A stretch of 55,094 bases of DNA, taken from contig JAFAXX010000031.1 of the NCBI GenBank assembly GCA_019240655.1, forward strand, positions 1 to 55,094, in the 5' to 3' direction. The first letter of the stretch is position 1. The number at the start of each line of letters is the position of its first letter. The translations under genes and the position numbers were made by a program. This DNA comes from Solirubrobacterales bacterium (lineage in GTDB: Bacteria > Actinomycetota > Thermoleophilia > Solirubrobacterales > Solirubrobacteraceae). This document shows, in pieces, positions 1-55,094 of the stretch. The notes below the pieces were generated by a model that did not search any database, was not told the origin of the DNA, and was given only the letters and a program-made list of their open reading frames with translations.

Positions 1-967
1 AGGCCACGCGGACCGGCGCCTCGCGGTTGTCGTGTCCCCAACAGCGGAATGCCCCGGCCCAGAACTGAGGCACGATGCGATGGTAGGAGTTAAAGCTCGG
101 CGCCGTCAGCGCGCACAGGCCCGGCAGGTGGGCCAGCACGCCAGCGATGAACGAGCGCGCCGTGCCCGACAGGCGGTCCTCGCGCGAGCCATCGTAGAAG
201 CGATTGCCGTGGCCCTCCCAGAGCGAGAAATGCACATGGCAGCCGTTGCCGGCGTTGTCCGGCCACGGCTTGGGCGCGAGCGAGGCGACCAGCCCGCGCC
301 GGGTGGCCACGGCGCGGATCGTCTCGCGCACCAGGAGCTGCTCGTCGGCGGCCTGGAGCGCGGGGGCGTGCGCGGTCGAGATCTCCTGCTGGCTGTGGCC
401 GAGCTCGGCGTAGTACTGCTCGAGCGGGATCCGCTGGGCCTCGAGCGCCGCAGCCAGCTCGTCCACGTAGTCCTGCGCGGCGGTCATCCCGATGGTGGAG
501 AAGCACAGCGACGAGTCGATCGGGACGTAGGCGCCGTCGAGCGCGGTGGCGAGCGAGAACTCGTTCTCGAATGCCGCCCGCAGCGACAGCCCCCGCTCGG
601 CCAGACCGCGCTCCATGCGCTTGAGGAACGAGCGCTGACAGACCGGCGCGGGCGCGCCGTCGAGGCGCATGTGGTCGGTCAGAACAGCGGCGGTGTGAGG
701 CGCGTAGGGCAGGACCCGGAAGGTCTCGAGGTCCGGCACCAATCGGATCTCGCCGACCGGTCCCATTCCGGCGACGGGCTGGAGGTGGTCGAGCCCGTTC
801 ATCGCCTGCATGGCGACGGTAAGGCCGATCCCCGAGCCCAGGCGTCCGGCCAGTCCATGGCGGGCCGACGCCTTGGCCCGAACGGTGCCGTCGTTGCCGC
901 ACCACAGGAAGCGGACGAGGCGGACGCCTCGATCTTCGACCGTGGCGAGGAGCTCATCGGCGGTCAC
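1..967 (-). CDS. Glutamine synthetase family protein (3' end outside window)
   Basis: This is an ATP-dependent ligase of the glutamine synthetase fold that would join an amine to a glutamate carboxyl group. About 322 codons are visible and the C-terminus lies beyond the left edge. In the translation I see NAGNGCHVHFSL (the GNGxHxHxS nucleotide and metal site), the acidic ENEFSL stretch, and LTAPSFNSYHRIVPQFWAGA followed by WGHDNREAPVR, all typical of class-I-like GS paralogues. The GTG start is chosen because the protein then begins TADELLATV..VRFLWCGNDG, the usual N-terminal domain of this group. It lies 66 bases downstream of the MetE-like gene on the same strand. In this C1 setting it could be a gamma-glutamylmethylamide synthetase or simply a GS paralogue; the visible part does not decide. 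Confidence 0.85.
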   Translation of the reverse strand, partial: MTADELLATVEDRGVRLVRFLWCGNDGTVRAKASARHGLAGRLGSGIGLTVAMQAMNGLDHLQPVAGMGPVGEIRLVPDLETFRVLPYAPHTAAVLTDHMRLDGAPAPVCQRSFLKRMERGLAERGLSLRAAFENEFSLATALDGAYVPIDSSLCFSTIGMTAAQDYVDELAAALEAQRIPLEQYYAELGHSQQEISTAHAPALQAADEQLLVRETIRAVATRRGLVASLAPKPWPDNAGNGCHVHFSLWEGHGNRFYDGSREDRLSGTARSFIAGVLAHLPGLCALTAPSFNSYHRIVPQFWAGAFRCWGHDNREAPVRVA

Positions 968-1033
968 GCCAGGATCATGACGGCGGCGAGTTCGGCGATG
1001 CAAGGGGCGGTGGCGCGCTTGCCGCCGCGACCA

Positions 1034-2071
1034 CTACAGGCCGAGCTCGGCGCGCACACGGGCGGTGCCGGCGCTGAGCGCGCGGAGCTTGGCCAAGGCG
1101 CGGGCCCGGGGGAGGTACTTCATTCCACAGTCGGGAGCGGGAATGAGCCGCTCGGCGGGCACGTGGGCGAGCGCGGCGCGGATGCGATCGGCCACCGTCT
1201 CCGCGCTCTCGACCTCGGGGTCGCCGAGGTCGAGCACTCCGACGACCACGACCTTAGGGCTGAGCTCCGCGAGCTGCCCTAGATCGAGTCCAGGTTGCGC
1301 CGCTTCGATCGAGATCTGGTCGGCCGCGCTCTCGGACAGCTCGCCGAGGAAGTCATAGCGATTGGCGGGCTTCTCGCCGACGAGGGCTGCGTAGCCGAAG
1401 CAGAGATGGACCGCCCGCGTAACCCACAGGCCGTCGAGCGCCCGATCAATCGCGGCGACGGCGATCCGCCGGGCGGCTTCGGGATCATTGCGCAGCCACG
1501 GCTCGTCGAGCTGGATCACGTCGGCGCCGGCGCGCTCCAGCGCCCGCGCCTCTGCGTTGACCGCGGCGGCCAGGTCCATGACCAGCTCGTCGGGATCGTC
1601 GTAGACCTCGTTGCTCGCCTGCTGGGCCATGGTGAACGGCCCGGGGAGGGTGATCTTGGTCTCAAGGTCGGTGTTCGCGCGCAGGAATTCGACGTCGCGC
1701 GCCTCGACCGCCCCGCGCCACCGGACCGGGCCGACGATGCGCGGCACCGTCCTGGTCTCGCCGGCGCGGGTGTGGATGGTGGCCGGCTGCTCGGCGTCGA
1801 CCCCCTCGAGCGCGGTGGCGAACCGGTTCGAGTAGCTCTCACGGCGGATCTCCCCGTCGGTGATGGTGTCGATCCCGGCGCGCTCCATGTCGCGGATGGC
1901 GAGCAGCGTGGCGTCGTCCTGCGCCTGCTGGAGCCAGGGCTCGGGGATTCGCCAGGCATGGCTCGCGCGGACACGGGGAACCGAGTGGGTTCCGAGCGCC
2001 TCGCGGTCGATCAGCCACTCGGGCTGGGGGTAGCTCCCGACCACGGTGCTCGACAGCGGACCCAGATACAC
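1034..2071 (-). CDS. MetE C-terminal-like zinc methyltransferase family protein
   Basis: A 345-residue protein matching only the catalytic half of cobalamin-independent methionine synthase. It begins (GTG) YLGPLSSTVVGSYPQPEW and carries the putative zinc ligands of the family: the HLCFGY motif (His-x-Cys) and a late Cys in PDCGMKYL. ITLPGPFTM and VIQLDEP are also MetE-family signatures. Members of this single-domain group transfer alkyl groups to thiols; a few are epoxyalkane:coenzyme M transferases, but most have unknown acceptors. The N-terminal folate domain of full MetE is missing, so it is probably not an ordinary methionine synthase. The gene diverges from an SDR with only 30 bases between the starts. 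Substrate unknown. Confidence 0.8.
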   Translation of the reverse strand: MYLGPLSSTVVGSYPQPEWLIDREALGTHSVPRVRASHAWRIPEPWLQQAQDDATLLAIRDMERAGIDTITDGEIRRESYSNRFATALEGVDAEQPATIHTRAGETRTVPRIVGPVRWRGAVEARDVEFLRANTDLETKITLPGPFTMAQQASNEVYDDPDELVMDLAAAVNAEARALERAGADVIQLDEPWLRNDPEAARRIAVAAIDRALDGLWVTRAVHLCFGYAALVGEKPANRYDFLGELSESAADQISIEAAQPGLDLGQLAELSPKVVVVGVLDLGDPEVESAETVADRIRAALAHVPAERLIPAPDCGMKYLPRARALAKLRALSAGTARVRAELGL

Positions 2072-2101
2072 GGCGGCCGACGATAACCGAGAATCCCGTC
2101 C

Positions 2102-2866
2102 GTGAGTACCGGCTCTCAAGCGGCGCCCGTTGCCCTCGTGACCGGGGCGGGGTCGGGGATCGGGCGGGCCATTGCTGTGCGGCTGGCCGGCGCGGGCTAC
2201 AGGGTGGCCCTGGCCGGGCGGCGGAGCGAGTCGCTCGAGGCGACCCTGTCGGAGCTTCCGGCGCAGTCGGGCTCGTTCGCGGTGCCCACGGACGTGAGCG
2301 ACCCGGCCAGCGTCGAGGCGCTGTTCGACGTGGTGTCCGAGCGCGCCGGCCGGCTCGACGTGCTGGTCAACAGTGCGGGCACGTTCGGTCCGAGCGCGGC
2401 GATCGGCGAGTATCCGTTGGCCGGCTGGGCGAGCACGATCGCGGTCAACCTGACCGGCGCCTTCCTGTGTGCCCAGGCCGCCTTCCGGCAGATGCTGCGC
2501 CAGCGGCCGTCCGGCGGACGGATCATCAACAACGGTTCGATCTCGGCGCATGTGCCGCGCCCGAATGCCGTCGCCTACACCGCGTCCAAGCACGGGATCA
2601 CGGGGCTGACCAAGGCGATCGCGCTCGAGGGCCGGTCTCACGGCATCGCCTGCGGCCAGATCGACATAGGCAACGCCGCCACTGCGATGACGCGGCAGAT
2701 CGAGGCCGGCGCGCTTCAGGCCGACGGCTCGGTGAAGGCCGAGCCGACGATGTCGGCCGAGCACGTGGCCGACGCCGTCCTGTACATGGCGAGCCTTCCG
2801 CTCGACGCCAACGTGCTGTCGATGACGGTGATGGCGACCGGAATGCCGTTCGTGGGGCGCGGGTGA
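2102..2866 (+). CDS. Short-chain dehydrogenase/reductase (SDR)
   Basis: A 254-residue classical SDR. The NAD(P) motif is TGAGSGIG near residues 15-22, NSAG appears near residue 95, and the catalytic Ser of INNGSIS and the YTASK Tyr-Lys pair are present. It would oxidise a secondary alcohol or reduce a ketone. The start is GTG at the first base given and no Shine-Dalgarno site is obvious, which fits a leaderless or near-leaderless message because the divergent MetE-like gene starts only 30 bases away. The substrate cannot be read from the sequence. Proximity to the alkane monooxygenase suggests work on an oxidation product, but that is inference. Confidence 0.85.
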
Positions 2867-2943
2867 GCTGGCACCGCGGGTAACCCCGCTCGCCCGGGGT
2901 CGAAGCTGGTTGAGGACGCCATCCACGGGTATCCGGCCTGCGC

Positions 2944-3228
2944 ATGATCGAGCGGGATCCGAGGCTGCAGCCGGGCGCCTACATCACCGACGGGATCGAC
3001 CTGTACGAGGTGATCGGGATGCAGCGCGGGCCAGGCGTGCTCGGGGTGTCGACGATCCGGATCGCCGTGGAGAACTGCCGCAGCCTCCGCTGTCTCGAGA
3101 TCCTGCCGGACAAGCTTCGCAGCGCTTTCGAGCTCGTCCGGTCGGCCCCGGTCGGCCGGTGCCCGGACATGATCGAGGACATCGCGTGGGATCCTGCGCC
3201 GGCCATGCCCCAGCGGCGCGCGGCGTAG
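2944..3228 (+). CDS. Conserved-looking small protein of unknown function
   Basis: A 94-residue protein starting ATG (MIERDPRLQPGAY) that ends three bases before the stop of the convergent alcohol dehydrogenase gene. It is mixed alpha/beta in composition, with two close cysteines (ENCRSLRCLE) and a later one (GRCPDM); no membrane segment or signal peptide is visible. I do not recognise a family. Its codon use resembles its neighbours and it fills the space between two real genes, so it is probably expressed, but no function can be assigned. Confidence 0.55.
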   Translation: MIERDPRLQPGAYITDGIDLYEVIGMQRGPGVLGVSTIRIAVENCRSLRCLEILPDKLRSAFELVRSAPVGRCPDMIEDIAWDPAPAMPQRRAA

Positions 3229-3231
3229 AGG

Positions 3232-4263
3232 TCAGTTGGCGGGAACCAAGATCCCGCGGCCCTGGAGTCGACCGCCGTCCAGATCCGCCATGGCGTCGTT
3301 GATCGCGTCGAGCGGGTAGGTCGTGGTGTGCAGGCTCACCTGGCCCTGGGCGGTGAGAGTCATCAGGTCCTCCAGGTCGGCATAGGTCCCGACGAGGTTG
3401 CCGATGAACGAGATCTCGCGCGAGATCACATCGATGGTCGGGATGTTGATGTTCTCGCCGTACCCGATCACGTAATAGAAGCCGCCGTCGCGGACCATCG
3501 CGATGCCGTCCTCGATCGCGCCCTTTTCGCCCACGAAGTCGATGATGGCCTCGGCACCCAGCCCGTCGGTCAGCTCCTTGACCGTGTCGACATGAGCACC
3601 GTCGACCCTCACCGTGTGATCCGCGCCCAGCTCGCCGGCCAGGGCGAGCGCCTTTTCGGACGGGTCGATGACGATGATCTCGGCCGGCGTCATCGCCTTG
3701 AGGCACTGCACGCCGATGTGGCCGAGGCCGCCGGCGCCGATCACGACCGCGTGGGTGCCCGGCGCAAGCACCGGAATCGCCTTCCTGACGGCATGAATCG
3801 CGGTGAGGCCGGCATCGGCCAGGGCCGCGATGTCCTTGGGCTCGAGGCCGGGGCCGAGCTTGACCACCGAACGAGCCGACGTGAGCAGGAAGTCGGCGAA
3901 CCCGCCGTCGCGGTTGATCCCCGGGAACGATCCGTTGAGGCAGTGCATGTCGTCGCCGCGCCGGCACGGACCGCACAGCCCGCAGGTGATGAACGGATGC
4001 ACGATCACCGTGTCGCCCCGCTGCACGTTACTCACCGCCGAGCCGACCTCGTGCACCCAGCCGGCATTCTCGTGACCTGGCGTGTAGGGCAGCTGGACGC
4101 CCGACTTCTCGGCCCACTGGCCCTCCTGGATGTGCAGGTCGGTCCGGCACAGCCCGGCGGCTCCGATCCGCACCACTACGTCGAGGGGCCCCAGCGCCTT
4201 GGGCTCATCGACGTCGTCGAGCTTCAGCGGCTCGTGGTAGGCGTGCAGCCTTGCGGCCTTCAT
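3232..4263 (-). CDS. Zinc-dependent NAD alcohol dehydrogenase of the propane-oxidation cluster
   Basis: A 343-residue medium-chain alcohol dehydrogenase. The catalytic zinc ligands are Cys39 (GLCRTDLH) and His-Glu in PGHENAG. The structural zinc site is the four-Cys lobe CGLCGPCRRGDDMHC. The Rossmann motif is GAGGLGHIG, followed by an Asp (VIDPSEK) that favours NAD over NADP. Genes like this accompany prmABCD in propane-oxidising actinobacteria, where they oxidise 2-propanol or 1-propanol. It is the last gene of a leftward operon and its ATG overlaps the stop of the MIP18-family gene by four bases. It sits on the strand opposite prmA, not inside the prm operon. The exact alcohol is not determined. 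Confidence 0.88.
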   Translation of the reverse strand: MKAARLHAYHEPLKLDDVDEPKALGPLDVVVRIGAAGLCRTDLHIQEGQWAEKSGVQLPYTPGHENAGWVHEVGSAVSNVQRGDTVIVHPFITCGLCGPCRRGDDMHCLNGSFPGINRDGGFADFLLTSARSVVKLGPGLEPKDIAALADAGLTAIHAVRKAIPVLAPGTHAVVIGAGGLGHIGVQCLKAMTPAEIIVIDPSEKALALAGELGADHTVRVDGAHVDTVKELTDGLGAEAIIDFVGEKGAIEDGIAMVRDGGFYYVIGYGENINIPTIDVISREISFIGNLVGTYADLEDLMTLTAQGQVSLHTTTYPLDAINDAMADLDGGRLQGRGILVPAN

Positions 4264-4976
4264 GTCAGGACCTCCTCGGGATCGTCGATTTCCACGCCTC
4301 GGTGAACGCGCAGCAGCGAGCGGCAGATGCCGCCGTTGACCTCGAGGCTCATCCTCACAAGCCGCGCCGTACGCAGCCACCGCCTCAGGTCCTCGGCGGC
4401 CACCGGCTCGCCGCTGGGCAGCACGAACGCCGGCGAGTCCTCTTCGCACTGGATCCCCAGCTCGGCGCGCAGCTTGAGGCAACGGCGGGCGTCGGGGCGG
4501 TCTCGAAGGTCCCCCACCCGGCACGCGGTGACTTCCTCCGGGGTCGCACCGGCTGCCAGGAGCGCCTCGCACAGCCGCGACTGACGCGCGACCAGCGCCT
4601 TGCGCTTGAACAGCTCGCGCAGCGCGCGGAGGTCGTCGTCGGCGGTCTCACCCGGGAAGGCGCCGGCAAACCCCTCGCCGCGGCCGATCGCGGCATTGAT
4701 CTCTTCGCCCGTGTAGTGGTCCTCTAGCGTGATCGTTACCTCGCGGACCTCCGGCAGCCGGCGCACGACCCTGCGCGCGTCGGCTGCCATCAGGAAGGCG
4801 AAGTTTGGCGCGCACTGCGGCGTGGGCAACCGGAGGACCACCGCCACGTCGCCGGTGGGGCCCACCTCGCATGAGGTCACGAACCCGAGCCGGGTGATCG
4901 GCTCGTCGAGCTCGGGGTCGTACACCTCGGCGAGCGCGTCCATCACGCTCGCTGCCATCGGTGCGGTCGCCGTCAT
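4260..4976 (-). CDS. MIP18/DUF59-family metal-cofactor assembly protein
   Basis: A 238-residue protein whose first ~95 residues form a MIP18 (DUF59, SufT/PaaD-like) domain: VMDALAEVYDPELDEPITRLGFV is the signature start and the conserved reactive Cys lies in PTPQCAPNF. The remaining ~140 residues form an alpha-helical domain I cannot name, with several Cys (RLCEALL, TACRVGD, ARRCLKL, IQCEED, GICRSL). Proteins with this domain help build Fe-S or diiron centres. The gene overlaps both neighbours by four bases in the amidohydrolase-MIP18-ADH operon next to prmABCD, so maturation of the hydroxylase diiron site or the reductase 2Fe-2S centre is a reasonable role. That role is inference. Confidence 0.75.
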   Translation of the reverse strand: MTATAPMAASVMDALAEVYDPELDEPITRLGFVTSCEVGPTGDVAVVLRLPTPQCAPNFAFLMAADARRVVRRLPEVREVTITLEDHYTGEEINAAIGRGEGFAGAFPGETADDDLRALRELFKRKALVARQSRLCEALLAAGATPEEVTACRVGDLRDRPDARRCLKLRAELGIQCEEDSPAFVLPSGEPVAAEDLRRWLRTARLVRMSLEVNGGICRSLLRVHRGVEIDDPEEVLT

Positions 4977-6022
4977 GCGGATTCGACCAGCTGCGCGTCC
5001 TCCTTGGCCGCGGGGGTGCCGCCGTCCCTCAGTTGCAGCTCCACCGGGACCTCGATGTCATACAGCTTCGCGGCGTTCAGCCCCATGATCTTCTTCTTGG
5101 TCGCGGTCGTGACCGCCGGGTAGTCGGCGTACTCCTCGGTCGCCGGCATGGCCCAGTCGATGAAACCCTCGACCTGCCACTTCGGCTCCCAGATGCCGTA
5201 GTCGCTGGCGAACAGCATCTTGTCCTCGCCGACCCAGAACAGCAGCTCGCCCATCACCTTGTTGAAGAACCGCGGGCGAGCGTGCATGAGCCCGCCGATC
5301 ACCACCGCCAGGCCGGCATACACGTTGGGCTCCTGGGTCGCCATGAAGCAGAAGTCCTCGATGCGCGGCAGTCCCACATGCTCGACGATGAAGTTGAGCT
5401 CGGGGTTCATCGTCGCGGCGACGTCGATGTCCTTGACGTCGAATGCGTCCTTGTCGAGAGGCCAGATGGTCGGGCCCTTGTGGGCGTGAATGTTCTTGAT
5501 CCCGAGCTCCTTGCACTTGTCGAGGAAGACCTGCGCCTCGGGATCGGTGAGCTTCCAGCCGCGTGAGCCGTTGTGCCACTCGGCCGTGTAGACCTTGACG
5601 CCCTTGAGGTTGTAGCGCTTGGCGTCCTCCTCGAGCTGCTTGAGCCCCGCCTCGCCCTCACGGGGATCGAATCGGCCGTTGACGATCAGCTTGTCCGGAT
5701 ATTTCTCGACCATCGCCGCATTGCGCTCGGTCGTGTTGAAGCCGTCGCGATACCACGACTTCAGGTACGTGGACTGGAAGATCCCGACGTCGACGTGCCC
5801 TTCCTCGAACACATCCTTGACGAAGTCCTCCTCGGAGTACTTCATGAACTTCTCCAGCGGCCAGTGCGTCTCCGGCGGGCCCAGGCCCATGTAGGCGTGA
5901 AAGCACTCGATCCAGCCCTTGGCGTACTGCTCCTGCCCCTTCACCCAGTTCTCGGGGCTCGCGTCCCAGAAATGGATGTGACCATCGACTACGAAGTACT
6001 TCTCGCCCTTCCGTTCATACAT
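4973..6022 (-). CDS. Amidohydrolase-superfamily protein (TIM barrel) of the prm cluster
   Basis: A 349-residue metal-dependent TIM-barrel hydrolase of the amidohydrolase_2 (decarboxylase-like) group. The N-terminal metal motif is VDGHIHFWD near residue 14. A barrel His follows in NIHAHKGPT, another in IVEHVG, and the late Asp in FASDYGIWEPKW. Homologous genes occur beside prmABCD and mimABCD operons in actinobacteria. Their exact reaction is not established; roles in processing an oxidation product or in assembling an active hydroxylase are both possible. It is the first gene of the leftward operon, with GAGGAG seven bases before its ATG. Confidence 0.8.
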   Translation of the reverse strand: MYERKGEKYFVVDGHIHFWDASPENWVKGQEQYAKGWIECFHAYMGLGPPETHWPLEKFMKYSEEDFVKDVFEEGHVDVGIFQSTYLKSWYRDGFNTTERNAAMVEKYPDKLIVNGRFDPREGEAGLKQLEEDAKRYNLKGVKVYTAEWHNGSRGWKLTDPEAQVFLDKCKELGIKNIHAHKGPTIWPLDKDAFDVKDIDVAATMNPELNFIVEHVGLPRIEDFCFMATQEPNVYAGLAVVIGGLMHARPRFFNKVMGELLFWVGEDKMLFASDYGIWEPKWQVEGFIDWAMPATEEYADYPAVTTATKKKIMGLNAAKLYDIEVPVELQLRDGGTPAAKEDAQLVESA

Positions 6023-6134
6023 TTAGAGCTCCTCACTCGACGGGCACGCAAGATCACGGTCAAATCGCTCGGCGGCCCGCGCGTGGATGGCGTTAATGCG
6101 ATCGACATGGTTCCGAGCAAGGCGCGAGCAGCCT

Positions 6135-6833
6135 TCAGACGTCGAACTCGACGAGCCCCATCAACGCGCGATGTTCACGGATCGCAGCCTGGATCGACGC
6201 TGCTCTGGGGAGTTCCAGGCCAACGCCGGCGCCGACGATCATCATGCAGAATCCCGACTCCTCGAGCGATCCGAGCCACTCCGGCGTAGATCGTCCGATC
6301 GCCCCGTGGAAGCGCTCGACCTCCTCATCACGGCGTAGCACGAGGTCATCCCCGTCGCGCTCGAGCAGCCAGCCGGCCAGCAGGCGCACCGGCTCGTTGA
6401 CGAGCGCGACGTGAAACCCCTCCCACCGGTCGGCGTCGAGGTAGAGGGACGACTCGCCACCGTCGAGGCCGCGAACGCGAACATCGAGCTTTCGCTCCCA
6501 CAGGAGCACGGCGCCGGCGTCGGGATGCAGCGCCTGGGCGTAGACGATCCCGAGCGGCTCGGCCTGCGCGAGCATGACCAGACTCGCGAGGTCGGCATGC
6601 GAGGGCGCGCACTCGGCGTGTGCGAACTCCGCCGCGACGCGCTCGCCCTCGACCGAGATGCTGACGCTCGTGGCGGTGCTCGAGTCGGGCTCGATCCACT
6701 CGCCGCAGATCGCGCAGACTACGTGTTCGAGGTTCCGTAGATCACGAAGGCGCGCCGTTTCCTCGGGCCGAAGGACGGCGGCGACATGCGGACCGACGTC
6801 GAGCCGTTCAGTGCGGGGCGCGCTCCTGGCCAC
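6135..6833 (-). CDS. Unknown protein with a CxxC...HxxC zinc-type motif, divergent from prmA
   Basis: A protein of about 232 residues that I do not recognise. Near the N-terminus it has VCAICGEW and, some 30 residues later, HAECAPSH, which together look like a zinc-binding CxxC-HxxC knuckle. The rest is mixed alpha/beta and acidic, with no membrane segment. I took a GTG start at 6833; an ATG at 6923 in the same frame would add 30 residues but runs into the inverted repeats upstream of prmA. It is transcribed away from prmA and toward the amidohydrolase operon, with 112 bases to the next start. A regulator or a cluster-specific accessory protein is possible. Confidence 0.6.
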   Translation of the reverse strand: MARSAPRTERLDVGPHVAAVLRPEETARLRDLRNLEHVVCAICGEWIEPDSSTATSVSISVEGERVAAEFAHAECAPSHADLASLVMLAQAEPLGIVYAQALHPDAGAVLLWERKLDVRVRGLDGGESSLYLDADRWEGFHVALVNEPVRLLAGWLLERDGDDLVLRRDEEVERFHGAIGRSTPEWLGSLEESGFCMMIVGAGVGLELPRAASIQAAIREHRALMGLVEFDV

Positions 6834-6913
6834 CCACCGATTGTGCAGCGTTACCTGGCGGGCACCTTGCTCATCGGCACGGCCTTTCGCACATTGTCGG
6901 AATCTCCGCGCAG

Positions 6914-6930
6914 TTGCCGACATACGGCAA
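6914..6930. promoter_or_regulatory. Inverted repeat upstream of prmA
   Basis: TTGCCG and CGGCAA form a perfect 6-base inverted repeat separated by five bases. A wider pair, TGTCGG at 6895-6900 with CCGACA at 6917-6922, overlaps it. A third short inverted repeat, TCTACC/GGTAGA, lies at 6969-6988. They occupy the ~160 bases before prmA and are candidate operators. No clear -35/-10 pair or sigma-54 site was found. Confidence 0.35.
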
Positions 6931-7046
6931 TGTCTCGGCACCGCGCACGTGCCCGGTGATACAACGGTTCTACCGGGCCCGAGGTAGAGGCCTAGGTGGC
7001 CTGCACCCCGGATTCGGAAGTTATTTGGGAGTGTCTGGGTTGAGTC

Positions 7047-7062
7047 CCGACCCGCGGGTCGG
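7047..7062. promoter_or_regulatory. 16-base perfect palindrome before the prmA ribosome site
   Basis: CCGACCCGCGGGTCGG is its own reverse complement and ends just upstream of the GGGAGGGAG ribosome-binding site of prmA. It may be an operator or, in the transcript, a small hairpin controlling access to the ribosome site. Confidence 0.4.
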
Positions 7063-7082
7063 CGTCCCGGGAGGGAGCACAT

Positions 7083-8747
7083 ATGCCAGCAGCCACGGCA
7101 AGACGACAGAGCCGGACCAAGATTCACGACAAGATCCAGGAGCTTTCGTGGAATCCGACGTTCGCGACGCCTGTCGACAAGTATCCGACGGACTACACCT
7201 TCGAGAAGGCGCCCAAGAAGGACCCGATGAAGCAGGTCCTGCGCTCCTACTTCCCGATGGAGGAGGAGAAGGACCAGCGCGTGTTTGGGGCGATGGACGG
7301 CGCCGTCCGCGGGAACATGTTCCGTCACGTCCAGCAGCGCTGGATGGAATGGCAGAAGCTGTTCTTAAGCATCATCCCGTTCCCGGAGATCTCGGCCGCG
7401 CGCGCGATGCCGCTCGCGATCAACGCGGTGCCAAACCCCGAGGTCCACAACGGGCTAGCGGTTCAGATGATCGATGAGGTACGCCACTCGACGATCCAGA
7501 TGAACCTTAAGCGGCTGTACATGAACCACTACATCGACCCGGCCGGATTCGACATCACCGAGAAGGCGTTCTCGAACTGCTACGCCGGGACGATCGGCCG
7601 TCAGTTCGGGGAGGGATTCATCACCGGTGACGCGATCACAGCGGCCGACATCTACCTGACGATCGTCGCGGAGACCGCGTTCACCAACACCCTGTTTGTA
7701 GCGATGCCTTCGGAGGCGGCAGCGAACGGCGACTACCTGCTGCCGACCGTGTTCCACTCCGTCCAATCGGATGAATCGCGGCACATCTCCAACGGCTACT
7801 CGATCATCCTGATGGCGCTCGCCGACGAGCGCAACCGTGAGCTGCTGGCGCGCGACCTGCGCTACGCGTGGTGGAACAACCACGCGGTCGTGGACGCGGC
7901 GATTGGGACGTTCATCGAGTACGGCACCAAGGACCGCCGCAAGGACCGCGAGAGCTACGCCGAGGCGTGGCGTCGCTGGATCTACGACGACTACTACCGC
8001 AGCTACCTGATGCCGCTCGAGAAGTACGGCCTCGAAGTGCCGCACGATCTGGTCGAGGAGGCCTGGAACCGCATCTGGAACAAGGGCTACATCCACGAGG
8101 TCGCGCAGTTCTTCGCCACCGGTTGGCCCGTCAACTACTGGCGGATCGACCCGATGACCGACGAGGACTTCGAGTGGTTCGAGCACAAGTATCCGGGCTG
8201 GTATGACAAGTACGGCAAGTGGTGGGAGAACTACAGCCGGCTGCGGCACCCCAACGGGCACGGCCCGATCGCGTTTGAGGACGTCAACTACCAGTACCCG
8301 CATCGCTGCTGGACTTGCATGGTTCCGTGCCTGATTCGCGAGGACCTGGTGGTCGACAAGGTCGACGATCAGTGGCGGACCTACTGCTCGGAGACCTGCC
8401 GGTGGACCGACAAGGTCGCGTTCCGACCCGAGTACAAGGGCCGCGACACCCCGTCGATGGGTCGCCTGACCGGCAAGCGCGAGTGGGAGACCCTCTACCA
8501 CAACTGGGATCTGGCGGACATTCAGAAGGATCTCGGTTACGTGCGCGACGACGGCAAGACGTTGATCCCGCAGCCGCACATGGATCTAGATGATCCGAAG
8601 AAGTTGTGGACGCTCGACGACTGCAAGGGATATCCGTTCCCGAGCCCGAACATCATGCTCAACGAGATGTCCGACCAGGAGCGCGAGGAGTTCGCCACCC
8701 AATACAAGGCGGGCGGCCCGGGCGGCCGCTACGCAGGGCGCGCATAG
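7083..8747 (+). CDS. prmA: Propane monooxygenase hydroxylase alpha subunit (soluble diiron)
   Basis: A 554-residue catalytic subunit of a soluble diiron monooxygenase, which inserts oxygen into short alkanes. The diiron ligands are visible with the spacing of the MmoX/PrmA families: Glu102 (PFPEISAA), Glu132 and His135 (IDEVRHS), Glu197 (VAETAF), Glu231 and His234 (SDESRHI). The C-terminal half carries CWTCMVPC and YCSETC. Overall it looks like PrmA of Gordonia/Rhodococcus (propane 2-monooxygenase, group 5), and length is close to that family (about 540-550). GGGAGGGAG precedes the ATG. It is the first gene of prmABCD-groEL. Substrate range (propane, methane or others) cannot be read from sequence alone. 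Confidence 0.95.
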   Translation: MPAATARRQSRTKIHDKIQELSWNPTFATPVDKYPTDYTFEKAPKKDPMKQVLRSYFPMEEEKDQRVFGAMDGAVRGNMFRHVQQRWMEWQKLFLSIIPFPEISAARAMPLAINAVPNPEVHNGLAVQMIDEVRHSTIQMNLKRLYMNHYIDPAGFDITEKAFSNCYAGTIGRQFGEGFITGDAITAADIYLTIVAETAFTNTLFVAMPSEAAANGDYLLPTVFHSVQSDESRHISNGYSIILMALADERNRELLARDLRYAWWNNHAVVDAAIGTFIEYGTKDRRKDRESYAEAWRRWIYDDYYRSYLMPLEKYGLEVPHDLVEEAWNRIWNKGYIHEVAQFFATGWPVNYWRIDPMTDEDFEWFEHKYPGWYDKYGKWWENYSRLRHPNGHGPIAFEDVNYQYPHRCWTCMVPCLIREDLVVDKVDDQWRTYCSETCRWTDKVAFRPEYKGRDTPSMGRLTGKREWETLYHNWDLADIQKDLGYVRDDGKTLIPQPHMDLDDPKKLWTLDDCKGYPFPSPNIMLNEMSDQEREEFATQYKAGGPGGRYAGRA

Positions 8748-8783
8748 CCCGATACGCCAGACGGAGCCTCGGGCGATGCAAGC

Positions 8784-8813
8784 AAGTGACCGCCGCCAAC
8801 GCGGCGGTCACTT
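8784..8813 (+). other. Strong intercistronic hairpin between prmA and prmB
   Basis: A perfect 13-base stem (AAGTGACCGCCGC pairing with GCGGCGGTCACTT) with loop CAAC lies in the 97-base gap between prmA and prmB. No U tract follows, so it is more likely an mRNA-stabilising or partial-termination element that keeps prmA message in excess over the reductase. Confidence 0.6.
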
Positions 8814-8844
8814 CGCCCGCGAGCGAACGGGCTGAGGAGGCGGC

Positions 8845-9903
8845 ATGGCCCAGCGGCACACTGTCACGTTCGAGCCGGTCGACATCGAGATCGAGGTCTC
8901 CGAGGACGAAACGATCCTCGAGGGCGCGTTTCGGCAGGGGATCATGCTCGCGCACGGGTGCAAGGAGGGGCAGTGCTCGGCGTGCAAGTCGTTTCTGATC
9001 GAGGGCGAGGTCGATCTCGAGCGCTATTCGACGTTCGCGCTTGCCGACTACGAGCAGGAGGAGGGCTACACGCTTCTGTGCCGGGCCCACGCCTTTTCCG
9101 ACCTTGTGGTCGAGCTCCTCCACTACGACGAGGAGATGCTGACCTCGGGCGTACCGATCCGGGCGCTCAAGACGAAGGTCGACACCATCGAGCCTCTGAC
9201 CCACGACATCTACAAGCTGAGCCTGACGCTCGAGGGCGAGGAGCCGCTCGAGTTCCACGCCGGCCAGTACGTCGATATCGCAATTCCCGGAAGCGACAGC
9301 AGCCGCTCGTTCTCGATGTCCAACACGCCGTCGGTTGCCGATCGGCTCGAGTTCATGATCAAGATCTACCCGGAGGGACGGTTCTCGCGCCTGCTCAAGG
9401 ACGAGCTGGTGCCGGGTCAGGAGCTTCACGTGAAGGGGCCCTACGGCGTCTTCATCCTGCGCGAGCACTCCGACGCCGACCTGATCTTCATCGGTGGGGG
9501 CGCCGGGATGGCGCCGATCTGGTCACTGCTCAACTCGATGGCCGAGCGCGGGATCGAACGCAAGGTCACCTACTACTACGGTGCGCGCACGCGTAAGGAC
9601 CTGTTCCACATCGATCAACTGCAATATTTGTCCGACCGCCTGTCGGGCTTTCGTTTCGTCCCGGCCCTATCGGAGCCGGCACCCGACGAGGACTGGGACG
9701 GAGAGGTCGGCCTGATCACCGACGTGGTCGATCGTCTCGAGGGCGATCTTAGCGGCCGCGAGGCGTACCTATGCGGGCCGCCGCCGATGATCGACGCCTC
9801 GATCCCGATGCTCGGCGCCCACGGGATCCCCGAGGCCCGAATCTTCTACGACAAGTTCACCGTCACTGCCAGCGAGGAGGAGCAAGAACGCGCACGAGCT
9901 TGA
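8845..9903 (+). CDS. prmB: Propane monooxygenase NADH reductase (2Fe-2S/FAD)
   Basis: A 352-residue reductase that passes electrons from NADH through FAD and a 2Fe-2S cluster to the hydroxylase. The N-terminal plant-type ferredoxin domain has Cys39, Cys44, Cys47 and Cys79 (CKEGQCSACK...LLC). The flavin motif is RSFSMSN and the NAD motif is GGGAGMAPI, followed by CGPPPMID near the C-terminus. This domain order is that of MmoC/PrmB. A GAGGAGG-type ribosome site precedes the ATG. It lies downstream of prmA behind a hairpin and 89 bases before prmC. Confidence 0.94.
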   Translation: MAQRHTVTFEPVDIEIEVSEDETILEGAFRQGIMLAHGCKEGQCSACKSFLIEGEVDLERYSTFALADYEQEEGYTLLCRAHAFSDLVVELLHYDEEMLTSGVPIRALKTKVDTIEPLTHDIYKLSLTLEGEEPLEFHAGQYVDIAIPGSDSSRSFSMSNTPSVADRLEFMIKIYPEGRFSRLLKDELVPGQELHVKGPYGVFILREHSDADLIFIGGGAGMAPIWSLLNSMAERGIERKVTYYYGARTRKDLFHIDQLQYLSDRLSGFRFVPALSEPAPDEDWDGEVGLITDVVDRLEGDLSGREAYLCGPPPMIDASIPMLGAHGIPEARIFYDKFTVTASEEEQERARA

Positions 9904-9992
9904 GCGACGTGCGAGAAGAGCAAGGTCACCGGCCCGCGGCCCCGCCGCAAGGCGGAGCCAGGCCACGGAATGAGAAGAAAGGAGGACGTCAC

Positions 9993-11129
9993 GTGGCTGA
10001 CACCTTGAGTCCCGCGCAGACGCCCACGCAGACACCGACGGGGCGAGTACGGAGCGTCCCGAGACTCGTGTTCACGGACGCCGAGGCCGGCGCTCTGGAG
10101 TTCCCCAGCTCGAACAGCCGCTCGTTCAACTACTTCAAGCCGCAGCGGTTGAAAGCGACGATGTACGAGGACGTGACCGTCGATGTCCAGCCGGACCCGG
10201 CACGCTACCTCACCCAGAACTGGGTGTACGGTTTCGCCAAGGCTCCGGGCGGATATCCCACCGAGTGGACGGCAGCGAAGTCCTCCGACTGGCACTGGTT
10301 CCGCGATCCCAACCAGGAGTGGGAGCAGACCATCTACAAGAACAATGCCCGCCTGGTGCGCCAGGTCGAGCAGAACATCGCCAACGCCCGCAACGAGGGC
10401 GCATTCGAGCGGTGGTCGCCGGGGTGGTCGCGGATCGTCGCGTGGCACGTCGGCGCATGGATGCACCCAGAGCACGGCCTCGGGATGCATGTCTTTCTGC
10501 CCGCGCAGCGGGACGCTCCGACGAACATGATCAACAACGCGATCTCGGTCAACTCGATGCACAAGCTGCGGATCGCGCAGGACTTGGCGCTGTTCAACCT
10601 CGAGGCGAGCGAGGCCCGCTCGGACTTCGACGGCAAGGCTCACCTGGAGGCCTGGAACGATGATCCCGTGTGGCAGCCGGTGCGCGAGAACGCCGAGAAG
10701 CTGACCGCGATTCGCGACTGGTTGGAGGCGGTCGTCGCGGCGAACCTCGCGTTCGAGCCGCTCGTCGGCGAGCTGTTCCGAGGGGGCTATGTGATGGCGA
10801 CGGCAGCGGCGAACGGAGACTTCGTCACGCCGTCGATCATGGGCGTCGCCGAGAGCGACCTCGAGCGCGACCTCGGCTACACAAAAGATCTGATCGGAGG
10901 GCTGACGAGCGATCAGGAGCACGGCCGGCAGAACATCGAGCTGGTCGGTGAGTGGCTGTCACGGTGGATTCCGGAAAGCCTGGCGGCGGCGCGATCGCTG
11001 GCGCCGGTCTTCTCGGAGGCGGAAAACTCGCCGGTGACATTCGAGGACACGTTGTCGCGCGCCCGCGAGCGCGTGCGCGCGATTCTCGGTGAGCTCGAGA
11101 TCCCGACACCGAAGGAGCTTGATCAATGA
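9993..11129 (+). CDS. prmC: Propane monooxygenase hydroxylase beta subunit
   Basis: A 378-residue non-catalytic partner of PrmA; it has the ferritin-like fold of the family but no complete diiron ligand set. The GTG start follows GGAGG by seven bases, and the protein then begins [27 protein letters not shown], matching the usual N-terminus of PrmC/MimC. The internal segments [17 protein letters not shown] and [10 protein letters not shown] are characteristic of the small hydroxylase subunit. Its stop overlaps the ATG of prmD by four bases, giving translational coupling. Confidence 0.93.
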
Positions 11130-11479
11130 CGAATTCGCCTTTGGAGTTCCACCGCGAGTCCTCGCACCGGTGCGGTGTGACCCTGATGGACAACCAGGTG
11201 GGACACGCCGTCGCCGCCGCCATGCAAGGCAAGCCCGGCGTCACCGTCACCCAGCTCCCGTCGATGATCCGGGTCGACGCCGATCGCCGCGTCGAGTTCG
11301 ACTTTGATGAACTGACGGAAGCGGTCGGCGAGGAATTCGACCAGAACGCGTTCGAAGAGATCATGTCGACCCACTACGGGCGAATGGTCGCGCTCGATGA
11401 TCGGATGATTCTGTTCTCGGACCCCGAGGACGCTGCCGAGTACCTCGGCTTCGACCTCAAACCGGTGTCGGTAAGCTAG
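11126..11479 (+). CDS. prmD: Propane monooxygenase coupling (effector) protein
   Basis: A 117-residue cofactor-free regulatory protein of the MmoB/DmpM family. It binds the hydroxylase and tunes oxygen activation and coupling. [21 protein letters not shown] and [23 protein letters not shown] are typical of the family, and length is in its normal range (about 100-140). It overlaps prmC by four bases and is followed by a hairpin and then groEL. Confidence 0.92.
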
Positions 11480-11490
11480 TCCCGCGTGCG

Positions 11491-11522
11491 GCCGGCGATA
11501 CGCTCCGTCGCGTGTCGCCGGC
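11491..11522 (+). other. Intercistronic hairpin between prmD and groEL
   Basis: GCCGGCGATACGC pairs with GCGTGTCGCCGGC (13 base pairs, one G-U) around a six-base loop, 11 bases after the prmD stop. There is no U run. It may stabilise the prmABCD message or lower groEL expression. A second perfect palindrome, CACGCCGGCGTG, lies further down the same gap. Confidence 0.5.
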
Positions 11523-11621
11523 TCGGCCGTGCCGGCGGACCGAGCGCCCACGCCGGCGTGTCGTGCGATGCCGCGAGGCCGGCTTCTCGAGCCAACCCGC
11601 AGTGACGGAGGCTATCTGTAA

Positions 11622-13289
<1,668 letters not shown>

Positions 13290-13324
13290 CGGCGGCTCCC
13301 GTCTGATGCGACTATTTTCTCGGC

Positions 13325-14167
13325 TCAGAATAGACCCTCGAACGCTGGAGTGCGGCTCTCGCCGCGCAGCGCGGTGGAGATCTGGGTGGCAGCCTGGCGG
13401 GTGAGGCGGATCATTCGCTTGAGCTCGTCCGCGGGGCTGGTAGCGGTCGTCGCGAGGCCAACCGCGCCAGCAACCGTGCCGCTCTCGTAGCTCACGGGCA
13501 CGGCAACGCAGTAGAGGTTGTTGGCGAACTCCTCGAAGTCCGTGGCGTAGCCACGCGTTCTCACCTCCTTGAGGTGAGCCTCCAGCTTCGTCGCGTCGGT
13601 GATCGTACGTCGAGTGAACGCCCGCAGCTCATGCCGCTCGATGTAGCGGTTGATCGCTGCGCTGCCACCGGCGGCGATCAGCACTTTGCCGAGCGCGAGC
13701 GCGTGCGAAGGGCCGGTGAAGCCCTGGGACACGCCGACCGGCGGGCAATCGGGCGGGGAGTAGACGTGAGTCACTACGACGTCGTCAGTCCCCGACAGGA
13801 CGGCGTAGTACGCCGTACGGTCCGCGAGCCGCGCGAGGTCGTGCAGGACCGGCTCGACGACCGCGGCGCTCCCCGACCTCCGGGAGCGCTCGAACAACAC
13901 GCCGACCGTCGCGCCGAGCCGGTACCCGGCGTGGTGGGGGAGCTTCTCGATATAGCCTTCGTCGAGCAGGATCCCGACCAGGTGATAGCAGGTGGACACG
14001 CTGATCCCGAGGTCATGGGCGAGCGCCTTGACCGTCAATCGCTCGCCCCCAGTGCTCACCCGGTCGATGATGCGAAAGACCCGCCGAGTGCTCGCGTAGC
14101 TCCGATGACTGGCGCCCGCGAGCTCGCCGAACAGCGCGTCGCCGTCGCCGGTCGCCGGGGTCACCAT
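13325..14167 (-). CDS. IclR-family transcriptional regulator
   Basis: A 280-residue regulator with an N-terminal winged helix (YASTRRVFRIIDRVSTGGERLTVKALAHDLGISVSTCYHLVGILLDEGYIEK, residues ~24-75 in outline) and a C-terminal IclR effector domain (RGYATDFEEFANNLYCVAVPV; VAGAVGLATT). It faces the prm operon, converging on groEL with 35 bases between the stops. Position makes it the best local candidate for controlling prmABCD or the adjacent MFS transporter. The effector is unknown. Confidence 0.88.
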   Translation of the reverse strand: MVTPATGDGDALFGELAGASHRSYASTRRVFRIIDRVSTGGERLTVKALAHDLGISVSTCYHLVGILLDEGYIEKLPHHAGYRLGATVGVLFERSRRSGSAAVVEPVLHDLARLADRTAYYAVLSGTDDVVVTHVYSPPDCPPVGVSQGFTGPSHALALGKVLIAAGGSAAINRYIERHELRAFTRRTITDATKLEAHLKEVRTRGYATDFEEFANNLYCVAVPVSYESGTVAGAVGLATTATSPADELKRMIRLTRQAATQISTALRGESRTPAFEGLF

Positions 14168-14348
14168 TGCTGCACCCGGCTTGCGCGCCCGATCGGCCTG
14201 TGCGCGGTATCAGGCGAGCGTGAGCGGGTCATTTGAATCGCGACGGCGCGATCCGTTGCCGACGATGGGGCAAGTCATTCCTCTGCGGGAGTCGCTGCTG
14301 GCAGAAGTCTAAGCGCTCGGGAGCATTGGGGAAGGTCGGTCAAGGTGG

Positions 14349-14520
14349 GTGGGCTCGGGTGTACGCGCCCGCCAAACGCTGCCGCGTCAGCGCGATGTCG
14401 GCAGTGGCATCAACGACACATTTCGCCAGGGCGGCATTCCGCTCGGCGTGGCCTGCTACGGGGCTCTCGTTCGGCGGGCGCCGCCCAGCGACATCGAGCG
14501 GTCGGCGGCACACGTCGAGG
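14349..14520 (+). pseudogene. Decayed 3' fragment of a DHA2-type (EmrB-like) MFS transporter
   Basis: Within the 553-base stretch between the IclR gene and the next permease, one frame reads VGSGINDTFRQGGIPLGVACYGALV (about 14394-14470). This matches the well-known SGxNNTFRQxGxxxGxAxxG helix of DHA2 drug exporters. Upstream and downstream text in the frame is not membrane-like and there is no plausible start, so only a worn remnant is left. The rest of 14168-14720 shows no gene I can support, apart from the promoter region of the following MFS gene. Confidence 0.55.
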
Positions 14521-14720
14521 GCTCGAGCACGGCGCCGGCAGCCTTGCCGGGCTCAACCCGTCCTGGCAACAGCGCCTGTCGACCTGGGTGGATTCAAAGC
14601 CGGACGCTGAGGTGTCGCTCGCCCTGATGGTCACCCCCCGTTTCACGGCCGATCATCGGGTTTTCCCCCGGACGCCCTCGGGTACGACCCCGCGGAATAC
14701 CAGAAAAGGGCGGGTCGCAG

Positions 14721-16199
14721 ATGAGTTCAAGCTCCATCGGGAGAAGCCTGTCGGACGTCGCGGAACCCTCAACGGGGGCTCACACCCCCCGGTCGATCCT
14801 CGCCCGCCTCGACCGGATCGACGCCTGGTCGATGCCGTTCATCTTCATCGGGATCATCGGCACCGGGTTCCTGTTCGCGTTCTACGACGTGTTCGACATC
14901 AACGTGTCGTTCATCCAGAGCTGCGTGGCCCTCAAGCACGGCTGCACGCCGGCCAACGCGGTCACCGCCCTGCGCGTCCCGGTCGTCCTCAACCTCGGCG
15001 GCTACGTCATCGGCGCGCTGCTCCTGGCCCCGATCTCGGACCGCATCGGGCGGCGCAACATGCTGCTGTTCACGATGCTCCTCACCGGTGTGGGTTCGCT
15101 GTACAACGCGCTCGCCCCGGACTACGCCAACTTCGTACTGGCCCGCGTGGTCACCGGCATCGGCGTGGGTGCCGACCTGGCCATCGTCAACACCTATGTA
15201 GGGGAGGTCGCGCCGCGCCGCAACCGCGCGCGCTGGATCTCGGTGATCTTCGTCATGTCCTCGCTCGGGGCGCTCCTGGGCATCTGGCTCGGCCTCTTCC
15301 TGACCACCGGGCCCGCTCCGTGGCCGCACGGGCTGTCGTTCGCGCAGGCCAGTCCTAGCTTCACCGACGGCTGGCGCTGGATGTACGCGATCGGGGCGGT
15401 GCTGGCCGCGGTCGGAATCGCGCTGCGCCTCGAGCTGCCCGAATCGGCCCGTTGGCTGGTCGGCCAGGGGCGTTTCGACGAAGCCGATCGGGTGGTCAGC
15501 GGCATGGAGGCGGTCGCGGCCAAGCACGGCGAGTTGGCCCCCGTGAGCGAGGACGTCCCGGTCGACGAGAGCACTCCGCAGAGCAGCCTGGCCTTCTCGG
15601 CCCTGTTCGCCAACCGGATGTACGCGCGCCGCGTGGTCCAGCTGCTGGCGGTGTGGTTCCTGGCCTACGTCACCGTGTTCTCCTTCTCGGCCGGGTTCAC
15701 GTCGATGTTGACCTCGCTCAAGTACCCGCCGCCGGAGGCCGGGCTGATCACCGCCGTGGGCGCGTTCGGCTTCCTGGCCTGCGCGCTGTTCGCGGTCGCG
15801 TTCGCCGAGCGCCTCGAGCGGAAGTTCTGGCTGCCGATCGGGGCGGCGATCACCGTGATCGGCGGCGTGGTCGTGGCCGAGGCCGGGACGACCTCGCTGG
15901 GCATCGCCTTCGTCGGCTCGGCGATCGTGTTCTTCGGCTTCAACGTGTGGGTCCCGATGACCTATGCGCTTTCCACCGAAAGCTTTCCAACGCGTGCCCG
16001 CGTGACCGGATTCGGGCTGGTCGACGGCGTCGGTCACCTCGGGGGCGGGATCGGGGTGCTGGTGATCGCGCCCCAGATTCCGAACATGACCGTGCTCGAG
16101 GCGATGCTGGTGGTGAGCGGATTCCTGGTCGCCGCCGCCATCGTCGCCCAGTTCAGCGTCAGGACCCGCGGCCGCCACTACGAGGAAGTCTCGCCCTGA
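14721..16199 (+). CDS. MFS permease (metabolite:H+ symporter / sugar-porter-like)
   Basis: A 492-residue 12-helix major facilitator. After a hydrophilic ~35-residue N-terminus the first helix is MPFIFIGIIGTGFLFAFYDV. The loop 2-3 signature is SDRIGRRNML, PESARWLVGQG follows helix 6, and ESFPTRARVTGFG plus GHLGGGIG mark the C-terminal half, as in the sugar-porter/SV2-like branch. The cargo cannot be told; an organic acid or an alkane oxidation product is possible given its place beside prm and the IclR gene. It overlaps the convergent VOC gene by 41 bases. Confidence 0.88.
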   Translation: MSSSSIGRSLSDVAEPSTGAHTPRSILARLDRIDAWSMPFIFIGIIGTGFLFAFYDVFDINVSFIQSCVALKHGCTPANAVTALRVPVVLNLGGYVIGALLLAPISDRIGRRNMLLFTMLLTGVGSLYNALAPDYANFVLARVVTGIGVGADLAIVNTYVGEVAPRRNRARWISVIFVMSSLGALLGIWLGLFLTTGPAPWPHGLSFAQASPSFTDGWRWMYAIGAVLAAVGIALRLELPESARWLVGQGRFDEADRVVSGMEAVAAKHGELAPVSEDVPVDESTPQSSLAFSALFANRMYARRVVQLLAVWFLAYVTVFSFSAGFTSMLTSLKYPPPEAGLITAVGAFGFLACALFAVAFAERLERKFWLPIGAAITVIGGVVVAEAGTTSLGIAFVGSAIVFFGFNVWVPMTYALSTESFPTRARVTGFGLVDGVGHLGGGIGVLVIAPQIPNMTVLEAMLVVSGFLVAAAIVAQFSVRTRGRHYEEVSP

Positions 16200-16593
16200 C
16201 CGGCGCCGGCCGAGCGGTCCCGCGAGTCCCCGGCGGCGCCATTTCCGGTTCCCAGAAAGCTTCAACGATGTAACCGTCCGGATCTCGGCACTTGACGCTG
16301 ACATAGTCGGGCCCATCCCACTCCTCGACCAGCTCGATGCGATCGGCGACCAACCGCTCGCGCAGGCGCAGAACGGCCTCACGACAGGGCAGGCCGACGC
16401 CGAAGTGCATCCACGACGGACGGTGGATGGGCTCCGTCTCCGGGCCCAAAGCGAGAGCGAAGCCGGCCGCGTTGTAAAGCATCAGGACGCCGTCGTCGTA
16501 GCGCCTGGCCGGCCGTGACCCGAACCCGAAGTAGGTCTCGTAGAAACCGCGCGAGCGTGTCTGGTCCCGTACCGGAATCGCCAGGTGGTCCAT
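16159..16593 (-). CDS. VOC-superfamily (glyoxalase/dioxygenase fold) protein
   Basis: A protein of about 144 residues with a single VOC domain: MDHLAIPVRDQTRSRGFYETYFGF at the start, a mid-domain His (WMHFGVGL), and CRDPDGYIVEAFWEPE carrying the C-terminal Glu. His, His and Glu positions suit a divalent metal site. I chose the ATG at 16593; a TTG at 16605 would add four residues. The last 30 residues are Pro/Arg-rich because the gene runs into the MFS stop on the other strand. The reaction is unknown. Confidence 0.78.
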   Translation of the reverse strand: MDHLAIPVRDQTRSRGFYETYFGFGSRPARRYDDGVLMLYNAAGFALALGPETEPIHRPSWMHFGVGLPCREAVLRLRERLVADRIELVEEWDGPDYVSVKCRDPDGYIVEAFWEPEMAPPGTRGTARPAPVRARLPRSGGRGS

Positions 16594-16657
16594 CCCAGCG
16601 ATCAAGGTAACGGACAGTGACAGGATGCCGCTATGACGCCCCGGTCAAGTTACCGTA

Positions 16658-17398
16658 GTGACGCTCGTGCTCCTGCTCTTCGACATCGACGGAACGCTGC
16701 TCGAAGGCACGACCCGGCCGGTGGCCGAGGCGATGCGGACGGCCCTCGCCGACGTGCACGGCGTCGACACGAGCGCGATCCGGACGCAGATCGACACCAG
16801 CGGTCGCACCGACGGGGAGATCGCGCGGGCGATCCTCCTCGACGCCGGGGTCTGCGCGGAGCGGATCGACGCGCTGGCTGACCGGATGCGTGAGAGCTGC
16901 TGCCGGGCAATCGCTCGCTTGCTCCCGGACGATCTCAGCTCGGCCGTGCTTCCCGGCGTGCGCGAGCTGCTCGAGTGGCTGGCCGTACAGGACGACACGA
17001 GGCTCGGATTGCTGGCCGGCAACTACGAGGCGACCGCGTGGCTGAAGCTCGAGCGCGCCGGCATCAGCGACGCGTTCGCTCGCGGGCAGGGCGCGTTCGG
17101 CTCCGACGCCGAGGATCGCAGCGCCCTTCCCGAGATCGCCCGGAGACGCGCCGGCAGCGGCGCGGCGCCGTACCCCCGTCGGGAGACGATCGTGATCGGG
17201 GACACGCCCCGGGACATATCGTGTGCGCGCGCGGACGGGGTGCGGTGCGTGGCCGTGGCGAGCGGCCCCTTCCCGCCCGAGGCGCTGGCCGGCGCCGACG
17301 CGGTCGCCCGCGACGCCGTCGAGCTGCGGCGGATCCTCGCCGACGTCGGTGTTGGGCGGCCCCCCGATCCGGCCCGCGGCGCGGCCACGGCTCCGTGA
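16658..17398 (+). CDS. HAD-superfamily phosphatase
   Basis: A 246-residue HAD hydrolase. Motif I is LFDIDGTLLEG with the catalytic Asp pair near residue 9, and motif IV is VIGDTPRDISCARADG. Motif II normally reads LLTGN in this branch but here is LLAGNYEATA, so the phosphate-binding Thr is replaced by Ala. The GTG start is the first base given. A cap domain occupies roughly residues 15-85. Substrate unknown; it lies between the VOC gene (divergent) and pqqE (convergent, 29 bases). Confidence 0.82.
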   Translation: MTLVLLLFDIDGTLLEGTTRPVAEAMRTALADVHGVDTSAIRTQIDTSGRTDGEIARAILLDAGVCAERIDALADRMRESCCRAIARLLPDDLSSAVLPGVRELLEWLAVQDDTRLGLLAGNYEATAWLKLERAGISDAFARGQGAFGSDAEDRSALPEIARRRAGSGAAPYPRRETIVIGDTPRDISCARADGVRCVAVASGPFPPEALAGADAVARDAVELRRILADVGVGRPPDPARGAATAP

Positions 17399-17427
17399 CC
17401 GGCGCGCAAACGCCGCGCCGAAGTCGC

Positions 17428-18534
17428 TCAGGCCCGCACCGGCCGCTTCACCGTGCGGTACACGAACTCGTCAGCGGCCACCGGCTCGCGGGCCGAGACG
17501 ACGCGGTCGTGATGCGCCGAGAAGCGGCAGACGGGGTCCGTGGCCGCGGCGTCGCCGGTGAGCCGCAGCGCCTGGCAGCGGCAGCCTCCGAAGTCCACCT
17601 CCTGGCGGCCGAGCGGGCACGTCCGGCAAGGCTCCTGCATCCACTTCGTGCCGCGAAAGCGGTCGAACGCCTCTGACTCGTTCCAGATCCACTCGAGCGG
17701 ACGCTCGCGGACGTTGGCGAACTCGAGCCCGGGGATCGTCGCCGCCGCCTGACAGGGCAGCACGTCGCCGTTCGGAGCGATGACCATCGCTGTGCGGCCC
17801 CAGCCGCCCATGCACGGCTTCGGCAGCGACTCGTAGAGGTCGGGCAGAACCCAGAGGACGTCGACCGCGGGGCCGACGCGCTCACGAAAGCGCCGGACCG
17901 CCTCCTCCCCGCGGAGGATCTGCTCTCGCGTCGGCATGAGGGCCGCCTGGTTCACCACCGCCCAGCCGTAGTACTGCGTGTTGGCGAGCTCGAGTCGCTG
18001 CGCGCCGAGCACGAGCGCGAGGTCGAGCACTGCCTCGATCCGATCGAGGTTCTGCCGGTGCAGAACGCAGTTGAGCGTCAGGGGGAAGTCGAGCTCCCGC
18101 GCCACACGTGCGGCGGCGATCTTCTTGGCGAACGACCGGTTCCCCGCGATGCGGTCGTTCTCGGCCGCGTCCGGGCTCTGAATCGAGATCTGCACGTGGT
18201 CGAGCCCGGCGGCCTTGAGCGCCTCGGCGCGCTCGCGCGTGAACAGGGTTCCGGCGGTGATCAGCGACGAGTACAGACCGGCGCGGCGCGCCCCCGCGCA
18301 GAGCTCGACCAGATCGCGGCGCAGCATCGGTTCTCCGCCGGTGAGCGCGAGCTGGAGGACGCCGAGCCCGCGCGCCTGCCGGAAGGTGCGCAGCCAGTGC
18401 TCGGTCTCGAGCTCGCGCCGGTAGGTCTCGGCGCCGATCTCGAGCGGGTTCGAGCAGTACGGGCAGTGGAGCGGGCACTGGTAGGAGAGCTCGGCGACGA
18501 GCGTCAACGGGCTCGGGGCTCTAGGCTCCGGCAT
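17428..18534 (-). CDS. pqqE: PqqA peptide cyclase (radical SAM)
   Basis: A 368-residue radical SAM/SPASM enzyme that links Glu and Tyr of the PqqA peptide, the first committed step of PQQ formation. The SAM cluster motif is CPLHCPYC near residue 20, followed by LTGGEPMLR. The SPASM region has NGDVLPCQAA, CRTCPLGRQEVDFGGCRC and CRFS. The ATG overlaps the 3' end of pqqD by 14 bases. It is the last gene of the pqqABCDE operon. Confidence 0.95.
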   Translation of the reverse strand: MPEPRAPSPLTLVAELSYQCPLHCPYCSNPLEIGAETYRRELETEHWLRTFRQARGLGVLQLALTGGEPMLRRDLVELCAGARRAGLYSSLITAGTLFTRERAEALKAAGLDHVQISIQSPDAAENDRIAGNRSFAKKIAAARVARELDFPLTLNCVLHRQNLDRIEAVLDLALVLGAQRLELANTQYYGWAVVNQAALMPTREQILRGEEAVRRFRERVGPAVDVLWVLPDLYESLPKPCMGGWGRTAMVIAPNGDVLPCQAAATIPGLEFANVRERPLEWIWNESEAFDRFRGTKWMQEPCRTCPLGRQEVDFGGCRCQALRLTGDAAATDPVCRFSAHHDRVVSAREPVAADEFVYRTVKRPVRA

Positions 18535-18784
18535 CGCGCACGAGTCCTCTCTGAGCCATGGCGTCGAGCAGCCCGTGAACGTCGTCGCCCAGATCGGCGC
18601 CGTCGTAGCGGGCCGAGAGAGCCCGGACGATCTCCTCGAGCGAGCGTTCCCCGTCACACAGCTCGAGCACCTCGGCCGCGGTGGGATTGAGCCGGACGAC
18701 GCCCTCGGGGACCAGCAGCACATGCTCCTCGCGCACCTCGTCGTAGTGCAGGCGCGCGCCGGTGACCAGGCGGGGGCGAGTCAT
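18521..18784 (-). CDS. pqqD: PqqD peptide chaperone
   Basis: An 87-residue RRE (RiPP recognition element) protein that presents PqqA to PqqE. It has the family pattern RLHYDEVREEHVLLVPEGVVRLNPTAAEVLELCDG with the conserved LN..A..I/VL segment. The start ATG overlaps the pqqC stop by four bases. Length is normal (about 90). Confidence 0.92.
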   Translation of the reverse strand: MTRPRLVTGARLHYDEVREEHVLLVPEGVVRLNPTAAEVLELCDGERSLEEIVRALSARYDGADLGDDVHGLLDAMAQRGLVRDAGA

Positions 18785-19590
18785 GCCCCCGGCGCCGCCA
18801 GCGCCCCCGGCCCGTCCGGCCCCTCCGACCTCCCCGGCCCGTCCGGCCTCCCGGGCCCCCCCGGCCCCACCGGGTGCGTGTCGCCGCGCTCGATCGCGTC
18901 GAGCTGCGCCCACAGCACCTCGGTCTTGAAGCGCAGGGCCGCGACGGCGGCCGCCTGTTGCTCGCGCGTGCGGCAGCGGTCGGTGACGATCTCGAGCGCG
19001 TAGTCCGCGTCGCGGGGCGCCTGCACGAGCCGCGTGCGGAAGTACTCGAGCCCCGCGGGGTCGATCCACCCGTAGTGGCGCTCGAGGGCGTCGAGCCGTA
19101 CCCGGATCGCCGCCGGCCCGAACAACTCGGTGAGCGACGAGGCGACTGCCTCGACCCATGGCCTCTGGCGCGCGAAGTTCACGTAGGCGTCCACCGCGTA
19201 GCGCACACCGGGAAGCACCCCCCGTTCCGACACGAGCTCGGCGCGCGAGACGCCGAGCGCCTCGCCGAGGCGGAGCCACGACTCGATGCCGCCGGTTCCC
19301 TCGCGGGTGCCGTCGTGGTCGATGATGCGCTGTATCCACTGGCGCCGCACCTCGACCTCGGGACAGTTCGCGAGGATCGCCGCGTCCTTGAGCGGGATGC
19401 ACTTCTGGTAATAGAAGCGGTTGGCGACCCAGCGTGCGAGCTGCTCTCGGGTGAGCTCGCCGGCGTCCATCCGCCGGTGAAACGGATGCCGATCGTGGTA
19501 ACGGGTGCCCTGATCACGCAACTCGGCGATGAACACCTCGGGCGGCACGGGCTCGAGCTCGGCGAACGTCCGCGTCGCGTTCGTGCTCAC
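18781..19590 (-). CDS. pqqC: Pyrroloquinoline-quinone synthase
   Basis: A 269-residue heme-oxygenase-like oxidase that performs the last ring closure and eight-electron oxidation to PQQ. Landmarks include YHDRHPFHRRMDAGEL, WVANRFYYQKCIPLKDAAILANCP, IDHDG, FARQRPW and RHYGWIDPAGLEYFRTRL, all in the usual order. The start is GTG, four bases inside the pqqB 3' end. The last ~30 residues are an unusual Gly/Pro-rich tail with GPG and GRPDGPG repeats; the DNA there shows the 17-mer CCCCGGCCCGTCCGGCC twice. The family normally ends near residue 240-250. Confidence 0.94.
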   Translation of the reverse strand: MSTNATRTFAELEPVPPEVFIAELRDQGTRYHDRHPFHRRMDAGELTREQLARWVANRFYYQKCIPLKDAAILANCPEVEVRRQWIQRIIDHDGTREGTGGIESWLRLGEALGVSRAELVSERGVLPGVRYAVDAYVNFARQRPWVEAVASSLTELFGPAAIRVRLDALERHYGWIDPAGLEYFRTRLVQAPRDADYALEIVTDRCRTREQQAAAVAALRFKTEVLWAQLDAIERGDTHPVGPGGPGRPDGPGRSEGPDGPGALAAPGA

Positions 19591-20483
19591 AGCTCGACCT
19601 CGAGGCCGTCGTGGCCGATCTCGACGCCGGCGCCCAGTACCGCTTCGCGCTCGGGCGAGTCCTCGATCAGGATCGGGTTCGTGTTGTTTATATGGACCAG
19701 CGCCTTGCGTGGCCGCTCTAGCCGCGCGAGGGCCGCGAGCGTTCCGCCCGGGCCGGAGAGCGGCACGTGTCCCATCTCGCGCGCGGTCCGCGCCGAGATG
19801 CCGAGCCGGGGCAGCTCGTCATCGCTCCAGAACGTCCCGTCCACGAGCACGAGATCGCTGCCGGCCAGACGGCTGATCACGCCGTCGTCGAGCCGCGCGA
19901 GGCCGGGCGCGTAGGTCAGCACCCCTCCACTCGCGCGGTCGCGGAAGACGAGTCCGCTCGCCCGCAGCTCGACCTCCGACTCGATCATGTAGCGCGGCGC
20001 ATCGCCGCCGACCTCGAAGCGCTCGACGGTGAGGCTCGATCCCTCGAGCGCCGTGGCCCGATCCGCCTCGAGCGTCTCCCACTGGACCCCGCAGTAGCGC
20101 TCGAGGATCGGGAGCACCGGATACCCGTCACTGAGAGCTCGTCCGACGCCCTCGTCGCCGAACACGCGGACCGGCGTCGCGGACTCGCGCAGGAGGAGGA
20201 GGCCCGCCGTGTGGTCGATTTCCGCATCGGTCAACAGGACCCCCGCGATCGGCGCGGCCCGGACGCCCGCCACCGGTGAAGCCGGGAGCGCCTCGAGCTG
20301 CTGACGCGCGTCCGGGGAGGCGTTGACGAGGAACCACGGTCCCTCGTCGCCGCGGACAGCCAGCGACGACTGCGTCCGGGCCTGCGCCCGCACGCCGTCG
20401 CGCGCCGCCTGGCACGACCCGCAGCGGCAGTTCCACTGGGGAAACCCGCCCCCGGCGGCCGAGCCGAGAATTCGAACGCGCAA
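19587..20483 (-). CDS. pqqB: PqqB oxidoreductase (metallo-beta-lactamase fold)
   Basis: A 298-residue metallo-beta-lactamase-fold protein of PQQ synthesis; PqqB hydroxylates the diamino acid intermediate. Seen are LGSAAGGGFPQWNCRCGSCQAAR (zinc-site cysteines), LTDAEIDHTAGLLLLRES, VDGTFWSDDE and GHVPLSG. The start is TTG, consistent with the usual RVRILGSAAGGG N-terminus. It follows a hairpin 21 bases upstream that separates it from pqqA. Confidence 0.94.
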   Translation of the reverse strand: MRVRILGSAAGGGFPQWNCRCGSCQAARDGVRAQARTQSSLAVRGDEGPWFLVNASPDARQQLEALPASPVAGVRAAPIAGVLLTDAEIDHTAGLLLLRESATPVRVFGDEGVGRALSDGYPVLPILERYCGVQWETLEADRATALEGSSLTVERFEVGGDAPRYMIESEVELRASGLVFRDRASGGVLTYAPGLARLDDGVISRLAGSDLVLVDGTFWSDDELPRLGISARTAREMGHVPLSGPGGTLAALARLERPRKALVHINNTNPILIEDSPEREAVLGAGVEIGHDGLEVEL

Positions 20484-20503
20484 CGCTGCGAGGGCCCGGA
20501 CGA

Positions 20504-20527
20504 GGCCTCAGGCGAGCACCTGAGGCC
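20504..20527 (-). other. Hairpin between pqqA and pqqB
   Basis: GGCCTCAGG and CCTGAGGCC form a perfect 9-base stem with a six-base loop in the space between pqqA and pqqB. Partial termination or processing here would give the excess of pqqA transcript over pqqBCDE that PQQ operons commonly show. Confidence 0.6.
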
Positions 20528-20544
20528 GCGTCGGCTCAGGCTCC

Positions 20545-20619
20545 CTACCGGTTGTACAGGTAGGAGGTGACCTCCGAACAGAGGCTGACGAACTCAAACT
20601 CCGGCTTGATCCACGTCAT
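20545..20619 (-). CDS. pqqA: PQQ precursor peptide PqqA
   Basis: A 24-residue peptide beginning MTWIKPEFEFV and ending TSYLYNR. The Glu and Tyr that become PQQ are in the EVTSY motif (E-x-x-x-Y). GGGAGG lies nine bases before the ATG. The position directly upstream of pqqB, the length and the motif leave little doubt. It is an easily overlooked gene because of its size. Confidence 0.93.
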   Translation of the reverse strand: MTWIKPEFEFVSLCSEVTSYLYNR

Positions 20620-20652
20620 AGGATGCCTCCCTCTTAGAGTGCACGTGGCGCC

Positions 20653-20658
20653 ATCTTA
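20653..20658 (-). promoter_or_regulatory. Possible -10 element for pqqA
   Basis: On the minus strand TAAGAT (preceded by TATG) lies 34 bases before the pqqA ATG, in one of the few AT-rich patches of the region. No matching -35 was found. The same 74-base gap must also serve the divergent M17 peptidase gene. Confidence 0.25.
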
Positions 20659-20693
20659 CATAACCAGGCAAGGGGCATGATCGTCTTCACCCG

Positions 20694-22091
20694 ATGCGCG
20701 TCGAGGTGACGGCCGGTGACCCGGCGGCGGCCGGGGCCGACCTCATCGCCGCCGGTGGACCGGCGCGGGCCCGGGAGCTCGGGGCGCCGGAGCGCGCGGT
20801 CGCCGATGCCGATCCGCTTGCCATCGCCTACGGTGACGGCGCTCCGGTCGCCGTGGTCGCGTCCACGCCGGACCCGGACGGACTGCGAACCGCTGCGGCC
20901 CGGGCGGTGCGCGCATGCCGCGGCGGAGGAACCGTCGCCTGGGCGCTCGACCCGTCCCTGCCCGTCCCCGCCGAGGAGCAGGTGCGCGCGCTCGCCGAGG
21001 GCGCTGTCCTCGGCGCCTACGACTCGGCCCGCTGGCGAAGCACCCCCGAGCCGCGCCGCATCGAGCGGTTCGTCATCTGCGGCGCCAGCGAGCAGCTCCA
21101 GCCCGTAGCCGATCGCGCCGCGCTGGTGGCGCGCTGGACGAACGCCGCCCGGGAGCTCGTCGACGCGCCGCCGAACGTCGTCTCACCGGCCGGGCTGGCG
21201 GAGCGCGCGGCCGCGTTCCCGGGGCTCGCCGCCGAGACCATCGACCCCGCGGACGCCGGGCTCGGCGCGCTGGCCGCCGTCGGCGGGAGCAGCGCAGCCC
21301 GGCCGTTGCTGCTCGTGTTGCGCCACCGCCCCCCGGACGCGCCCACCGCCCCGCGGCTGGCGCTCGTCGGCAAGGCGGTCACGTTCGACACCGGCGGGTA
21401 TTTCCTCAAGCCCCAGGCCGACATCGTCCGCCAGAAGGCGGACATGGCCGGCGGCGCGGCCGTCGCGGCCGCGCTCGCGGCGATCGCCGAGCTCAGGGTG
21501 CCGCTTTCGGTCACCGGGATCGTGCCGGCCTGCGAGAACATGCTGAGCGGCAGCGCGATCCGGCCGACCGACGTGATCACGACGGCCGCCGGCCTGACCG
21601 TGGAGGTCACGAACCCCGACGCCGAGGGCCGCCTGATCCTGGCCGACGCGCTGTGGTACGCGCGCCGCGACGGCGCGACGCACGTCGTCGACCTCGCGAC
21701 CCTGACCGGGGCCATGCGCGCGGGCATGGGCGACGTGTACGCGGGCGTCTTCGCGACCGACGAGTCCTGGCGCGAGGCGGTCGTCGACGCCGGCAACGCG
21801 AGCGGCGATCTCGCCTGGCCGTGGCCGCTGCATCCCCGCTACCGGCCGCTGATCGACTCGACCGTGGCCGACCTGCGCAACACAGCGGGCAAGAGCTTCG
21901 GCTTTCCGATCGTTGCGGCGACGTTCCTGGCGCAGTTCGCGGGCGAGGGTCCGTGGGCACACGTCGACATGCTCGGGCCCGCGCTGCTCGACGAGGATCG
22001 CGGGGATGCGTTCGGCCGCGGTGCATCGGGCTATGGCGTGCGGATGCTGGTCGAGCTGGCCACGCGCCTGAGCGCCTCGCCGGACGGGTGA
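20694..22091 (+). CDS. Leucyl aminopeptidase family (M17) metallopeptidase
   Basis: A 465-residue two-metal aminopeptidase. The catalytic C-terminal domain shows GKAVTFDTGGYFLKP, KADMAGGAAV, NPDAEGRLILADAL and DLATLTGAM, supplying the Lys, Asp and Glu metal ligands and the catalytic Arg of the family. The N-terminal ~150 residues form the usual macro-like regulatory domain. It diverges from pqqA (74 bases apart) and is followed after 39 bases by folE. PQQ synthesis needs a protease to free Glu-Tyr from cyclised PqqA, and no PqqF/G-type M16 gene is in the window, so a link is possible but unproven. Confidence 0.88.
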   Translation: MRVEVTAGDPAAAGADLIAAGGPARARELGAPERAVADADPLAIAYGDGAPVAVVASTPDPDGLRTAAARAVRACRGGGTVAWALDPSLPVPAEEQVRALAEGAVLGAYDSARWRSTPEPRRIERFVICGASEQLQPVADRAALVARWTNAARELVDAPPNVVSPAGLAERAAAFPGLAAETIDPADAGLGALAAVGGSSAARPLLLVLRHRPPDAPTAPRLALVGKAVTFDTGGYFLKPQADIVRQKADMAGGAAVAAALAAIAELRVPLSVTGIVPACENMLSGSAIRPTDVITTAAGLTVEVTNPDAEGRLILADALWYARRDGATHVVDLATLTGAMRAGMGDVYAGVFATDESWREAVVDAGNASGDLAWPWPLHPRYRPLIDSTVADLRNTAGKSFGFPIVAATFLAQFAGEGPWAHVDMLGPALLDEDRGDAFGRGASGYGVRMLVELATRLSASPDG

Positions 22092-22130
22092 GAAGCGCCC
22101 AGGCTCGGGCTCACCCGTTACGCTGAAACG

Positions 22131-22754
22131 ATGGATATCGGACACCGCGATGCGCGGAACGCCGCCGCGGCCACCCCGGGACGGATCGTCGATGCCTCCA
22201 AGTTCGACCTCGCCGCCGCCGAGCGGGCCGCCCTCGAGCTGCTCCGCGCGATCGGTGCCGATCTCGACGACCCCGGGCTGCTCGAGACCCCTCGCCGCGT
22301 CGCGGCGTCCTTCGCCGAGCTGGTCACGCCCGCCGAGCTGGGCGCGACCCTGTTCCCGAACGACGGCTGCTACGACGAGCTGGTCGTCGTGCGAGACATC
22401 CCGTTCCACACCCTGTGCATGCACCACCTGCTCCCGTTCCACGGTCGCGCCCACGTCGCCTACCTGCCGGGCGAGACGATCATCGGGATATCGAAGCTCG
22501 CCCGGGTGGTCGAGGCCTTCTCCAGGGACCTCCAGCTCCAGGAGCGCCTGACCGTGCAGATCGCCGACTGGCTCGAGCAAGAGCTCGCGCCCCGGGGCGT
22601 GGGCGTGGTGCTCAGCGCCGAGCACCTGTGCATGACGGTCCGCGGGGTGCGCAAGCCGGGAGCGCGGACGGTGACCTCGGCGCTGCGGGGCAGGCTGCGC
22701 ACTGACTCGCGTACGCGCCAGGAGTTCCTGAGCCTTGTCGAGCGATGCGGGTGA
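22131..22754 (+). CDS. folE: GTP cyclohydrolase I
   Basis: A 207-residue homologue of FolE, which turns GTP into dihydroneopterin triphosphate, the entry to pterins including methanopterin. The zinc and active-site residues are present: PFHTLCMHHLLPFHGRAHVAYLP (Cys, His-His), GISKLARVVEAFSRDLQLQERL, and AEHLCMTVRGVRKPG. It starts a rightward operon folE-DUF447-mptG-mfnB. Its location in the methanopterin cluster suggests a copy dedicated to that cofactor; a folate role is not excluded. Confidence 0.92.
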   Translation: MDIGHRDARNAAAATPGRIVDASKFDLAAAERAALELLRAIGADLDDPGLLETPRRVAASFAELVTPAELGATLFPNDGCYDELVVVRDIPFHTLCMHHLLPFHGRAHVAYLPGETIIGISKLARVVEAFSRDLQLQERLTVQIADWLEQELAPRGVGVVLSAEHLCMTVRGVRKPGARTVTSALRGRLRTDSRTRQEFLSLVERCG

Positions 22755-23322
22755 GCGGGCACCGCTGATCGAGACCGTGGTGACCACGACCGGCAGCGAC
22801 GGCGTGGTCAACTGCGCCGCGATGGGCGTGCGCTGGGGCGATGAGGAGCTCGTCTTCTGGCCGTTCAACGCGACGCGGACGCTGCGGAACCTGCGCGTTC
22901 GCGGCGAAGCGGTCGTGCATCTAACCGACGACGTGCTGCTGTTCGTGGAGGCCGCCCTCGGGCACCCACAGCCGGTTATGCGCGCCGCCAGCGTCGTCTC
23001 CGGCTCGGTCATCGAGGCCGCGAACTCGTGGCGTGAGGTGGTCGTGACCGAGATCACGCCCGCCGAGCCCCGTGCGGCGCGCTCCCGGGTGCGGGCTCGG
23101 GTGGTGGCCGCCGGTACGGGCACGCGTCCGCCACTTGGCCTGTGCCGCGCCCGGCACGCCGCGGTGGAAGCGTCGATTCTGGCCTCGCGGCTGAGATGGC
23201 TGGGCGCCGAGCACGTGCGCGCCGAGCTTGCCCGCCTTCAGGAGCTGGTGGACAAGACCGCCGGGCCACGTGAGCACGCGGCGATGGACTACGTGCGACG
23301 CTACGTCGCCGAGCGAACGTGA
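22735..23322 (+). CDS. DUF447 family protein of H4MPT/methanofuran clusters
   Basis: A 195-residue protein of the DUF447 family, which has a split-barrel flavin-binding-like fold. The start region IETVVTTTGSDGVVNCAAMGVRW and PFNATRTLRNLRVRGEAVVHLTDDVLLF is typical. DUF447 genes are shared by methanogens and bacterial H4MPT users and are presumed to take part in making C1 cofactors. The TTG start overlaps folE by 20 bases, and the stop overlaps mptG by four bases. The reaction is not established. Confidence 0.8.
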   Translation: MSSDAGERAPLIETVVTTTGSDGVVNCAAMGVRWGDEELVFWPFNATRTLRNLRVRGEAVVHLTDDVLLFVEAALGHPQPVMRAASVVSGSVIEAANSWREVVVTEITPAEPRAARSRVRARVVAAGTGTRPPLGLCRARHAAVEASILASRLRWLGAEHVRAELARLQELVDKTAGPREHAAMDYVRRYVAERT

Positions 23323-24284
23323 CCGAGATCGTCATCACCGCACCGGCGCGGCTGCACCTGGGGATGCTCGATCCCGCCGGGATCGGTGCGCGTCGCTACG
23401 GGGGGTTCGGAGTCGGGGTAGAGTCCCCGCGCGTGGTCGTCGGGGTGAGGCGGCGAGGGGATGAGGACGTCGTCGCCTCCGGGGCGCAGTGCGACCGCGC
23501 CGCCGGCTTCGCCCAGCGGGCCCGGAGCGCGTTCGGGCTCGAGGCAGGCGTCGAGGTGACCGTGTACGAGGCGATTGCGCCGCACGTCGGGCTCGGATCG
23601 GGCACCAAGCTGGGTCTCGCCGTCGCCCGCGGCGTGGCCGCGCTCGCCGGGATCTCGGCCGGCCCGGAGCAGCTCGCGGACGCCAGCGGGCGCGGGGCGC
23701 GCTCGAGCGTCGGCGCGTGGACGTTTGCCGCGCCGGGGCTCGTCGTCGAGGCCGGCGTGGCCGCCCGGGGCTCGATCAGCCCCCTGCTCACTCGTTACCC
23801 GATGCCGCAGCGGTGGCGATGCGTGCTCGCGGTTCCCGGCGGCGGCGAGGGGCTCTCGGGCGATGCCGAGGAGCGCTTCTTCGGCCAGATGCGCGAATCG
23901 AGAGCCGCCGAGCCGCGCGTGGCTCGGCTGCTGCTGACCGCGCTGCTGCCCGGGCTGGTGACCGGCGACATCGAGGAGTTCGGCGCCGCGCTCACCGAGA
24001 TTCAGCGCGAGGTGGGTTCGATGTTCGCCGCCCAGCAGGGCGGCGTGTTCCACCCGCGCGCGGCGGCGCTGGTCGACGCGCTCTTGGAGCTGGGTGTCGT
24101 AGCGGTGGGCCAGAGCTCGTGGGGACCGTCGGTCTACGGGATCGTCGATGGGGCCGACCGCGCCGCCGACGTGGCCGCCCGGCTGCGTGCGTCGGCCGGC
24201 GCGGGCGCCGAGGTCAGCGCGCTCGACTTCGACCGCCGGGGCGCGTGGCTCGCTCGCGGGGGCTCGGAGCAGGCCGCCGCATGA
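23319..24284 (+). CDS. mptG: Beta-ribofuranosylaminobenzene 5'-phosphate synthase
   Basis: A 321-residue GHMP-kinase-fold enzyme that joins PRPP to 4-aminobenzoate or 4-hydroxybenzoate with loss of CO2, the step that makes the arylamine part of H4MPT. Seen are APARLHLGMLDPAG, the ATP/PRPP loop PHVGLGSGTKLGLAVARG near residue 90, and VGQSSWGPSVYG near residue 265. Length fits (about 320). GTG start; overlaps both neighbours by four bases. Confidence 0.9.
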   Translation: MTEIVITAPARLHLGMLDPAGIGARRYGGFGVGVESPRVVVGVRRRGDEDVVASGAQCDRAAGFAQRARSAFGLEAGVEVTVYEAIAPHVGLGSGTKLGLAVARGVAALAGISAGPEQLADASGRGARSSVGAWTFAAPGLVVEAGVAARGSISPLLTRYPMPQRWRCVLAVPGGGEGLSGDAEERFFGQMRESRAAEPRVARLLLTALLPGLVTGDIEEFGAALTEIQREVGSMFAAQQGGVFHPRAAALVDALLELGVVAVGQSSWGPSVYGIVDGADRAADVAARLRASAGAGAEVSALDFDRRGAWLARGGSEQAAA

Positions 24285-25081
24285 GGCTGCTGGTCAGCGT
24301 CGTCTCCGCCGCCGAAGCGAGCCGCGCGCTCGCCGGCGGGGCGGACATCATCGATGTCAAGGATCCGCGCGAGGGGGCGCTCGGCGCCCCGTCCCCGCGC
24401 GTCCTCGCCGAGGTGGCGGAGGTGGTCGGAGCCGCCGCGCCGGTGAGCGTGGCGCTCGGCGACCTGCCGAACCTGCCGCACACCGCGGCGCTGGCCGCGC
24501 GGGGCGCCGCGGTGAGCGGCGCCCGCTTCGTCAAGCTCGGTCTCCGCGGGGTGCGCGAGCTCGACGATGCCGTCGCGCTCGTGAGCGCGGTCGCCGACGC
24601 GGTCGGACCGGACATCGCGGTGATCGCCGCCGCCTACGCGGACGCCGACGCGCTCGACCCGCCCGCCCTGCCTCCGGCCAGGCTGCCCGCGGTGGTACAG
24701 CGGACGGGCATTTCCGGCGCGCTCGTCGACACGTTCCTCAAGGACGGCCGCGGGCTGTATGGCTGGATGACGACATCGGAGCTCGGCGAGCTGCGGGCCC
24801 GTCTGCGCGCGATCGGCGCGAGCTTCGGCGTAGCCGGACAGCTGACCCGCCGCCAGCTGGGCCGGGTGGCGGCCGACGTGGTCGGCGTGCGCTCGGCGGT
24901 CTGCCGCGGCGGCGACCGGGGCGCCGAGCTCGACGCCGGGCTGGTGGCGGCCGCGGTGGCCGAGGTGCGCGCCGGCGGCGGCGATCAGCCGGGGAAGATC
25001 CGCGTGCCGGGGGACTCGGCGAGACCGGGTCTGCGGACCACCACGGCCACGCCGGTGCGGCGCACCGCCTCGGGCAGGTAG
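24281..25081 (+). CDS. mfnB: (5-formylfuran-3-yl)methyl phosphate synthase (DUF556)
   Basis: A 266-residue TIM-barrel enzyme that makes the furan precursor of methanofuran from two triose phosphates. Visible family features are LLVSVVSAAEASRALAGGADIIDVKDPREGALGAP with the Lys-Asp-Pro near residue 27, KLGLRGV with the Schiff-base Lys region, and DTFLKDGRGLYGW. The family usually ends near residue 235; here the frame continues ~30 residues into the convergent mfnE gene, giving a 97-base overlap, probably because the original stop was lost. Last gene of the folE operon. Confidence 0.88.
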   Translation: MRLLVSVVSAAEASRALAGGADIIDVKDPREGALGAPSPRVLAEVAEVVGAAAPVSVALGDLPNLPHTAALAARGAAVSGARFVKLGLRGVRELDDAVALVSAVADAVGPDIAVIAAAYADADALDPPALPPARLPAVVQRTGISGALVDTFLKDGRGLYGWMTTSELGELRARLRAIGASFGVAGQLTRRQLGRVAADVVGVRSAVCRGGDRGAELDAGLVAAAVAEVRAGGGDQPGKIRVPGDSARPGLRTTTATPVRRTASGR

Positions 25082-25626
25082 GCGTCGACCACCCGCCCGC
25101 CGCCCCGGGCCTGGAGCGCCGCGAGCTCGGTGGCGCTCAGCGCGGGGACCGGAGGCTGCGCGGACGGCCACCGTGCCAGCACTCCGGCCACCGGCTTGAG
25201 CAGAACAGCCTCCTCGGCTCCGATCGCGGCGGCCGCCAGCACCGCCAGCGAGTCGCTGGTCACCGCCCATGACGCGGGCACCTCGGGCCGGCCCGCGAAC
25301 GCCCGGGCCGCGTGGACGACGGCCAGCGACCGGGGCGGAGTCAGGCCGGTGAGCAGCTCGGCGCCGGGAAGCAGCCGGCGCAGCAGCAGCCCGAGCTGGT
25401 CCATCGCCGCCAGCGCGAGGGCGTGGGCGAGCTCCTCGCCGAGGCCGACTTGCGCGTCGAGCGTGCGGACGGCGTCGGCGAACGGACCGCCGCCGGGGAC
25501 GACCAGCACCGGCCGGCGGGTGGCCATCGCGGTCGCCTCCGCGCACGCCGAGCGCAGTCCGGCCAGCCCCTCGGCTCGCAGCAGCCCGCCGCCGATCTTG
25601 ACCACCCGCGGTGGCCACTCACTCAC
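24985..25626 (-). CDS. mfnE: Amino-acid-kinase-family protein, MfnE-like
   Basis: A 213-residue amino acid kinase fold protein. VVKIGGGLLR opens it, VLVVPGGGPFADAVR and TSDSLAVLAAAAIGAEEAVLLKPVAGV follow. In methanogens MfnE phosphorylates the aminomethylfuran phosphate to a diphosphate; bacterial H4MPT clusters carry the same type of gene. GTG start overlapping the mfnF stop by eight bases. It is convergent with mfnB. The assignment rests on family and context. Confidence 0.78.
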   Translation of the reverse strand: MSEWPPRVVKIGGGLLRAEGLAGLRSACAEATAMATRRPVLVVPGGGPFADAVRTLDAQVGLGEELAHALALAAMDQLGLLLRRLLPGAELLTGLTPPRSLAVVHAARAFAGRPEVPASWAVTSDSLAVLAAAAIGAEEAVLLKPVAGVLARWPSAQPPVPALSATELAALQARGGGRVVDAYLPEAVRRTGVAVVVRRPGLAESPGTRIFPG

Positions 25627-26632
25627 CGCCCAGCACCGACAGCGCGGCCGCGGCGGCCACGTCTCCGCCGCGGCCGGCAAACGGAAACGGCGCTCCGCCG
25701 TCCGGAGCGACCGCGAGCCGTAAGCGCTCCGCCGCCGTGCGGGCCAGGAATGCGCCGACGCCGACCGCGACCACCTCGGTCGCGGCCGGCACCCGGCCGG
25801 CGACGCGCTCGAGCGCGGCGGCGACCGAGTCGACCTGCGCCGCCTCGACGGCGGCGGCGATCGCCTCCAGGTCCCCGGCGCCGAGCTGCTCGGGGTCGGC
25901 GCAGACGACGCGCGCCAGGCGGGAGCGCACCTCGGGCAGCGACGCGCCGCGACCGTCCGGGAACGTGCAGGTGCACTGCTCCGCGGCCAGGCTGCCGCGC
26001 AGCCGGTGGGCGTCGGCGGTGATCGCGAACAGCTCGGAGGAGACCGGGCAAAGCTCGCCACCGATCGGCACCTGCGAGACAACCGCGGCGACGTTGGTTC
26101 GCAGCGCGCCGGTGTAGAGGAGCTCGCCGGCGAGCAGCCGCTCGAGGTCGGTGCGCCCGCTGGCGGCAACCGCACCACCGACGATCGGGATCACGTCGGT
26201 GGTCGTTCCGCCGCAGTCGACCAGGATCGCGTCGGGACGCGAGCGCGCGAGCAGCAGCGCCGTGGCCATCCAGTTGGCGGCCGCGCATCGCAGCGGCGCG
26301 GCTCGCGCCCGGTCGAGGTCGACCAGCTCGCCGTCCGTGGTCATCACCCGCAGCCGGCGTCCCGGCAGCGCGTCTCGCGCGGCGTCGAGCACGTGCAGTA
26401 CTCCCTCCCGCTTGCTCGCGAACACGTCGACGAGCTCGGCGGTGGTGCTCAGCGCAACCGGGACGCCGGCGGGCCCGAGTCGGCCGACGATCTCGGCGAT
26501 CACGCCGCTCATCGCCTCCGGCTCGCGCCACACCTCGTACGGCTCGGAGGCGGTCTGCACCCGCCGGCCGGCCTCCACGACCGCCGCCTTGGTGTTGGCG
26601 CCGCCGACGTCGAGGCCGATCACTCGGGCCAT
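25619..26632 (-). CDS. mfnF: Hydantoinase/ASKHA-fold protein, MfnF-like
   Basis: A 337-residue hydantoinase A-related protein with an ASKHA (actin/Hsp70) fold: IGLDVGGANTKAAVVE at the start, STTAELVDVFASKREGV, and LVDCGGTTTDVIPIVGG near residue 140. In archaea MfnF condenses the furan diphosphate with tyramine in methanofuran synthesis, and relatives occur in all bacterial H4MPT clusters. ATG start; the divergent HisA-like gene begins only nine bases away. Function inferred from family and from the adjacent mfnE. Confidence 0.78.
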   Translation of the reverse strand: MARVIGLDVGGANTKAAVVEAGRRVQTASEPYEVWREPEAMSGVIAEIVGRLGPAGVPVALSTTAELVDVFASKREGVLHVLDAARDALPGRRLRVMTTDGELVDLDRARAAPLRCAAANWMATALLLARSRPDAILVDCGGTTTDVIPIVGGAVAASGRTDLERLLAGELLYTGALRTNVAAVVSQVPIGGELCPVSSELFAITADAHRLRGSLAAEQCTCTFPDGRGASLPEVRSRLARVVCADPEQLGAGDLEAIAAAVEAAQVDSVAAALERVAGRVPAATEVVAVGVGAFLARTAAERLRLAVAPDGGAPFPFAGRGGDVAAAAALSVLGGE

Positions 26633-26641
26633 CAGGGCATC

Positions 26642-27361
26642 ATGACGGGCACGATGCAGCTGGTGCCGGTCCTCGATCTCAAGGGCGGCGTCGTCGTCCA
26701 CGCCCGCCGCGGGCAGCGCGCCGCCTACGCGCCGCTGCGCAGCCCGCTCGTCGAGGGCTGCGAGCCGGTTGCGGTCGCCCGGGCGCTGTGCGCCGCCGCT
26801 CGGACGACGCGCCTGTACGTCGCCGATCTGGACGCGCTCGCCGGTGGGCTCGTCGACCTGCCGGCGCTGAGCGCGCTGGCGGAGGTGGCGGAGCTATGGG
26901 TCGACGCCGGGGCCACGACCGAGGAGCGGGCAGCGGCGCTGGCCCGGGCGGGCGTTTCTGGCAACGTCCTCGGCACGGAGTCGCTCGGGCCCGAGGACCC
27001 CGACGAGCGCGCTCTCGCCGCGCCGGCGCCGCGGCGGGTGCTGAGCGTCGACCTCCGCGACGGGAAGCTCGTCTCCGCGCGTCCCGAGCTCGCCGGCCGG
27101 CCGCCGGCAGCCGCCGCGCCGCTGGCCGAGGCGCTCGGGGCGCGTGAGGTGCTGGTGATCGACCTCGCCCGCGTCGGCAGCGGGTCGGGTCCGCCGCTGC
27201 GCGCGGTCGCCGAGCTCGCGGTGGCCCTTCCCGAGCTCGCCATCTACGCCGGCGGCGGCGTGCGCGACGAGCAGGACCTGCGCGCGCTCGAGTCGGCCGG
27301 AGCCACCGGCGCGCTGGTCGCGACGGCGCTCCACGAGGGCCGCCTCGGCCTCACACCGTGA
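26642..27361 (+). CDS. HisA-like TIM-barrel protein of the C1 cluster
   Basis: A 239-residue (beta-alpha)8 barrel resembling HisA/HisF: LVPVLDLKGGVVVHARRGQRAAY at the N-terminus, LYVADLDAL, VLVIDLARVGSG and YAGGGVRDEQDLRAL. HisA paralogues of this sort sit in bacterial methanopterin/methanofuran gene clusters and have no proven reaction. The ATG at 26642 leaves nine bases to the divergent mfnF; a second ATG at 26654 is also possible. The 3' end lies in a 34-base tandem repeat. Confidence 0.82.
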   Translation: MTGTMQLVPVLDLKGGVVVHARRGQRAAYAPLRSPLVEGCEPVAVARALCAAARTTRLYVADLDALAGGLVDLPALSALAEVAELWVDAGATTEERAAALARAGVSGNVLGTESLGPEDPDERALAAPAPRRVLSVDLRDGKLVSARPELAGRPPAAAAPLAEALGAREVLVIDLARVGSGSGPPLRAVAELAVALPELAIYAGGGVRDEQDLRALESAGATGALVATALHEGRLGLTP

Positions 27362-27428
27362 CCCTCACGAGGGCCGCCTCGACCTCACACCGTGACCCTC
27401 ACAACGGCCGCCTCGGCCACGCCGTGAC
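27335..27428. repeat. 34-base tandem repeat across two convergent stop codons
   Basis: Two near-identical 34-base units at 27335-27368 and 27369-27402 begin GAGGGCCGCCTCG and differ at one base. A third degenerate unit runs from 27403 to about 27428. The repeat includes the last codons and stop of the HisA-like gene and the last codons of the ATP-grasp gene on the other strand, so local duplication produced the present 3' ends. Confidence 0.8.
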
Positions 27429-28316
27429 CAGCGCCTCGCATGTCCGGAGCACCCGCGCGGTCAGGTCCTCGGCGCAGACCGACTGCAGCGCCTGCCAGCC
27501 GGGAATGCCGTTGACGTCAACCACGACGATCTCCCCGTCCGGCGAGACCAGCAGGTCGACCCCGGCGACGTCGGCCTCGAGCGCGGCGGCCGCCGTCACC
27601 GCGACGCCGCGCTCGGCGTCACTCGGCACGACGGCGCGCGGACGCGCGCCGCGGGCGATGTTGGCCCGCCACGTGTCGCTCTCGCGGAGCATCGCGCCGG
27701 CGACCTCGCCGGCGAGCACGAGCACGCGCACGTCGCGCCGCCCGGCGGGGGCGATCGTGCGTTGCACGTAGTAGACGGTCCGCTCGAGCTCGAGCGCGCG
27801 AAACACGCGGTGGGCGAGGTCGCGGTCCTCCACCCGTACGATCCCGTTGCCCATCGCGCCGAACAGCGGCTTGACCACGATGTCGCCGCCCAGGCGCTCG
27901 AACGCCAGCATCGCGTCGTCGTAGCGCTCACAGACGACCGTCGGCGGCGTCGGCACCCCGGCGTGCGCCAGCACCGCGCCGGCCCACGACTTGTCGATCG
28001 TCCGCTCGATCGCGCGCGGACCGTTGACGCAGCGGACGCCCTGCTCGGCGAGCACATGCAGCGCGTCCATGCGAAAGATCACTTGTTCGAGCGAGCCGCG
28101 CGGGAGTCCGCGGACGATCATCAGGTCGAGGCCGCTCAGCACCGCGCCCGCGGGGCCGAGCACGCGCAACTCTCCGTGCTCGTCGACCTCCGAGCGCAGG
28201 CGGGTGGCGGGAATCGCGAGGACCTCGTGGCCGCGTGCGGTCAGGGCGGCGAGCAGGCCGCGCGTGTGCCACGAGCCGGACGCGCCGAGCACCCCGACCC
28301 GCAGCCGCGCGCTCAT
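27399..28316 (-). CDS. ATP-grasp ligase, RimK/MptN-like
   Basis: A 305-residue ATP-grasp enzyme related to RimK-type glutamate ligases. After an N-terminal Rossmann-like part, ERTIDKSWAGAVLAHAGVPTPPTVVCE opens the ATP-grasp domain, VVKPLFGAMGNGIVRV is the nucleotide lysine and Gly loop, and VVDVNGIPGWQAL is the metal-binding end. Such ligases in C1 clusters are thought to add glutamate or a similar acid to H4MPT or methanofuran. It overlaps mch by four bases and ends the leftward fhc operon. Confidence 0.85.
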   Translation of the reverse strand: MSARLRVGVLGASGSWHTRGLLAALTARGHEVLAIPATRLRSEVDEHGELRVLGPAGAVLSGLDLMIVRGLPRGSLEQVIFRMDALHVLAEQGVRCVNGPRAIERTIDKSWAGAVLAHAGVPTPPTVVCERYDDAMLAFERLGGDIVVKPLFGAMGNGIVRVEDRDLAHRVFRALELERTVYYVQRTIAPAGRRDVRVLVLAGEVAGAMLRESDTWRANIARGARPRAVVPSDAERGVAVTAAAALEADVAGVDLLVSPDGEIVVVDVNGIPGWQALQSVCAEDLTARVLRTCEALVTAWPRRPL

Positions 28317-29263
28317 CGCGTGAACGAGCGCTCGAGCACCTCGGGCGCGAGCCCACCGCCATGATGCGCGCGCCCGGACTCGGTGCTGGTGAGCGTGACC
28401 GCGGCGGGACTGAACAGCATCGGGTCGATGTCGTAGAAGTTCCAGTCCGCGGCGGCGAGGAGCTCCCCGAACGGTGTGCCGAACGCCTCCGAGGCCGTCG
28501 ACGGGAGGCGCTTGGCCAGCTCCGCCGCCTCGTCGTCGCCGGCCTCCACCCACAGGTGGACGGTGCCGCCGTAGAGCACCGCGTCGTTCGTGCGCCCGAT
28601 CGCCGCCGGGTCCTCGGCCGCCACCGGAGCGATCGGGCAACAGCCCCAGCCGCTGCGCACCCGGGCGGGGTCGACGCCGAGCTCGTGCAGCTTGTGCAGC
28701 GCGGTCTCGACCACCCGGGCGGAGATCTGCACCGAGCCGCACACGGAAGCCGTGGGCGCGATCAGGAACGTGACCGCGGATGCGGATACGCCGCAGCGCC
28801 CCGCCACCTTCTCGACGATCTCCGCCGGCGGCGCCTTGCGCGTCTCCAGGCAGAGGATCGCCCGCTTCGCGCGCTCGCGCCAGGCCAGCTCGGCAAACAG
28901 CTCCTCGGCACGCGCGAGGGCGCGCCCCGGGCCGCTGGCCATCGCGAAGAAGTCCTCGTGCTCGAGCTTCCAGCCAGCGTATTGCGCGGCCAGGCAGGCG
29001 GCGGCCGGGTCGTCCACCGCGACCCCCACGCCAGGCCAAACCCGTTGGCCCACCGGCACCGGCACCGGGTCGATCTTCCCAAGCCCGCCCATGCAGGCGG
29101 CGGCAAAGCCGAGACCGGCCTGCAGCCCGCCGCGAGCCTCAGCGCCACAGTCGACCACGCGCGCCCCGCAGTCCAGCGTGCGGGCCTCGATCCCCAGCGC
29201 GTCGGCGTCGCCGAGGAGCGCCTCGACCACCGCGGCGGCACGGTCGTTCATCGACAGGCTCAC
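28313..29263 (-). CDS. mch: Methenyl-H4MPT cyclohydrolase
   Basis: A 316-residue cytoplasmic enzyme that hydrolyses methenyl-H4MPT to 5-formyl-H4MPT. The segments AGLGFAAACMGGLGKI, SGPGRALA, FLIAPTASVCGSVQISARVVETALHKL and GCCPIAP are diagnostic of Mch. The start is GTG, sharing four bases with fhcC; an ATG twelve bases later is possible. It sits between fhcC and the ATP-grasp gene, matching the fhc-mch coupling of methylotrophs. Confidence 0.94.
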   Translation of the reverse strand: MSLSMNDRAAAVVEALLGDADALGIEARTLDCGARVVDCGAEARGGLQAGLGFAAACMGGLGKIDPVPVPVGQRVWPGVGVAVDDPAAACLAAQYAGWKLEHEDFFAMASGPGRALARAEELFAELAWRERAKRAILCLETRKAPPAEIVEKVAGRCGVSASAVTFLIAPTASVCGSVQISARVVETALHKLHELGVDPARVRSGWGCCPIAPVAAEDPAAIGRTNDAVLYGGTVHLWVEAGDDEAAELAKRLPSTASEAFGTPFGELLAAADWNFYDIDPMLFSPAAVTLTSTESGRAHHGGGLAPEVLERSFTR

Positions 29264-30081
29264 AGGACCTCCTCGTCGTCGAAGATCAGGATCTCACCGC
29301 GGCCGAGCTCGGTCCGGTCCCCGGACCACCGTGCCCACCGGCCGCGCAGCAGCGCCCCGCCCACGTCGAGGCCGAGCTCGCGGGCCCGCCGCAGTTGCAG
29401 GCGGAGCGCGGGCGGCCGATAGCGGGCGGCGAAGGCATAGCCGGGGAGCGGCTCGATCGGTGCCCCGGACACGAGGCTGCCCCGCCGGTTGCCGATCCCG
29501 GCCTCCGCGCCGATCCCGCCGAGAGCGATCACCGTGCCCGCCAGCATCCGCAGCCCGGCGCCGCTGCCCGCCCGGCCGCCGACCGCCATCAGCCCGCGCC
29601 GCATGCCGGCGCCGGCCTCCTCGCCGGCGTCGCCGGAGATGACGATCTCGCCGCCGGTCATGCCTGCGCGGGCGCCGGGATACGCAGCGCCCGCGCGGGC
29701 GCCGGCGTCGCCGGAGATCCGCACGAGGCCGCCGGACATCTCGGCGCCGGCCCAGGCCCCGGCGTCGCCGCGGACGACGATCTCGCCGCCGCTCATCCGG
29801 GCGCCGACATGGTCGCCGCAGGGTCCCTCGACCACCACGCGGCCACCGGACATCCGCGCGCCGATCCCCTCCACCCGGCCCAGTTCGCCGGCCAGCACGA
29901 GCTCCTCGCCCGCGGTCCCCGAGATCTCGAACAGCTCGCCCACGGCCACCGTCTCCCGACCGCAGCGAACGTTCACGGCGGCGATCCCCGCGGCGTCGAT
30001 GCCGTGCAACCGCTCGGGGATCAGCGCGTTCGCGATCACCCGCGCGGGAGGCCGCGCGCGTAGGCTGAGGGTGAGCGTCAC
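29260..30081 (-). CDS. fhcC: Formyltransferase/hydrolase complex subunit C
   Basis: A 273-residue beta-helix subunit of the Fhc complex, which transfers formyl from H4MPT to methanofuran and hydrolyses it to formate. The middle is a run of about six Gly-rich coils of the form GxxxGARMSGGxIVVxGxAG, the pattern shared with FmdC and GltB C-terminal domains. GTG start overlapping fhcD by four bases. Confidence 0.93.
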   Translation of the reverse strand: MTLTLSLRARPPARVIANALIPERLHGIDAAGIAAVNVRCGRETVAVGELFEISGTAGEELVLAGELGRVEGIGARMSGGRVVVEGPCGDHVGARMSGGEIVVRGDAGAWAGAEMSGGLVRISGDAGARAGAAYPGARAGMTGGEIVISGDAGEEAGAGMRRGLMAVGGRAGSGAGLRMLAGTVIALGGIGAEAGIGNRRGSLVSGAPIEPLPGYAFAARYRPPALRLQLRRARELGLDVGGALLRGRWARWSGDRTELGRGEILIFDDEEVL

Positions 30082-30983
30082 GGTGGGTCCTGGAGCTCTG
30101 AGAGCGGGAAGTGGAATTCGCCGAGCTTGCCGCCGAAGTTCACCGAGCTGACGTGCGCGGCGCCTGCGGCGGCCGCGGCGTGCAGCCCGCGACGCATCGC
30201 CTCGCGCACGGCCTCCTCGTCGACGCCGTCGATCACGATCTCGAACACCGCGCCGACGCCCTCGGGGACGAGCGTGTCGTCGACCTGAGCGCGCAGCGTG
30301 GGAGCCATCTGGTGGTTGGTCGAGGCGGGCATCGAGGACGAGGTGAGCGCGCCGACCTTGCTGCCGCTGCGCGCGATTCCTCCCGGGAAGGGCAGCGCGA
30401 TGCCCTCGCCGCGTATCGCCTCGGCCGCCGCCTGAGCGGCGGCGAGCGCGCCGGTGTCCTCCGCCGCCCCGATCACCAGGTTGCCTCCCCCCACGCCGCT
30501 GCCGACGCCCAGGGAGTCGCTGACCAGGAACTCGCCCTCCATCACCGGGATCCGCCAGAAGCGCCGCCCCGCGATCACCTTGCTGGCCTGGAAGCCGTCG
30601 CCGAAGTAGCGCAGCCCCGCGCCCAGGCCCACCGTCTTCTCGGCGCTCTCGAGCCCGTCGAAGCAGGCCGTCGTGGGACACGTCATCACGCACTGGCCAA
30701 CGCGGTCGAGCGCGCGCTTGCCGACGCTCTCGCGGTCCATCGCGAACAGCAGGACGGCGATCCCCGGCCGGCCGTCGGGCGTCTGCTCGGGGCTCAGCGA
30801 GCGCTCGATCGCCGCCTCGCACTTGCAGCCGATCACCGAGGTGGCAAAGCCGGTCGCCGAGCGAGCCGCCTCGTACGCCCAGTCCGCGGTGGCAGCGGTG
30901 ACCACGAGCCGGGCGTAGCGCATCGGGAACGCCTCTGCGAACGTGTCGGCGACCTCGGTGTCGCCCAACCTGTAGCCGCTCAC
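30078..30983 (-). CDS. fhcD: Formylmethanofuran:H4MPT formyltransferase subunit
   Basis: A 301-residue Ftr/FhcD protein that moves the formyl group between H4MPT and methanofuran. Seen are DTFAEAFPMRYARLVVTA, TSVIGCKCEAAIE, CVMTCPTTACFDGL, GFQASKVIAGRRFWRIPVMEGEF and SVNFGGKLGEFHFPL, all in normal order and length. GTG start; four-base overlaps with fhcA and fhcC. Confidence 0.95.
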   Translation of the reverse strand: MSGYRLGDTEVADTFAEAFPMRYARLVVTAATADWAYEAARSATGFATSVIGCKCEAAIERSLSPEQTPDGRPGIAVLLFAMDRESVGKRALDRVGQCVMTCPTTACFDGLESAEKTVGLGAGLRYFGDGFQASKVIAGRRFWRIPVMEGEFLVSDSLGVGSGVGGGNLVIGAAEDTGALAAAQAAAEAIRGEGIALPFPGGIARSGSKVGALTSSSMPASTNHQMAPTLRAQVDDTLVPEGVGAVFEIVIDGVDEEAVREAMRRGLHAAAAAGAAHVSSVNFGGKLGEFHFPLSELQDPP

Positions 30984-32629
30984 GAACCCGCCTCCACGAT
31001 CCGCGCCGGCTCGCGCAGCGCCGGGTCGCGCACCGGGTAGTGGGCGAACGCCACCGTGTAGCGCTCGCCGAACAGCGGCTCGAGCACGCGGCTGACTTCG
31101 GGATCGAAGGCGGCGCGGCTCGAGAGCAGCAGCCCGTCGTCGGCGCGGCGAAGCTCGCCTTCCTCGACGGCCAGCTCTCCGCCCTTGATCACGTACCGGG
31201 GGGTGGCGAACATCTCCTCCCGGTCGGCGCGATCGTGGTAGATCGTCACGTCGGCGTCGGCGCCGATCCCGAGGTGGCCCTTGTCCCGCAGCCCGAGCCG
31301 GCGGGCCGGCGCGGCGCGCGTGACGATCGCGACCTCGTTGAGGGTGTACTCCCGGTCGAGCCCGTCGAGCAGCGCGGTTTCCCGGATCGCTCGCTGGTTG
31401 GCCCGGCTGATCTGCTCCTCGCGGAAGCCACGGTCCATCAGCAGCCGGATGAGCTTCGGGTAGGCGAGGAACGAGCCGCCGTTGGGATGATCGGTGGAGA
31501 GCATCACCTGCCAGGGGTCCCGGCCGAGCAGGAACAGCTCGAGACCGATCCCCCACTGCAGGGCGTGCACGTAGTTGCGCGCCCGGTAGCTGTAAGGCAC
31601 GATCCCGCACCCGGTCTCGACCTCGGTGTCGTGGTTTATCCACTTGCCGCCGCTCAGGTCGCGGAGCACCGCCGAGACGTGAGCGTCCGCGGTCGTCGTC
31701 ATGGCCTCGCCGAACATCACCTGGCCGACGTCGGCGGTCAGCTCGGGATGCCCACCGAGGTAATCGAGCAGCTCGGGCGCGCGCGAGCGGAGCCGGCCCC
31801 CGGGCTTGCCGCCGTAGCAATGGAACTGCAGGTGCGCGAAGTGCGCCCGGCGCCCGGAGAGCGTGCGCATCGTCTCGAGCGTGGTATCGGCATTGCCGGC
31901 GACGCCTAGGTTGTTCGCATGGACGTGGACGGGATGCGGCAGCCCGAGCTCGTCGACCGCCCCGCCGATCGCCTCGAGCACCTGGCGCGGCGTCACCGCG
32001 AAGCCGGCCACCTGGTCATCGAGCGAGTCGACGTAGCCGTTGTTCTGCTTCCACAGCTCCACGCCGCCGGGGTTCACGAGCTTGACCCCGTAGCCGCCGG
32101 TCGCCTCCAGCCACCACGCGACGGCGTCGCGCAGCGCGGGCGAAACCGCGCCGCGCGACTCCCGGATCAGCTCGAACAGCACCTGGTTGTTGCCCATGAG
32201 GACCAGGAATGCCTTGTCGATCATCGGCGTGTCGCGCAGCTCGGAGAGCACGTGGCGCGCGGCGAGCGGCGGGGCGGCGGCCTCGACCACGGTCGTGTAG
32301 CCAAGCAGCGAGTACCGGTAGCCGGTCGCGAACGTCGACGGGACGAGCCCGCCCGTGCCCGACCGCAGGGCGCCGGCGCACGCCTCGACGTCGTCACGAC
32401 GGAGCTCGAAGGACAGCCTCCGGGCGGCGTTGACCTTCGGTCCGGCGATGTGCGCGTGGATGTCGACGCCGCCCGGCATCACCACCATCCCGCGGGCGTC
32501 GATCCGGCGGGCATCGGGGCCGACTTCGGCGACCACCTTGCCGCCGTCGATGCACACGTCGTGGAGCTCCCCGTCGACGTCGTTGGCCGGGTCGTGGACG
32601 CGGCCGCCGCTGATCCGCAGCGCGCTCAC
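30980..32629 (-). CDS. fhcA: Formyltransferase/hydrolase complex subunit A (hydrolase)
   Basis: A 549-residue amidohydrolase-fold subunit that hydrolyses formyl-methanofuran to formate. The binuclear metal motif is GGVDIHAHIAGPKVN near residue 55, with later ligands in PVHVHANNLG, HLQFHCYGG and LSTDHPNGG. The GTG start overlaps fhcB by four bases. It is homologous to FmdA of archaeal formylmethanofuran dehydrogenase but works in the oxidative, hydrolytic direction in bacteria. Confidence 0.95.
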   Translation of the reverse strand: MSALRISGGRVHDPANDVDGELHDVCIDGGKVVAEVGPDARRIDARGMVVMPGGVDIHAHIAGPKVNAARRLSFELRRDDVEACAGALRSGTGGLVPSTFATGYRYSLLGYTTVVEAAAPPLAARHVLSELRDTPMIDKAFLVLMGNNQVLFELIRESRGAVSPALRDAVAWWLEATGGYGVKLVNPGGVELWKQNNGYVDSLDDQVAGFAVTPRQVLEAIGGAVDELGLPHPVHVHANNLGVAGNADTTLETMRTLSGRRAHFAHLQFHCYGGKPGGRLRSRAPELLDYLGGHPELTADVGQVMFGEAMTTTADAHVSAVLRDLSGGKWINHDTEVETGCGIVPYSYRARNYVHALQWGIGLELFLLGRDPWQVMLSTDHPNGGSFLAYPKLIRLLMDRGFREEQISRANQRAIRETALLDGLDREYTLNEVAIVTRAAPARRLGLRDKGHLGIGADADVTIYHDRADREEMFATPRYVIKGGELAVEEGELRRADDGLLLSSRAAFDPEVSRVLEPLFGERYTVAFAHYPVRDPALREPARIVEAGS

Positions 32630-33858
32630 CGCTCGATCTCCGCGAGCAGCCGCGCCAGCAGCGCGGCCGCGCTTGGCGCGTCCCGGGCCAGCGGCGCCTG
32701 GAGAGCGAGCGGAACTCCGTCCAACCGGTGCGCGGTGCCCGTCGCCTCGACGCCGGCGGCGGCGGTGTGGATCGACACCTCGGCGTCACCGCGGGCCGGG
32801 AGGCTGCCGAGCGCGATCTCCGCCACCCCCGCCGGCGCCGGCGACAGGCCGCCTTCGATACAGAGCGAAACGTCGACGCCCTCGTCCGCCATGAGCGGCC
32901 GCGTGGCCGTCACCAGCTCCGGATGGCCGCCGGCGAGATCGACGCTCCCGCAGTACCCGGTCTGCCATGTCAAGACGTCCTCGGCGCCGGTGGCCCCGGC
33001 GGCGCTCGGCAGCGCCAGCGTGACCACGTGCCGGTCGCCGCACAGAGCTCGCACGAGCTCGTGGAGCGCGAGCGCGCGCCGCTGGCCACCCGCTCCGGAG
33101 CTCAGCGCCGGCCCATACACGAATGCGGCATGGGGCACTTCGCCGAGGCGCTCGAGCAGCCCACCGAGCGCATCGCCGAGGTCGCTCGACCGCGCCGCCA
33201 CCCCTCGTTGCATCGCGCGCAGGCAGGTGAGCGCCTCGAGGTCGCGCTCGCGCGCCCAGCGCAGCCGGAGGTCGGCGCGCGCCGCGGTGGCCGTGTCGCG
33301 GTCGTCGAGCACCACCAGCGTCCGCGTGCCGCGCCACGCCCTACGCGGGGAGCCGTCCGCGGAGCCGTCCACGAAGCCGAGGCGCTCGAGCAGCCGGGGA
33401 TGGCTCGTCAGCGGGTCCTCGCGCCAGATGACGACCACCTGCGAGCGGTCGCGGATCTCGCCCAGGGTGGCGCTCGACGCCCCCCGCAGCGGCAGCGCCG
33501 GCGCCCCCGGCCACGCGCCGGCCAGGCCGCCGGGCACCACCAGGGCGCCGAGCCGGTCGGCCAGGGCGACCGCGGCCCGCGCATCCTCCACGGTCGCTCC
33601 GTCGAAGCCGTAGATCAGCGGACGGCGCGCTCCGCGCAACAGCTCGGCGGCACGATTGAGCGCCGCCTCGACGCCGGCCGCCTGACCGCGGATCGTCGCG
33701 GCCGGCGCACTCGCCGGCCGGCGAGCGCGCTCGGAGAACCACTGCGCGCCGAGGGGACACGGTGGCTCGAGGCGCACGCCGTCGCCCGACGGCTCGATCG
33801 TCACGTCGTCGCAGAGCAGCGCGCAGCCCGCGCAGGTGACCGGTCCGGGGTCAGGCAC
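32626..33858 (-). CDS. fhcB: Formyltransferase/hydrolase complex subunit B
   Basis: A 410-residue homologue of the molybdenum/tungsten subunit FmdB. The N-terminal CAGCALLCDD...PPCPLGAQWF keeps four cysteines that could hold an Fe-S cluster. The segment ATLGEIRDRSQVVVIWREDPLTSHPRLL aligns with the metal-pterin region, but the Cys that binds Mo/W in archaeal enzymes, just before it, is replaced (AWPGAPALPLRG). That agrees with a hydrolytic, non-redox Fhc complex. GTG start, eight-base overlap with the ATP-grasp gene. Confidence 0.92.
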   Translation of the reverse strand: MPDPGPVTCAGCALLCDDVTIEPSGDGVRLEPPCPLGAQWFSERARRPASAPAATIRGQAAGVEAALNRAAELLRGARRPLIYGFDGATVEDARAAVALADRLGALVVPGGLAGAWPGAPALPLRGASSATLGEIRDRSQVVVIWREDPLTSHPRLLERLGFVDGSADGSPRRAWRGTRTLVVLDDRDTATAARADLRLRWARERDLEALTCLRAMQRGVAARSSDLGDALGGLLERLGEVPHAAFVYGPALSSGAGGQRRALALHELVRALCGDRHVVTLALPSAAGATGAEDVLTWQTGYCGSVDLAGGHPELVTATRPLMADEGVDVSLCIEGGLSPAPAGVAEIALGSLPARGDAEVSIHTAAAGVEATGTAHRLDGVPLALQAPLARDAPSAAALLARLLAEIER

Positions 33859-34948
33859 GGGCGCCCACCGCCTCGGAAAGGGCGGCGAGCAGGCGTGCCC
33901 CGCGGGCGGCGAGCTCGGCCGGGCCGGCGCTCGCCGAGATCAGCGTGCACACCGGAGCACCGCGTTTGATCGTCTCGCCGGCGTGGGGGACGTCGTGCAC
34001 GAGCCCCGCCGGCCACCAGGCGGGGTCGGGCGCGCAAACGTCGCGGTGAGCGAACAGCACGAGCTTCACCTTTGCACACCGCGTCGCCGGCGGTGCCCCG
34101 GCGGTCGGCACGCCGAGGCCGCGCGCTCCCCGGACATGAGCCTCGAAGCTGCCCGGCCCGAACAGCTCGAGCGCGGCCGGCGGCCGCGGGTTGACCTCGA
34201 GCACCCAGGCGTGGCGCCCGTCCCAGACCGCGTCGACGCCGAAGGCTCCGTACACGCCGAAGCGCGCCGCCACTTCGCCGCACACCGCGCGGAGCCGGCC
34301 GTCGAGCTCGGCCCGCTCCGCCTCGGGCAGGCGAGGAGGCGAGACGTTGCCCATCCACTGAAAGCTCCGCGGGCGCTGCAGCTGCTCGGTCAGCCCGAGC
34401 ACGGCGGCCCGCCGGCCGTCGCCGATCGCCACGGCGGAGCACGAGAGCCCCTCGACGCGGCGCTGGAGGATCTCGTTCCCGCGCAACCGCCCGCCCGCCC
34501 ACCGGCGCACACCGCGCCCGCCGCCGCCGTGGCGCGGCTTGCGCAGCCATCGATCCGGGCCGTGCCCGCTCGCGCCGGCGCGCGGGAGCTCGTGCGCGCG
34601 GCGAGTCTCGGGCGCACGGGCGCCCACCGCCCGCGCCGCCGCGGCCACCGCCCACGGGTCGCGCACGGCGGCGAGCCGCTCGGGCGGCGTGCCGAGCAGC
34701 TCCAGTCGGCGGCTGAGGTCCGCCACCAGGTCGGGGCGGTTCTCGAGGCCGGCGCCGTAGACGACGGCGTCGGCGTCGGCGTCGCGCGCGAGCGCGGCCA
34801 GAGCGTCGTTGCTCGCGGCCGTCGCCCCGGCGGCAACCGCACGCAGGTCGACATCGCCAAAGCGGTCGAGCGCGGTCACCTCGTAGCCGTCGGCCACCGC
34901 GAGCTCGGCCAGCATGCGCGCGCTGAGCGCCACCACGAGGACCCTCAC
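33851..34948 (-). CDS. ATP-grasp protein of the C1 cluster
   Basis: A 365-residue ATP-grasp family protein different from the RimK-like one. It starts (GTG) RVLVVALSARMLAELAVADGYEV, has the ATP-binding part WLRKPRHGGGGRGVRRW and the closing GVDAVWDGRHAWVLEVNPRPPAALE. About 75 residues follow in a C-terminal domain (VKLVLFAHRDV...GAPVCTLISA). Such genes accompany fhc operons in bacterial H4MPT users and are required for cofactor formation in some, but the reaction is unsettled. Confidence 0.85.
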   Translation of the reverse strand: MRVLVVALSARMLAELAVADGYEVTALDRFGDVDLRAVAAGATAASNDALAALARDADADAVVYGAGLENRPDLVADLSRRLELLGTPPERLAAVRDPWAVAAAARAVGARAPETRRAHELPRAGASGHGPDRWLRKPRHGGGGRGVRRWAGGRLRGNEILQRRVEGLSCSAVAIGDGRRAAVLGLTEQLQRPRSFQWMGNVSPPRLPEAERAELDGRLRAVCGEVAARFGVYGAFGVDAVWDGRHAWVLEVNPRPPAALELFGPGSFEAHVRGARGLGVPTAGAPPATRCAKVKLVLFAHRDVCAPDPAWWPAGLVHDVPHAGETIKRGAPVCTLISASAGPAELAARGARLLAALSEAVGARA

Positions 34949-35814
34949 GGCAGCGTCACTCCGCTGAGCAGCGCGGCGAGAAGGGTCGCGGCCACGAGGT
35001 CGGCGCTCGTCCCCGGATTCAGCCGGTGATCGCAGCCGCGCAGCGAAGCGTCGAAGTCCGCCAGGGAGCGGGTCCCGTCCCGCACCTCGCGAGCGGCCCG
35101 GGTCACCGCGAGCGCCGCCTCGGGGCCCGCCTTGCGTGCGATCAGCGTGTCGGGGTGTGACGCCAGCAGGCCGACGTGCAGTGACACGATCGCGTCGAGC
35201 GTCGCAACCCCGTCGCCCAGCGCGCCGACGAGCAACGGGAGCGCGGTCCCGAACACGATCGCGTAACCGGTCACATACTCCGAGGCGATGCTGTCGCGGT
35301 GCGCCGCGGCGGCCATCGCCTCGCGCAGCGTGACGCGGGCCGGGGCGCGGACGTCGTGCTCGGGCGCGTCTCCGAGCCCGCCGGGACCCGCCCGGGCGAT
35401 CGCCGCAAACGCTGCAGCGGCATCGTCGACGTCGAGCTGTGCAAGCGTCCGCTCCATCGCCGCGCGCAGCCCTTCGCCGGCTCGCCGGGTCACGGCGGCA
35501 CGGGCCAGCGGCGCGAACAGGAGCACGATCCCCAGGTTGGTGTTGGTGGGGGCGACGCGCGCGGTCGCTCGCACCCCGTCGGCGATCAGCTCCCCGACGC
35601 GCCGCCGGCGAACCCGCCGGCGCGCGAACACGGGGCCGAGCGCGAGCGCCGAGCGCACCATGTCGGCATACGTCGTGTCGGCAAAGTCTCGGCCCGGCGT
35701 GATGTTGCCGGGCTTGGGCGCCGCCACCTCGAGCAGGCACGCGAGCTGGACATCGTGCGCCAGTAAGTCACGGGTCAGTCGCGAGTGAGCTAGGGTTGCG
35801 CTCACCCGCGTCAC
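34945..35814 (-). CDS. CitG/MdcB-like (triphosphoribosyl-dephospho-CoA synthase family) protein
   Basis: A 289-residue all-helical protein of the CitG family: ACLLEVAAPKPGNITPGRDFADTTYADMV near residue 26, APTNTNLGIVLLFAPLARA, DALDAIVSLH-type and SADLVAATLLAALL. True CitG makes the prosthetic group of citrate lyase, but no citrate or malonate decarboxylase genes are here; relatives occur in bacterial H4MPT clusters and probably transfer a ribosyl-phosphate unit in cofactor synthesis. It is the first gene of the leftward operon ending at 27399, and its GTG lies 23 bases from fae on the other strand. Confidence 0.83.
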   Translation of the reverse strand: MTRVSATLAHSRLTRDLLAHDVQLACLLEVAAPKPGNITPGRDFADTTYADMVRSALALGPVFARRRVRRRRVGELIADGVRATARVAPTNTNLGIVLLFAPLARAAVTRRAGEGLRAAMERTLAQLDVDDAAAAFAAIARAGPGGLGDAPEHDVRAPARVTLREAMAAAAHRDSIASEYVTGYAIVFGTALPLLVGALGDGVATLDAIVSLHVGLLASHPDTLIARKAGPEAALAVTRAAREVRDGTRSLADFDASLRGCDHRLNPGTSADLVAATLLAALLSGVTLP

Positions 35815-35837
35815 GATACGAGAGAGGAGGGAGCAGT

Positions 35838-36350
35838 ATGGCCGTCATCCTGTCAACCGGAGAGGCGCTCACCGGCGATGGCAACGAGCTGGCGCACATC
35901 GACCTGCTGATCGGTTCCAAGAGCGGACCGGTCGGCGAGGCGTTCGCCCATGCCTTCGTCAACGAGAAGGAGGGTCACACCAACCTGCTGGCGGTGGTGA
36001 CCCCCAACCTTCCGGCCAAGCCGGACACCGTGATCACCAACAAGGTCACGATCAGGGGCGAGAAGCAAGCTGTGCAGCTGTTCGGGCCGGCTCAGGCCGC
36101 GGTCGCGCGCGCGGTGGTGGACTCGGTGGCCGACGGCGTGATCCCCAAGGACCAGGTCGACGACCTGTGCCTCGTCGTGGGCGTGTTCATCCACTGGGAG
36201 GCCGCGGACGACAAGAAGATCTACGACTACAACTACGAGGCCGTGAAGATGTCGATCGCGCGGGCGCTGGGCGGTGAGCCGACCATGGACAAGGTGCTGG
36301 CCGAAACGCCCAACGCGCGTCACCCGTTCGCCAGCGGCGCCGAGGGCTAG
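35838..36350 (+). CDS. fae: Formaldehyde-activating enzyme
   Basis: A 170-residue enzyme that condenses formaldehyde with H4MPT to methylene-H4MPT and so detoxifies it. The catalytic His lies in GNELAHIDLLIG near residue 19; VTPNLPAKPDTVITNKVTI, LFGPAQAAVARAV and DDKKIYDYNYEAVK are hallmarks. GAGGAGGGAG precedes the ATG. It opens the rightward operon fae-SDR-DHPS-like-mtdB. Confidence 0.96.
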   Translation: MAVILSTGEALTGDGNELAHIDLLIGSKSGPVGEAFAHAFVNEKEGHTNLLAVVTPNLPAKPDTVITNKVTIRGEKQAVQLFGPAQAAVARAVVDSVADGVIPKDQVDDLCLVVGVFIHWEAADDKKIYDYNYEAVKMSIARALGGEPTMDKVLAETPNARHPFASGAEG

Positions 36351-36373
36351 CGGCGGCCCGCCTCCAGTCGCCG

Positions 36374-37132
36374 ATTGCGCAGACCGGAGAGCCGCCGCTC
36401 GCCGGTCTGCGCACGGTCGTCACCGGCGCCAGCTCGGGGATCGGGAGCGCGATCGCCGCCGCCTTTGCCGGCGCCGGGGCTCGCGTCGGCATCGGCTTCT
36501 GGCGCTCGTCCGACGCCGCCCGCAAGCTGGCGGCCGAGCTCGGAGACGGCCACTGCGTACTGCAGGCGAACCTGAGCACGCCCGACGGCTGCAGCTCGAT
36601 CGTGCGGCAGGCCTTCGAGGCGCTCGGGGACGTTGAGGTGTGGGTCAACAACGCCGGCGCCGACGTGCTCACCGGTGAGGCTGCCCGGTGGCCGGCCGAG
36701 CGTAAGCTCGACGCGCTGCTGGAGCTCGACCTCAAGGCGACGATTCGCTGCTCGCGGCTGGTCGCAGCCCGGATGCGCCCCGGCGGCTGCATCCTCAACC
36801 TCGGCTGGGATCACGCCACGCTCGACGGGATGGCGGGCGAGAACCCCGAGCTGTTCGCCGCCGTCAAGGCCGGAGTGCTCGGCTTCTCGAAGTCGTTCGC
36901 GCGCTCGGTCGCGCCGCAGGTGCGAGTCAACGTTCTCTGCCCGGGGTGGATCGAGACCGCCTTCGGCGCCGGCGCGGACCGCGACTTCTACGCCGAGGTC
37001 GAGGCGCAGACGCCGCTTCGCCGCTGGGGCCGGCCGGAGGACGTGGCCGGCGCCGCCGTGTGGCTGGCCTCGCCGGCCGCCGCCTTCATCACCGGACAGG
37101 CGGTCAACCTCAACGGCGGGACCGTTGGCTGA
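36374..37132 (+). CDS. SDR oxidoreductase in the fae operon, non-canonical start
   Basis: An SDR of about 252 residues. The cofactor loop is VVTGASSGIGSAIAAAFAGAGARV, then VWVNNAGADVL, and PGWIETAFG and FITGQAVNLNGGT near the end. The expected YxxxK Tyr region reads NPELFAAVKAG, so the catalytic Tyr appears replaced by Phe while Lys is kept. No ATG, GTG or TTG exists in frame upstream of the conserved core (a stop is at 36275); ATT at 36374 is taken as start, CTG at 36407 is an alternative. It overlaps the next gene by eight bases. A pterin reductase role is possible in view of context. Confidence 0.75.
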   Translation: MAQTGEPPLAGLRTVVTGASSGIGSAIAAAFAGAGARVGIGFWRSSDAARKLAAELGDGHCVLQANLSTPDGCSSIVRQAFEALGDVEVWVNNAGADVLTGEAARWPAERKLDALLELDLKATIRCSRLVAARMRPGGCILNLGWDHATLDGMAGENPELFAAVKAGVLGFSKSFARSVAPQVRVNVLCPGWIETAFGAGADRDFYAEVEAQTPLRRWGRPEDVAGAAVWLASPAAAFITGQAVNLNGGTVG

Positions 37133-38474
37133 CACGCTGTTCCTCACCGGCCGCCTGGCCGCGCCCGCGCTCCGCGGTGTGCTCTCCGATCTCGGCATCG
37201 ACCACCAGATCGTCGTGATGAACATCAGCGTCGCCGCGCTGATGACCACGCGCTGGATCGCCAGGCGGCTGGACGTCCCGCCGGGGGTGGACAACATCGT
37301 GATACCGGGGCTGTGCGAGGGCGAGGTCGATGTGCTCCAACAGGCCACCGGGCTGCCGGTGCGCAAGGGCCCGGCCGACGTCCGCGCGCTGCCCGAGTGG
37401 TACGGGCGCGAGGCCGTCCGCGCCCAGCTCGGCCCCCGTGACGTCCGCGTGTTCGCCGAGATCAACCAGGTGCCGTCGCTGCCCCGCGAGCAGGTCATCA
37501 ACCTGGCCGAGGCCTATCGCGCGGCCGGAGCCGACGTGATCGACCTCGGCCTGTCCCTCGATCGCTCGTGGCTCTCCGAGGGGCCGCCGACGATCGCCAC
37601 GCTGCGCGAGCGCGGGCTATCGCTCAGCATCGACACGCTCGACCCCGAGCACATTCGCATGGCCGACGCCGCCGGCGTGGACTACGTGCTGAGCCTGACG
37701 CCGGAGACGATCGACCTGGCCGAGGGGCTGCGGGCCACGCCGGTGCTGATCACCGAGGACCCGGACGACCTCGACGGTCTCGACCGCATGGCCGCCCGCA
37801 TGGAGCAGCTGCGGCGCCCGTACCTGCTCGACTCGATCCTGGCTCCGATCAACTCCGGCTTCGCCGCGTCCCTGGCCCGCTACGTCGAGGTCCGCCGGCG
37901 CCACCCCGAGGCGGAGATCCTGATGGGAATCGGCAACCTGACCGAGCTCACCGAGGCCGACTCGACGGGCGTGACCGCGCTCCTCATCGGCTTCTGCCAG
38001 GAGGTCGGGATCGGCGCGGTGCTGACCACCGAGGTGATCGGATGGGCGCACGGCGTGGTGCGCGAGACCGTGCTCGCCGCGCAGATAATGCACCTGGCGC
38101 AGCGCCAGGCGCGCCCCCCCAAGCACATCGACTCGGGGCTGCTCACGAGCAAGGACGAGACGATGCGCGCGCCCTCGGAGGCCGAGCTGCGCGCGATGCA
38201 GGCGCAGATCAACGACGCGAACTATCGCCTGTTCGCCGACGCCGACTGGCTCTACGCGTTCAACGGCGAGCGGTTCGTACGCGGCGCCAGCCTCTACGCC
38301 GTGTTCGAACAGCTCGATGTGGACGACGCCTCGCACGCCTTCTATCTCGGCAAGGAGCTGATGAAGGCGACGATCGCGCGCGGCCTGCGCAAGAGTTACC
38401 GCCAGGAGGGACCCCTGGACTGGGGTCTACTCAGCTTCCCAGAACCGCGACGGGAGGACGCCACCCGACGATGA
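37125..38474 (+). CDS. Dihydropteroate-synthase-like protein of H4MPT clusters
   Basis: A 449-residue protein whose middle part resembles the pterin-binding barrel of dihydropteroate synthase (AAGADVIDLGLSLDRS, LSIDTLDPEHIRMADAAGVDYVLSL). The flanks, GRLAAPALRGVLSDLGIDHQIVVMNISVAALMTTRWIARRL and the C-terminal DADWLYAFNGERFVRG, are typical of the methanopterin-linked type. It probably joins the pterin to the arylamine made by MptG. TTG start overlapping the SDR gene; four-base overlap with mtdB. Confidence 0.88.
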   Translation: MADTLFLTGRLAAPALRGVLSDLGIDHQIVVMNISVAALMTTRWIARRLDVPPGVDNIVIPGLCEGEVDVLQQATGLPVRKGPADVRALPEWYGREAVRAQLGPRDVRVFAEINQVPSLPREQVINLAEAYRAAGADVIDLGLSLDRSWLSEGPPTIATLRERGLSLSIDTLDPEHIRMADAAGVDYVLSLTPETIDLAEGLRATPVLITEDPDDLDGLDRMAARMEQLRRPYLLDSILAPINSGFAASLARYVEVRRRHPEAEILMGIGNLTELTEADSTGVTALLIGFCQEVGIGAVLTTEVIGWAHGVVRETVLAAQIMHLAQRQARPPKHIDSGLLTSKDETMRAPSEAELRAMQAQINDANYRLFADADWLYAFNGERFVRGASLYAVFEQLDVDDASHAFYLGKELMKATIARGLRKSYRQEGPLDWGLLSFPEPRREDATRR

Positions 38475-39334
38475 AGAAGATCCTGATCCAGCTCGACACC
38501 GATCCGCATCCCAGCTCGTTCGACGCGATCGCCGCCTACGACGCCGGCGTCGACGTCGTGCTCGCCTTCGGCGAGGTCACCGCCGAGAACCTCGAGGGGG
38601 TCGTCCAGGGGGCGATCTTCCCGCGCGGTCCCGATGGCCTCGCCAACACCGCCTTCTGGGTCGGCGGCTCCAAGGTGCGCGACGGCGAGGCCGTGTTCGC
38701 CGCGGCGCGGAAGCTGTTCTTCGAACCGTTCCAGCCCTCGATCATGCTCGACTCCGACGGCTCGAACACGACCGCAGCGGCCGCCGTGGCGCGGGTCCGG
38801 GGCGCGACGAAGCTGAAGGACGGCCGGGCGGCGGTGATCGGCGTCGGGCCGGTCGGGCTGCGCACCGCCGAGCTGCTGCGGCGCGAGGGCGCCGAAGTCA
38901 CGCTGCTCACCTTCCCGCCCGACGTGATGGAGGGCAAGCATCGCCGCGCCTCGGGCATCGACGTCGCCCGCGAGGCGGGCTTCGAGGTCGTCGAGCCGTC
39001 GTCCAGCGACGAGCTCGACGCCGCGCTGGCCGGCCACGCGGCGGTGTTCGCCGCGGGCCCGGCGGGCACGCAGATCCTCCGCCGCAGCGGCTGGGCCGGG
39101 GCCGAGGGGGTGAAGGTGGTCGTCGACTACTCGGCGGCCGAGCCGGTCGGCGTCGAGGGTGTCGACCGCACCGACAACCTCGAGGAGGAGAACGGCGTCA
39201 GCAAACTCGGCGCGCTGGCCGTGGGCGGTCCCAAGATGAAGCTCCAGAAGCGCTGCGTCGAGCGGATGTTCGAGGACAAGGGGACGGTGATGGACCTCGA
39301 GGGCGTCTACGCGGTCGCCCTCGAGGCGCTGTGA
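38471..39334 (+). CDS. mtdB: NAD(P)-dependent methylene-H4MPT dehydrogenase
   Basis: A 287-residue dehydrogenase that oxidises methylene-H4MPT to methenyl-H4MPT. KKILIQLDTDPHPSSFDAIAAYDAGVD opens it, the nucleotide motif is AVIGVGPVGLRTAELLRREGAEVTL near residue 125, and MLDSDGSNTTAAAAV and KLGALAVGGPKMKLQKR are family signatures. The NAD versus NADP choice is not clear from sequence. It is followed at once by a large inverted repeat. Confidence 0.94.
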   Translation: MKKILIQLDTDPHPSSFDAIAAYDAGVDVVLAFGEVTAENLEGVVQGAIFPRGPDGLANTAFWVGGSKVRDGEAVFAAARKLFFEPFQPSIMLDSDGSNTTAAAAVARVRGATKLKDGRAAVIGVGPVGLRTAELLRREGAEVTLLTFPPDVMEGKHRRASGIDVAREAGFEVVEPSSSDELDAALAGHAAVFAAGPAGTQILRRSGWAGAEGVKVVVDYSAAEPVGVEGVDRTDNLEEENGVSKLGALAVGGPKMKLQKRCVERMFEDKGTVMDLEGVYAVALEAL

Positions 39335-39425
39335 GGGGCCTCGCTGCGCTCGGCGTCCGTGGGGCCGTGCGATCCCGTCCGGACGGGGTGGAGGGCCCCA
39401 CGGACGCCGAGCGAAGCGAGGCCCC
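39335..39425. terminator. Large bidirectional hairpin after mtdB
   Basis: Two 32-base arms (39335-39366 and 39394-39425, beginning GGGGCCTCGCTGCGC) pair with a single mismatch, and the 27-base loop itself contains the 14-base palindrome CCCGTCCGGACGGG. It directly abuts the mtdB stop and ends six bases before the stop of the convergent gene, so it can serve both strands. Confidence 0.8.
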
Positions 39426-39431
39426 CACTCG

Positions 39432-39809
39432 TCAGGCGCGGGCGCCCTCGCGCGGCTTCGAGAAGACGAACTTGCCCATCGGCCCGTCGAGCGGGCTGTC
39501 GTCCTCGGGCCGCCACAGCACGGTGTCCTCGATCCGGCGCGCCAGCGTGAAGTCCTTGTCGGTGATGCCGCCGGCCGAGTGCGTGGCCAGCTTCACCCAC
39601 AGCTTGCCCCAGGTGACATTCAGGTCGGCGTGATGGCCGGCGGCCTCGCACAGGTAACCGATCAGGTTGACAGCCATCAGGGTCGAGGGCCAGCCGTCGG
39701 TGTTGTACTTGCGCCGGATCCAGTCGCCCTCGTGGTACCACTCGCCGAGGCCGAGCTCGGACAGCTTGGCGGGGATCTCCTCCTCGGTGTACGTGCGCTC
39801 TTTGCTCAT
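39432..39809 (-). CDS. Pterin-4a-carbinolamine dehydratase family protein
   Basis: A 125-residue PCD/DCoH-fold protein: the central active-site block is EAAGHHADLNVTWGKLWVKLATHSAGGITDKDFTLA, with the His-His and later His of the family. The classical reaction is dehydration of 4a-hydroxytetrahydrobiopterin. No aromatic amino acid hydroxylase is nearby and the gene sits in a methanopterin cluster, so a role in pterin handling for H4MPT is likely. ATG start 11 bases from the divergent DUF1464 gene. Confidence 0.88.
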   Translation of the reverse strand: MSKERTYTEEEIPAKLSELGLGEWYHEGDWIRRKYNTDGWPSTLMAVNLIGYLCEAAGHHADLNVTWGKLWVKLATHSAGGITDKDFTLARRIEDTVLWRPEDDSPLDGPMGKFVFSKPREGARA

Positions 39810-39820
39810 GGCGCAATCAT

Positions 39821-40891
39821 ATGCCCCGAGTAGCCGGTCTCGACCCGGGAACGGTCTCGTTCGACCTGTGCGTCCTGCGCGACGGCGAGCCGGTCCTCGA
39901 GCGGGTCTTCGACACCGGCCTGCTGCGTGAGGACAGCGGGCCGCTGCTCGAGACGCTGGCGCGCCACGGGCCTTACGACCTCCTCTACGGCCCGAGCGGC
40001 TACGGCCTGCCGCTCGTCGCGGCCGCCGACGTCGGCGAGCGGGAGCTGGCCGAGATGGTGCTCGTGCGCCCCGATCAGGCTCACGCCGACACCGGCGTGG
40101 GCGGGATGCGCTCGCTGCTGCGGGCGCTTGCGCGCAGCGGCCTGCCGGTCGTCTTCGGCCCCGGCGTGATCCACCTGCCCTCGGTCCCGCGCCACCGCAA
40201 GTACAACCGGATCGATCTCGGGACCGCCGACAAGGTGTGTGCGGCGGCGTACGCGATCGCCGATCAGTCGGCGCGGCGGGCGATCGCGCCGGGCCAGACG
40301 GCGATGGTGCTGCTCGAGCTCGGAGGTGCGTTCACGGCGGCGGTGGCGATCGCCGAAGGGCAGATCGTCGACGGCGTGGGCGGGTCCTCGGGACCGCTCG
40401 GCGTGCGCGCGGCCGGCGCACTGGACGGCGAGCTCGCCTACCTGCTCGGGCCGGCGCTGCGCAAGGAGACGCTGTTCACCGGGGGGGCGCTCGATCCGGG
40501 CGGCGCCCTGCAGGTCTCCGACCTCCGGGCGCTGTGGTCGGCCCCGGCGCACGCCGACGGTTGGACCGCGCTGCTCGAGGCGGCGGCCAAGGCGGTGCGA
40601 GCGCTGACCGTGAGCGTGCCGGCCCCGCACGAGATCGTCGTCTCGGGCCGACTCGCCCGCGTGCCTCAGGTGGTCGCCGCGCTGGCCGCGGCGCTCGAGG
40701 ACCTCGCCCCGGTGATCGCACTCGTGCCCGGCCGGGCGAGCGCGGCCGCCCACGGCGGCGCGCTGCTGGCCGACGCGCTGGCCGGCGGCCGGCACGCGGT
40801 CCTGGCCGAGATTCTGAAGCTGCGGGAGTCCAGCGGCACCGCGCTCGACCATCTCCGCGTGGCCGGCAGCGACTCGATCGTGCTGGGCTGA
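39821..40891 (+). CDS. DUF1464 ASKHA-fold protein
   Basis: A 356-residue protein of the DUF1464 family with an actin/hydantoinase-like fold: VAGLDPGTVSFDLCVL at the start, LLYGPSGYGLPLV, VLLELGGAFTAAVAIAEGQIVDGVGGSSGPLG, and VVSGRLARVP near residue 270. The family is shared by archaea and bacteria with H4MPT and is presumed to act in methanofuran or methanopterin formation. No reaction is known. It is the last C1 gene before the XoxF unit. Confidence 0.82.
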   Translation: MPRVAGLDPGTVSFDLCVLRDGEPVLERVFDTGLLREDSGPLLETLARHGPYDLLYGPSGYGLPLVAAADVGERELAEMVLVRPDQAHADTGVGGMRSLLRALARSGLPVVFGPGVIHLPSVPRHRKYNRIDLGTADKVCAAAYAIADQSARRAIAPGQTAMVLLELGGAFTAAVAIAEGQIVDGVGGSSGPLGVRAAGALDGELAYLLGPALRKETLFTGGALDPGGALQVSDLRALWSAPAHADGWTALLEAAAKAVRALTVSVPAPHEIVVSGRLARVPQVVAALAAALEDLAPVIALVPGRASAAAHGGALLADALAGGRHAVLAEILKLRESSGTALDHLRVAGSDSIVLG

Positions 40892-40984
40892 CCTGACCGA
40901 GTGGACAGGTACGGCCTGACAGGTCATGCAGGGGGGTCCCGCCTGGCCGGTTAGGTTGTGTCCACCTCGGCCCAATGTTAGGTT
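40889..40984 (+). promoter_or_regulatory. Repeat-rich leader upstream of the cupredoxin/XoxF operon
   Basis: The gap between DUF1464 and the cupredoxin gene holds several repeats: TGACCTG at 40889-40895 inverted to CAGGTCA at 40920-40926; GACAGGT twice at 40904-40910 and 40918-40924; and GTTAGGTT twice at 40950-40957 and 40977-40984. An AT-rich patch (TTAGGTTTTTTG) follows. Operators and the promoter for the alcohol dehydrogenase are expected here, but no exact -35/-10 is assigned. Confidence 0.45.
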
Positions 40985-41017
40985 TTTTGCCCGTTTTCCG
41001 GATGGAAGGAGAGAGCC

Positions 41018-41455
41018 TTGAGCAGTGAGATGCCGGAGCTGGACAAGCAGAATGGGACGACGCTAGGTCGGCTGCTCGGCCGCGGAAGCGTCGGGCATGC
41101 CGAGGAGGAGTCAGGCGGGCGCATGCGCGCCACGATCCGGATCCCGGTGGACGAGCTGGTGTTCGAGCCGAGGGTGCTCGTCCTACCCCACGGGGGCGAC
41201 CTCGAGCTCGAGCTGATCAACGATGACATGAACACTCACTGCGCGGTCCTGCCGAGCAACGGCGACAGCCAGTTCATCTGGCTGGTGAACCACTCACGCG
41301 GAAAGGCTCATCTCAACCTCGACGGCCCGGGCTACTACTGGTACGCGTCGCGAACGGGCAACGATGAAGGCCGCGGCCTGACCGGCGCGATCGTCGTCTC
41401 GGGCGAGGTCCCGGACGAGGCCAAGCTCGACCGCCCGCCCCAGCCCCGCCCGTAG
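41018..41455 (+). CDS. Cupredoxin-like protein without signal peptide
   Basis: A 145-residue protein whose second half looks like a cupredoxin domain: LVLPHGGDLELELINDDMNTHCAVLP, then GPGYYWYASRTGNDEGRGLTGAIVV. One His ligand position (NTHCAVLP) is present, but the usual Cys-x-x-His-x-x-x-Met loop is replaced by YYWYASRTGND, so a normal type 1 copper site is doubtful. The TTG start follows AAGGAGAG; upstream the frame closes at 40979 with no ATG, so no export signal is encoded. It is 33 bases before, and in the same frame as, the XoxF-like gene, suggesting a partner or electron acceptor for it. Confidence 0.7.
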   Translation: MSSEMPELDKQNGTTLGRLLGRGSVGHAEEESGGRMRATIRIPVDELVFEPRVLVLPHGGDLELELINDDMNTHCAVLPSNGDSQFIWLVNHSRGKAHLNLDGPGYYWYASRTGNDEGRGLTGAIVVSGEVPDEAKLDRPPQPRP

Positions 41456-41488
41456 GCGAGACCCAGCGACCGTCGAAAGGAGCAGTTG

Positions 41489-43186
41489 ATGGCAACTGAA
41501 ACCGAATACGTCGACGCCGGCACTGCCGTCGGCCAGCAGACCCTGAGCGCCGTCGTCGGGCGGGCACCGGCGGTGACCAAGGGGGTGAACTACGAACGAA
41601 TCCTCAAGGCCCGCTCGGAGCCGCACAACTGGCTGACTTACTACGGCGCCTACGACGGACAGCGCTATAGCCCGCTGGACCAGATCAACACCAGCAACGT
41701 CAACCGCCTGACTCCGGCGTGGATCTTCCAGTGCGGCTCGATGGGCATGCACTCGGGGGCGTCGACGTACTCGTTCGAGGCCGCGCCGATCGTCGTCGAC
41801 GGAGTCATGTACGTCGCCGGTTGGGACGGCTGGGTGTGGGCGCTGAACGCCGGCACCGGACAGGAGCTGTGGCGCTACAAGCACGCCTCCCCTTACGACG
41901 TGTCGCTCTGCTGCGGCAACGTTAACCGCGGGGTCGCCGTCGCCCACGGAAAGGTCTTCGTCACCACCCTGAACGCCCATGTGGTCGCGCTCGACGCCGA
42001 AACCGGCAAGGCGATCTGGGATCAGGTCTACGGCGACGTGCGAGCCGGCGAGAGCGCCACCGTCGCCCCGCTGATCGTCAAGGACATGGTCATCGTCGGG
42101 AGCTCCGGCGGCGAGTTCGGGGTGCGCGGCCACGCCGACGCCTTCAAGCTCGAGACCGGTGAGCGCGTCTGGCGCTGCTACATGGTTCCGGCCCCCGGGG
42201 AGCCGGGGTCCGATACCTGGCCGTCCGACGGCGAGGCCTGGGCGCGGGGTGGTGCGAACTGCTGGACCACCCCCACGTTCGACCCCGAGCTCAACCTCCT
42301 GTACTTCAATACAGGCAACCCGTGCCCCGACTTCGACGGGGGGGTTCGCGAGGGCGACAACCTGTACACGGACTGCGTCGTGGCGGTCGACCCCGACAAC
42401 GGGCAGATCAAGGCGCACTACCAGTACACCCCACACGACGTGTGGGATTACGACAGCACGATGGAGAACATCCTGTTCGAAATGGACGGGAAGAAGTGCT
42501 CCGGGCACTTCGACAAGAACGGGTACTTCTTCGTCCTGGATCGCACGGACTGCAGCCTGATCCGGGTGGTGCCGTTCGTCGACCGCATCACCTGGGGCGA
42601 GATCGACGCCAAGGGCAAGGTGACACCGAAGGTGTTCCCCGACAAGGAGGGTGACCCGGTTCACTTCTGGCCCGGCCCGGCCGGCGCCAAGGAATGGACG
42701 CATGCGGCGTATAGCCCGAAGACGGGACTCTTCTATTGCCCAGTGCAGGACATCGGTGCAACCGCCACCCGGCGGCGCCGGGAGTTCAAGGAGAGCATCC
42801 CCTACTGGGGCGCGGGCGTGAACGTGGACCTCGAGGACATCGCGGGCTCGATCTCCGCCTTCGATCCGGCCACGGGCGAGGAGAAGTGGCGCTGGCGCAA
42901 CGACCAGCCGATGTGCGCGTCGGTGCTCGCCACCGCGGGCGACCTGGTGTTCGCCGGCGCTCCCTCCGGGGAGTTCCGGGCGCTGAACGCCAGCACCGGC
43001 GAGCTGCTGTGGGAGTTCCAGTGCGGAAGCGGCCACCACAGCAGCCCCTCGACCTACACCATCGACGGTCGGCAGTTCATCGCCGTGCCGACCGGATGGG
43101 GGGCCTGGACCGAGGGGTTCCTTCCCGGGATGCTCGGGGCGGCGGGAGGAGCCGCGCTCATCGCCTTCGCGCTGCCCGAGAAGTAG
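41489..43186 (+). CDS. xoxF: Lanthanide-type PQQ-dependent alcohol (methanol) dehydrogenase, leaderless
   Basis: A 565-residue eight-bladed propeller quinoprotein that oxidises methanol or another primary alcohol. The vicinal disulfide is Cys141-Cys142 (SLCCGNVNRG). Metal ligands are Glu209 (SGGEFGVRG), Asn277 (TGNPC), Asp320 and the extra Asp322 of VWDYDST, the mark of lanthanide enzymes. Trp259 can stack on PQQ. XoxF proteins are normally about 600 residues with a signal peptide; here the N-terminus is MATETEYVDAGTAVGQQ and an in-frame TAG lies only 11 codons upstream, so none exists. AAAGGAG precedes the ATG. PQQ can be supplied by pqqABCDE in this window. Confidence 0.9.
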   Translation: MATETEYVDAGTAVGQQTLSAVVGRAPAVTKGVNYERILKARSEPHNWLTYYGAYDGQRYSPLDQINTSNVNRLTPAWIFQCGSMGMHSGASTYSFEAAPIVVDGVMYVAGWDGWVWALNAGTGQELWRYKHASPYDVSLCCGNVNRGVAVAHGKVFVTTLNAHVVALDAETGKAIWDQVYGDVRAGESATVAPLIVKDMVIVGSSGGEFGVRGHADAFKLETGERVWRCYMVPAPGEPGSDTWPSDGEAWARGGANCWTTPTFDPELNLLYFNTGNPCPDFDGGVREGDNLYTDCVVAVDPDNGQIKAHYQYTPHDVWDYDSTMENILFEMDGKKCSGHFDKNGYFFVLDRTDCSLIRVVPFVDRITWGEIDAKGKVTPKVFPDKEGDPVHFWPGPAGAKEWTHAAYSPKTGLFYCPVQDIGATATRRRREFKESIPYWGAGVNVDLEDIAGSISAFDPATGEEKWRWRNDQPMCASVLATAGDLVFAGAPSGEFRALNASTGELLWEFQCGSGHHSSPSTYTIDGRQFIAVPTGWGAWTEGFLPGMLGAAGGAALIAFALPEK

Positions 43187-43211
43187 GGCAGCGGACGAAG
43201 CGGTCAGCGAT

Positions 43212-43249
43212 CGATCTGCCACGTCCCCCGCGCGGGACGTGGCAGATCG
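43212..43249 (+). terminator. Hairpin terminator after the XoxF-like gene
   Basis: CGATCTGCCACGTCCC pairs perfectly with GGGACGTGGCAGATCG (16 base pairs, six-base loop), 25 bases after the stop. There is no U tract, as is common in high-GC genomes. It separates the dehydrogenase from the transporter gene. Confidence 0.65.
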
Positions 43250-43261
43250 CCGCGCAACGGC

Positions 43262-43801
43262 ATGATCGGAAGTCTCCTCCTCCTGGGCTTCACCCTCAGC
43301 CTGGACAACTTTCGGACCGCCGCGGTGCTCGGAGCGCTTTCGCTCAGCTGGCGGCGGTCGCTGCGGGTCGCGCTGGTATTCGGGTTCTGGGATGGCGTCG
43401 CCCCGGCGGTCGGGATCATCGCGGGCGGTTACGTGGGCGAGCGGATCGGCTCGACCGCCGACACCGCGGCGGCGATCGCGCTGTTCGCCTACGGCCTGTA
43501 CCTCGTCGTCCAAGCCTGGCGGACCGCCGAGCCCGACGAGCCGGACGAGCGGTGGGCGCTGTTCGGTCTTCCGGTTCCCCTGAGCGTCGACAACGTGGTC
43601 GCCGGCACGAGCCTCGGCCTGCTCGGGTACTCGCCCTGGCTTGCGCCGCCGCTGTTCGGCGGGATCACCGTCGTGATGTCGCTCGCCGGGTTGCTGCTCG
43701 GCCGCGTCGGCGCGCGCCTGATCCCGATCCGGCCTGACCTGCTCACCGGTGTCGGCCTCGTCGTCATGGCGGTCCTGGTCGGATTCGGGCTGGTCGGCTG
43801 A
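43262..43801 (+). CDS. MntP-family (manganese efflux type) membrane protein
   Basis: A 179-residue protein with six hydrophobic segments and the two Asp-Asn motifs of the MntP/LysE-like fold, SLDNFRTAAVLGAL near residue 13 and SVDNVVAGTSLG near residue 107. MntP exports Mn2+. Being next to a lanthanide-type dehydrogenase makes a role in metal homeostasis for that enzyme an open possibility. It begins 12 bases after the terminator. The stretch 43802-44094 holds no gene I can support. Confidence 0.75.
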   Translation: MIGSLLLLGFTLSLDNFRTAAVLGALSLSWRRSLRVALVFGFWDGVAPAVGIIAGGYVGERIGSTADTAAAIALFAYGLYLVVQAWRTAEPDEPDERWALFGLPVPLSVDNVVAGTSLGLLGYSPWLAPPLFGGITVVMSLAGLLLGRVGARLIPIRPDLLTGVGLVVMAVLVGFGLVG

Positions 43802-44094
43802 TCCCGCGCGCCCAGGCCAGGGGCCGGCCGACCCTCCTGGGTCGCCTTGCGCCGCTGGATCAGCGACTGGGAGCTCGCCGAATACCTCCACCACCTCTAG
43901 CGCCGGCCATGACCCTTCACCGAATCCAACCGGACCTGCTCCGCCCCCGCCCTCACCCTCGCCGGCGCCACCCCGCGACAGCCCGCTCCCGCCGCCGCCG
44001 CCCCCGAACGGCCAGGGCACTTTGGTACTTTGCCGCCATGGACGATGACGAGCTGCTCGGACCGGGCCCCGACCACGTCGAGGGATAGCGCCGC

Positions 44095-44898
44095 GTGCTC
44101 GCCAAATCCAGCTTCTGGCCGAGCTTCTTCGCTCGCATCGTCGGGCGTCTGCAGTGGAATCCGGCGGCCATCGACCTCACCCCGGACGCTCGCGCCTGGC
44201 TCGAGCTACCGTCCGCGCGTCGCGAGCGCCTGACCACGCTGCTGGCCGGCTTCCACGTCGCGGAGGACGCCGTGGCCGAGCACCTTGCGCCGTTCACGTT
44301 CGCGGCCGAGAACACCCCGATGACCTCCGACCAGACGCTGGTGGCCTGGGTCTTCTTCCTCCAGCGCCGCGACGAGCAGCGTCATGCCGTGCTCTTCGAC
44401 CGCATCGCCGCCGAGGTGCTCGGGCTGCCCGGAGCCACCCCCGAGGAGCGGCGCGAGGCGGCCCGGGCGCATGCCCCCTCCGCGTTGCTCGAGCTCTTCG
44501 AGGGCCGGCTGCCCGAGCTGGCCGGCGAGCTCGCGGCCGGCCGCAGCGGACTCGGCGAGGGCATCGCCCTCTACCACATGGTGCTCGAGGGGATCGTGTT
44601 CGCCGCCGGGCAACGCGCCCTGCTCGACGACCTCGAGGACGGCGCCCTGCCCGGGGTGCGCGAGGGGGTCGAGCGCGTCGAGCGTGACGAGCGGTGGCAC
44701 ATCGGCTTCGGACTGCGCTGCCTGACCGAGGCGAATCCCTCACCGGAGCTCATCGACGACATTGTCGCCCGGGCCGGGGATGCCGTCGACGCCTGGGGCG
44801 ACGCCGTCCCCCCGGCGACGCGGGCGAGCATCGCGCCGATGTGTGCGCGGCGGCTGTCGGTGGCCGGGCTGATCGAGAAGCGAGCGGCGGCGGCGTAG
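44095..44898 (+). CDS. R2-like diiron carboxylate protein, amber codon near 5' end
   Basis: A 267-residue ferritin-like protein of the ribonucleotide-reductase R2/R2-like oxidase group. Metal ligands are suggested by FHVAEDAVAEH, RRDEQRHAVLF (ExxH), MVLEGIVF and ERDERWHIGFG (ExxH). WNPAAIDLTPDARAW at the start is an R2-like signature. A GTG start is annotated. In the same frame an ATG at 44038 opens a 16-codon stretch (MDDDELLGPGPDHVEG) that ends at a TAG three codons before this GTG, so the ancestral gene may have been longer and lost its true N-terminus to a nonsense change. Metal content and activity are unknown. Confidence 0.75.
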   Translation: MLAKSSFWPSFFARIVGRLQWNPAAIDLTPDARAWLELPSARRERLTTLLAGFHVAEDAVAEHLAPFTFAAENTPMTSDQTLVAWVFFLQRRDEQRHAVLFDRIAAEVLGLPGATPEERREAARAHAPSALLELFEGRLPELAGELAAGRSGLGEGIALYHMVLEGIVFAAGQRALLDDLEDGALPGVREGVERVERDERWHIGFGLRCLTEANPSPELIDDIVARAGDAVDAWGDAVPPATRASIAPMCARRLSVAGLIEKRAAAA

Positions 44899-44908
44899 CG
44901 GCCGAAGG

Positions 44909-45775
44909 TCACATCTCCTGGCCGCCGTTGACGTTGAGCACCGCGCCGGTGATGAACGAGGAGTAGTCCGAGGCGAGGAAGTGGACCGCCCGAGCGATCT
45001 CGTCGGGCCGGCCGAGCCTCCCGACCGGGATCTGCGCCTTGATCCGCTCTAGCACCTTCTCCGGAACGTGCTCGAGCATCTCGGTGGCGATGAACCCGGG
45101 CGCGACCGCGTTGATCGTCAGACCGATCGAGTCCTCGGTCAGCCTGCCCTCCTTGGCGAGCAAAAAGCACACCTCCCGCGCGAGCGTCTTCGTCAGTCCG
45201 AACAGCCCCGACTTGGACGCCGCATAGTTCGCCTGCCCGATGTTGCCGATCTCGCCGATGATCGAGGAGATGTTGATGATCCGCCCGGTGCCGCGCTCGA
45301 TCATGTGGGGCAGAACCGCCTGACTCATGAAGAACGCGCCCGACAGGTTGACCGCGATCACCTTGTACCAGTCCTCGTCGGCCATCTTCAGCACGGTCTT
45401 GTCGATCGTGATCCCGGCGTTGTTGACCAGGATGTCCAACCGGCCGTGGCGCTCGATCACCGCGGCGATCGTCCGCCGGCAGTCCTCGGCTGAGGCAACG
45501 TTGCCCTGGTGGATGCTGACGTCGACGCCGTGGTCGCGCAGCTGCGCGCGCAGTTGATCGGCGTGCTCGGCGTCACGGCCGTAGCCGGCAGCGACAATCG
45601 CTCCCTGCTCGGCGAAGCTGCGGCTGATCGCCGCCCCGATTCCCCGGGTGCCGCCGGTGACGAAGACCACGCGGCCGGTCATCCGCGGCCGGCGGTGATC
45701 GGCCGGGAAGACGTCGCTCTCCGGTGGAAGCACGGTTGGCGGCGGTGGCGACCCGGTAGGTGGGTGCGTGGTCAT
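44909..45775 (-). CDS. Acetoacetyl-CoA reductase-like SDR (PhaB type)
   Basis: A 288-residue SDR. After a ~30-residue Pro-rich lead, the core is GRVVFVTGGTRGIGAAISRSF, NNAGITIDKTVLKMADEDWYKVIAVNLSGAFFMSQAVLPHM, ISSIIGEIGNIGQANYAASKSG (catalytic Ser, Tyr, Lys) and PGFIATEML. TVLKM and GQANYAASK fit PhaB/FabG enzymes that reduce acetoacetyl-CoA with NADPH for polyhydroxybutyrate. No phaA or phaC is in the window, so a FabG-like role is also possible. GAGGAG precedes the ATG. Confidence 0.82.
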   Translation of the reverse strand: MTTHPPTGSPPPPTVLPPESDVFPADHRRPRMTGRVVFVTGGTRGIGAAISRSFAEQGAIVAAGYGRDAEHADQLRAQLRDHGVDVSIHQGNVASAEDCRRTIAAVIERHGRLDILVNNAGITIDKTVLKMADEDWYKVIAVNLSGAFFMSQAVLPHMIERGTGRIINISSIIGEIGNIGQANYAASKSGLFGLTKTLAREVCFLLAKEGRLTEDSIGLTINAVAPGFIATEMLEHVPEKVLERIKAQIPVGRLGRPDEIARAVHFLASDYSSFITGAVLNVNGGQEM

Positions 45776-45976
45776 GGTCGTCTCCTCTCGACCCGGGTTG
45801 TGCTCTGGGGCTCCCGCGGCCATGGTTTGCGACCCACGGTAAGCGTCGAGCGCAACCGTGCCATCGGGGCGCGACCCTGGCCTCGGTCGGTAGTTGTGTG
45901 CAACCCGGGCCTCGCCGGATGCCTGTGCGGCGACCCGGGACAGCCTCCTCGGAGATGAGCGACTAAGCTGGCGCCA

Positions 45977-47131
45977 GTGAGCGCCGGTTCTTCTCCATCG
46001 CCACAGCCATTCCGGGTAGTGATCGTCGGCGGCGGCGTCGCCGGAATCGAGGCGGGGCTGGCGCTCCGCGACCTGGCGGGTGACCGCGTCGACCTACGTC
46101 TGCTCTCGCCGAGCCGGGAGTTCGTCTACCGGCCGTTGACGGTTCGGGAGCCCTTCGGGTTCGCCCGGGCCCGGCGCTATCCGACCGCTGCGGTCGCCGC
46201 CGACCTCGGCGCGGAGTGGATCGAGGACAGCCTGGCCGCGGTCGACCCGGTCGCCCGCACCGTGCAGTGCCGTACCGAGCCGCCGATCGATTTCGACGCC
46301 GTGCTGCTCGTGCTCGGCGCGCAGGCCCGCCCGCGCTACGCGCACGCGACGACGATCGACGACCGCCACCTCGATGAGCTGCTGCACGGCGTGATCCAGG
46401 ATGTCGAGGCCGGCTATGTCAACCGGCTGGGGTTCTTGATTCCGGCCCGGATGGCGTGGCCGTTGCCGATCTATGAGCTGGCCCTCACGATTTCGACGCG
46501 GGCCTACGACTCGAACGTCGATATGGCGTTCACGATCGTGACCCCGGAAGACACGCCCTTGGCCATCTTCGGCATGGAGGGCAGCCGAGCAGTGGCGGAG
46601 CTGCTCGCCGAGCGCAACATCGAGGTGATCACCTCCGCCTACGCCGAAGTGCCTGACTCGCGCACCGTCGAGATCAGCCCCGGCGAGCGCAGACTCGAAT
46701 TCGACCGAGTCATCGCGCTTCCCGAGCTCGAGGGTCCCGCCGTCCCCGGCCTCCCGGAAGCGCCCGACGGCTTCATCCCGGTCGACGACCACGGACAGGT
46801 CCGCGGGCTCGAGCGCGTCTACGCCGCCGGAGACGCCACCGACTTCCCGGTCAAGCACGGCGGAATCGCCGCGCAACAGGCCGACACCGCCGCCGCGGCG
46901 ATCGCCGCGCTGGCCGGCGCGCCGGTCGAGCCTCAGGCGTTTCGCCCGATGGTCCAGGGGATGCTGCTGACCGGCGAGAGACCCGTGTACCTGAGCGCGC
47001 ACCTCGAGGGCGGCCACGGCTCGAGCTCGGAGGTCTCCCGCGAGCCGCCCGCGCAGCCGCCGAGGAAGATCTCGGCCAAGTACCTGAGTCCGTACCTGGA
47101 CGAGCGCGAGCTCGGTGAGAGGGCGTCATAG
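45977..47131 (+). CDS. FAD/NAD(P)-binding oxidoreductase (NDH-2/SQR-like)
   Basis: A 384-residue flavoprotein of the pyridine nucleotide-disulfide fold. The FAD motif is VVIVGGGVAGIEAGLALRDL near residue 14, a second dinucleotide region follows, and VYAAGDATDFPVKHGGIAAQQAD is the C-terminal FAD-binding signature. No redox-active CxxC is present, so it resembles type II NADH dehydrogenases or sulfide:quinone reductases but lacks the latter's conserved cysteines. GTG start. It diverges from the PhaB-like gene with a 201-base gap in which I see no clear promoter. Confidence 0.8.
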   Translation: MSAGSSPSPQPFRVVIVGGGVAGIEAGLALRDLAGDRVDLRLLSPSREFVYRPLTVREPFGFARARRYPTAAVAADLGAEWIEDSLAAVDPVARTVQCRTEPPIDFDAVLLVLGAQARPRYAHATTIDDRHLDELLHGVIQDVEAGYVNRLGFLIPARMAWPLPIYELALTISTRAYDSNVDMAFTIVTPEDTPLAIFGMEGSRAVAELLAERNIEVITSAYAEVPDSRTVEISPGERRLEFDRVIALPELEGPAVPGLPEAPDGFIPVDDHGQVRGLERVYAAGDATDFPVKHGGIAAQQADTAAAAIAALAGAPVEPQAFRPMVQGMLLTGERPVYLSAHLEGGHGSSSEVSREPPAQPPRKISAKYLSPYLDERELGERAS

Positions 47132-47241
47132 CATGAACGCTCGCGTCTGTTGACCTCGCCGGGATAGGCGCGGCAAAGTACTGAATCGGGTCGGGCGGCG
47201 GCCCGGATGATCGGGGTTTTACGCGCGCGTAGCTTGCGCCC

Positions 47242-47774
47242 ATGACCGATGCGCTCACCGCGCTCGACTCCACGTTCCTCGAGCTCGAGCAGCAGGACGA
47301 CGGGGCGCTGATGCACATCGGCGGGGTGATGGTGTTCGACCCGCTGCCCGGAGGCGGCACTCCCACGGTGGCGGAGCTGTGCGCGAACCTGGCGCCGCGG
47401 CTCGGCTTGCTGCCTCGCTACTCGCAGCGGCTGTCTTCGCCCCGCACCGGCCGGCTCTCGTGGCCGCGCTGGACCGAGGACGAGCGCTTCGATCTCGCCG
47501 CCCACATCGGACACGCGGTGCTCCCCGCGCCGGGCGGACGCGCGGAGCTGTGCCGATGGGCGGCTGACTTCTACTCCCACCGGCTCGACCGGACCCGTCC
47601 ATTGTGGGAGATGGCGCTGATTACGGGGCTGGCAGATGGACGCTGGGGACTCGCCCACAAGACGCACCATTGCCTGGTCGACGGCGTCGGGTCGGTCGAC
47701 GTCGCCTACCTGCTGCTCGATGCCGAGCCGGCGCCGGGCGAGCGCGAGGCTAAGGCTCCCGCGCCGGCGCACCA
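47242..47774 (+). pseudogene. Truncated WS/DGAT acyltransferase (5' part only)
   Basis: The first ~178 codons of a wax ester synthase/diacylglycerol acyltransferase: LTALDSTFLELEQQDDGALMHIGGVMVFDP is the normal N-terminus and THHCLVDGVGSVD contains the catalytic HHxxxDG motif near residue 146. Full proteins have about 460 residues. Homology stops near [17 protein letters not shown] and the sequence passes straight into part of a different gene in another frame. The fragment still opens with ATG and could be translated to 47826, but it lacks the second half of the fold. Confidence 0.8.
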
Positions 47775-48143
47775 ATCGGCGATATCCAGGGCGGGACGAC
47801 CAGAGAGGGCATCCACCTCGGGGTGATGGCGGGGACGCTCGACCTGGTCCAGCGCGCCTACCTGGGCACCGAGATCCGCGGCGACGTCCTGTAGTTCCGC
47901 CCGCGCCTGGCCGACGCCGAGCTCGCCAAGCGCCTGGACGGACTGGCGCTGCAGATGCAGTTCCGGCGCACGCCGTTGGCGATCTCGCTCGACTCGGGCG
48001 AGCTCACCATCGAGGTTCCGGCCGACGGCTACAGTGCGCCGGTCCGGGTGCGCGTCGGCGAGGAGGTCCGCGAGCTGCGCTGCGGGGAGCGGGCCACCTT
48101 CGCGGTCGCCTCGGCCAGTGCGCCTTCGGCGAAGCTCAGCTGA
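47775..48143 (+). pseudogene. 3' fragment of a GH65 (trehalose/kojibiose phosphorylase type) gene
   Basis: In the frame starting here the DNA reads [20 protein letters not shown], then [19 protein letters not shown], a TAG, and FRPRLADAELAKRLDGLALQMQFRRTPLAISL. This is the C-terminal end of glycoside hydrolase family 65 phosphorylases; the TAG replaces the usual Trp of DVLWFNPRL. About 122 codons remain, without the catalytic barrel's start. It is fused out of frame to the WS/DGAT fragment. The stop overlaps the DHOD-like gene by eight bases. Confidence 0.8.
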
Positions 48144-49145
48144 GGCTGTAGCTGCCGGCGTTGGCGGCCCGCAGCGCGATCACGTAGCCGGCGCGCTCGT
48201 GAGCGGCTTGATCGGTGTCGGGCGGCACCGAGAGCATGCCCCGCACCTCGTCGAGCGAGTGGAAGCGGTGGCGCTCCATCCAGGCCGAGAGTCCGTCGAG
48301 CAGCACGTGCGCGTGCTCCGGCCCATGTCTGAGCAGAGCCGAGGTGCTCATCACCACGTCCGCCCCGGCAAGCAGGTACTTGGCGATGTCGGCGGCGTCC
48401 CAGACTCCGGTGGTCGCGGCCAGCGACGCGCGCAGACGGCCGTGCAACAGCGCGATCCAGGTTCGCGGCAGGCGCGCGTCACGCGGACTCGAGAGCCCGA
48501 TGTCGGCGACCACAGCTAGCGCCTCGGGGTCGATGTCGGGTTGCAGGAAGCGGTTGAACAACACGAGCGCGTCGGCGCCGGCGTCGTCCAGGCGCATGGC
48601 GAGCTCGCCGGTCGAGCTGAAGTACGGCGAGAGCTTGACCGCGACGGGCACCGTGACCGCGTCCTTGACCCGGCCCAGCACCTCGAGGTGGCGCTCCTCC
48701 ACGTCGCGACCGGAGATGGCCGGATCGCCCGGCAGGTAGTAGACGTTGAGCTCGATCGCCGCCGCGCCGGCGTCCTGCATCGAGCGGGCATAGCCGGTCC
48801 AGCCCTCTGGCGTGGCGCCGTTGAGGCTGGCGATCACCGGCACCTCGACGGCGTCCGCCGCCCGTTCGATCAGGGTGAGATAGTGGCGCGGGGTGGCGTC
48901 CTCGTCGACCACGTCCGGGAAGTAGTCGAGCGCCTCGGCGAAACTGTCGGCCGGGCCGTCGATGATCTCGGCGTCGCGCACGCCCTGCTCGCGCAGTTGC
49001 TCCTCGAACAGCGAGTACAGGACGACCGCGCCGACGCCGGCGTCGGCCAGGCGCCGCACTCCGTCGACCGAGTACGACAGGGGCGAGGCCGAGGCCACGA
49101 GCGGGTTGCGCAGCCGCAGACCCATGTAGGCGGTGGTGAGATCGA

Positions 49146-49149
<4 letters not shown>
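48136..49149 (-). CDS. Dihydroorotate dehydrogenase-like flavoprotein
   Basis: A 337-residue TIM-barrel flavoprotein of the DHOD family: YMGLRLRNPLVASASPLSYSVDGVRRLADAGVGAVVLYSLFEEQ, IASLNGATPEGWTGYARSMQDAGAAAIELNVYYLP, VAVKLSPYF and LAGADVVMSTSALLRHG. True PyrD features are only partly kept, and such proteins are commonly encoded directly after nifJ in actinobacteria, as here (four-base overlap). The reaction is unknown; an electron-transfer role linked to PFOR is possible. Confidence 0.85.
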
Positions 49150-52696
<3,547 letters not shown>

Positions 52697-52697
<1 letters not shown>

Positions 52698-54388
52698 CAG
52701 CGTGCGAACCTTTGCGGGTCGGCCGTCGCCTCGGGGGCCACGAACGCTTCGGGAGGGCGTTCGGCGCTCTCCGGGATCATCTCGATCGAGTGCACCGGAC
52801 ACTGCTCGAAGCATTCGCGGCAGCCGGTGCAGCGGTCGTAGTCGAACATGTACCGGCGCCCCTCGCCGAGCCTGATCACCGCGTCCTCCGGACACACGCC
52901 GAAGCACCCGTCGCACTCGCAGCAGTTGCCGCAGGACAGGCACCGGCGCGCCTCGAAGGTCGCCTCGGCGTCCGACAGGCCGCCGACCACCTCGCCGAAA
53001 TCCGAGACCCGTCGCGACGGCTCGAGTTCGGGCTGGCGCCGGCGGGCCGCGTCGCCGAAGTACCACAGGTGCAGCAGCTCAAACGGCGCCGGCGGATGCT
53101 TGGGCGCACGCACGCTCGCCACGCCCCGGAGCCACGCGTCGATCTCCCGAGCGGCGCGCTTGCCATGGCCCACGCCGACGGTGACCGTGCGCTCGCCGGG
53201 AACCATGTCCCCGCCGGAGAACACTCCCGGCGCGCCGGTCATCAGCGAGGGCGAGACGCGAACGGTCCCGTCGGACTCGAACTCCACGCCGGGAACGGAG
53301 CGCAGGAACCGCGTGTCGGTGTCCTGGCCGAGGGCCAGGATCACCGTGTCGGCGGCCAGCGTCTCCAGTCGCCCGGTCGGCTGGGGGAAGCCCGACTCGT
53401 CGAGCTCCATCACCTCGACCTGGAGCTCGGCGCCCTCCATCGCCTTGATCGTGCGCAGCCAGTTGATCCGCACGCCCTCCTTCTCGGCGTCCGCGGCCTC
53501 CTCTTCGTGGGCGGGCATCTGCTCGCGGGTGCGTCGGTAGACGATCAGCGCCTCCTCGGCGCCGAGCCGCCGCGCCGTCCGGGCGGCGTCCATAGCCGTG
53601 TTGCCGCCGCCATAGACCGCGACGCGCCGCCCGATCACCGCCGGCTGGCCCGACGCCACGCCGCGCAGGAACGAGACTGCGTCGACGATCGGCCCCGCGT
53701 CCACCGCCGGGATCTGCACTCGCTTGGAGAGGTGGGCGCCGACCGCCACGAAGACCGCGTCGAAGCCGCCCTCGCGCCGCTCCTCCTCGAGGTCGCTGAC
53801 GCGATGGCCGCTCGCGAAGCGGACGCCGAGCGCCGCGATCCGATCGATCTCGATCCTGAGCACGTCGCGCGGCATCCGGTACGCGGGGATCCCGTAGCGC
53901 ATCATCCCGCCCGGCTCAGGGCCGGCGTCGCGCACCTCGACCTCGTGGCCGCGGCGCGCAAGATGGTAGGCGGCCGACAGGCCGCTCGGCCCGGCGCCGA
54001 CGACCAGCACCCGCTTGCCGGTGCGGACCGGCGGCGGTTCGAACAACCATCCCTGTTCTCGGGCCAGATCGCCGAGGAACCGTTCGACCGCGTGAATCGA
54101 CACCGCGCTGTCGAGGTTGGCCCGGTTGCAGCTGGTCTCGCACGGGTGATAGCAAACCCGTCCGTGGATGGCGGCGAATGGATTGTCCTCGACGAGCTTG
54201 CGCCAGGCCACCTCGTGCTTGCCCTCCTGGGCGTGCGCAAGCCACACCTGGATGTTCTCTCCGGCCGGACAGGCGGAGTTGCAGGGCGGCAGCAGGTCCA
54301 CGTACACGGGGCGCTCGGTCCGAACCGGACCGGCGCGCGCGCGGTCGTGCAGCAGATCCGGCAGCGCGGCGATATCTCGCGGGGCCAC
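52697..54388 (-). CDS. GltD-like NAD(P)H flavoprotein with extra ferredoxin domain
   Basis: A 563-residue protein related to the glutamate synthase small subunit. The N-terminal Fe-S part is PPCNSACPAGENIQVWL and CYHPCETSCNR, the FAD motif GAGPSGLSAAYHLARRGHEV lies near residue 130, and the NADPH motif GGGNTAMDAARTARRLGA near 270. Unlike GltD it ends in an eight-Cys ferredoxin domain, CLSCGNCCECDGCFGVCP and CTGCRECFEQCP. No large gltB is adjacent; being one base from nifJ suggests it exchanges electrons between NAD(P)H and the ferredoxin of PFOR. GTG start. Confidence 0.88.
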
Positions 54389-54389
54389 G

Positions 54390-54584
54390 TCAGCCCGTCT
54401 GCGGCGGCCGGGGCTTGCGGTACGCCTGCATGGCTCGCTCGATCTTCAGCCGGAGGCGGCGCTCGGCCTCGAGCTTCTGCGCCAGCTTGGCGCGCTGCTC
54501 GTTGCGCCGGCGCAGTGACCAGAACAGGTCTGGGCGCGGGTCTATCGGAGCGCCGGGCGGCCGCTGGTCAGGGGAGCCGGTCAT
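54390..54584 (-). CDS. Small basic helical protein, unknown
   Basis: A 64-residue protein (ATG start MTGSPDQRPPGAP) with a Pro-rich lead followed by a strongly charged helix, SLRRRNEQRAKLAQKLEAERRLRLKIERAMQAYRK in outline, that could form a coiled coil. One base separates it from the GltD-like gene, so it is probably the first cistron of the nifJ operon. I do not recognise a family. Upstream, 54585-54831 shows no other gene. Confidence 0.5.
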   Translation of the reverse strand: MTGSPDQRPPGAPIDPRPDLFWSLRRRNEQRAKLAQKLEAERRLRLKIERAMQAYRKPRPPQTG

Positions 54585-54831
54585 ACCCGGACGGTACGGG
54601 TGCCAGCCGGTGCGGTCATCCGAGCCGAGGTGTGCTCCCCGGCGTCTGTACCGCAGCAACCCTGCGGGTTTCCCCGGATGTGCCGTCGTCGCGCCGTCGC
54701 TCTCGTGCCCCGGGCCGGGGCCTCGGTAGGAAGCCGCACGCGATGCACGGAGCGGCACGGATGGACGCCGGGACGGGGCCACCTAGGGTTGCCCGCGTCC
54801 GCACAGCGCGTCCCAGCGAGGGGGTGGCAGG

Positions 54832-55094
54832 ATGACCAAGTGGGTCTTCGACTTCGCCGAGGGCTCGCGGGAGATGCGCGAGCTGCTGGGTGGCAAGGGC
54901 GCCGGGGTCGCGGAGATGACCCGCATCCTGGGCGCCGACATGGTTCCCGCCGGGTTCACGATCACCACCGAGGCGTGCGTCGCCTATATGCGCGCCGATC
55001 GGACGTGGCCCGAGGGCCTGGAGGAGCAGGTGGGAGCGGCGCTCGCGGCGCTCGAGAAGCAGAGCGGCAAGCGGCTCGGCGACCCCGAGGACCC
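54832..55094 (+). CDS. ppdK: Pyruvate phosphate dikinase (5' end; continues beyond window)
   Basis: The first ~87 codons of PPDK, which converts pyruvate, ATP and phosphate to PEP, AMP and pyrophosphate (or the reverse). WVFDFAEGSREMRELLGGKGAGVAEMTRILG and MVPAGFTITTEACVAYM are the classic N-terminus with the nucleotide-binding Lys-Gly loop. GAGGGGG lies nine bases before the ATG. It diverges from the nifJ operon, linking PEP formation to PFOR. Confidence 0.92.
   Translation, partial: MTKWVFDFAEGSREMRELLGGKGAGVAEMTRILGADMVPAGFTITTEACVAYMRADRTWPEGLEEQVGAALAALEKQSGKRLGDPED

Follow-up and report, generated by a model that had tools for sequence, protein, structure and literature searches.

Formaldehyde oxidation linked to H4MPT is described mainly in Proteobacteria and a few other phyla, and the propane 2-monooxygenase PrmABCD/MimABCD belongs to group 5 of the soluble di-iron monooxygenases. 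Methylocella PC1 and PC4 carry both prm and H4MPT genes, as stated in the consulted part of PMC6778391. The original prediction for this locus had most actinobacterial methylotrophs taking other formaldehyde routes, and the well-studied ones use a mycothiol-dependent route according to the consulted part of a review (PMC8879981): no H4MPT was detected in Amycolatopsis methanolica, which, like Rhodococcus erythropolis, relies on a mycothiol-dependent dehydrogenase. Mch turned up in 2 of the 396 phylum genomes, our literature search yielded no recognised report of H4MPT methylotrophy in Actinomycetota, and the H4MPT methanol/formaldehyde route is rare in this phylum and unusual for an actinobacterium.

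Here we report the analysis of a 55,094-bp stretch of DNA (the window) from the metagenome-assembled genome (MAG) of an uncultured soil actinobacterium of the Solirubrobacterales (Actinomycetota; G000, completeness 91.5%; the genomes compared with it also bear G numbers). The window carries prmABCD-groEL, pqqABCDE, a lanthanide-type PQQ alcohol dehydrogenase (PQQ-ADH), fae, mtdB, mch and fhcABCD, together with many genes of H4MPT and methanofuran biosynthesis (Table 1). Every gene named in the original prediction is present with an open reading frame, which confirms the gene set claimed for this one locus; the identities come from profile and domain matches, and pqqA was recognised by eye. We read the locus as two independent catabolic units lying side by side (probability roughly 0.78), namely a propane module (unit 1, about 3.2-14.2 kb) and a methanol/formaldehyde-oxidation island (unit 2, about 16.7-43.8 kb).

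Table 1. Features of the window, with profile scores given against the model cut-off where there is one.
Feature	Position	Strand	Evidence and remarks
Zn-dependent alcohol dehydrogenase (Zn-ADH), prm cluster	3232..4572	-	ADH_N + ADH_zinc_N; ORF probably begins too early
Amidohydrolase-2, prm cluster	4973..6022	-	Amidohydro_2 146.9 bits
prmA, propane 2-monooxygenase hydroxylase large subunit	7083..8747	+	Phenol_Hydrox 186.8 bits
prmB, reductase (Fer2/FAD/NAD)	8845..9903	+	Domain matches
prmC, hydroxylase small subunit	9771..11129	+	Phenol_Hydrox 178.3 bits; ORF start over-extended
prmD/mimD effector	11126..11479	+	NCBIfam NF045941 MimD 169.7 vs 150 bits
groEL, prm cluster	11622..13289	+	TIGR02348 718 bits
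IclR-type regulator beside prm	13325..14167	-	Homologue adjoins groEL in G003, G022
Join region	14233..16657	.	Spacer, MFS transporter 14721-16199 (+), glyoxalase-like ORF 16159-16605 (-)
HAD hydrolase, first C1-side gene	16658..17398	+	Adjoins pqqE in G010 too
pqqE	17428..18534	-	TIGR02109 491.7 vs 381 bits
pqqD	18521..18784	-	TIGR03859 81.6 vs 46
pqqC	18781..19590	-	TIGR02111 332 vs 240
pqqB	19587..20483	-	TIGR02108 366.8 vs 245
pqqA precursor peptide, 24 aa	20545..20619	-	E-V-T-x-Y core
Leucyl aminopeptidase-like	20694..22091	+	Profile match; adjoins pqqB in G009, G018, G023, G007
folE, GTP cyclohydrolase I	22131..22754	+	TIGR00063 196.6 vs 181.6
DUF447 protein	22735..23322	+	Domain match; also in Azospirillum oryzae H4MPT cluster
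Beta-RFAP synthase family (H4MPT biosynthesis)	23319..24284	+	TIGR00144 115 vs 113.5; equivalog NF040726 133 vs 328, below
MfnB-like, methanofuran biosynthesis	24281..25081	+	4HFCP_synth 205 bits
MfnE-like amino-acid kinase	24985..25620	-	NF040622 61 bits, below 300; AA_kinase
MfnF-like / one_C_unchar_1	25619..26701	-	TIGR03123 308.7 vs 244; MfnF model 200.8, below 520
HisA/HisF-like	26654..27361	+	Profile match; also in A. oryzae cluster
RimK/MptN-like glutamate ligase	27399..28313	-	NF040720 193.7, below 350; rimK_fam 171.9, over 143.4
mch	28313..29263	-	TIGR03120 377.5 vs 228.8
fhcC	29260..30084	-	TIGR03122 217.6 vs 130.65
fhcD	30078..30980	-	TIGR03119 375.7 vs 292.6
fhcA	30980..32629	-	TIGR03121 644 vs 392.75
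fhcB (divergent)	32626..33858	-	TIGR03129 185 bits, below 327.8
ATP-grasp ligase, H4MPT cluster	33851..34951	-	Domain and A. oryzae cluster match
CitG/MdcB-like	34945..35814	-	CitG 212 bits
fae	35838..36350	+	TIGR03126 247.4 vs 118; solved Fae 1y5y 209 bits
SDR	36398..37132	+	First ATG/GTG/TTG of frame only at 36602; conserved after fae
Dihydropteroate-synthase-like (DHPS-like; H4MPT biosynthesis)	37125..38474	+	TIGR00284 152, below 256.65; DUF6513
mtdB	38471..39334	+	Mpt_N 91.7 bits
Pterin carbinolamine dehydratase (PCD)	39432..39809	-	NF002017 79.3 bits, cut-off 80
DUF1464	39821..40891	+	256 bits
MSMEG_3727-family PQQ-associated protein	41018..41455	+	TIGR04339 258.7 vs 75
Lanthanide-type PQQ alcohol dehydrogenase	41486..43186	+	TIGR03075 methanol/ethanol family 616 vs 480 bits
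MntP-family membrane protein	43262..43801	+	Mntp 75.7 bits; also in Streptomyces PQQ-ADH cluster

The prm part is, judging by its genes, a canonical actinobacterial propane monooxygenase cluster, in which di-iron hydroxylase subunits of the Phenol_Hydrox family are combined with an effector and a reductase. PrmA is 98% identical to the proteins of two congeners and 80-88% identical to the PrmA of other named genomes, which are actinobacteria. The phylogeny that had been proposed as a check, computed with a quick method, placed it with actinobacterial PrmA (branch of 90 of the 96 rows, support 100; 87 rows and support 81 without three proteobacterial plasmid proteins), far from MmoX. The likeness to described propane 2-monooxygenases extends to the effector, which exceeds the MimD cut-off, and to the neighbouring genes: homologues at 50% identity or more of the amidohydrolase and of the Zn-ADH occur in 69 and 59 of 78 named prm loci, and groEL in 66. 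The window differs in that the PrmA of G000, G003 and G022 forms a branch of its own, apart from that of other congeners, and in the IclR gene after the cluster. By analogy with their families, PrmABCD would hydroxylate propane to 2-propanol, which the Zn-ADH would oxidise to acetone.

Unit 2 contains the PQQ biosynthesis set pqqABCDE (a nearly identical PqqA peptide is found in G009 and G018) and would make PQQ; the leucyl aminopeptidase-like protein is possibly a PQQ-linked peptidase. The PQQ-ADH is predicted to oxidise methanol or another short alcohol to the aldehyde, which in the case of methanol would be formaldehyde; Fae would bind this to H4MPT, and MtdB, Mch and FhcABCD would then oxidise the H4MPT-bound C1 unit to formate. 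All of these H4MPT enzymes are present, although FhcB (31% identical to a formylmethanofuran dehydrogenase of A. oryzae, with its gene inside the fhc run) scores below its cut-off, and MtdB was recognised by its Pfam domain and a single match, at 33% identity, to an enzyme annotated as NAD(P)-dependent methylene-H4MPT dehydrogenase, with no match to the NCBIfam MtdB models. The island also encodes much of H4MPT and methanofuran synthesis, with MfnB, MfnE, MfnF, MptN, RFAP synthase, the DHPS-like protein and PCD below their NCBIfam equivalog cut-offs. As originally proposed, the window genes would suffice to take methanol via formaldehyde to formate; the island may serve to gain energy, to detoxify or to support facultative methylotrophy, and growth on methanol is a prediction.

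The dehydrogenase had been described as XoxF-like and of the lanthanide type. The latter is upheld by the second aspartate of the metal site, which aligns with that of 6zcv/6zcw and is replaced by T in 1kv9; the same WDYD motif is present in 6 of 6 proteins read, including that of the window. According to the consulted part of PMC11845868, this second aspartate marks rare-earth enzymes, and 6ZCW is PedH, with the ligands Asp323 and Asp325. The assignment to XoxF did not hold, since a Streptomyces enzyme and, by phmmer score among the solved structures, PedH are nearer (6zcv 379, XoxF 4mae 305, 6dam 287 and 6oc5 264 bits). The enzyme resembles PedH, a lanthanide-dependent ethanol dehydrogenase, in this best solved match and in the metal-site motif WD[YF]D, other PQQ-ADHs following at 322 bits or less, but differs from it by having no N-terminal signal recognisable by eye. 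With an ethanol dehydrogenase as its closest relative of known structure, the enzyme may have a main substrate other than methanol; lanthanide use and the electron acceptor are likewise predictions.

The C1 island appears to be a real and conserved trait. In a comparison of 28 genomes of the genus, PqqE was found in 7 of the 9 that have Fae and in none of the 19 that lack it (p = 3e-5) and a full-length PQQ-ADH in 5/9 versus 0/19 (p = 0.0013), whereas Prm (4/9 versus 5/19, p = 0.41) does not track Fae and is statistically independent of it in the genus. Pieces of unit 2 recur with their gene order kept in G003, G007, G009, G010, G011, G015, G018 and G023. The link between PqqE and Fae is not absolute, because G003 and G011 (completeness 87% and 95%) have Fae but neither PqqE nor PQQ-ADH over the cut-offs; G060, of the same order, has Fae and PqqE with no PQQ-ADH match above 54 bits, and G022 has a PQQ-ADH fragment with no Fae over the cut-off. 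Among 50 named prm-bearing genomes (of which L093 is the congener G014, and L061 is labelled Dormibacteraeota), none has a Fae as strong as the 247 bits of the window, two have a weak Fae that still exceeds the cut-off (129 and 137 bits) and three a sub-threshold match. None of the window's pqqB-E, PQQ-ADH and H4MPT genes was found in the fetched flanks of the 78 named prm loci (up to 10 kb per side), just two distant SDRs (35% identity or less). The statement that prm is not accompanied by H4MPT genes fails outside the Actinobacteria, as in the two Methylocella and in Azospirillum lipoferum, whose plasmid AZO_p1 encodes a PrmA relative (61% identical) and Mch.

The adjacency of the prm and C1 genes seems to be particular to this single genome assembly. 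The suggested search for the same synteny found the join in this contig only, with different neighbours in G003, G022 and G011; homology to the prm contigs of G003 and G022 stops at 14232/14319 and homology to the pqq contig of G010 begins at 16666, and the MFS transporter is located elsewhere in G007, G018 and G022. With independent distributions in the genus and no second joined case among the relatives examined, the two gene sets do not behave as the one unit originally suggested. It is unlikely that the join is an assembly chimera of parts that are no neighbours in the living chromosome. The single occurrence of the join and the GC content (0.648 in the prm part, 0.695-0.767 in pieces of the C1 part) speak for a chimera, as does the prm contig of G023, which is 98.6% identical to window positions 1057-6027 and then only 69-91%, so that these MAGs may combine more than one strain; against it, the contig is continuous across the window, the MFS gene that separates both parts is intact, and the G023 break at 6.0 kb lies away from the join, in a gene order common to G003 and G022. 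In another reading, both units would form one route: propane would be taken via 2-propanol to acetone, acetone would be split into a C2 unit and either methanol or formaldehyde, and the PQQ-ADH/H4MPT island would oxidise the C1 part. The shared contig and the presence of both sets somewhere in the genomes of G000 and three congeners (G003, G011, G023) are consistent with such a route, which the statistical independence of Prm and Fae and the other neighbours in G003, G022 and G011 make very improbable. We consider it just as doubtful that in the G000 lineage prm and H4MPT genes are truly adjacent and cooperate to convert a gaseous alkane (propane through C1-releasing acetone cleavage, or even methane) to formate via the lanthanide-type PQQ-ADH and H4MPT, a combination of which the literature, in the parts consulted, gives no description for an actinobacterium.

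Methane oxidation by the PrmA-like enzyme, with the island oxidising the methanol further, is extremely unlikely and finds no support beyond membership in the monooxygenase superfamily. The methanol-to-formate set is complete, a relative on the same branch from a Methylocella tundrae plasmid (59% identical) is annotated 'methane monooxygenase' (a database name and not a test result), and mycobacterial methanotrophs with a soluble methane monooxygenase (MMO) alone exist, as the consulted part of PMC12542659 states. Yet PrmA groups with the PrmA of named actinobacteria, the effector exceeds the MimD cut-off, the best MMO match of PrmA reaches 228.8 bits against 1342 for PrmA itself, the MmoY model gives 97 bits (cut-off 700), G000 has no second PrmA-like match, and propanotrophs that have PrMO fail to grow on methane, according to the consulted part of PMC6778391. 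The nearest relatives of the window enzyme are PrmA proteins (80-88% identity), not MmoX. None of 61 genomes gave a PmoA match, which shows little because the control was silent. More plausible, although still rather unlikely, is that the H4MPT genes serve detoxification only, clearing formaldehyde from other substrates while the PQQ-ADH serves C2 or longer alcohols: the kinship with PedH, the lack of a RuBisCO match in G000 and of HPS over the cut-off in 37 genomes (the C1-assimilation enzymes searched, whose lack also speaks against the preferred reading), and the H4MPT genes without PQQ-ADH in G003 and G011 agree with this, but PqqE and the PQQ-ADH track Fae and share its island.

Two independent units remain our preferred reading, and a contig neighbourhood in one MAG can hint at a pathway that lacks comparative-genomic backing. 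Through a conserved PQQ/PQQ-ADH/H4MPT island, uncultured Solirubrobacterales would contribute a candidate soil methanol sink and a clade of lanthanide enzymes to test, and actinobacterial mch, fae and MSMEG_3727-ADH would be marker genes for 13C-methanol studies. A plasmid of Streptomyces sp. NBC_01483 (NZ_CP109439.1) carries the MSMEG_3727-like protein, the PQQ-ADH (77%), pqqB, pqqC, pqqE and MntP in one run, with a pqqD-like reading frame recognised by eye between pqqC and pqqE, but H4MPT genes are absent from the 37.6 kb that were read. The Gemmatimonadetes contig described in the consulted part of PMC5103831, and compared by that description, has genes for H4MPT biosynthesis and formaldehyde capture close to a methanol dehydrogenase, as in the window, but belongs to another phylum and carries xoxF instead of a dehydrogenase nearer to PedH. 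In the H4MPT cluster of the A. oryzae plasmid NZ_CP054618.1, 17 of 21 proteins match the window, among them Fae, MtdB, Mch, FhcABCD, DUF447, DUF6513, RimK, ATP-grasp and the MfnB/E/F-like and CitG-like proteins; its flavoprotein, dihydroneopterin aldolase, second ATP-grasp protein and PabB have no match. Identities are 31-57% and the gene order differs, and in the window the cluster is joined to PQQ genes and lies in a member of the Actinomycetota.

The window covers 55,094 bases of contig C62, part of a 191-contig draft genome (G000) of 4.06 Mb that is 91.5% complete. According to the original prediction, propane monooxygenase (prm) genes, pqq genes, an XoxF-like dehydrogenase and a complete H4MPT pathway form one locus; the gene set itself was confirmed with NCBIfam and Pfam. 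Stop-to-stop frames and homologues were used to fix the boundaries of fhcC, fhcD, pqqA, pqqD, mtdB, the mptN-like, mfnE-like, ATP-grasp and DHPS-like genes, and the start of pqqE. The pqqA gene is a 24-residue reading frame, and a nearly identical peptide occurs in the relatives G009 and G018. Coordinates are listed in the table.

Features of the window and of one further contig of the same genome, with their positions
Feature	Sequence	Position	Observation
Propane unit (prmABCD-groEL and neighbours)	window	about 3.2-14.2 kb	
C1 unit (pqqABCDE, H4MPT genes, lanthanide-type PQQ-ADH)	window	about 16.7-43.8 kb	
Segment matching L042 (G023:C204)	window	1057-6027	98.6% DNA identity over 4,972 bases
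End of homology to prm contigs	window	14.2-14.3 kb	
Start of homology to pqq side	window	16.67 kb	
SDR gene	window	36398-37132	conserved between fae and DHPS-like gene
First ATG/GTG/TTG of SDR frame	window	36602	internal
MntP-family membrane protein	window	43262-43801	beside lanthanide-type PQQ-ADH
R2-like ligand-binding oxidase relative	window	44095-44898	just past MntP
Pyruvate:ferredoxin oxidoreductase	window	49146-54388	1306-aa ORF, 1662 bits
Second, divergent Fae-domain protein (L198)	G000:C187	9881-10765	about 26% to fae

The C1 unit has the order pqqABCDE - pepA - folE - DUF447 - RFAP synthase - mfnB/E/F-like - HisA/F - mptN-like, continued by mch - fhcCDAB - ATP-grasp - citG-like - fae - SDR - DHPS-like - mtdB - pcd - DUF1464 - MSMEG_3727-like - PQQ-ADH - MntP. 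Portions of this run, with the order kept, lie on contigs of G003, G007, G009, G010, G011, G015, G018 and G023. Contig C188 of G009 reads mptN-like, mfnF, RFAP synthase, folE, pepA and pqqE; on G007:C373 and G023:C189 the run begins with pcd or mtdB, passes DUF1464 and reaches PQQ-ADH, with MntP next in G007. In G018, contig C175 holds a second pqq set beside that genome's PQQ-ADH, and no H4MPT genes were found near it in the first 40 kb. The H4MPT clusters of other Thermoleophilia families are 30-56% identical to that of the window.

Several further genes were observed around this unit. For the SDR frame, this internal position would mean either that translation starts at an uncommon codon or that the sequence contains an error. 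The second Fae-domain protein has a Zn-ADH as its neighbour and, by eye, also an IclR gene and one resembling the enolase superfamily. Fae matches below the threshold also occur in G005, G014 and G022, which have no canonical Fae. Relatives of the R2-like ligand-binding oxidase directly adjoin pqqE in G007, G009, G018, G023 and G060. The pyruvate:ferredoxin oxidoreductase, which adjoins a GltD-like NAD(P)-binding protein, was judged unusual company for aerobic catabolic genes.

The propane unit is a canonical cluster. Among the best 80 of 304 relatives, PrmA is 98% identical in two congeners (two contigs, both from MAGs named Solirubrobacterales; Thermoleophilia, Actinomycetota) and 80-88% identical in the remaining named genomes, which include Gordonia, Nocardia, Williamsia, Kribbella, Amycolatopsis, Streptomyces, Conexibacter and Solirubrobacter. 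From the two 98% matches, the host of the window is presumed to be a member of Solirubrobacterales as well. A tree of 96 proteins, made with a quick method and with long branches flagged, unites 90 rows including the window in one branch (SH-aLRT 100), outside which stand six proteins that are 40-47% identical; when three proteins from proteobacterial plasmids are excluded, 87 rows remain in this branch, with a support of 81. Omitted from the tree were L055, L066 and L093 (which duplicate G022, G003 and G014, respectively), matches of at most 480 aa (e.g. L028), and L034 and L035. The neighbours of 78 of the 80 named prm loci (L055 and L066 were left out as copies) were scanned in flanks of up to 10 kb. 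Neighbours with at least 50% identity were groEL (66/78), amidohydrolase (69/78) and Zn-ADH (59/78); the window's pqqB-E, PQQ-ADH and H4MPT genes, queried without pqqA and with a match defined as E <= 1e-15 over half the gene's length, were found in none of the 78 loci, except for two SDRs of no more than 35% identity. One PrmA type is common to G000, G003 and G022, with a 99%-identical fragment in G023, and a second type (G011, G012, G014, G017, G024) groups with Conexibacter and Solirubrobacter in the tree; prm has therefore probably been exchanged horizontally.

In a set of 61 genomes made up of G000 and 60 relatives, Fae exceeded the cut-off in 10 and PqqE in 8, and PrmA of at least 80% identity was present in 11, two of them with fragments (G023, G030). 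Since the genomes share ancestry and not all are complete, p-values within the genus (n = 28) serve only as a guide: PqqE occurs in 7/9 Fae-positive vs 0/19 Fae-negative genomes (Fisher p = 3e-5), and PQQ-ADH likewise in 7/9 vs 0/19 if the fragments of G010 and G023 are counted and that of G022 is left out, in 7/9 vs 1/19 (p = 0.0002) if the latter is also counted, and in 5/9 vs 0/19 (p = 0.0013) if only full-length proteins are considered. Counter to this link, neither PqqE nor PQQ-ADH exceeds its cut-off in the Fae-bearing genomes G003 and G011, and G060, which has both Fae and PqqE, lacks a strong match to PQQ-ADH. Prm occurs in 4/9 Fae-positive and 5/19 Fae-negative genomes (p = 0.41, with the same reservation). 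We consider the C1 unit to be a real module for methanol or formaldehyde oxidation, with a probability of roughly 0.78.

After the prm cluster, G003 has IclR and then, where its contig ends, part of a group II intron maturase, and G022 has a 4-kb stretch in which the window finds no homologues. G011 carries prm on a contig of 95.6 kb that lacks a Fae match, its H4MPT cluster being on a separate 33.6-kb contig. Given these breaks and the limits of homology on either side, the adjacency of the two units is seen in this contig only, and it may be real or an assembly join. The MFS gene between the two units is located elsewhere in G007, G018 and G022. Since the halves are distributed independently and joined nowhere else among the relatives examined, a single prm-H4MPT pathway was rejected, and coupling of the C1 unit to prm is improbable. 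As a separate observation, the identity between the window and L042 drops abruptly to 69% and 91% beyond the near-identical segment, while G023's contigs from the C1 side share 74-83% identity with the window; recombination, misbinning or a chimera of strains may be the cause.

The C1 unit may serve energy gain, detoxification or growth. No RuBisCO match was found in G000 (G010 and G011 have one each), and no hexulose-phosphate synthase exceeded the cut-off in 37 genomes. A function in detoxification only, which overlaps with the oxidation module, is possible though rather unlikely. In the original prediction, methane oxidation was only a hypothesis. The effector exceeds the curated MimD cut-off, and among the three proteobacterial plasmid relatives of PrmA, the Methylocella tundrae protein bears the annotation 'methane monooxygenase'; in the PmoA search, the control was silent. 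On sequence and tree, sMMO was rejected, and we regard methanotrophy as very improbable.

Mch exceeded the cut-off in 13/399 genomes of the class, with fragments in 3 more, and in 2/396 genomes of the phylum, both from the window's class. PQQ-ADH was absent from the stretches read in G060 and in nine further genomes of the class that have Mch; in G060, pqqE, D and C lie on another contig. Two almost complete genomes from the class have two Mch copies each (G102: L199, L215; G129: L200, L216), one in an H4MPT cluster and the other without nearby window homologues except a 31% SDR. Among the prm-bearing genomes of 50 of the 80 named loci, weak Fae matches exceeded the cut-off in 2 (129 and 137 bits vs 247 in the window) and 3 more were sub-threshold.

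The expectation that prm is not accompanied by H4MPT genes fails outside Actinobacteria: passages of PMC6778391 report both in Methylocella PC1 and PC4, and plasmid AZO_p1 of Azospirillum lipoferum carries Mch and a 61%-identical PrmA relative. That most actinobacterial methylotrophs use other formaldehyde routes agrees with passages of PMC8879981, in which two actinobacteria use a mycothiol-dependent dehydrogenase and H4MPT is undetected in Amycolatopsis methanolica. Excerpts of other studies describe Binatota MAGs with prmABC and methanol dehydrogenases without the H4MPT route (PMC8262859), mycobacterial methanotrophs that combine sMMO with a different alcohol dehydrogenase (PMC12542659), and a Gemmatimonadetes contig on which xoxF accompanies H4MPT genes (Butterfield et al.; PMC5103831). 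On the mycobacterial methanotrophs, the main text of PMC12366331 mentions neither H4MPT, tetrahydromethanopterin nor PQQ. We recognised no matching report in the literature searched on H4MPT, propane monooxygenase or methanol/alcohol dehydrogenase in Solirubrobacterales, Thermoleophilia or Actinobacteria. A prior sighting of this combination may exist. Novelty is weakened by passages on methylotrophy signatures in earlier MAG studies of several phyla including Actinobacteria, where H4MPT is unnamed (PMC8262859), and on 12 MAGs with Fae beyond the proposed methylotrophs, taxa unstated there, whose source soil yielded MAGs of Solirubrobacteraceae and Thermoleophilia too (PMC10994693).

The PQQ-ADH matches the solved structures 6zcv (379 bits) and 6zcw (376 bits) best, followed by other PQQ alcohol dehydrogenases including XoxF (4mae, 305; 6dam, 287; 6oc5, 264 bits). 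In the relevant section of PMC11845868, 6ZCW is PedH, with the metal ligands Glu199, Asn281, Asp323 and Asp325, 4MAE is XoxF2, and an additional Asp is a signature of rare-earth enzymes, replaced by Ser or Thr in ExaA/PedE-type ethanol dehydrogenases. The WDYD motif of the window, identical in 6/6 proteins read, has aspartate at this position, where 1kv9 has threonine. The lanthanide-type character predicted for the 'XoxF-like' dehydrogenase is thus borne out by the motif, but XoxF proper was rejected, since the enzyme is closer to PedH in match scores and to a Streptomyces ADH in identity. The MSMEG_3727-like protein gave a poor structure prediction (mean pLDDT 46.7) and no match in a profile search of the PDB. 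MntP lies beside the PQQ-ADH also in G007, G010, G015, G018 and a Streptomyces megaplasmid (L231), and is a candidate metal transporter for the enzyme.

The annotated H4MPT cluster of Azospirillum oryzae comprises the same gene families as the window; 17/21 compared proteins match at 31-57% identity, the others being a flavoprotein, dihydroneopterin aldolase, a second ATP-grasp protein and PabB. The Streptomyces megaplasmid encodes a 77%-identical ADH in one run with an MSMEG_3727-like partner, pqqB, pqqC, pqqE and MntP; unlike in the window, H4MPT genes are absent from the 37.6 kb read. The genes around the PQQ-ADH thus form an actinobacterial module, which in the window is joined to H4MPT genes.
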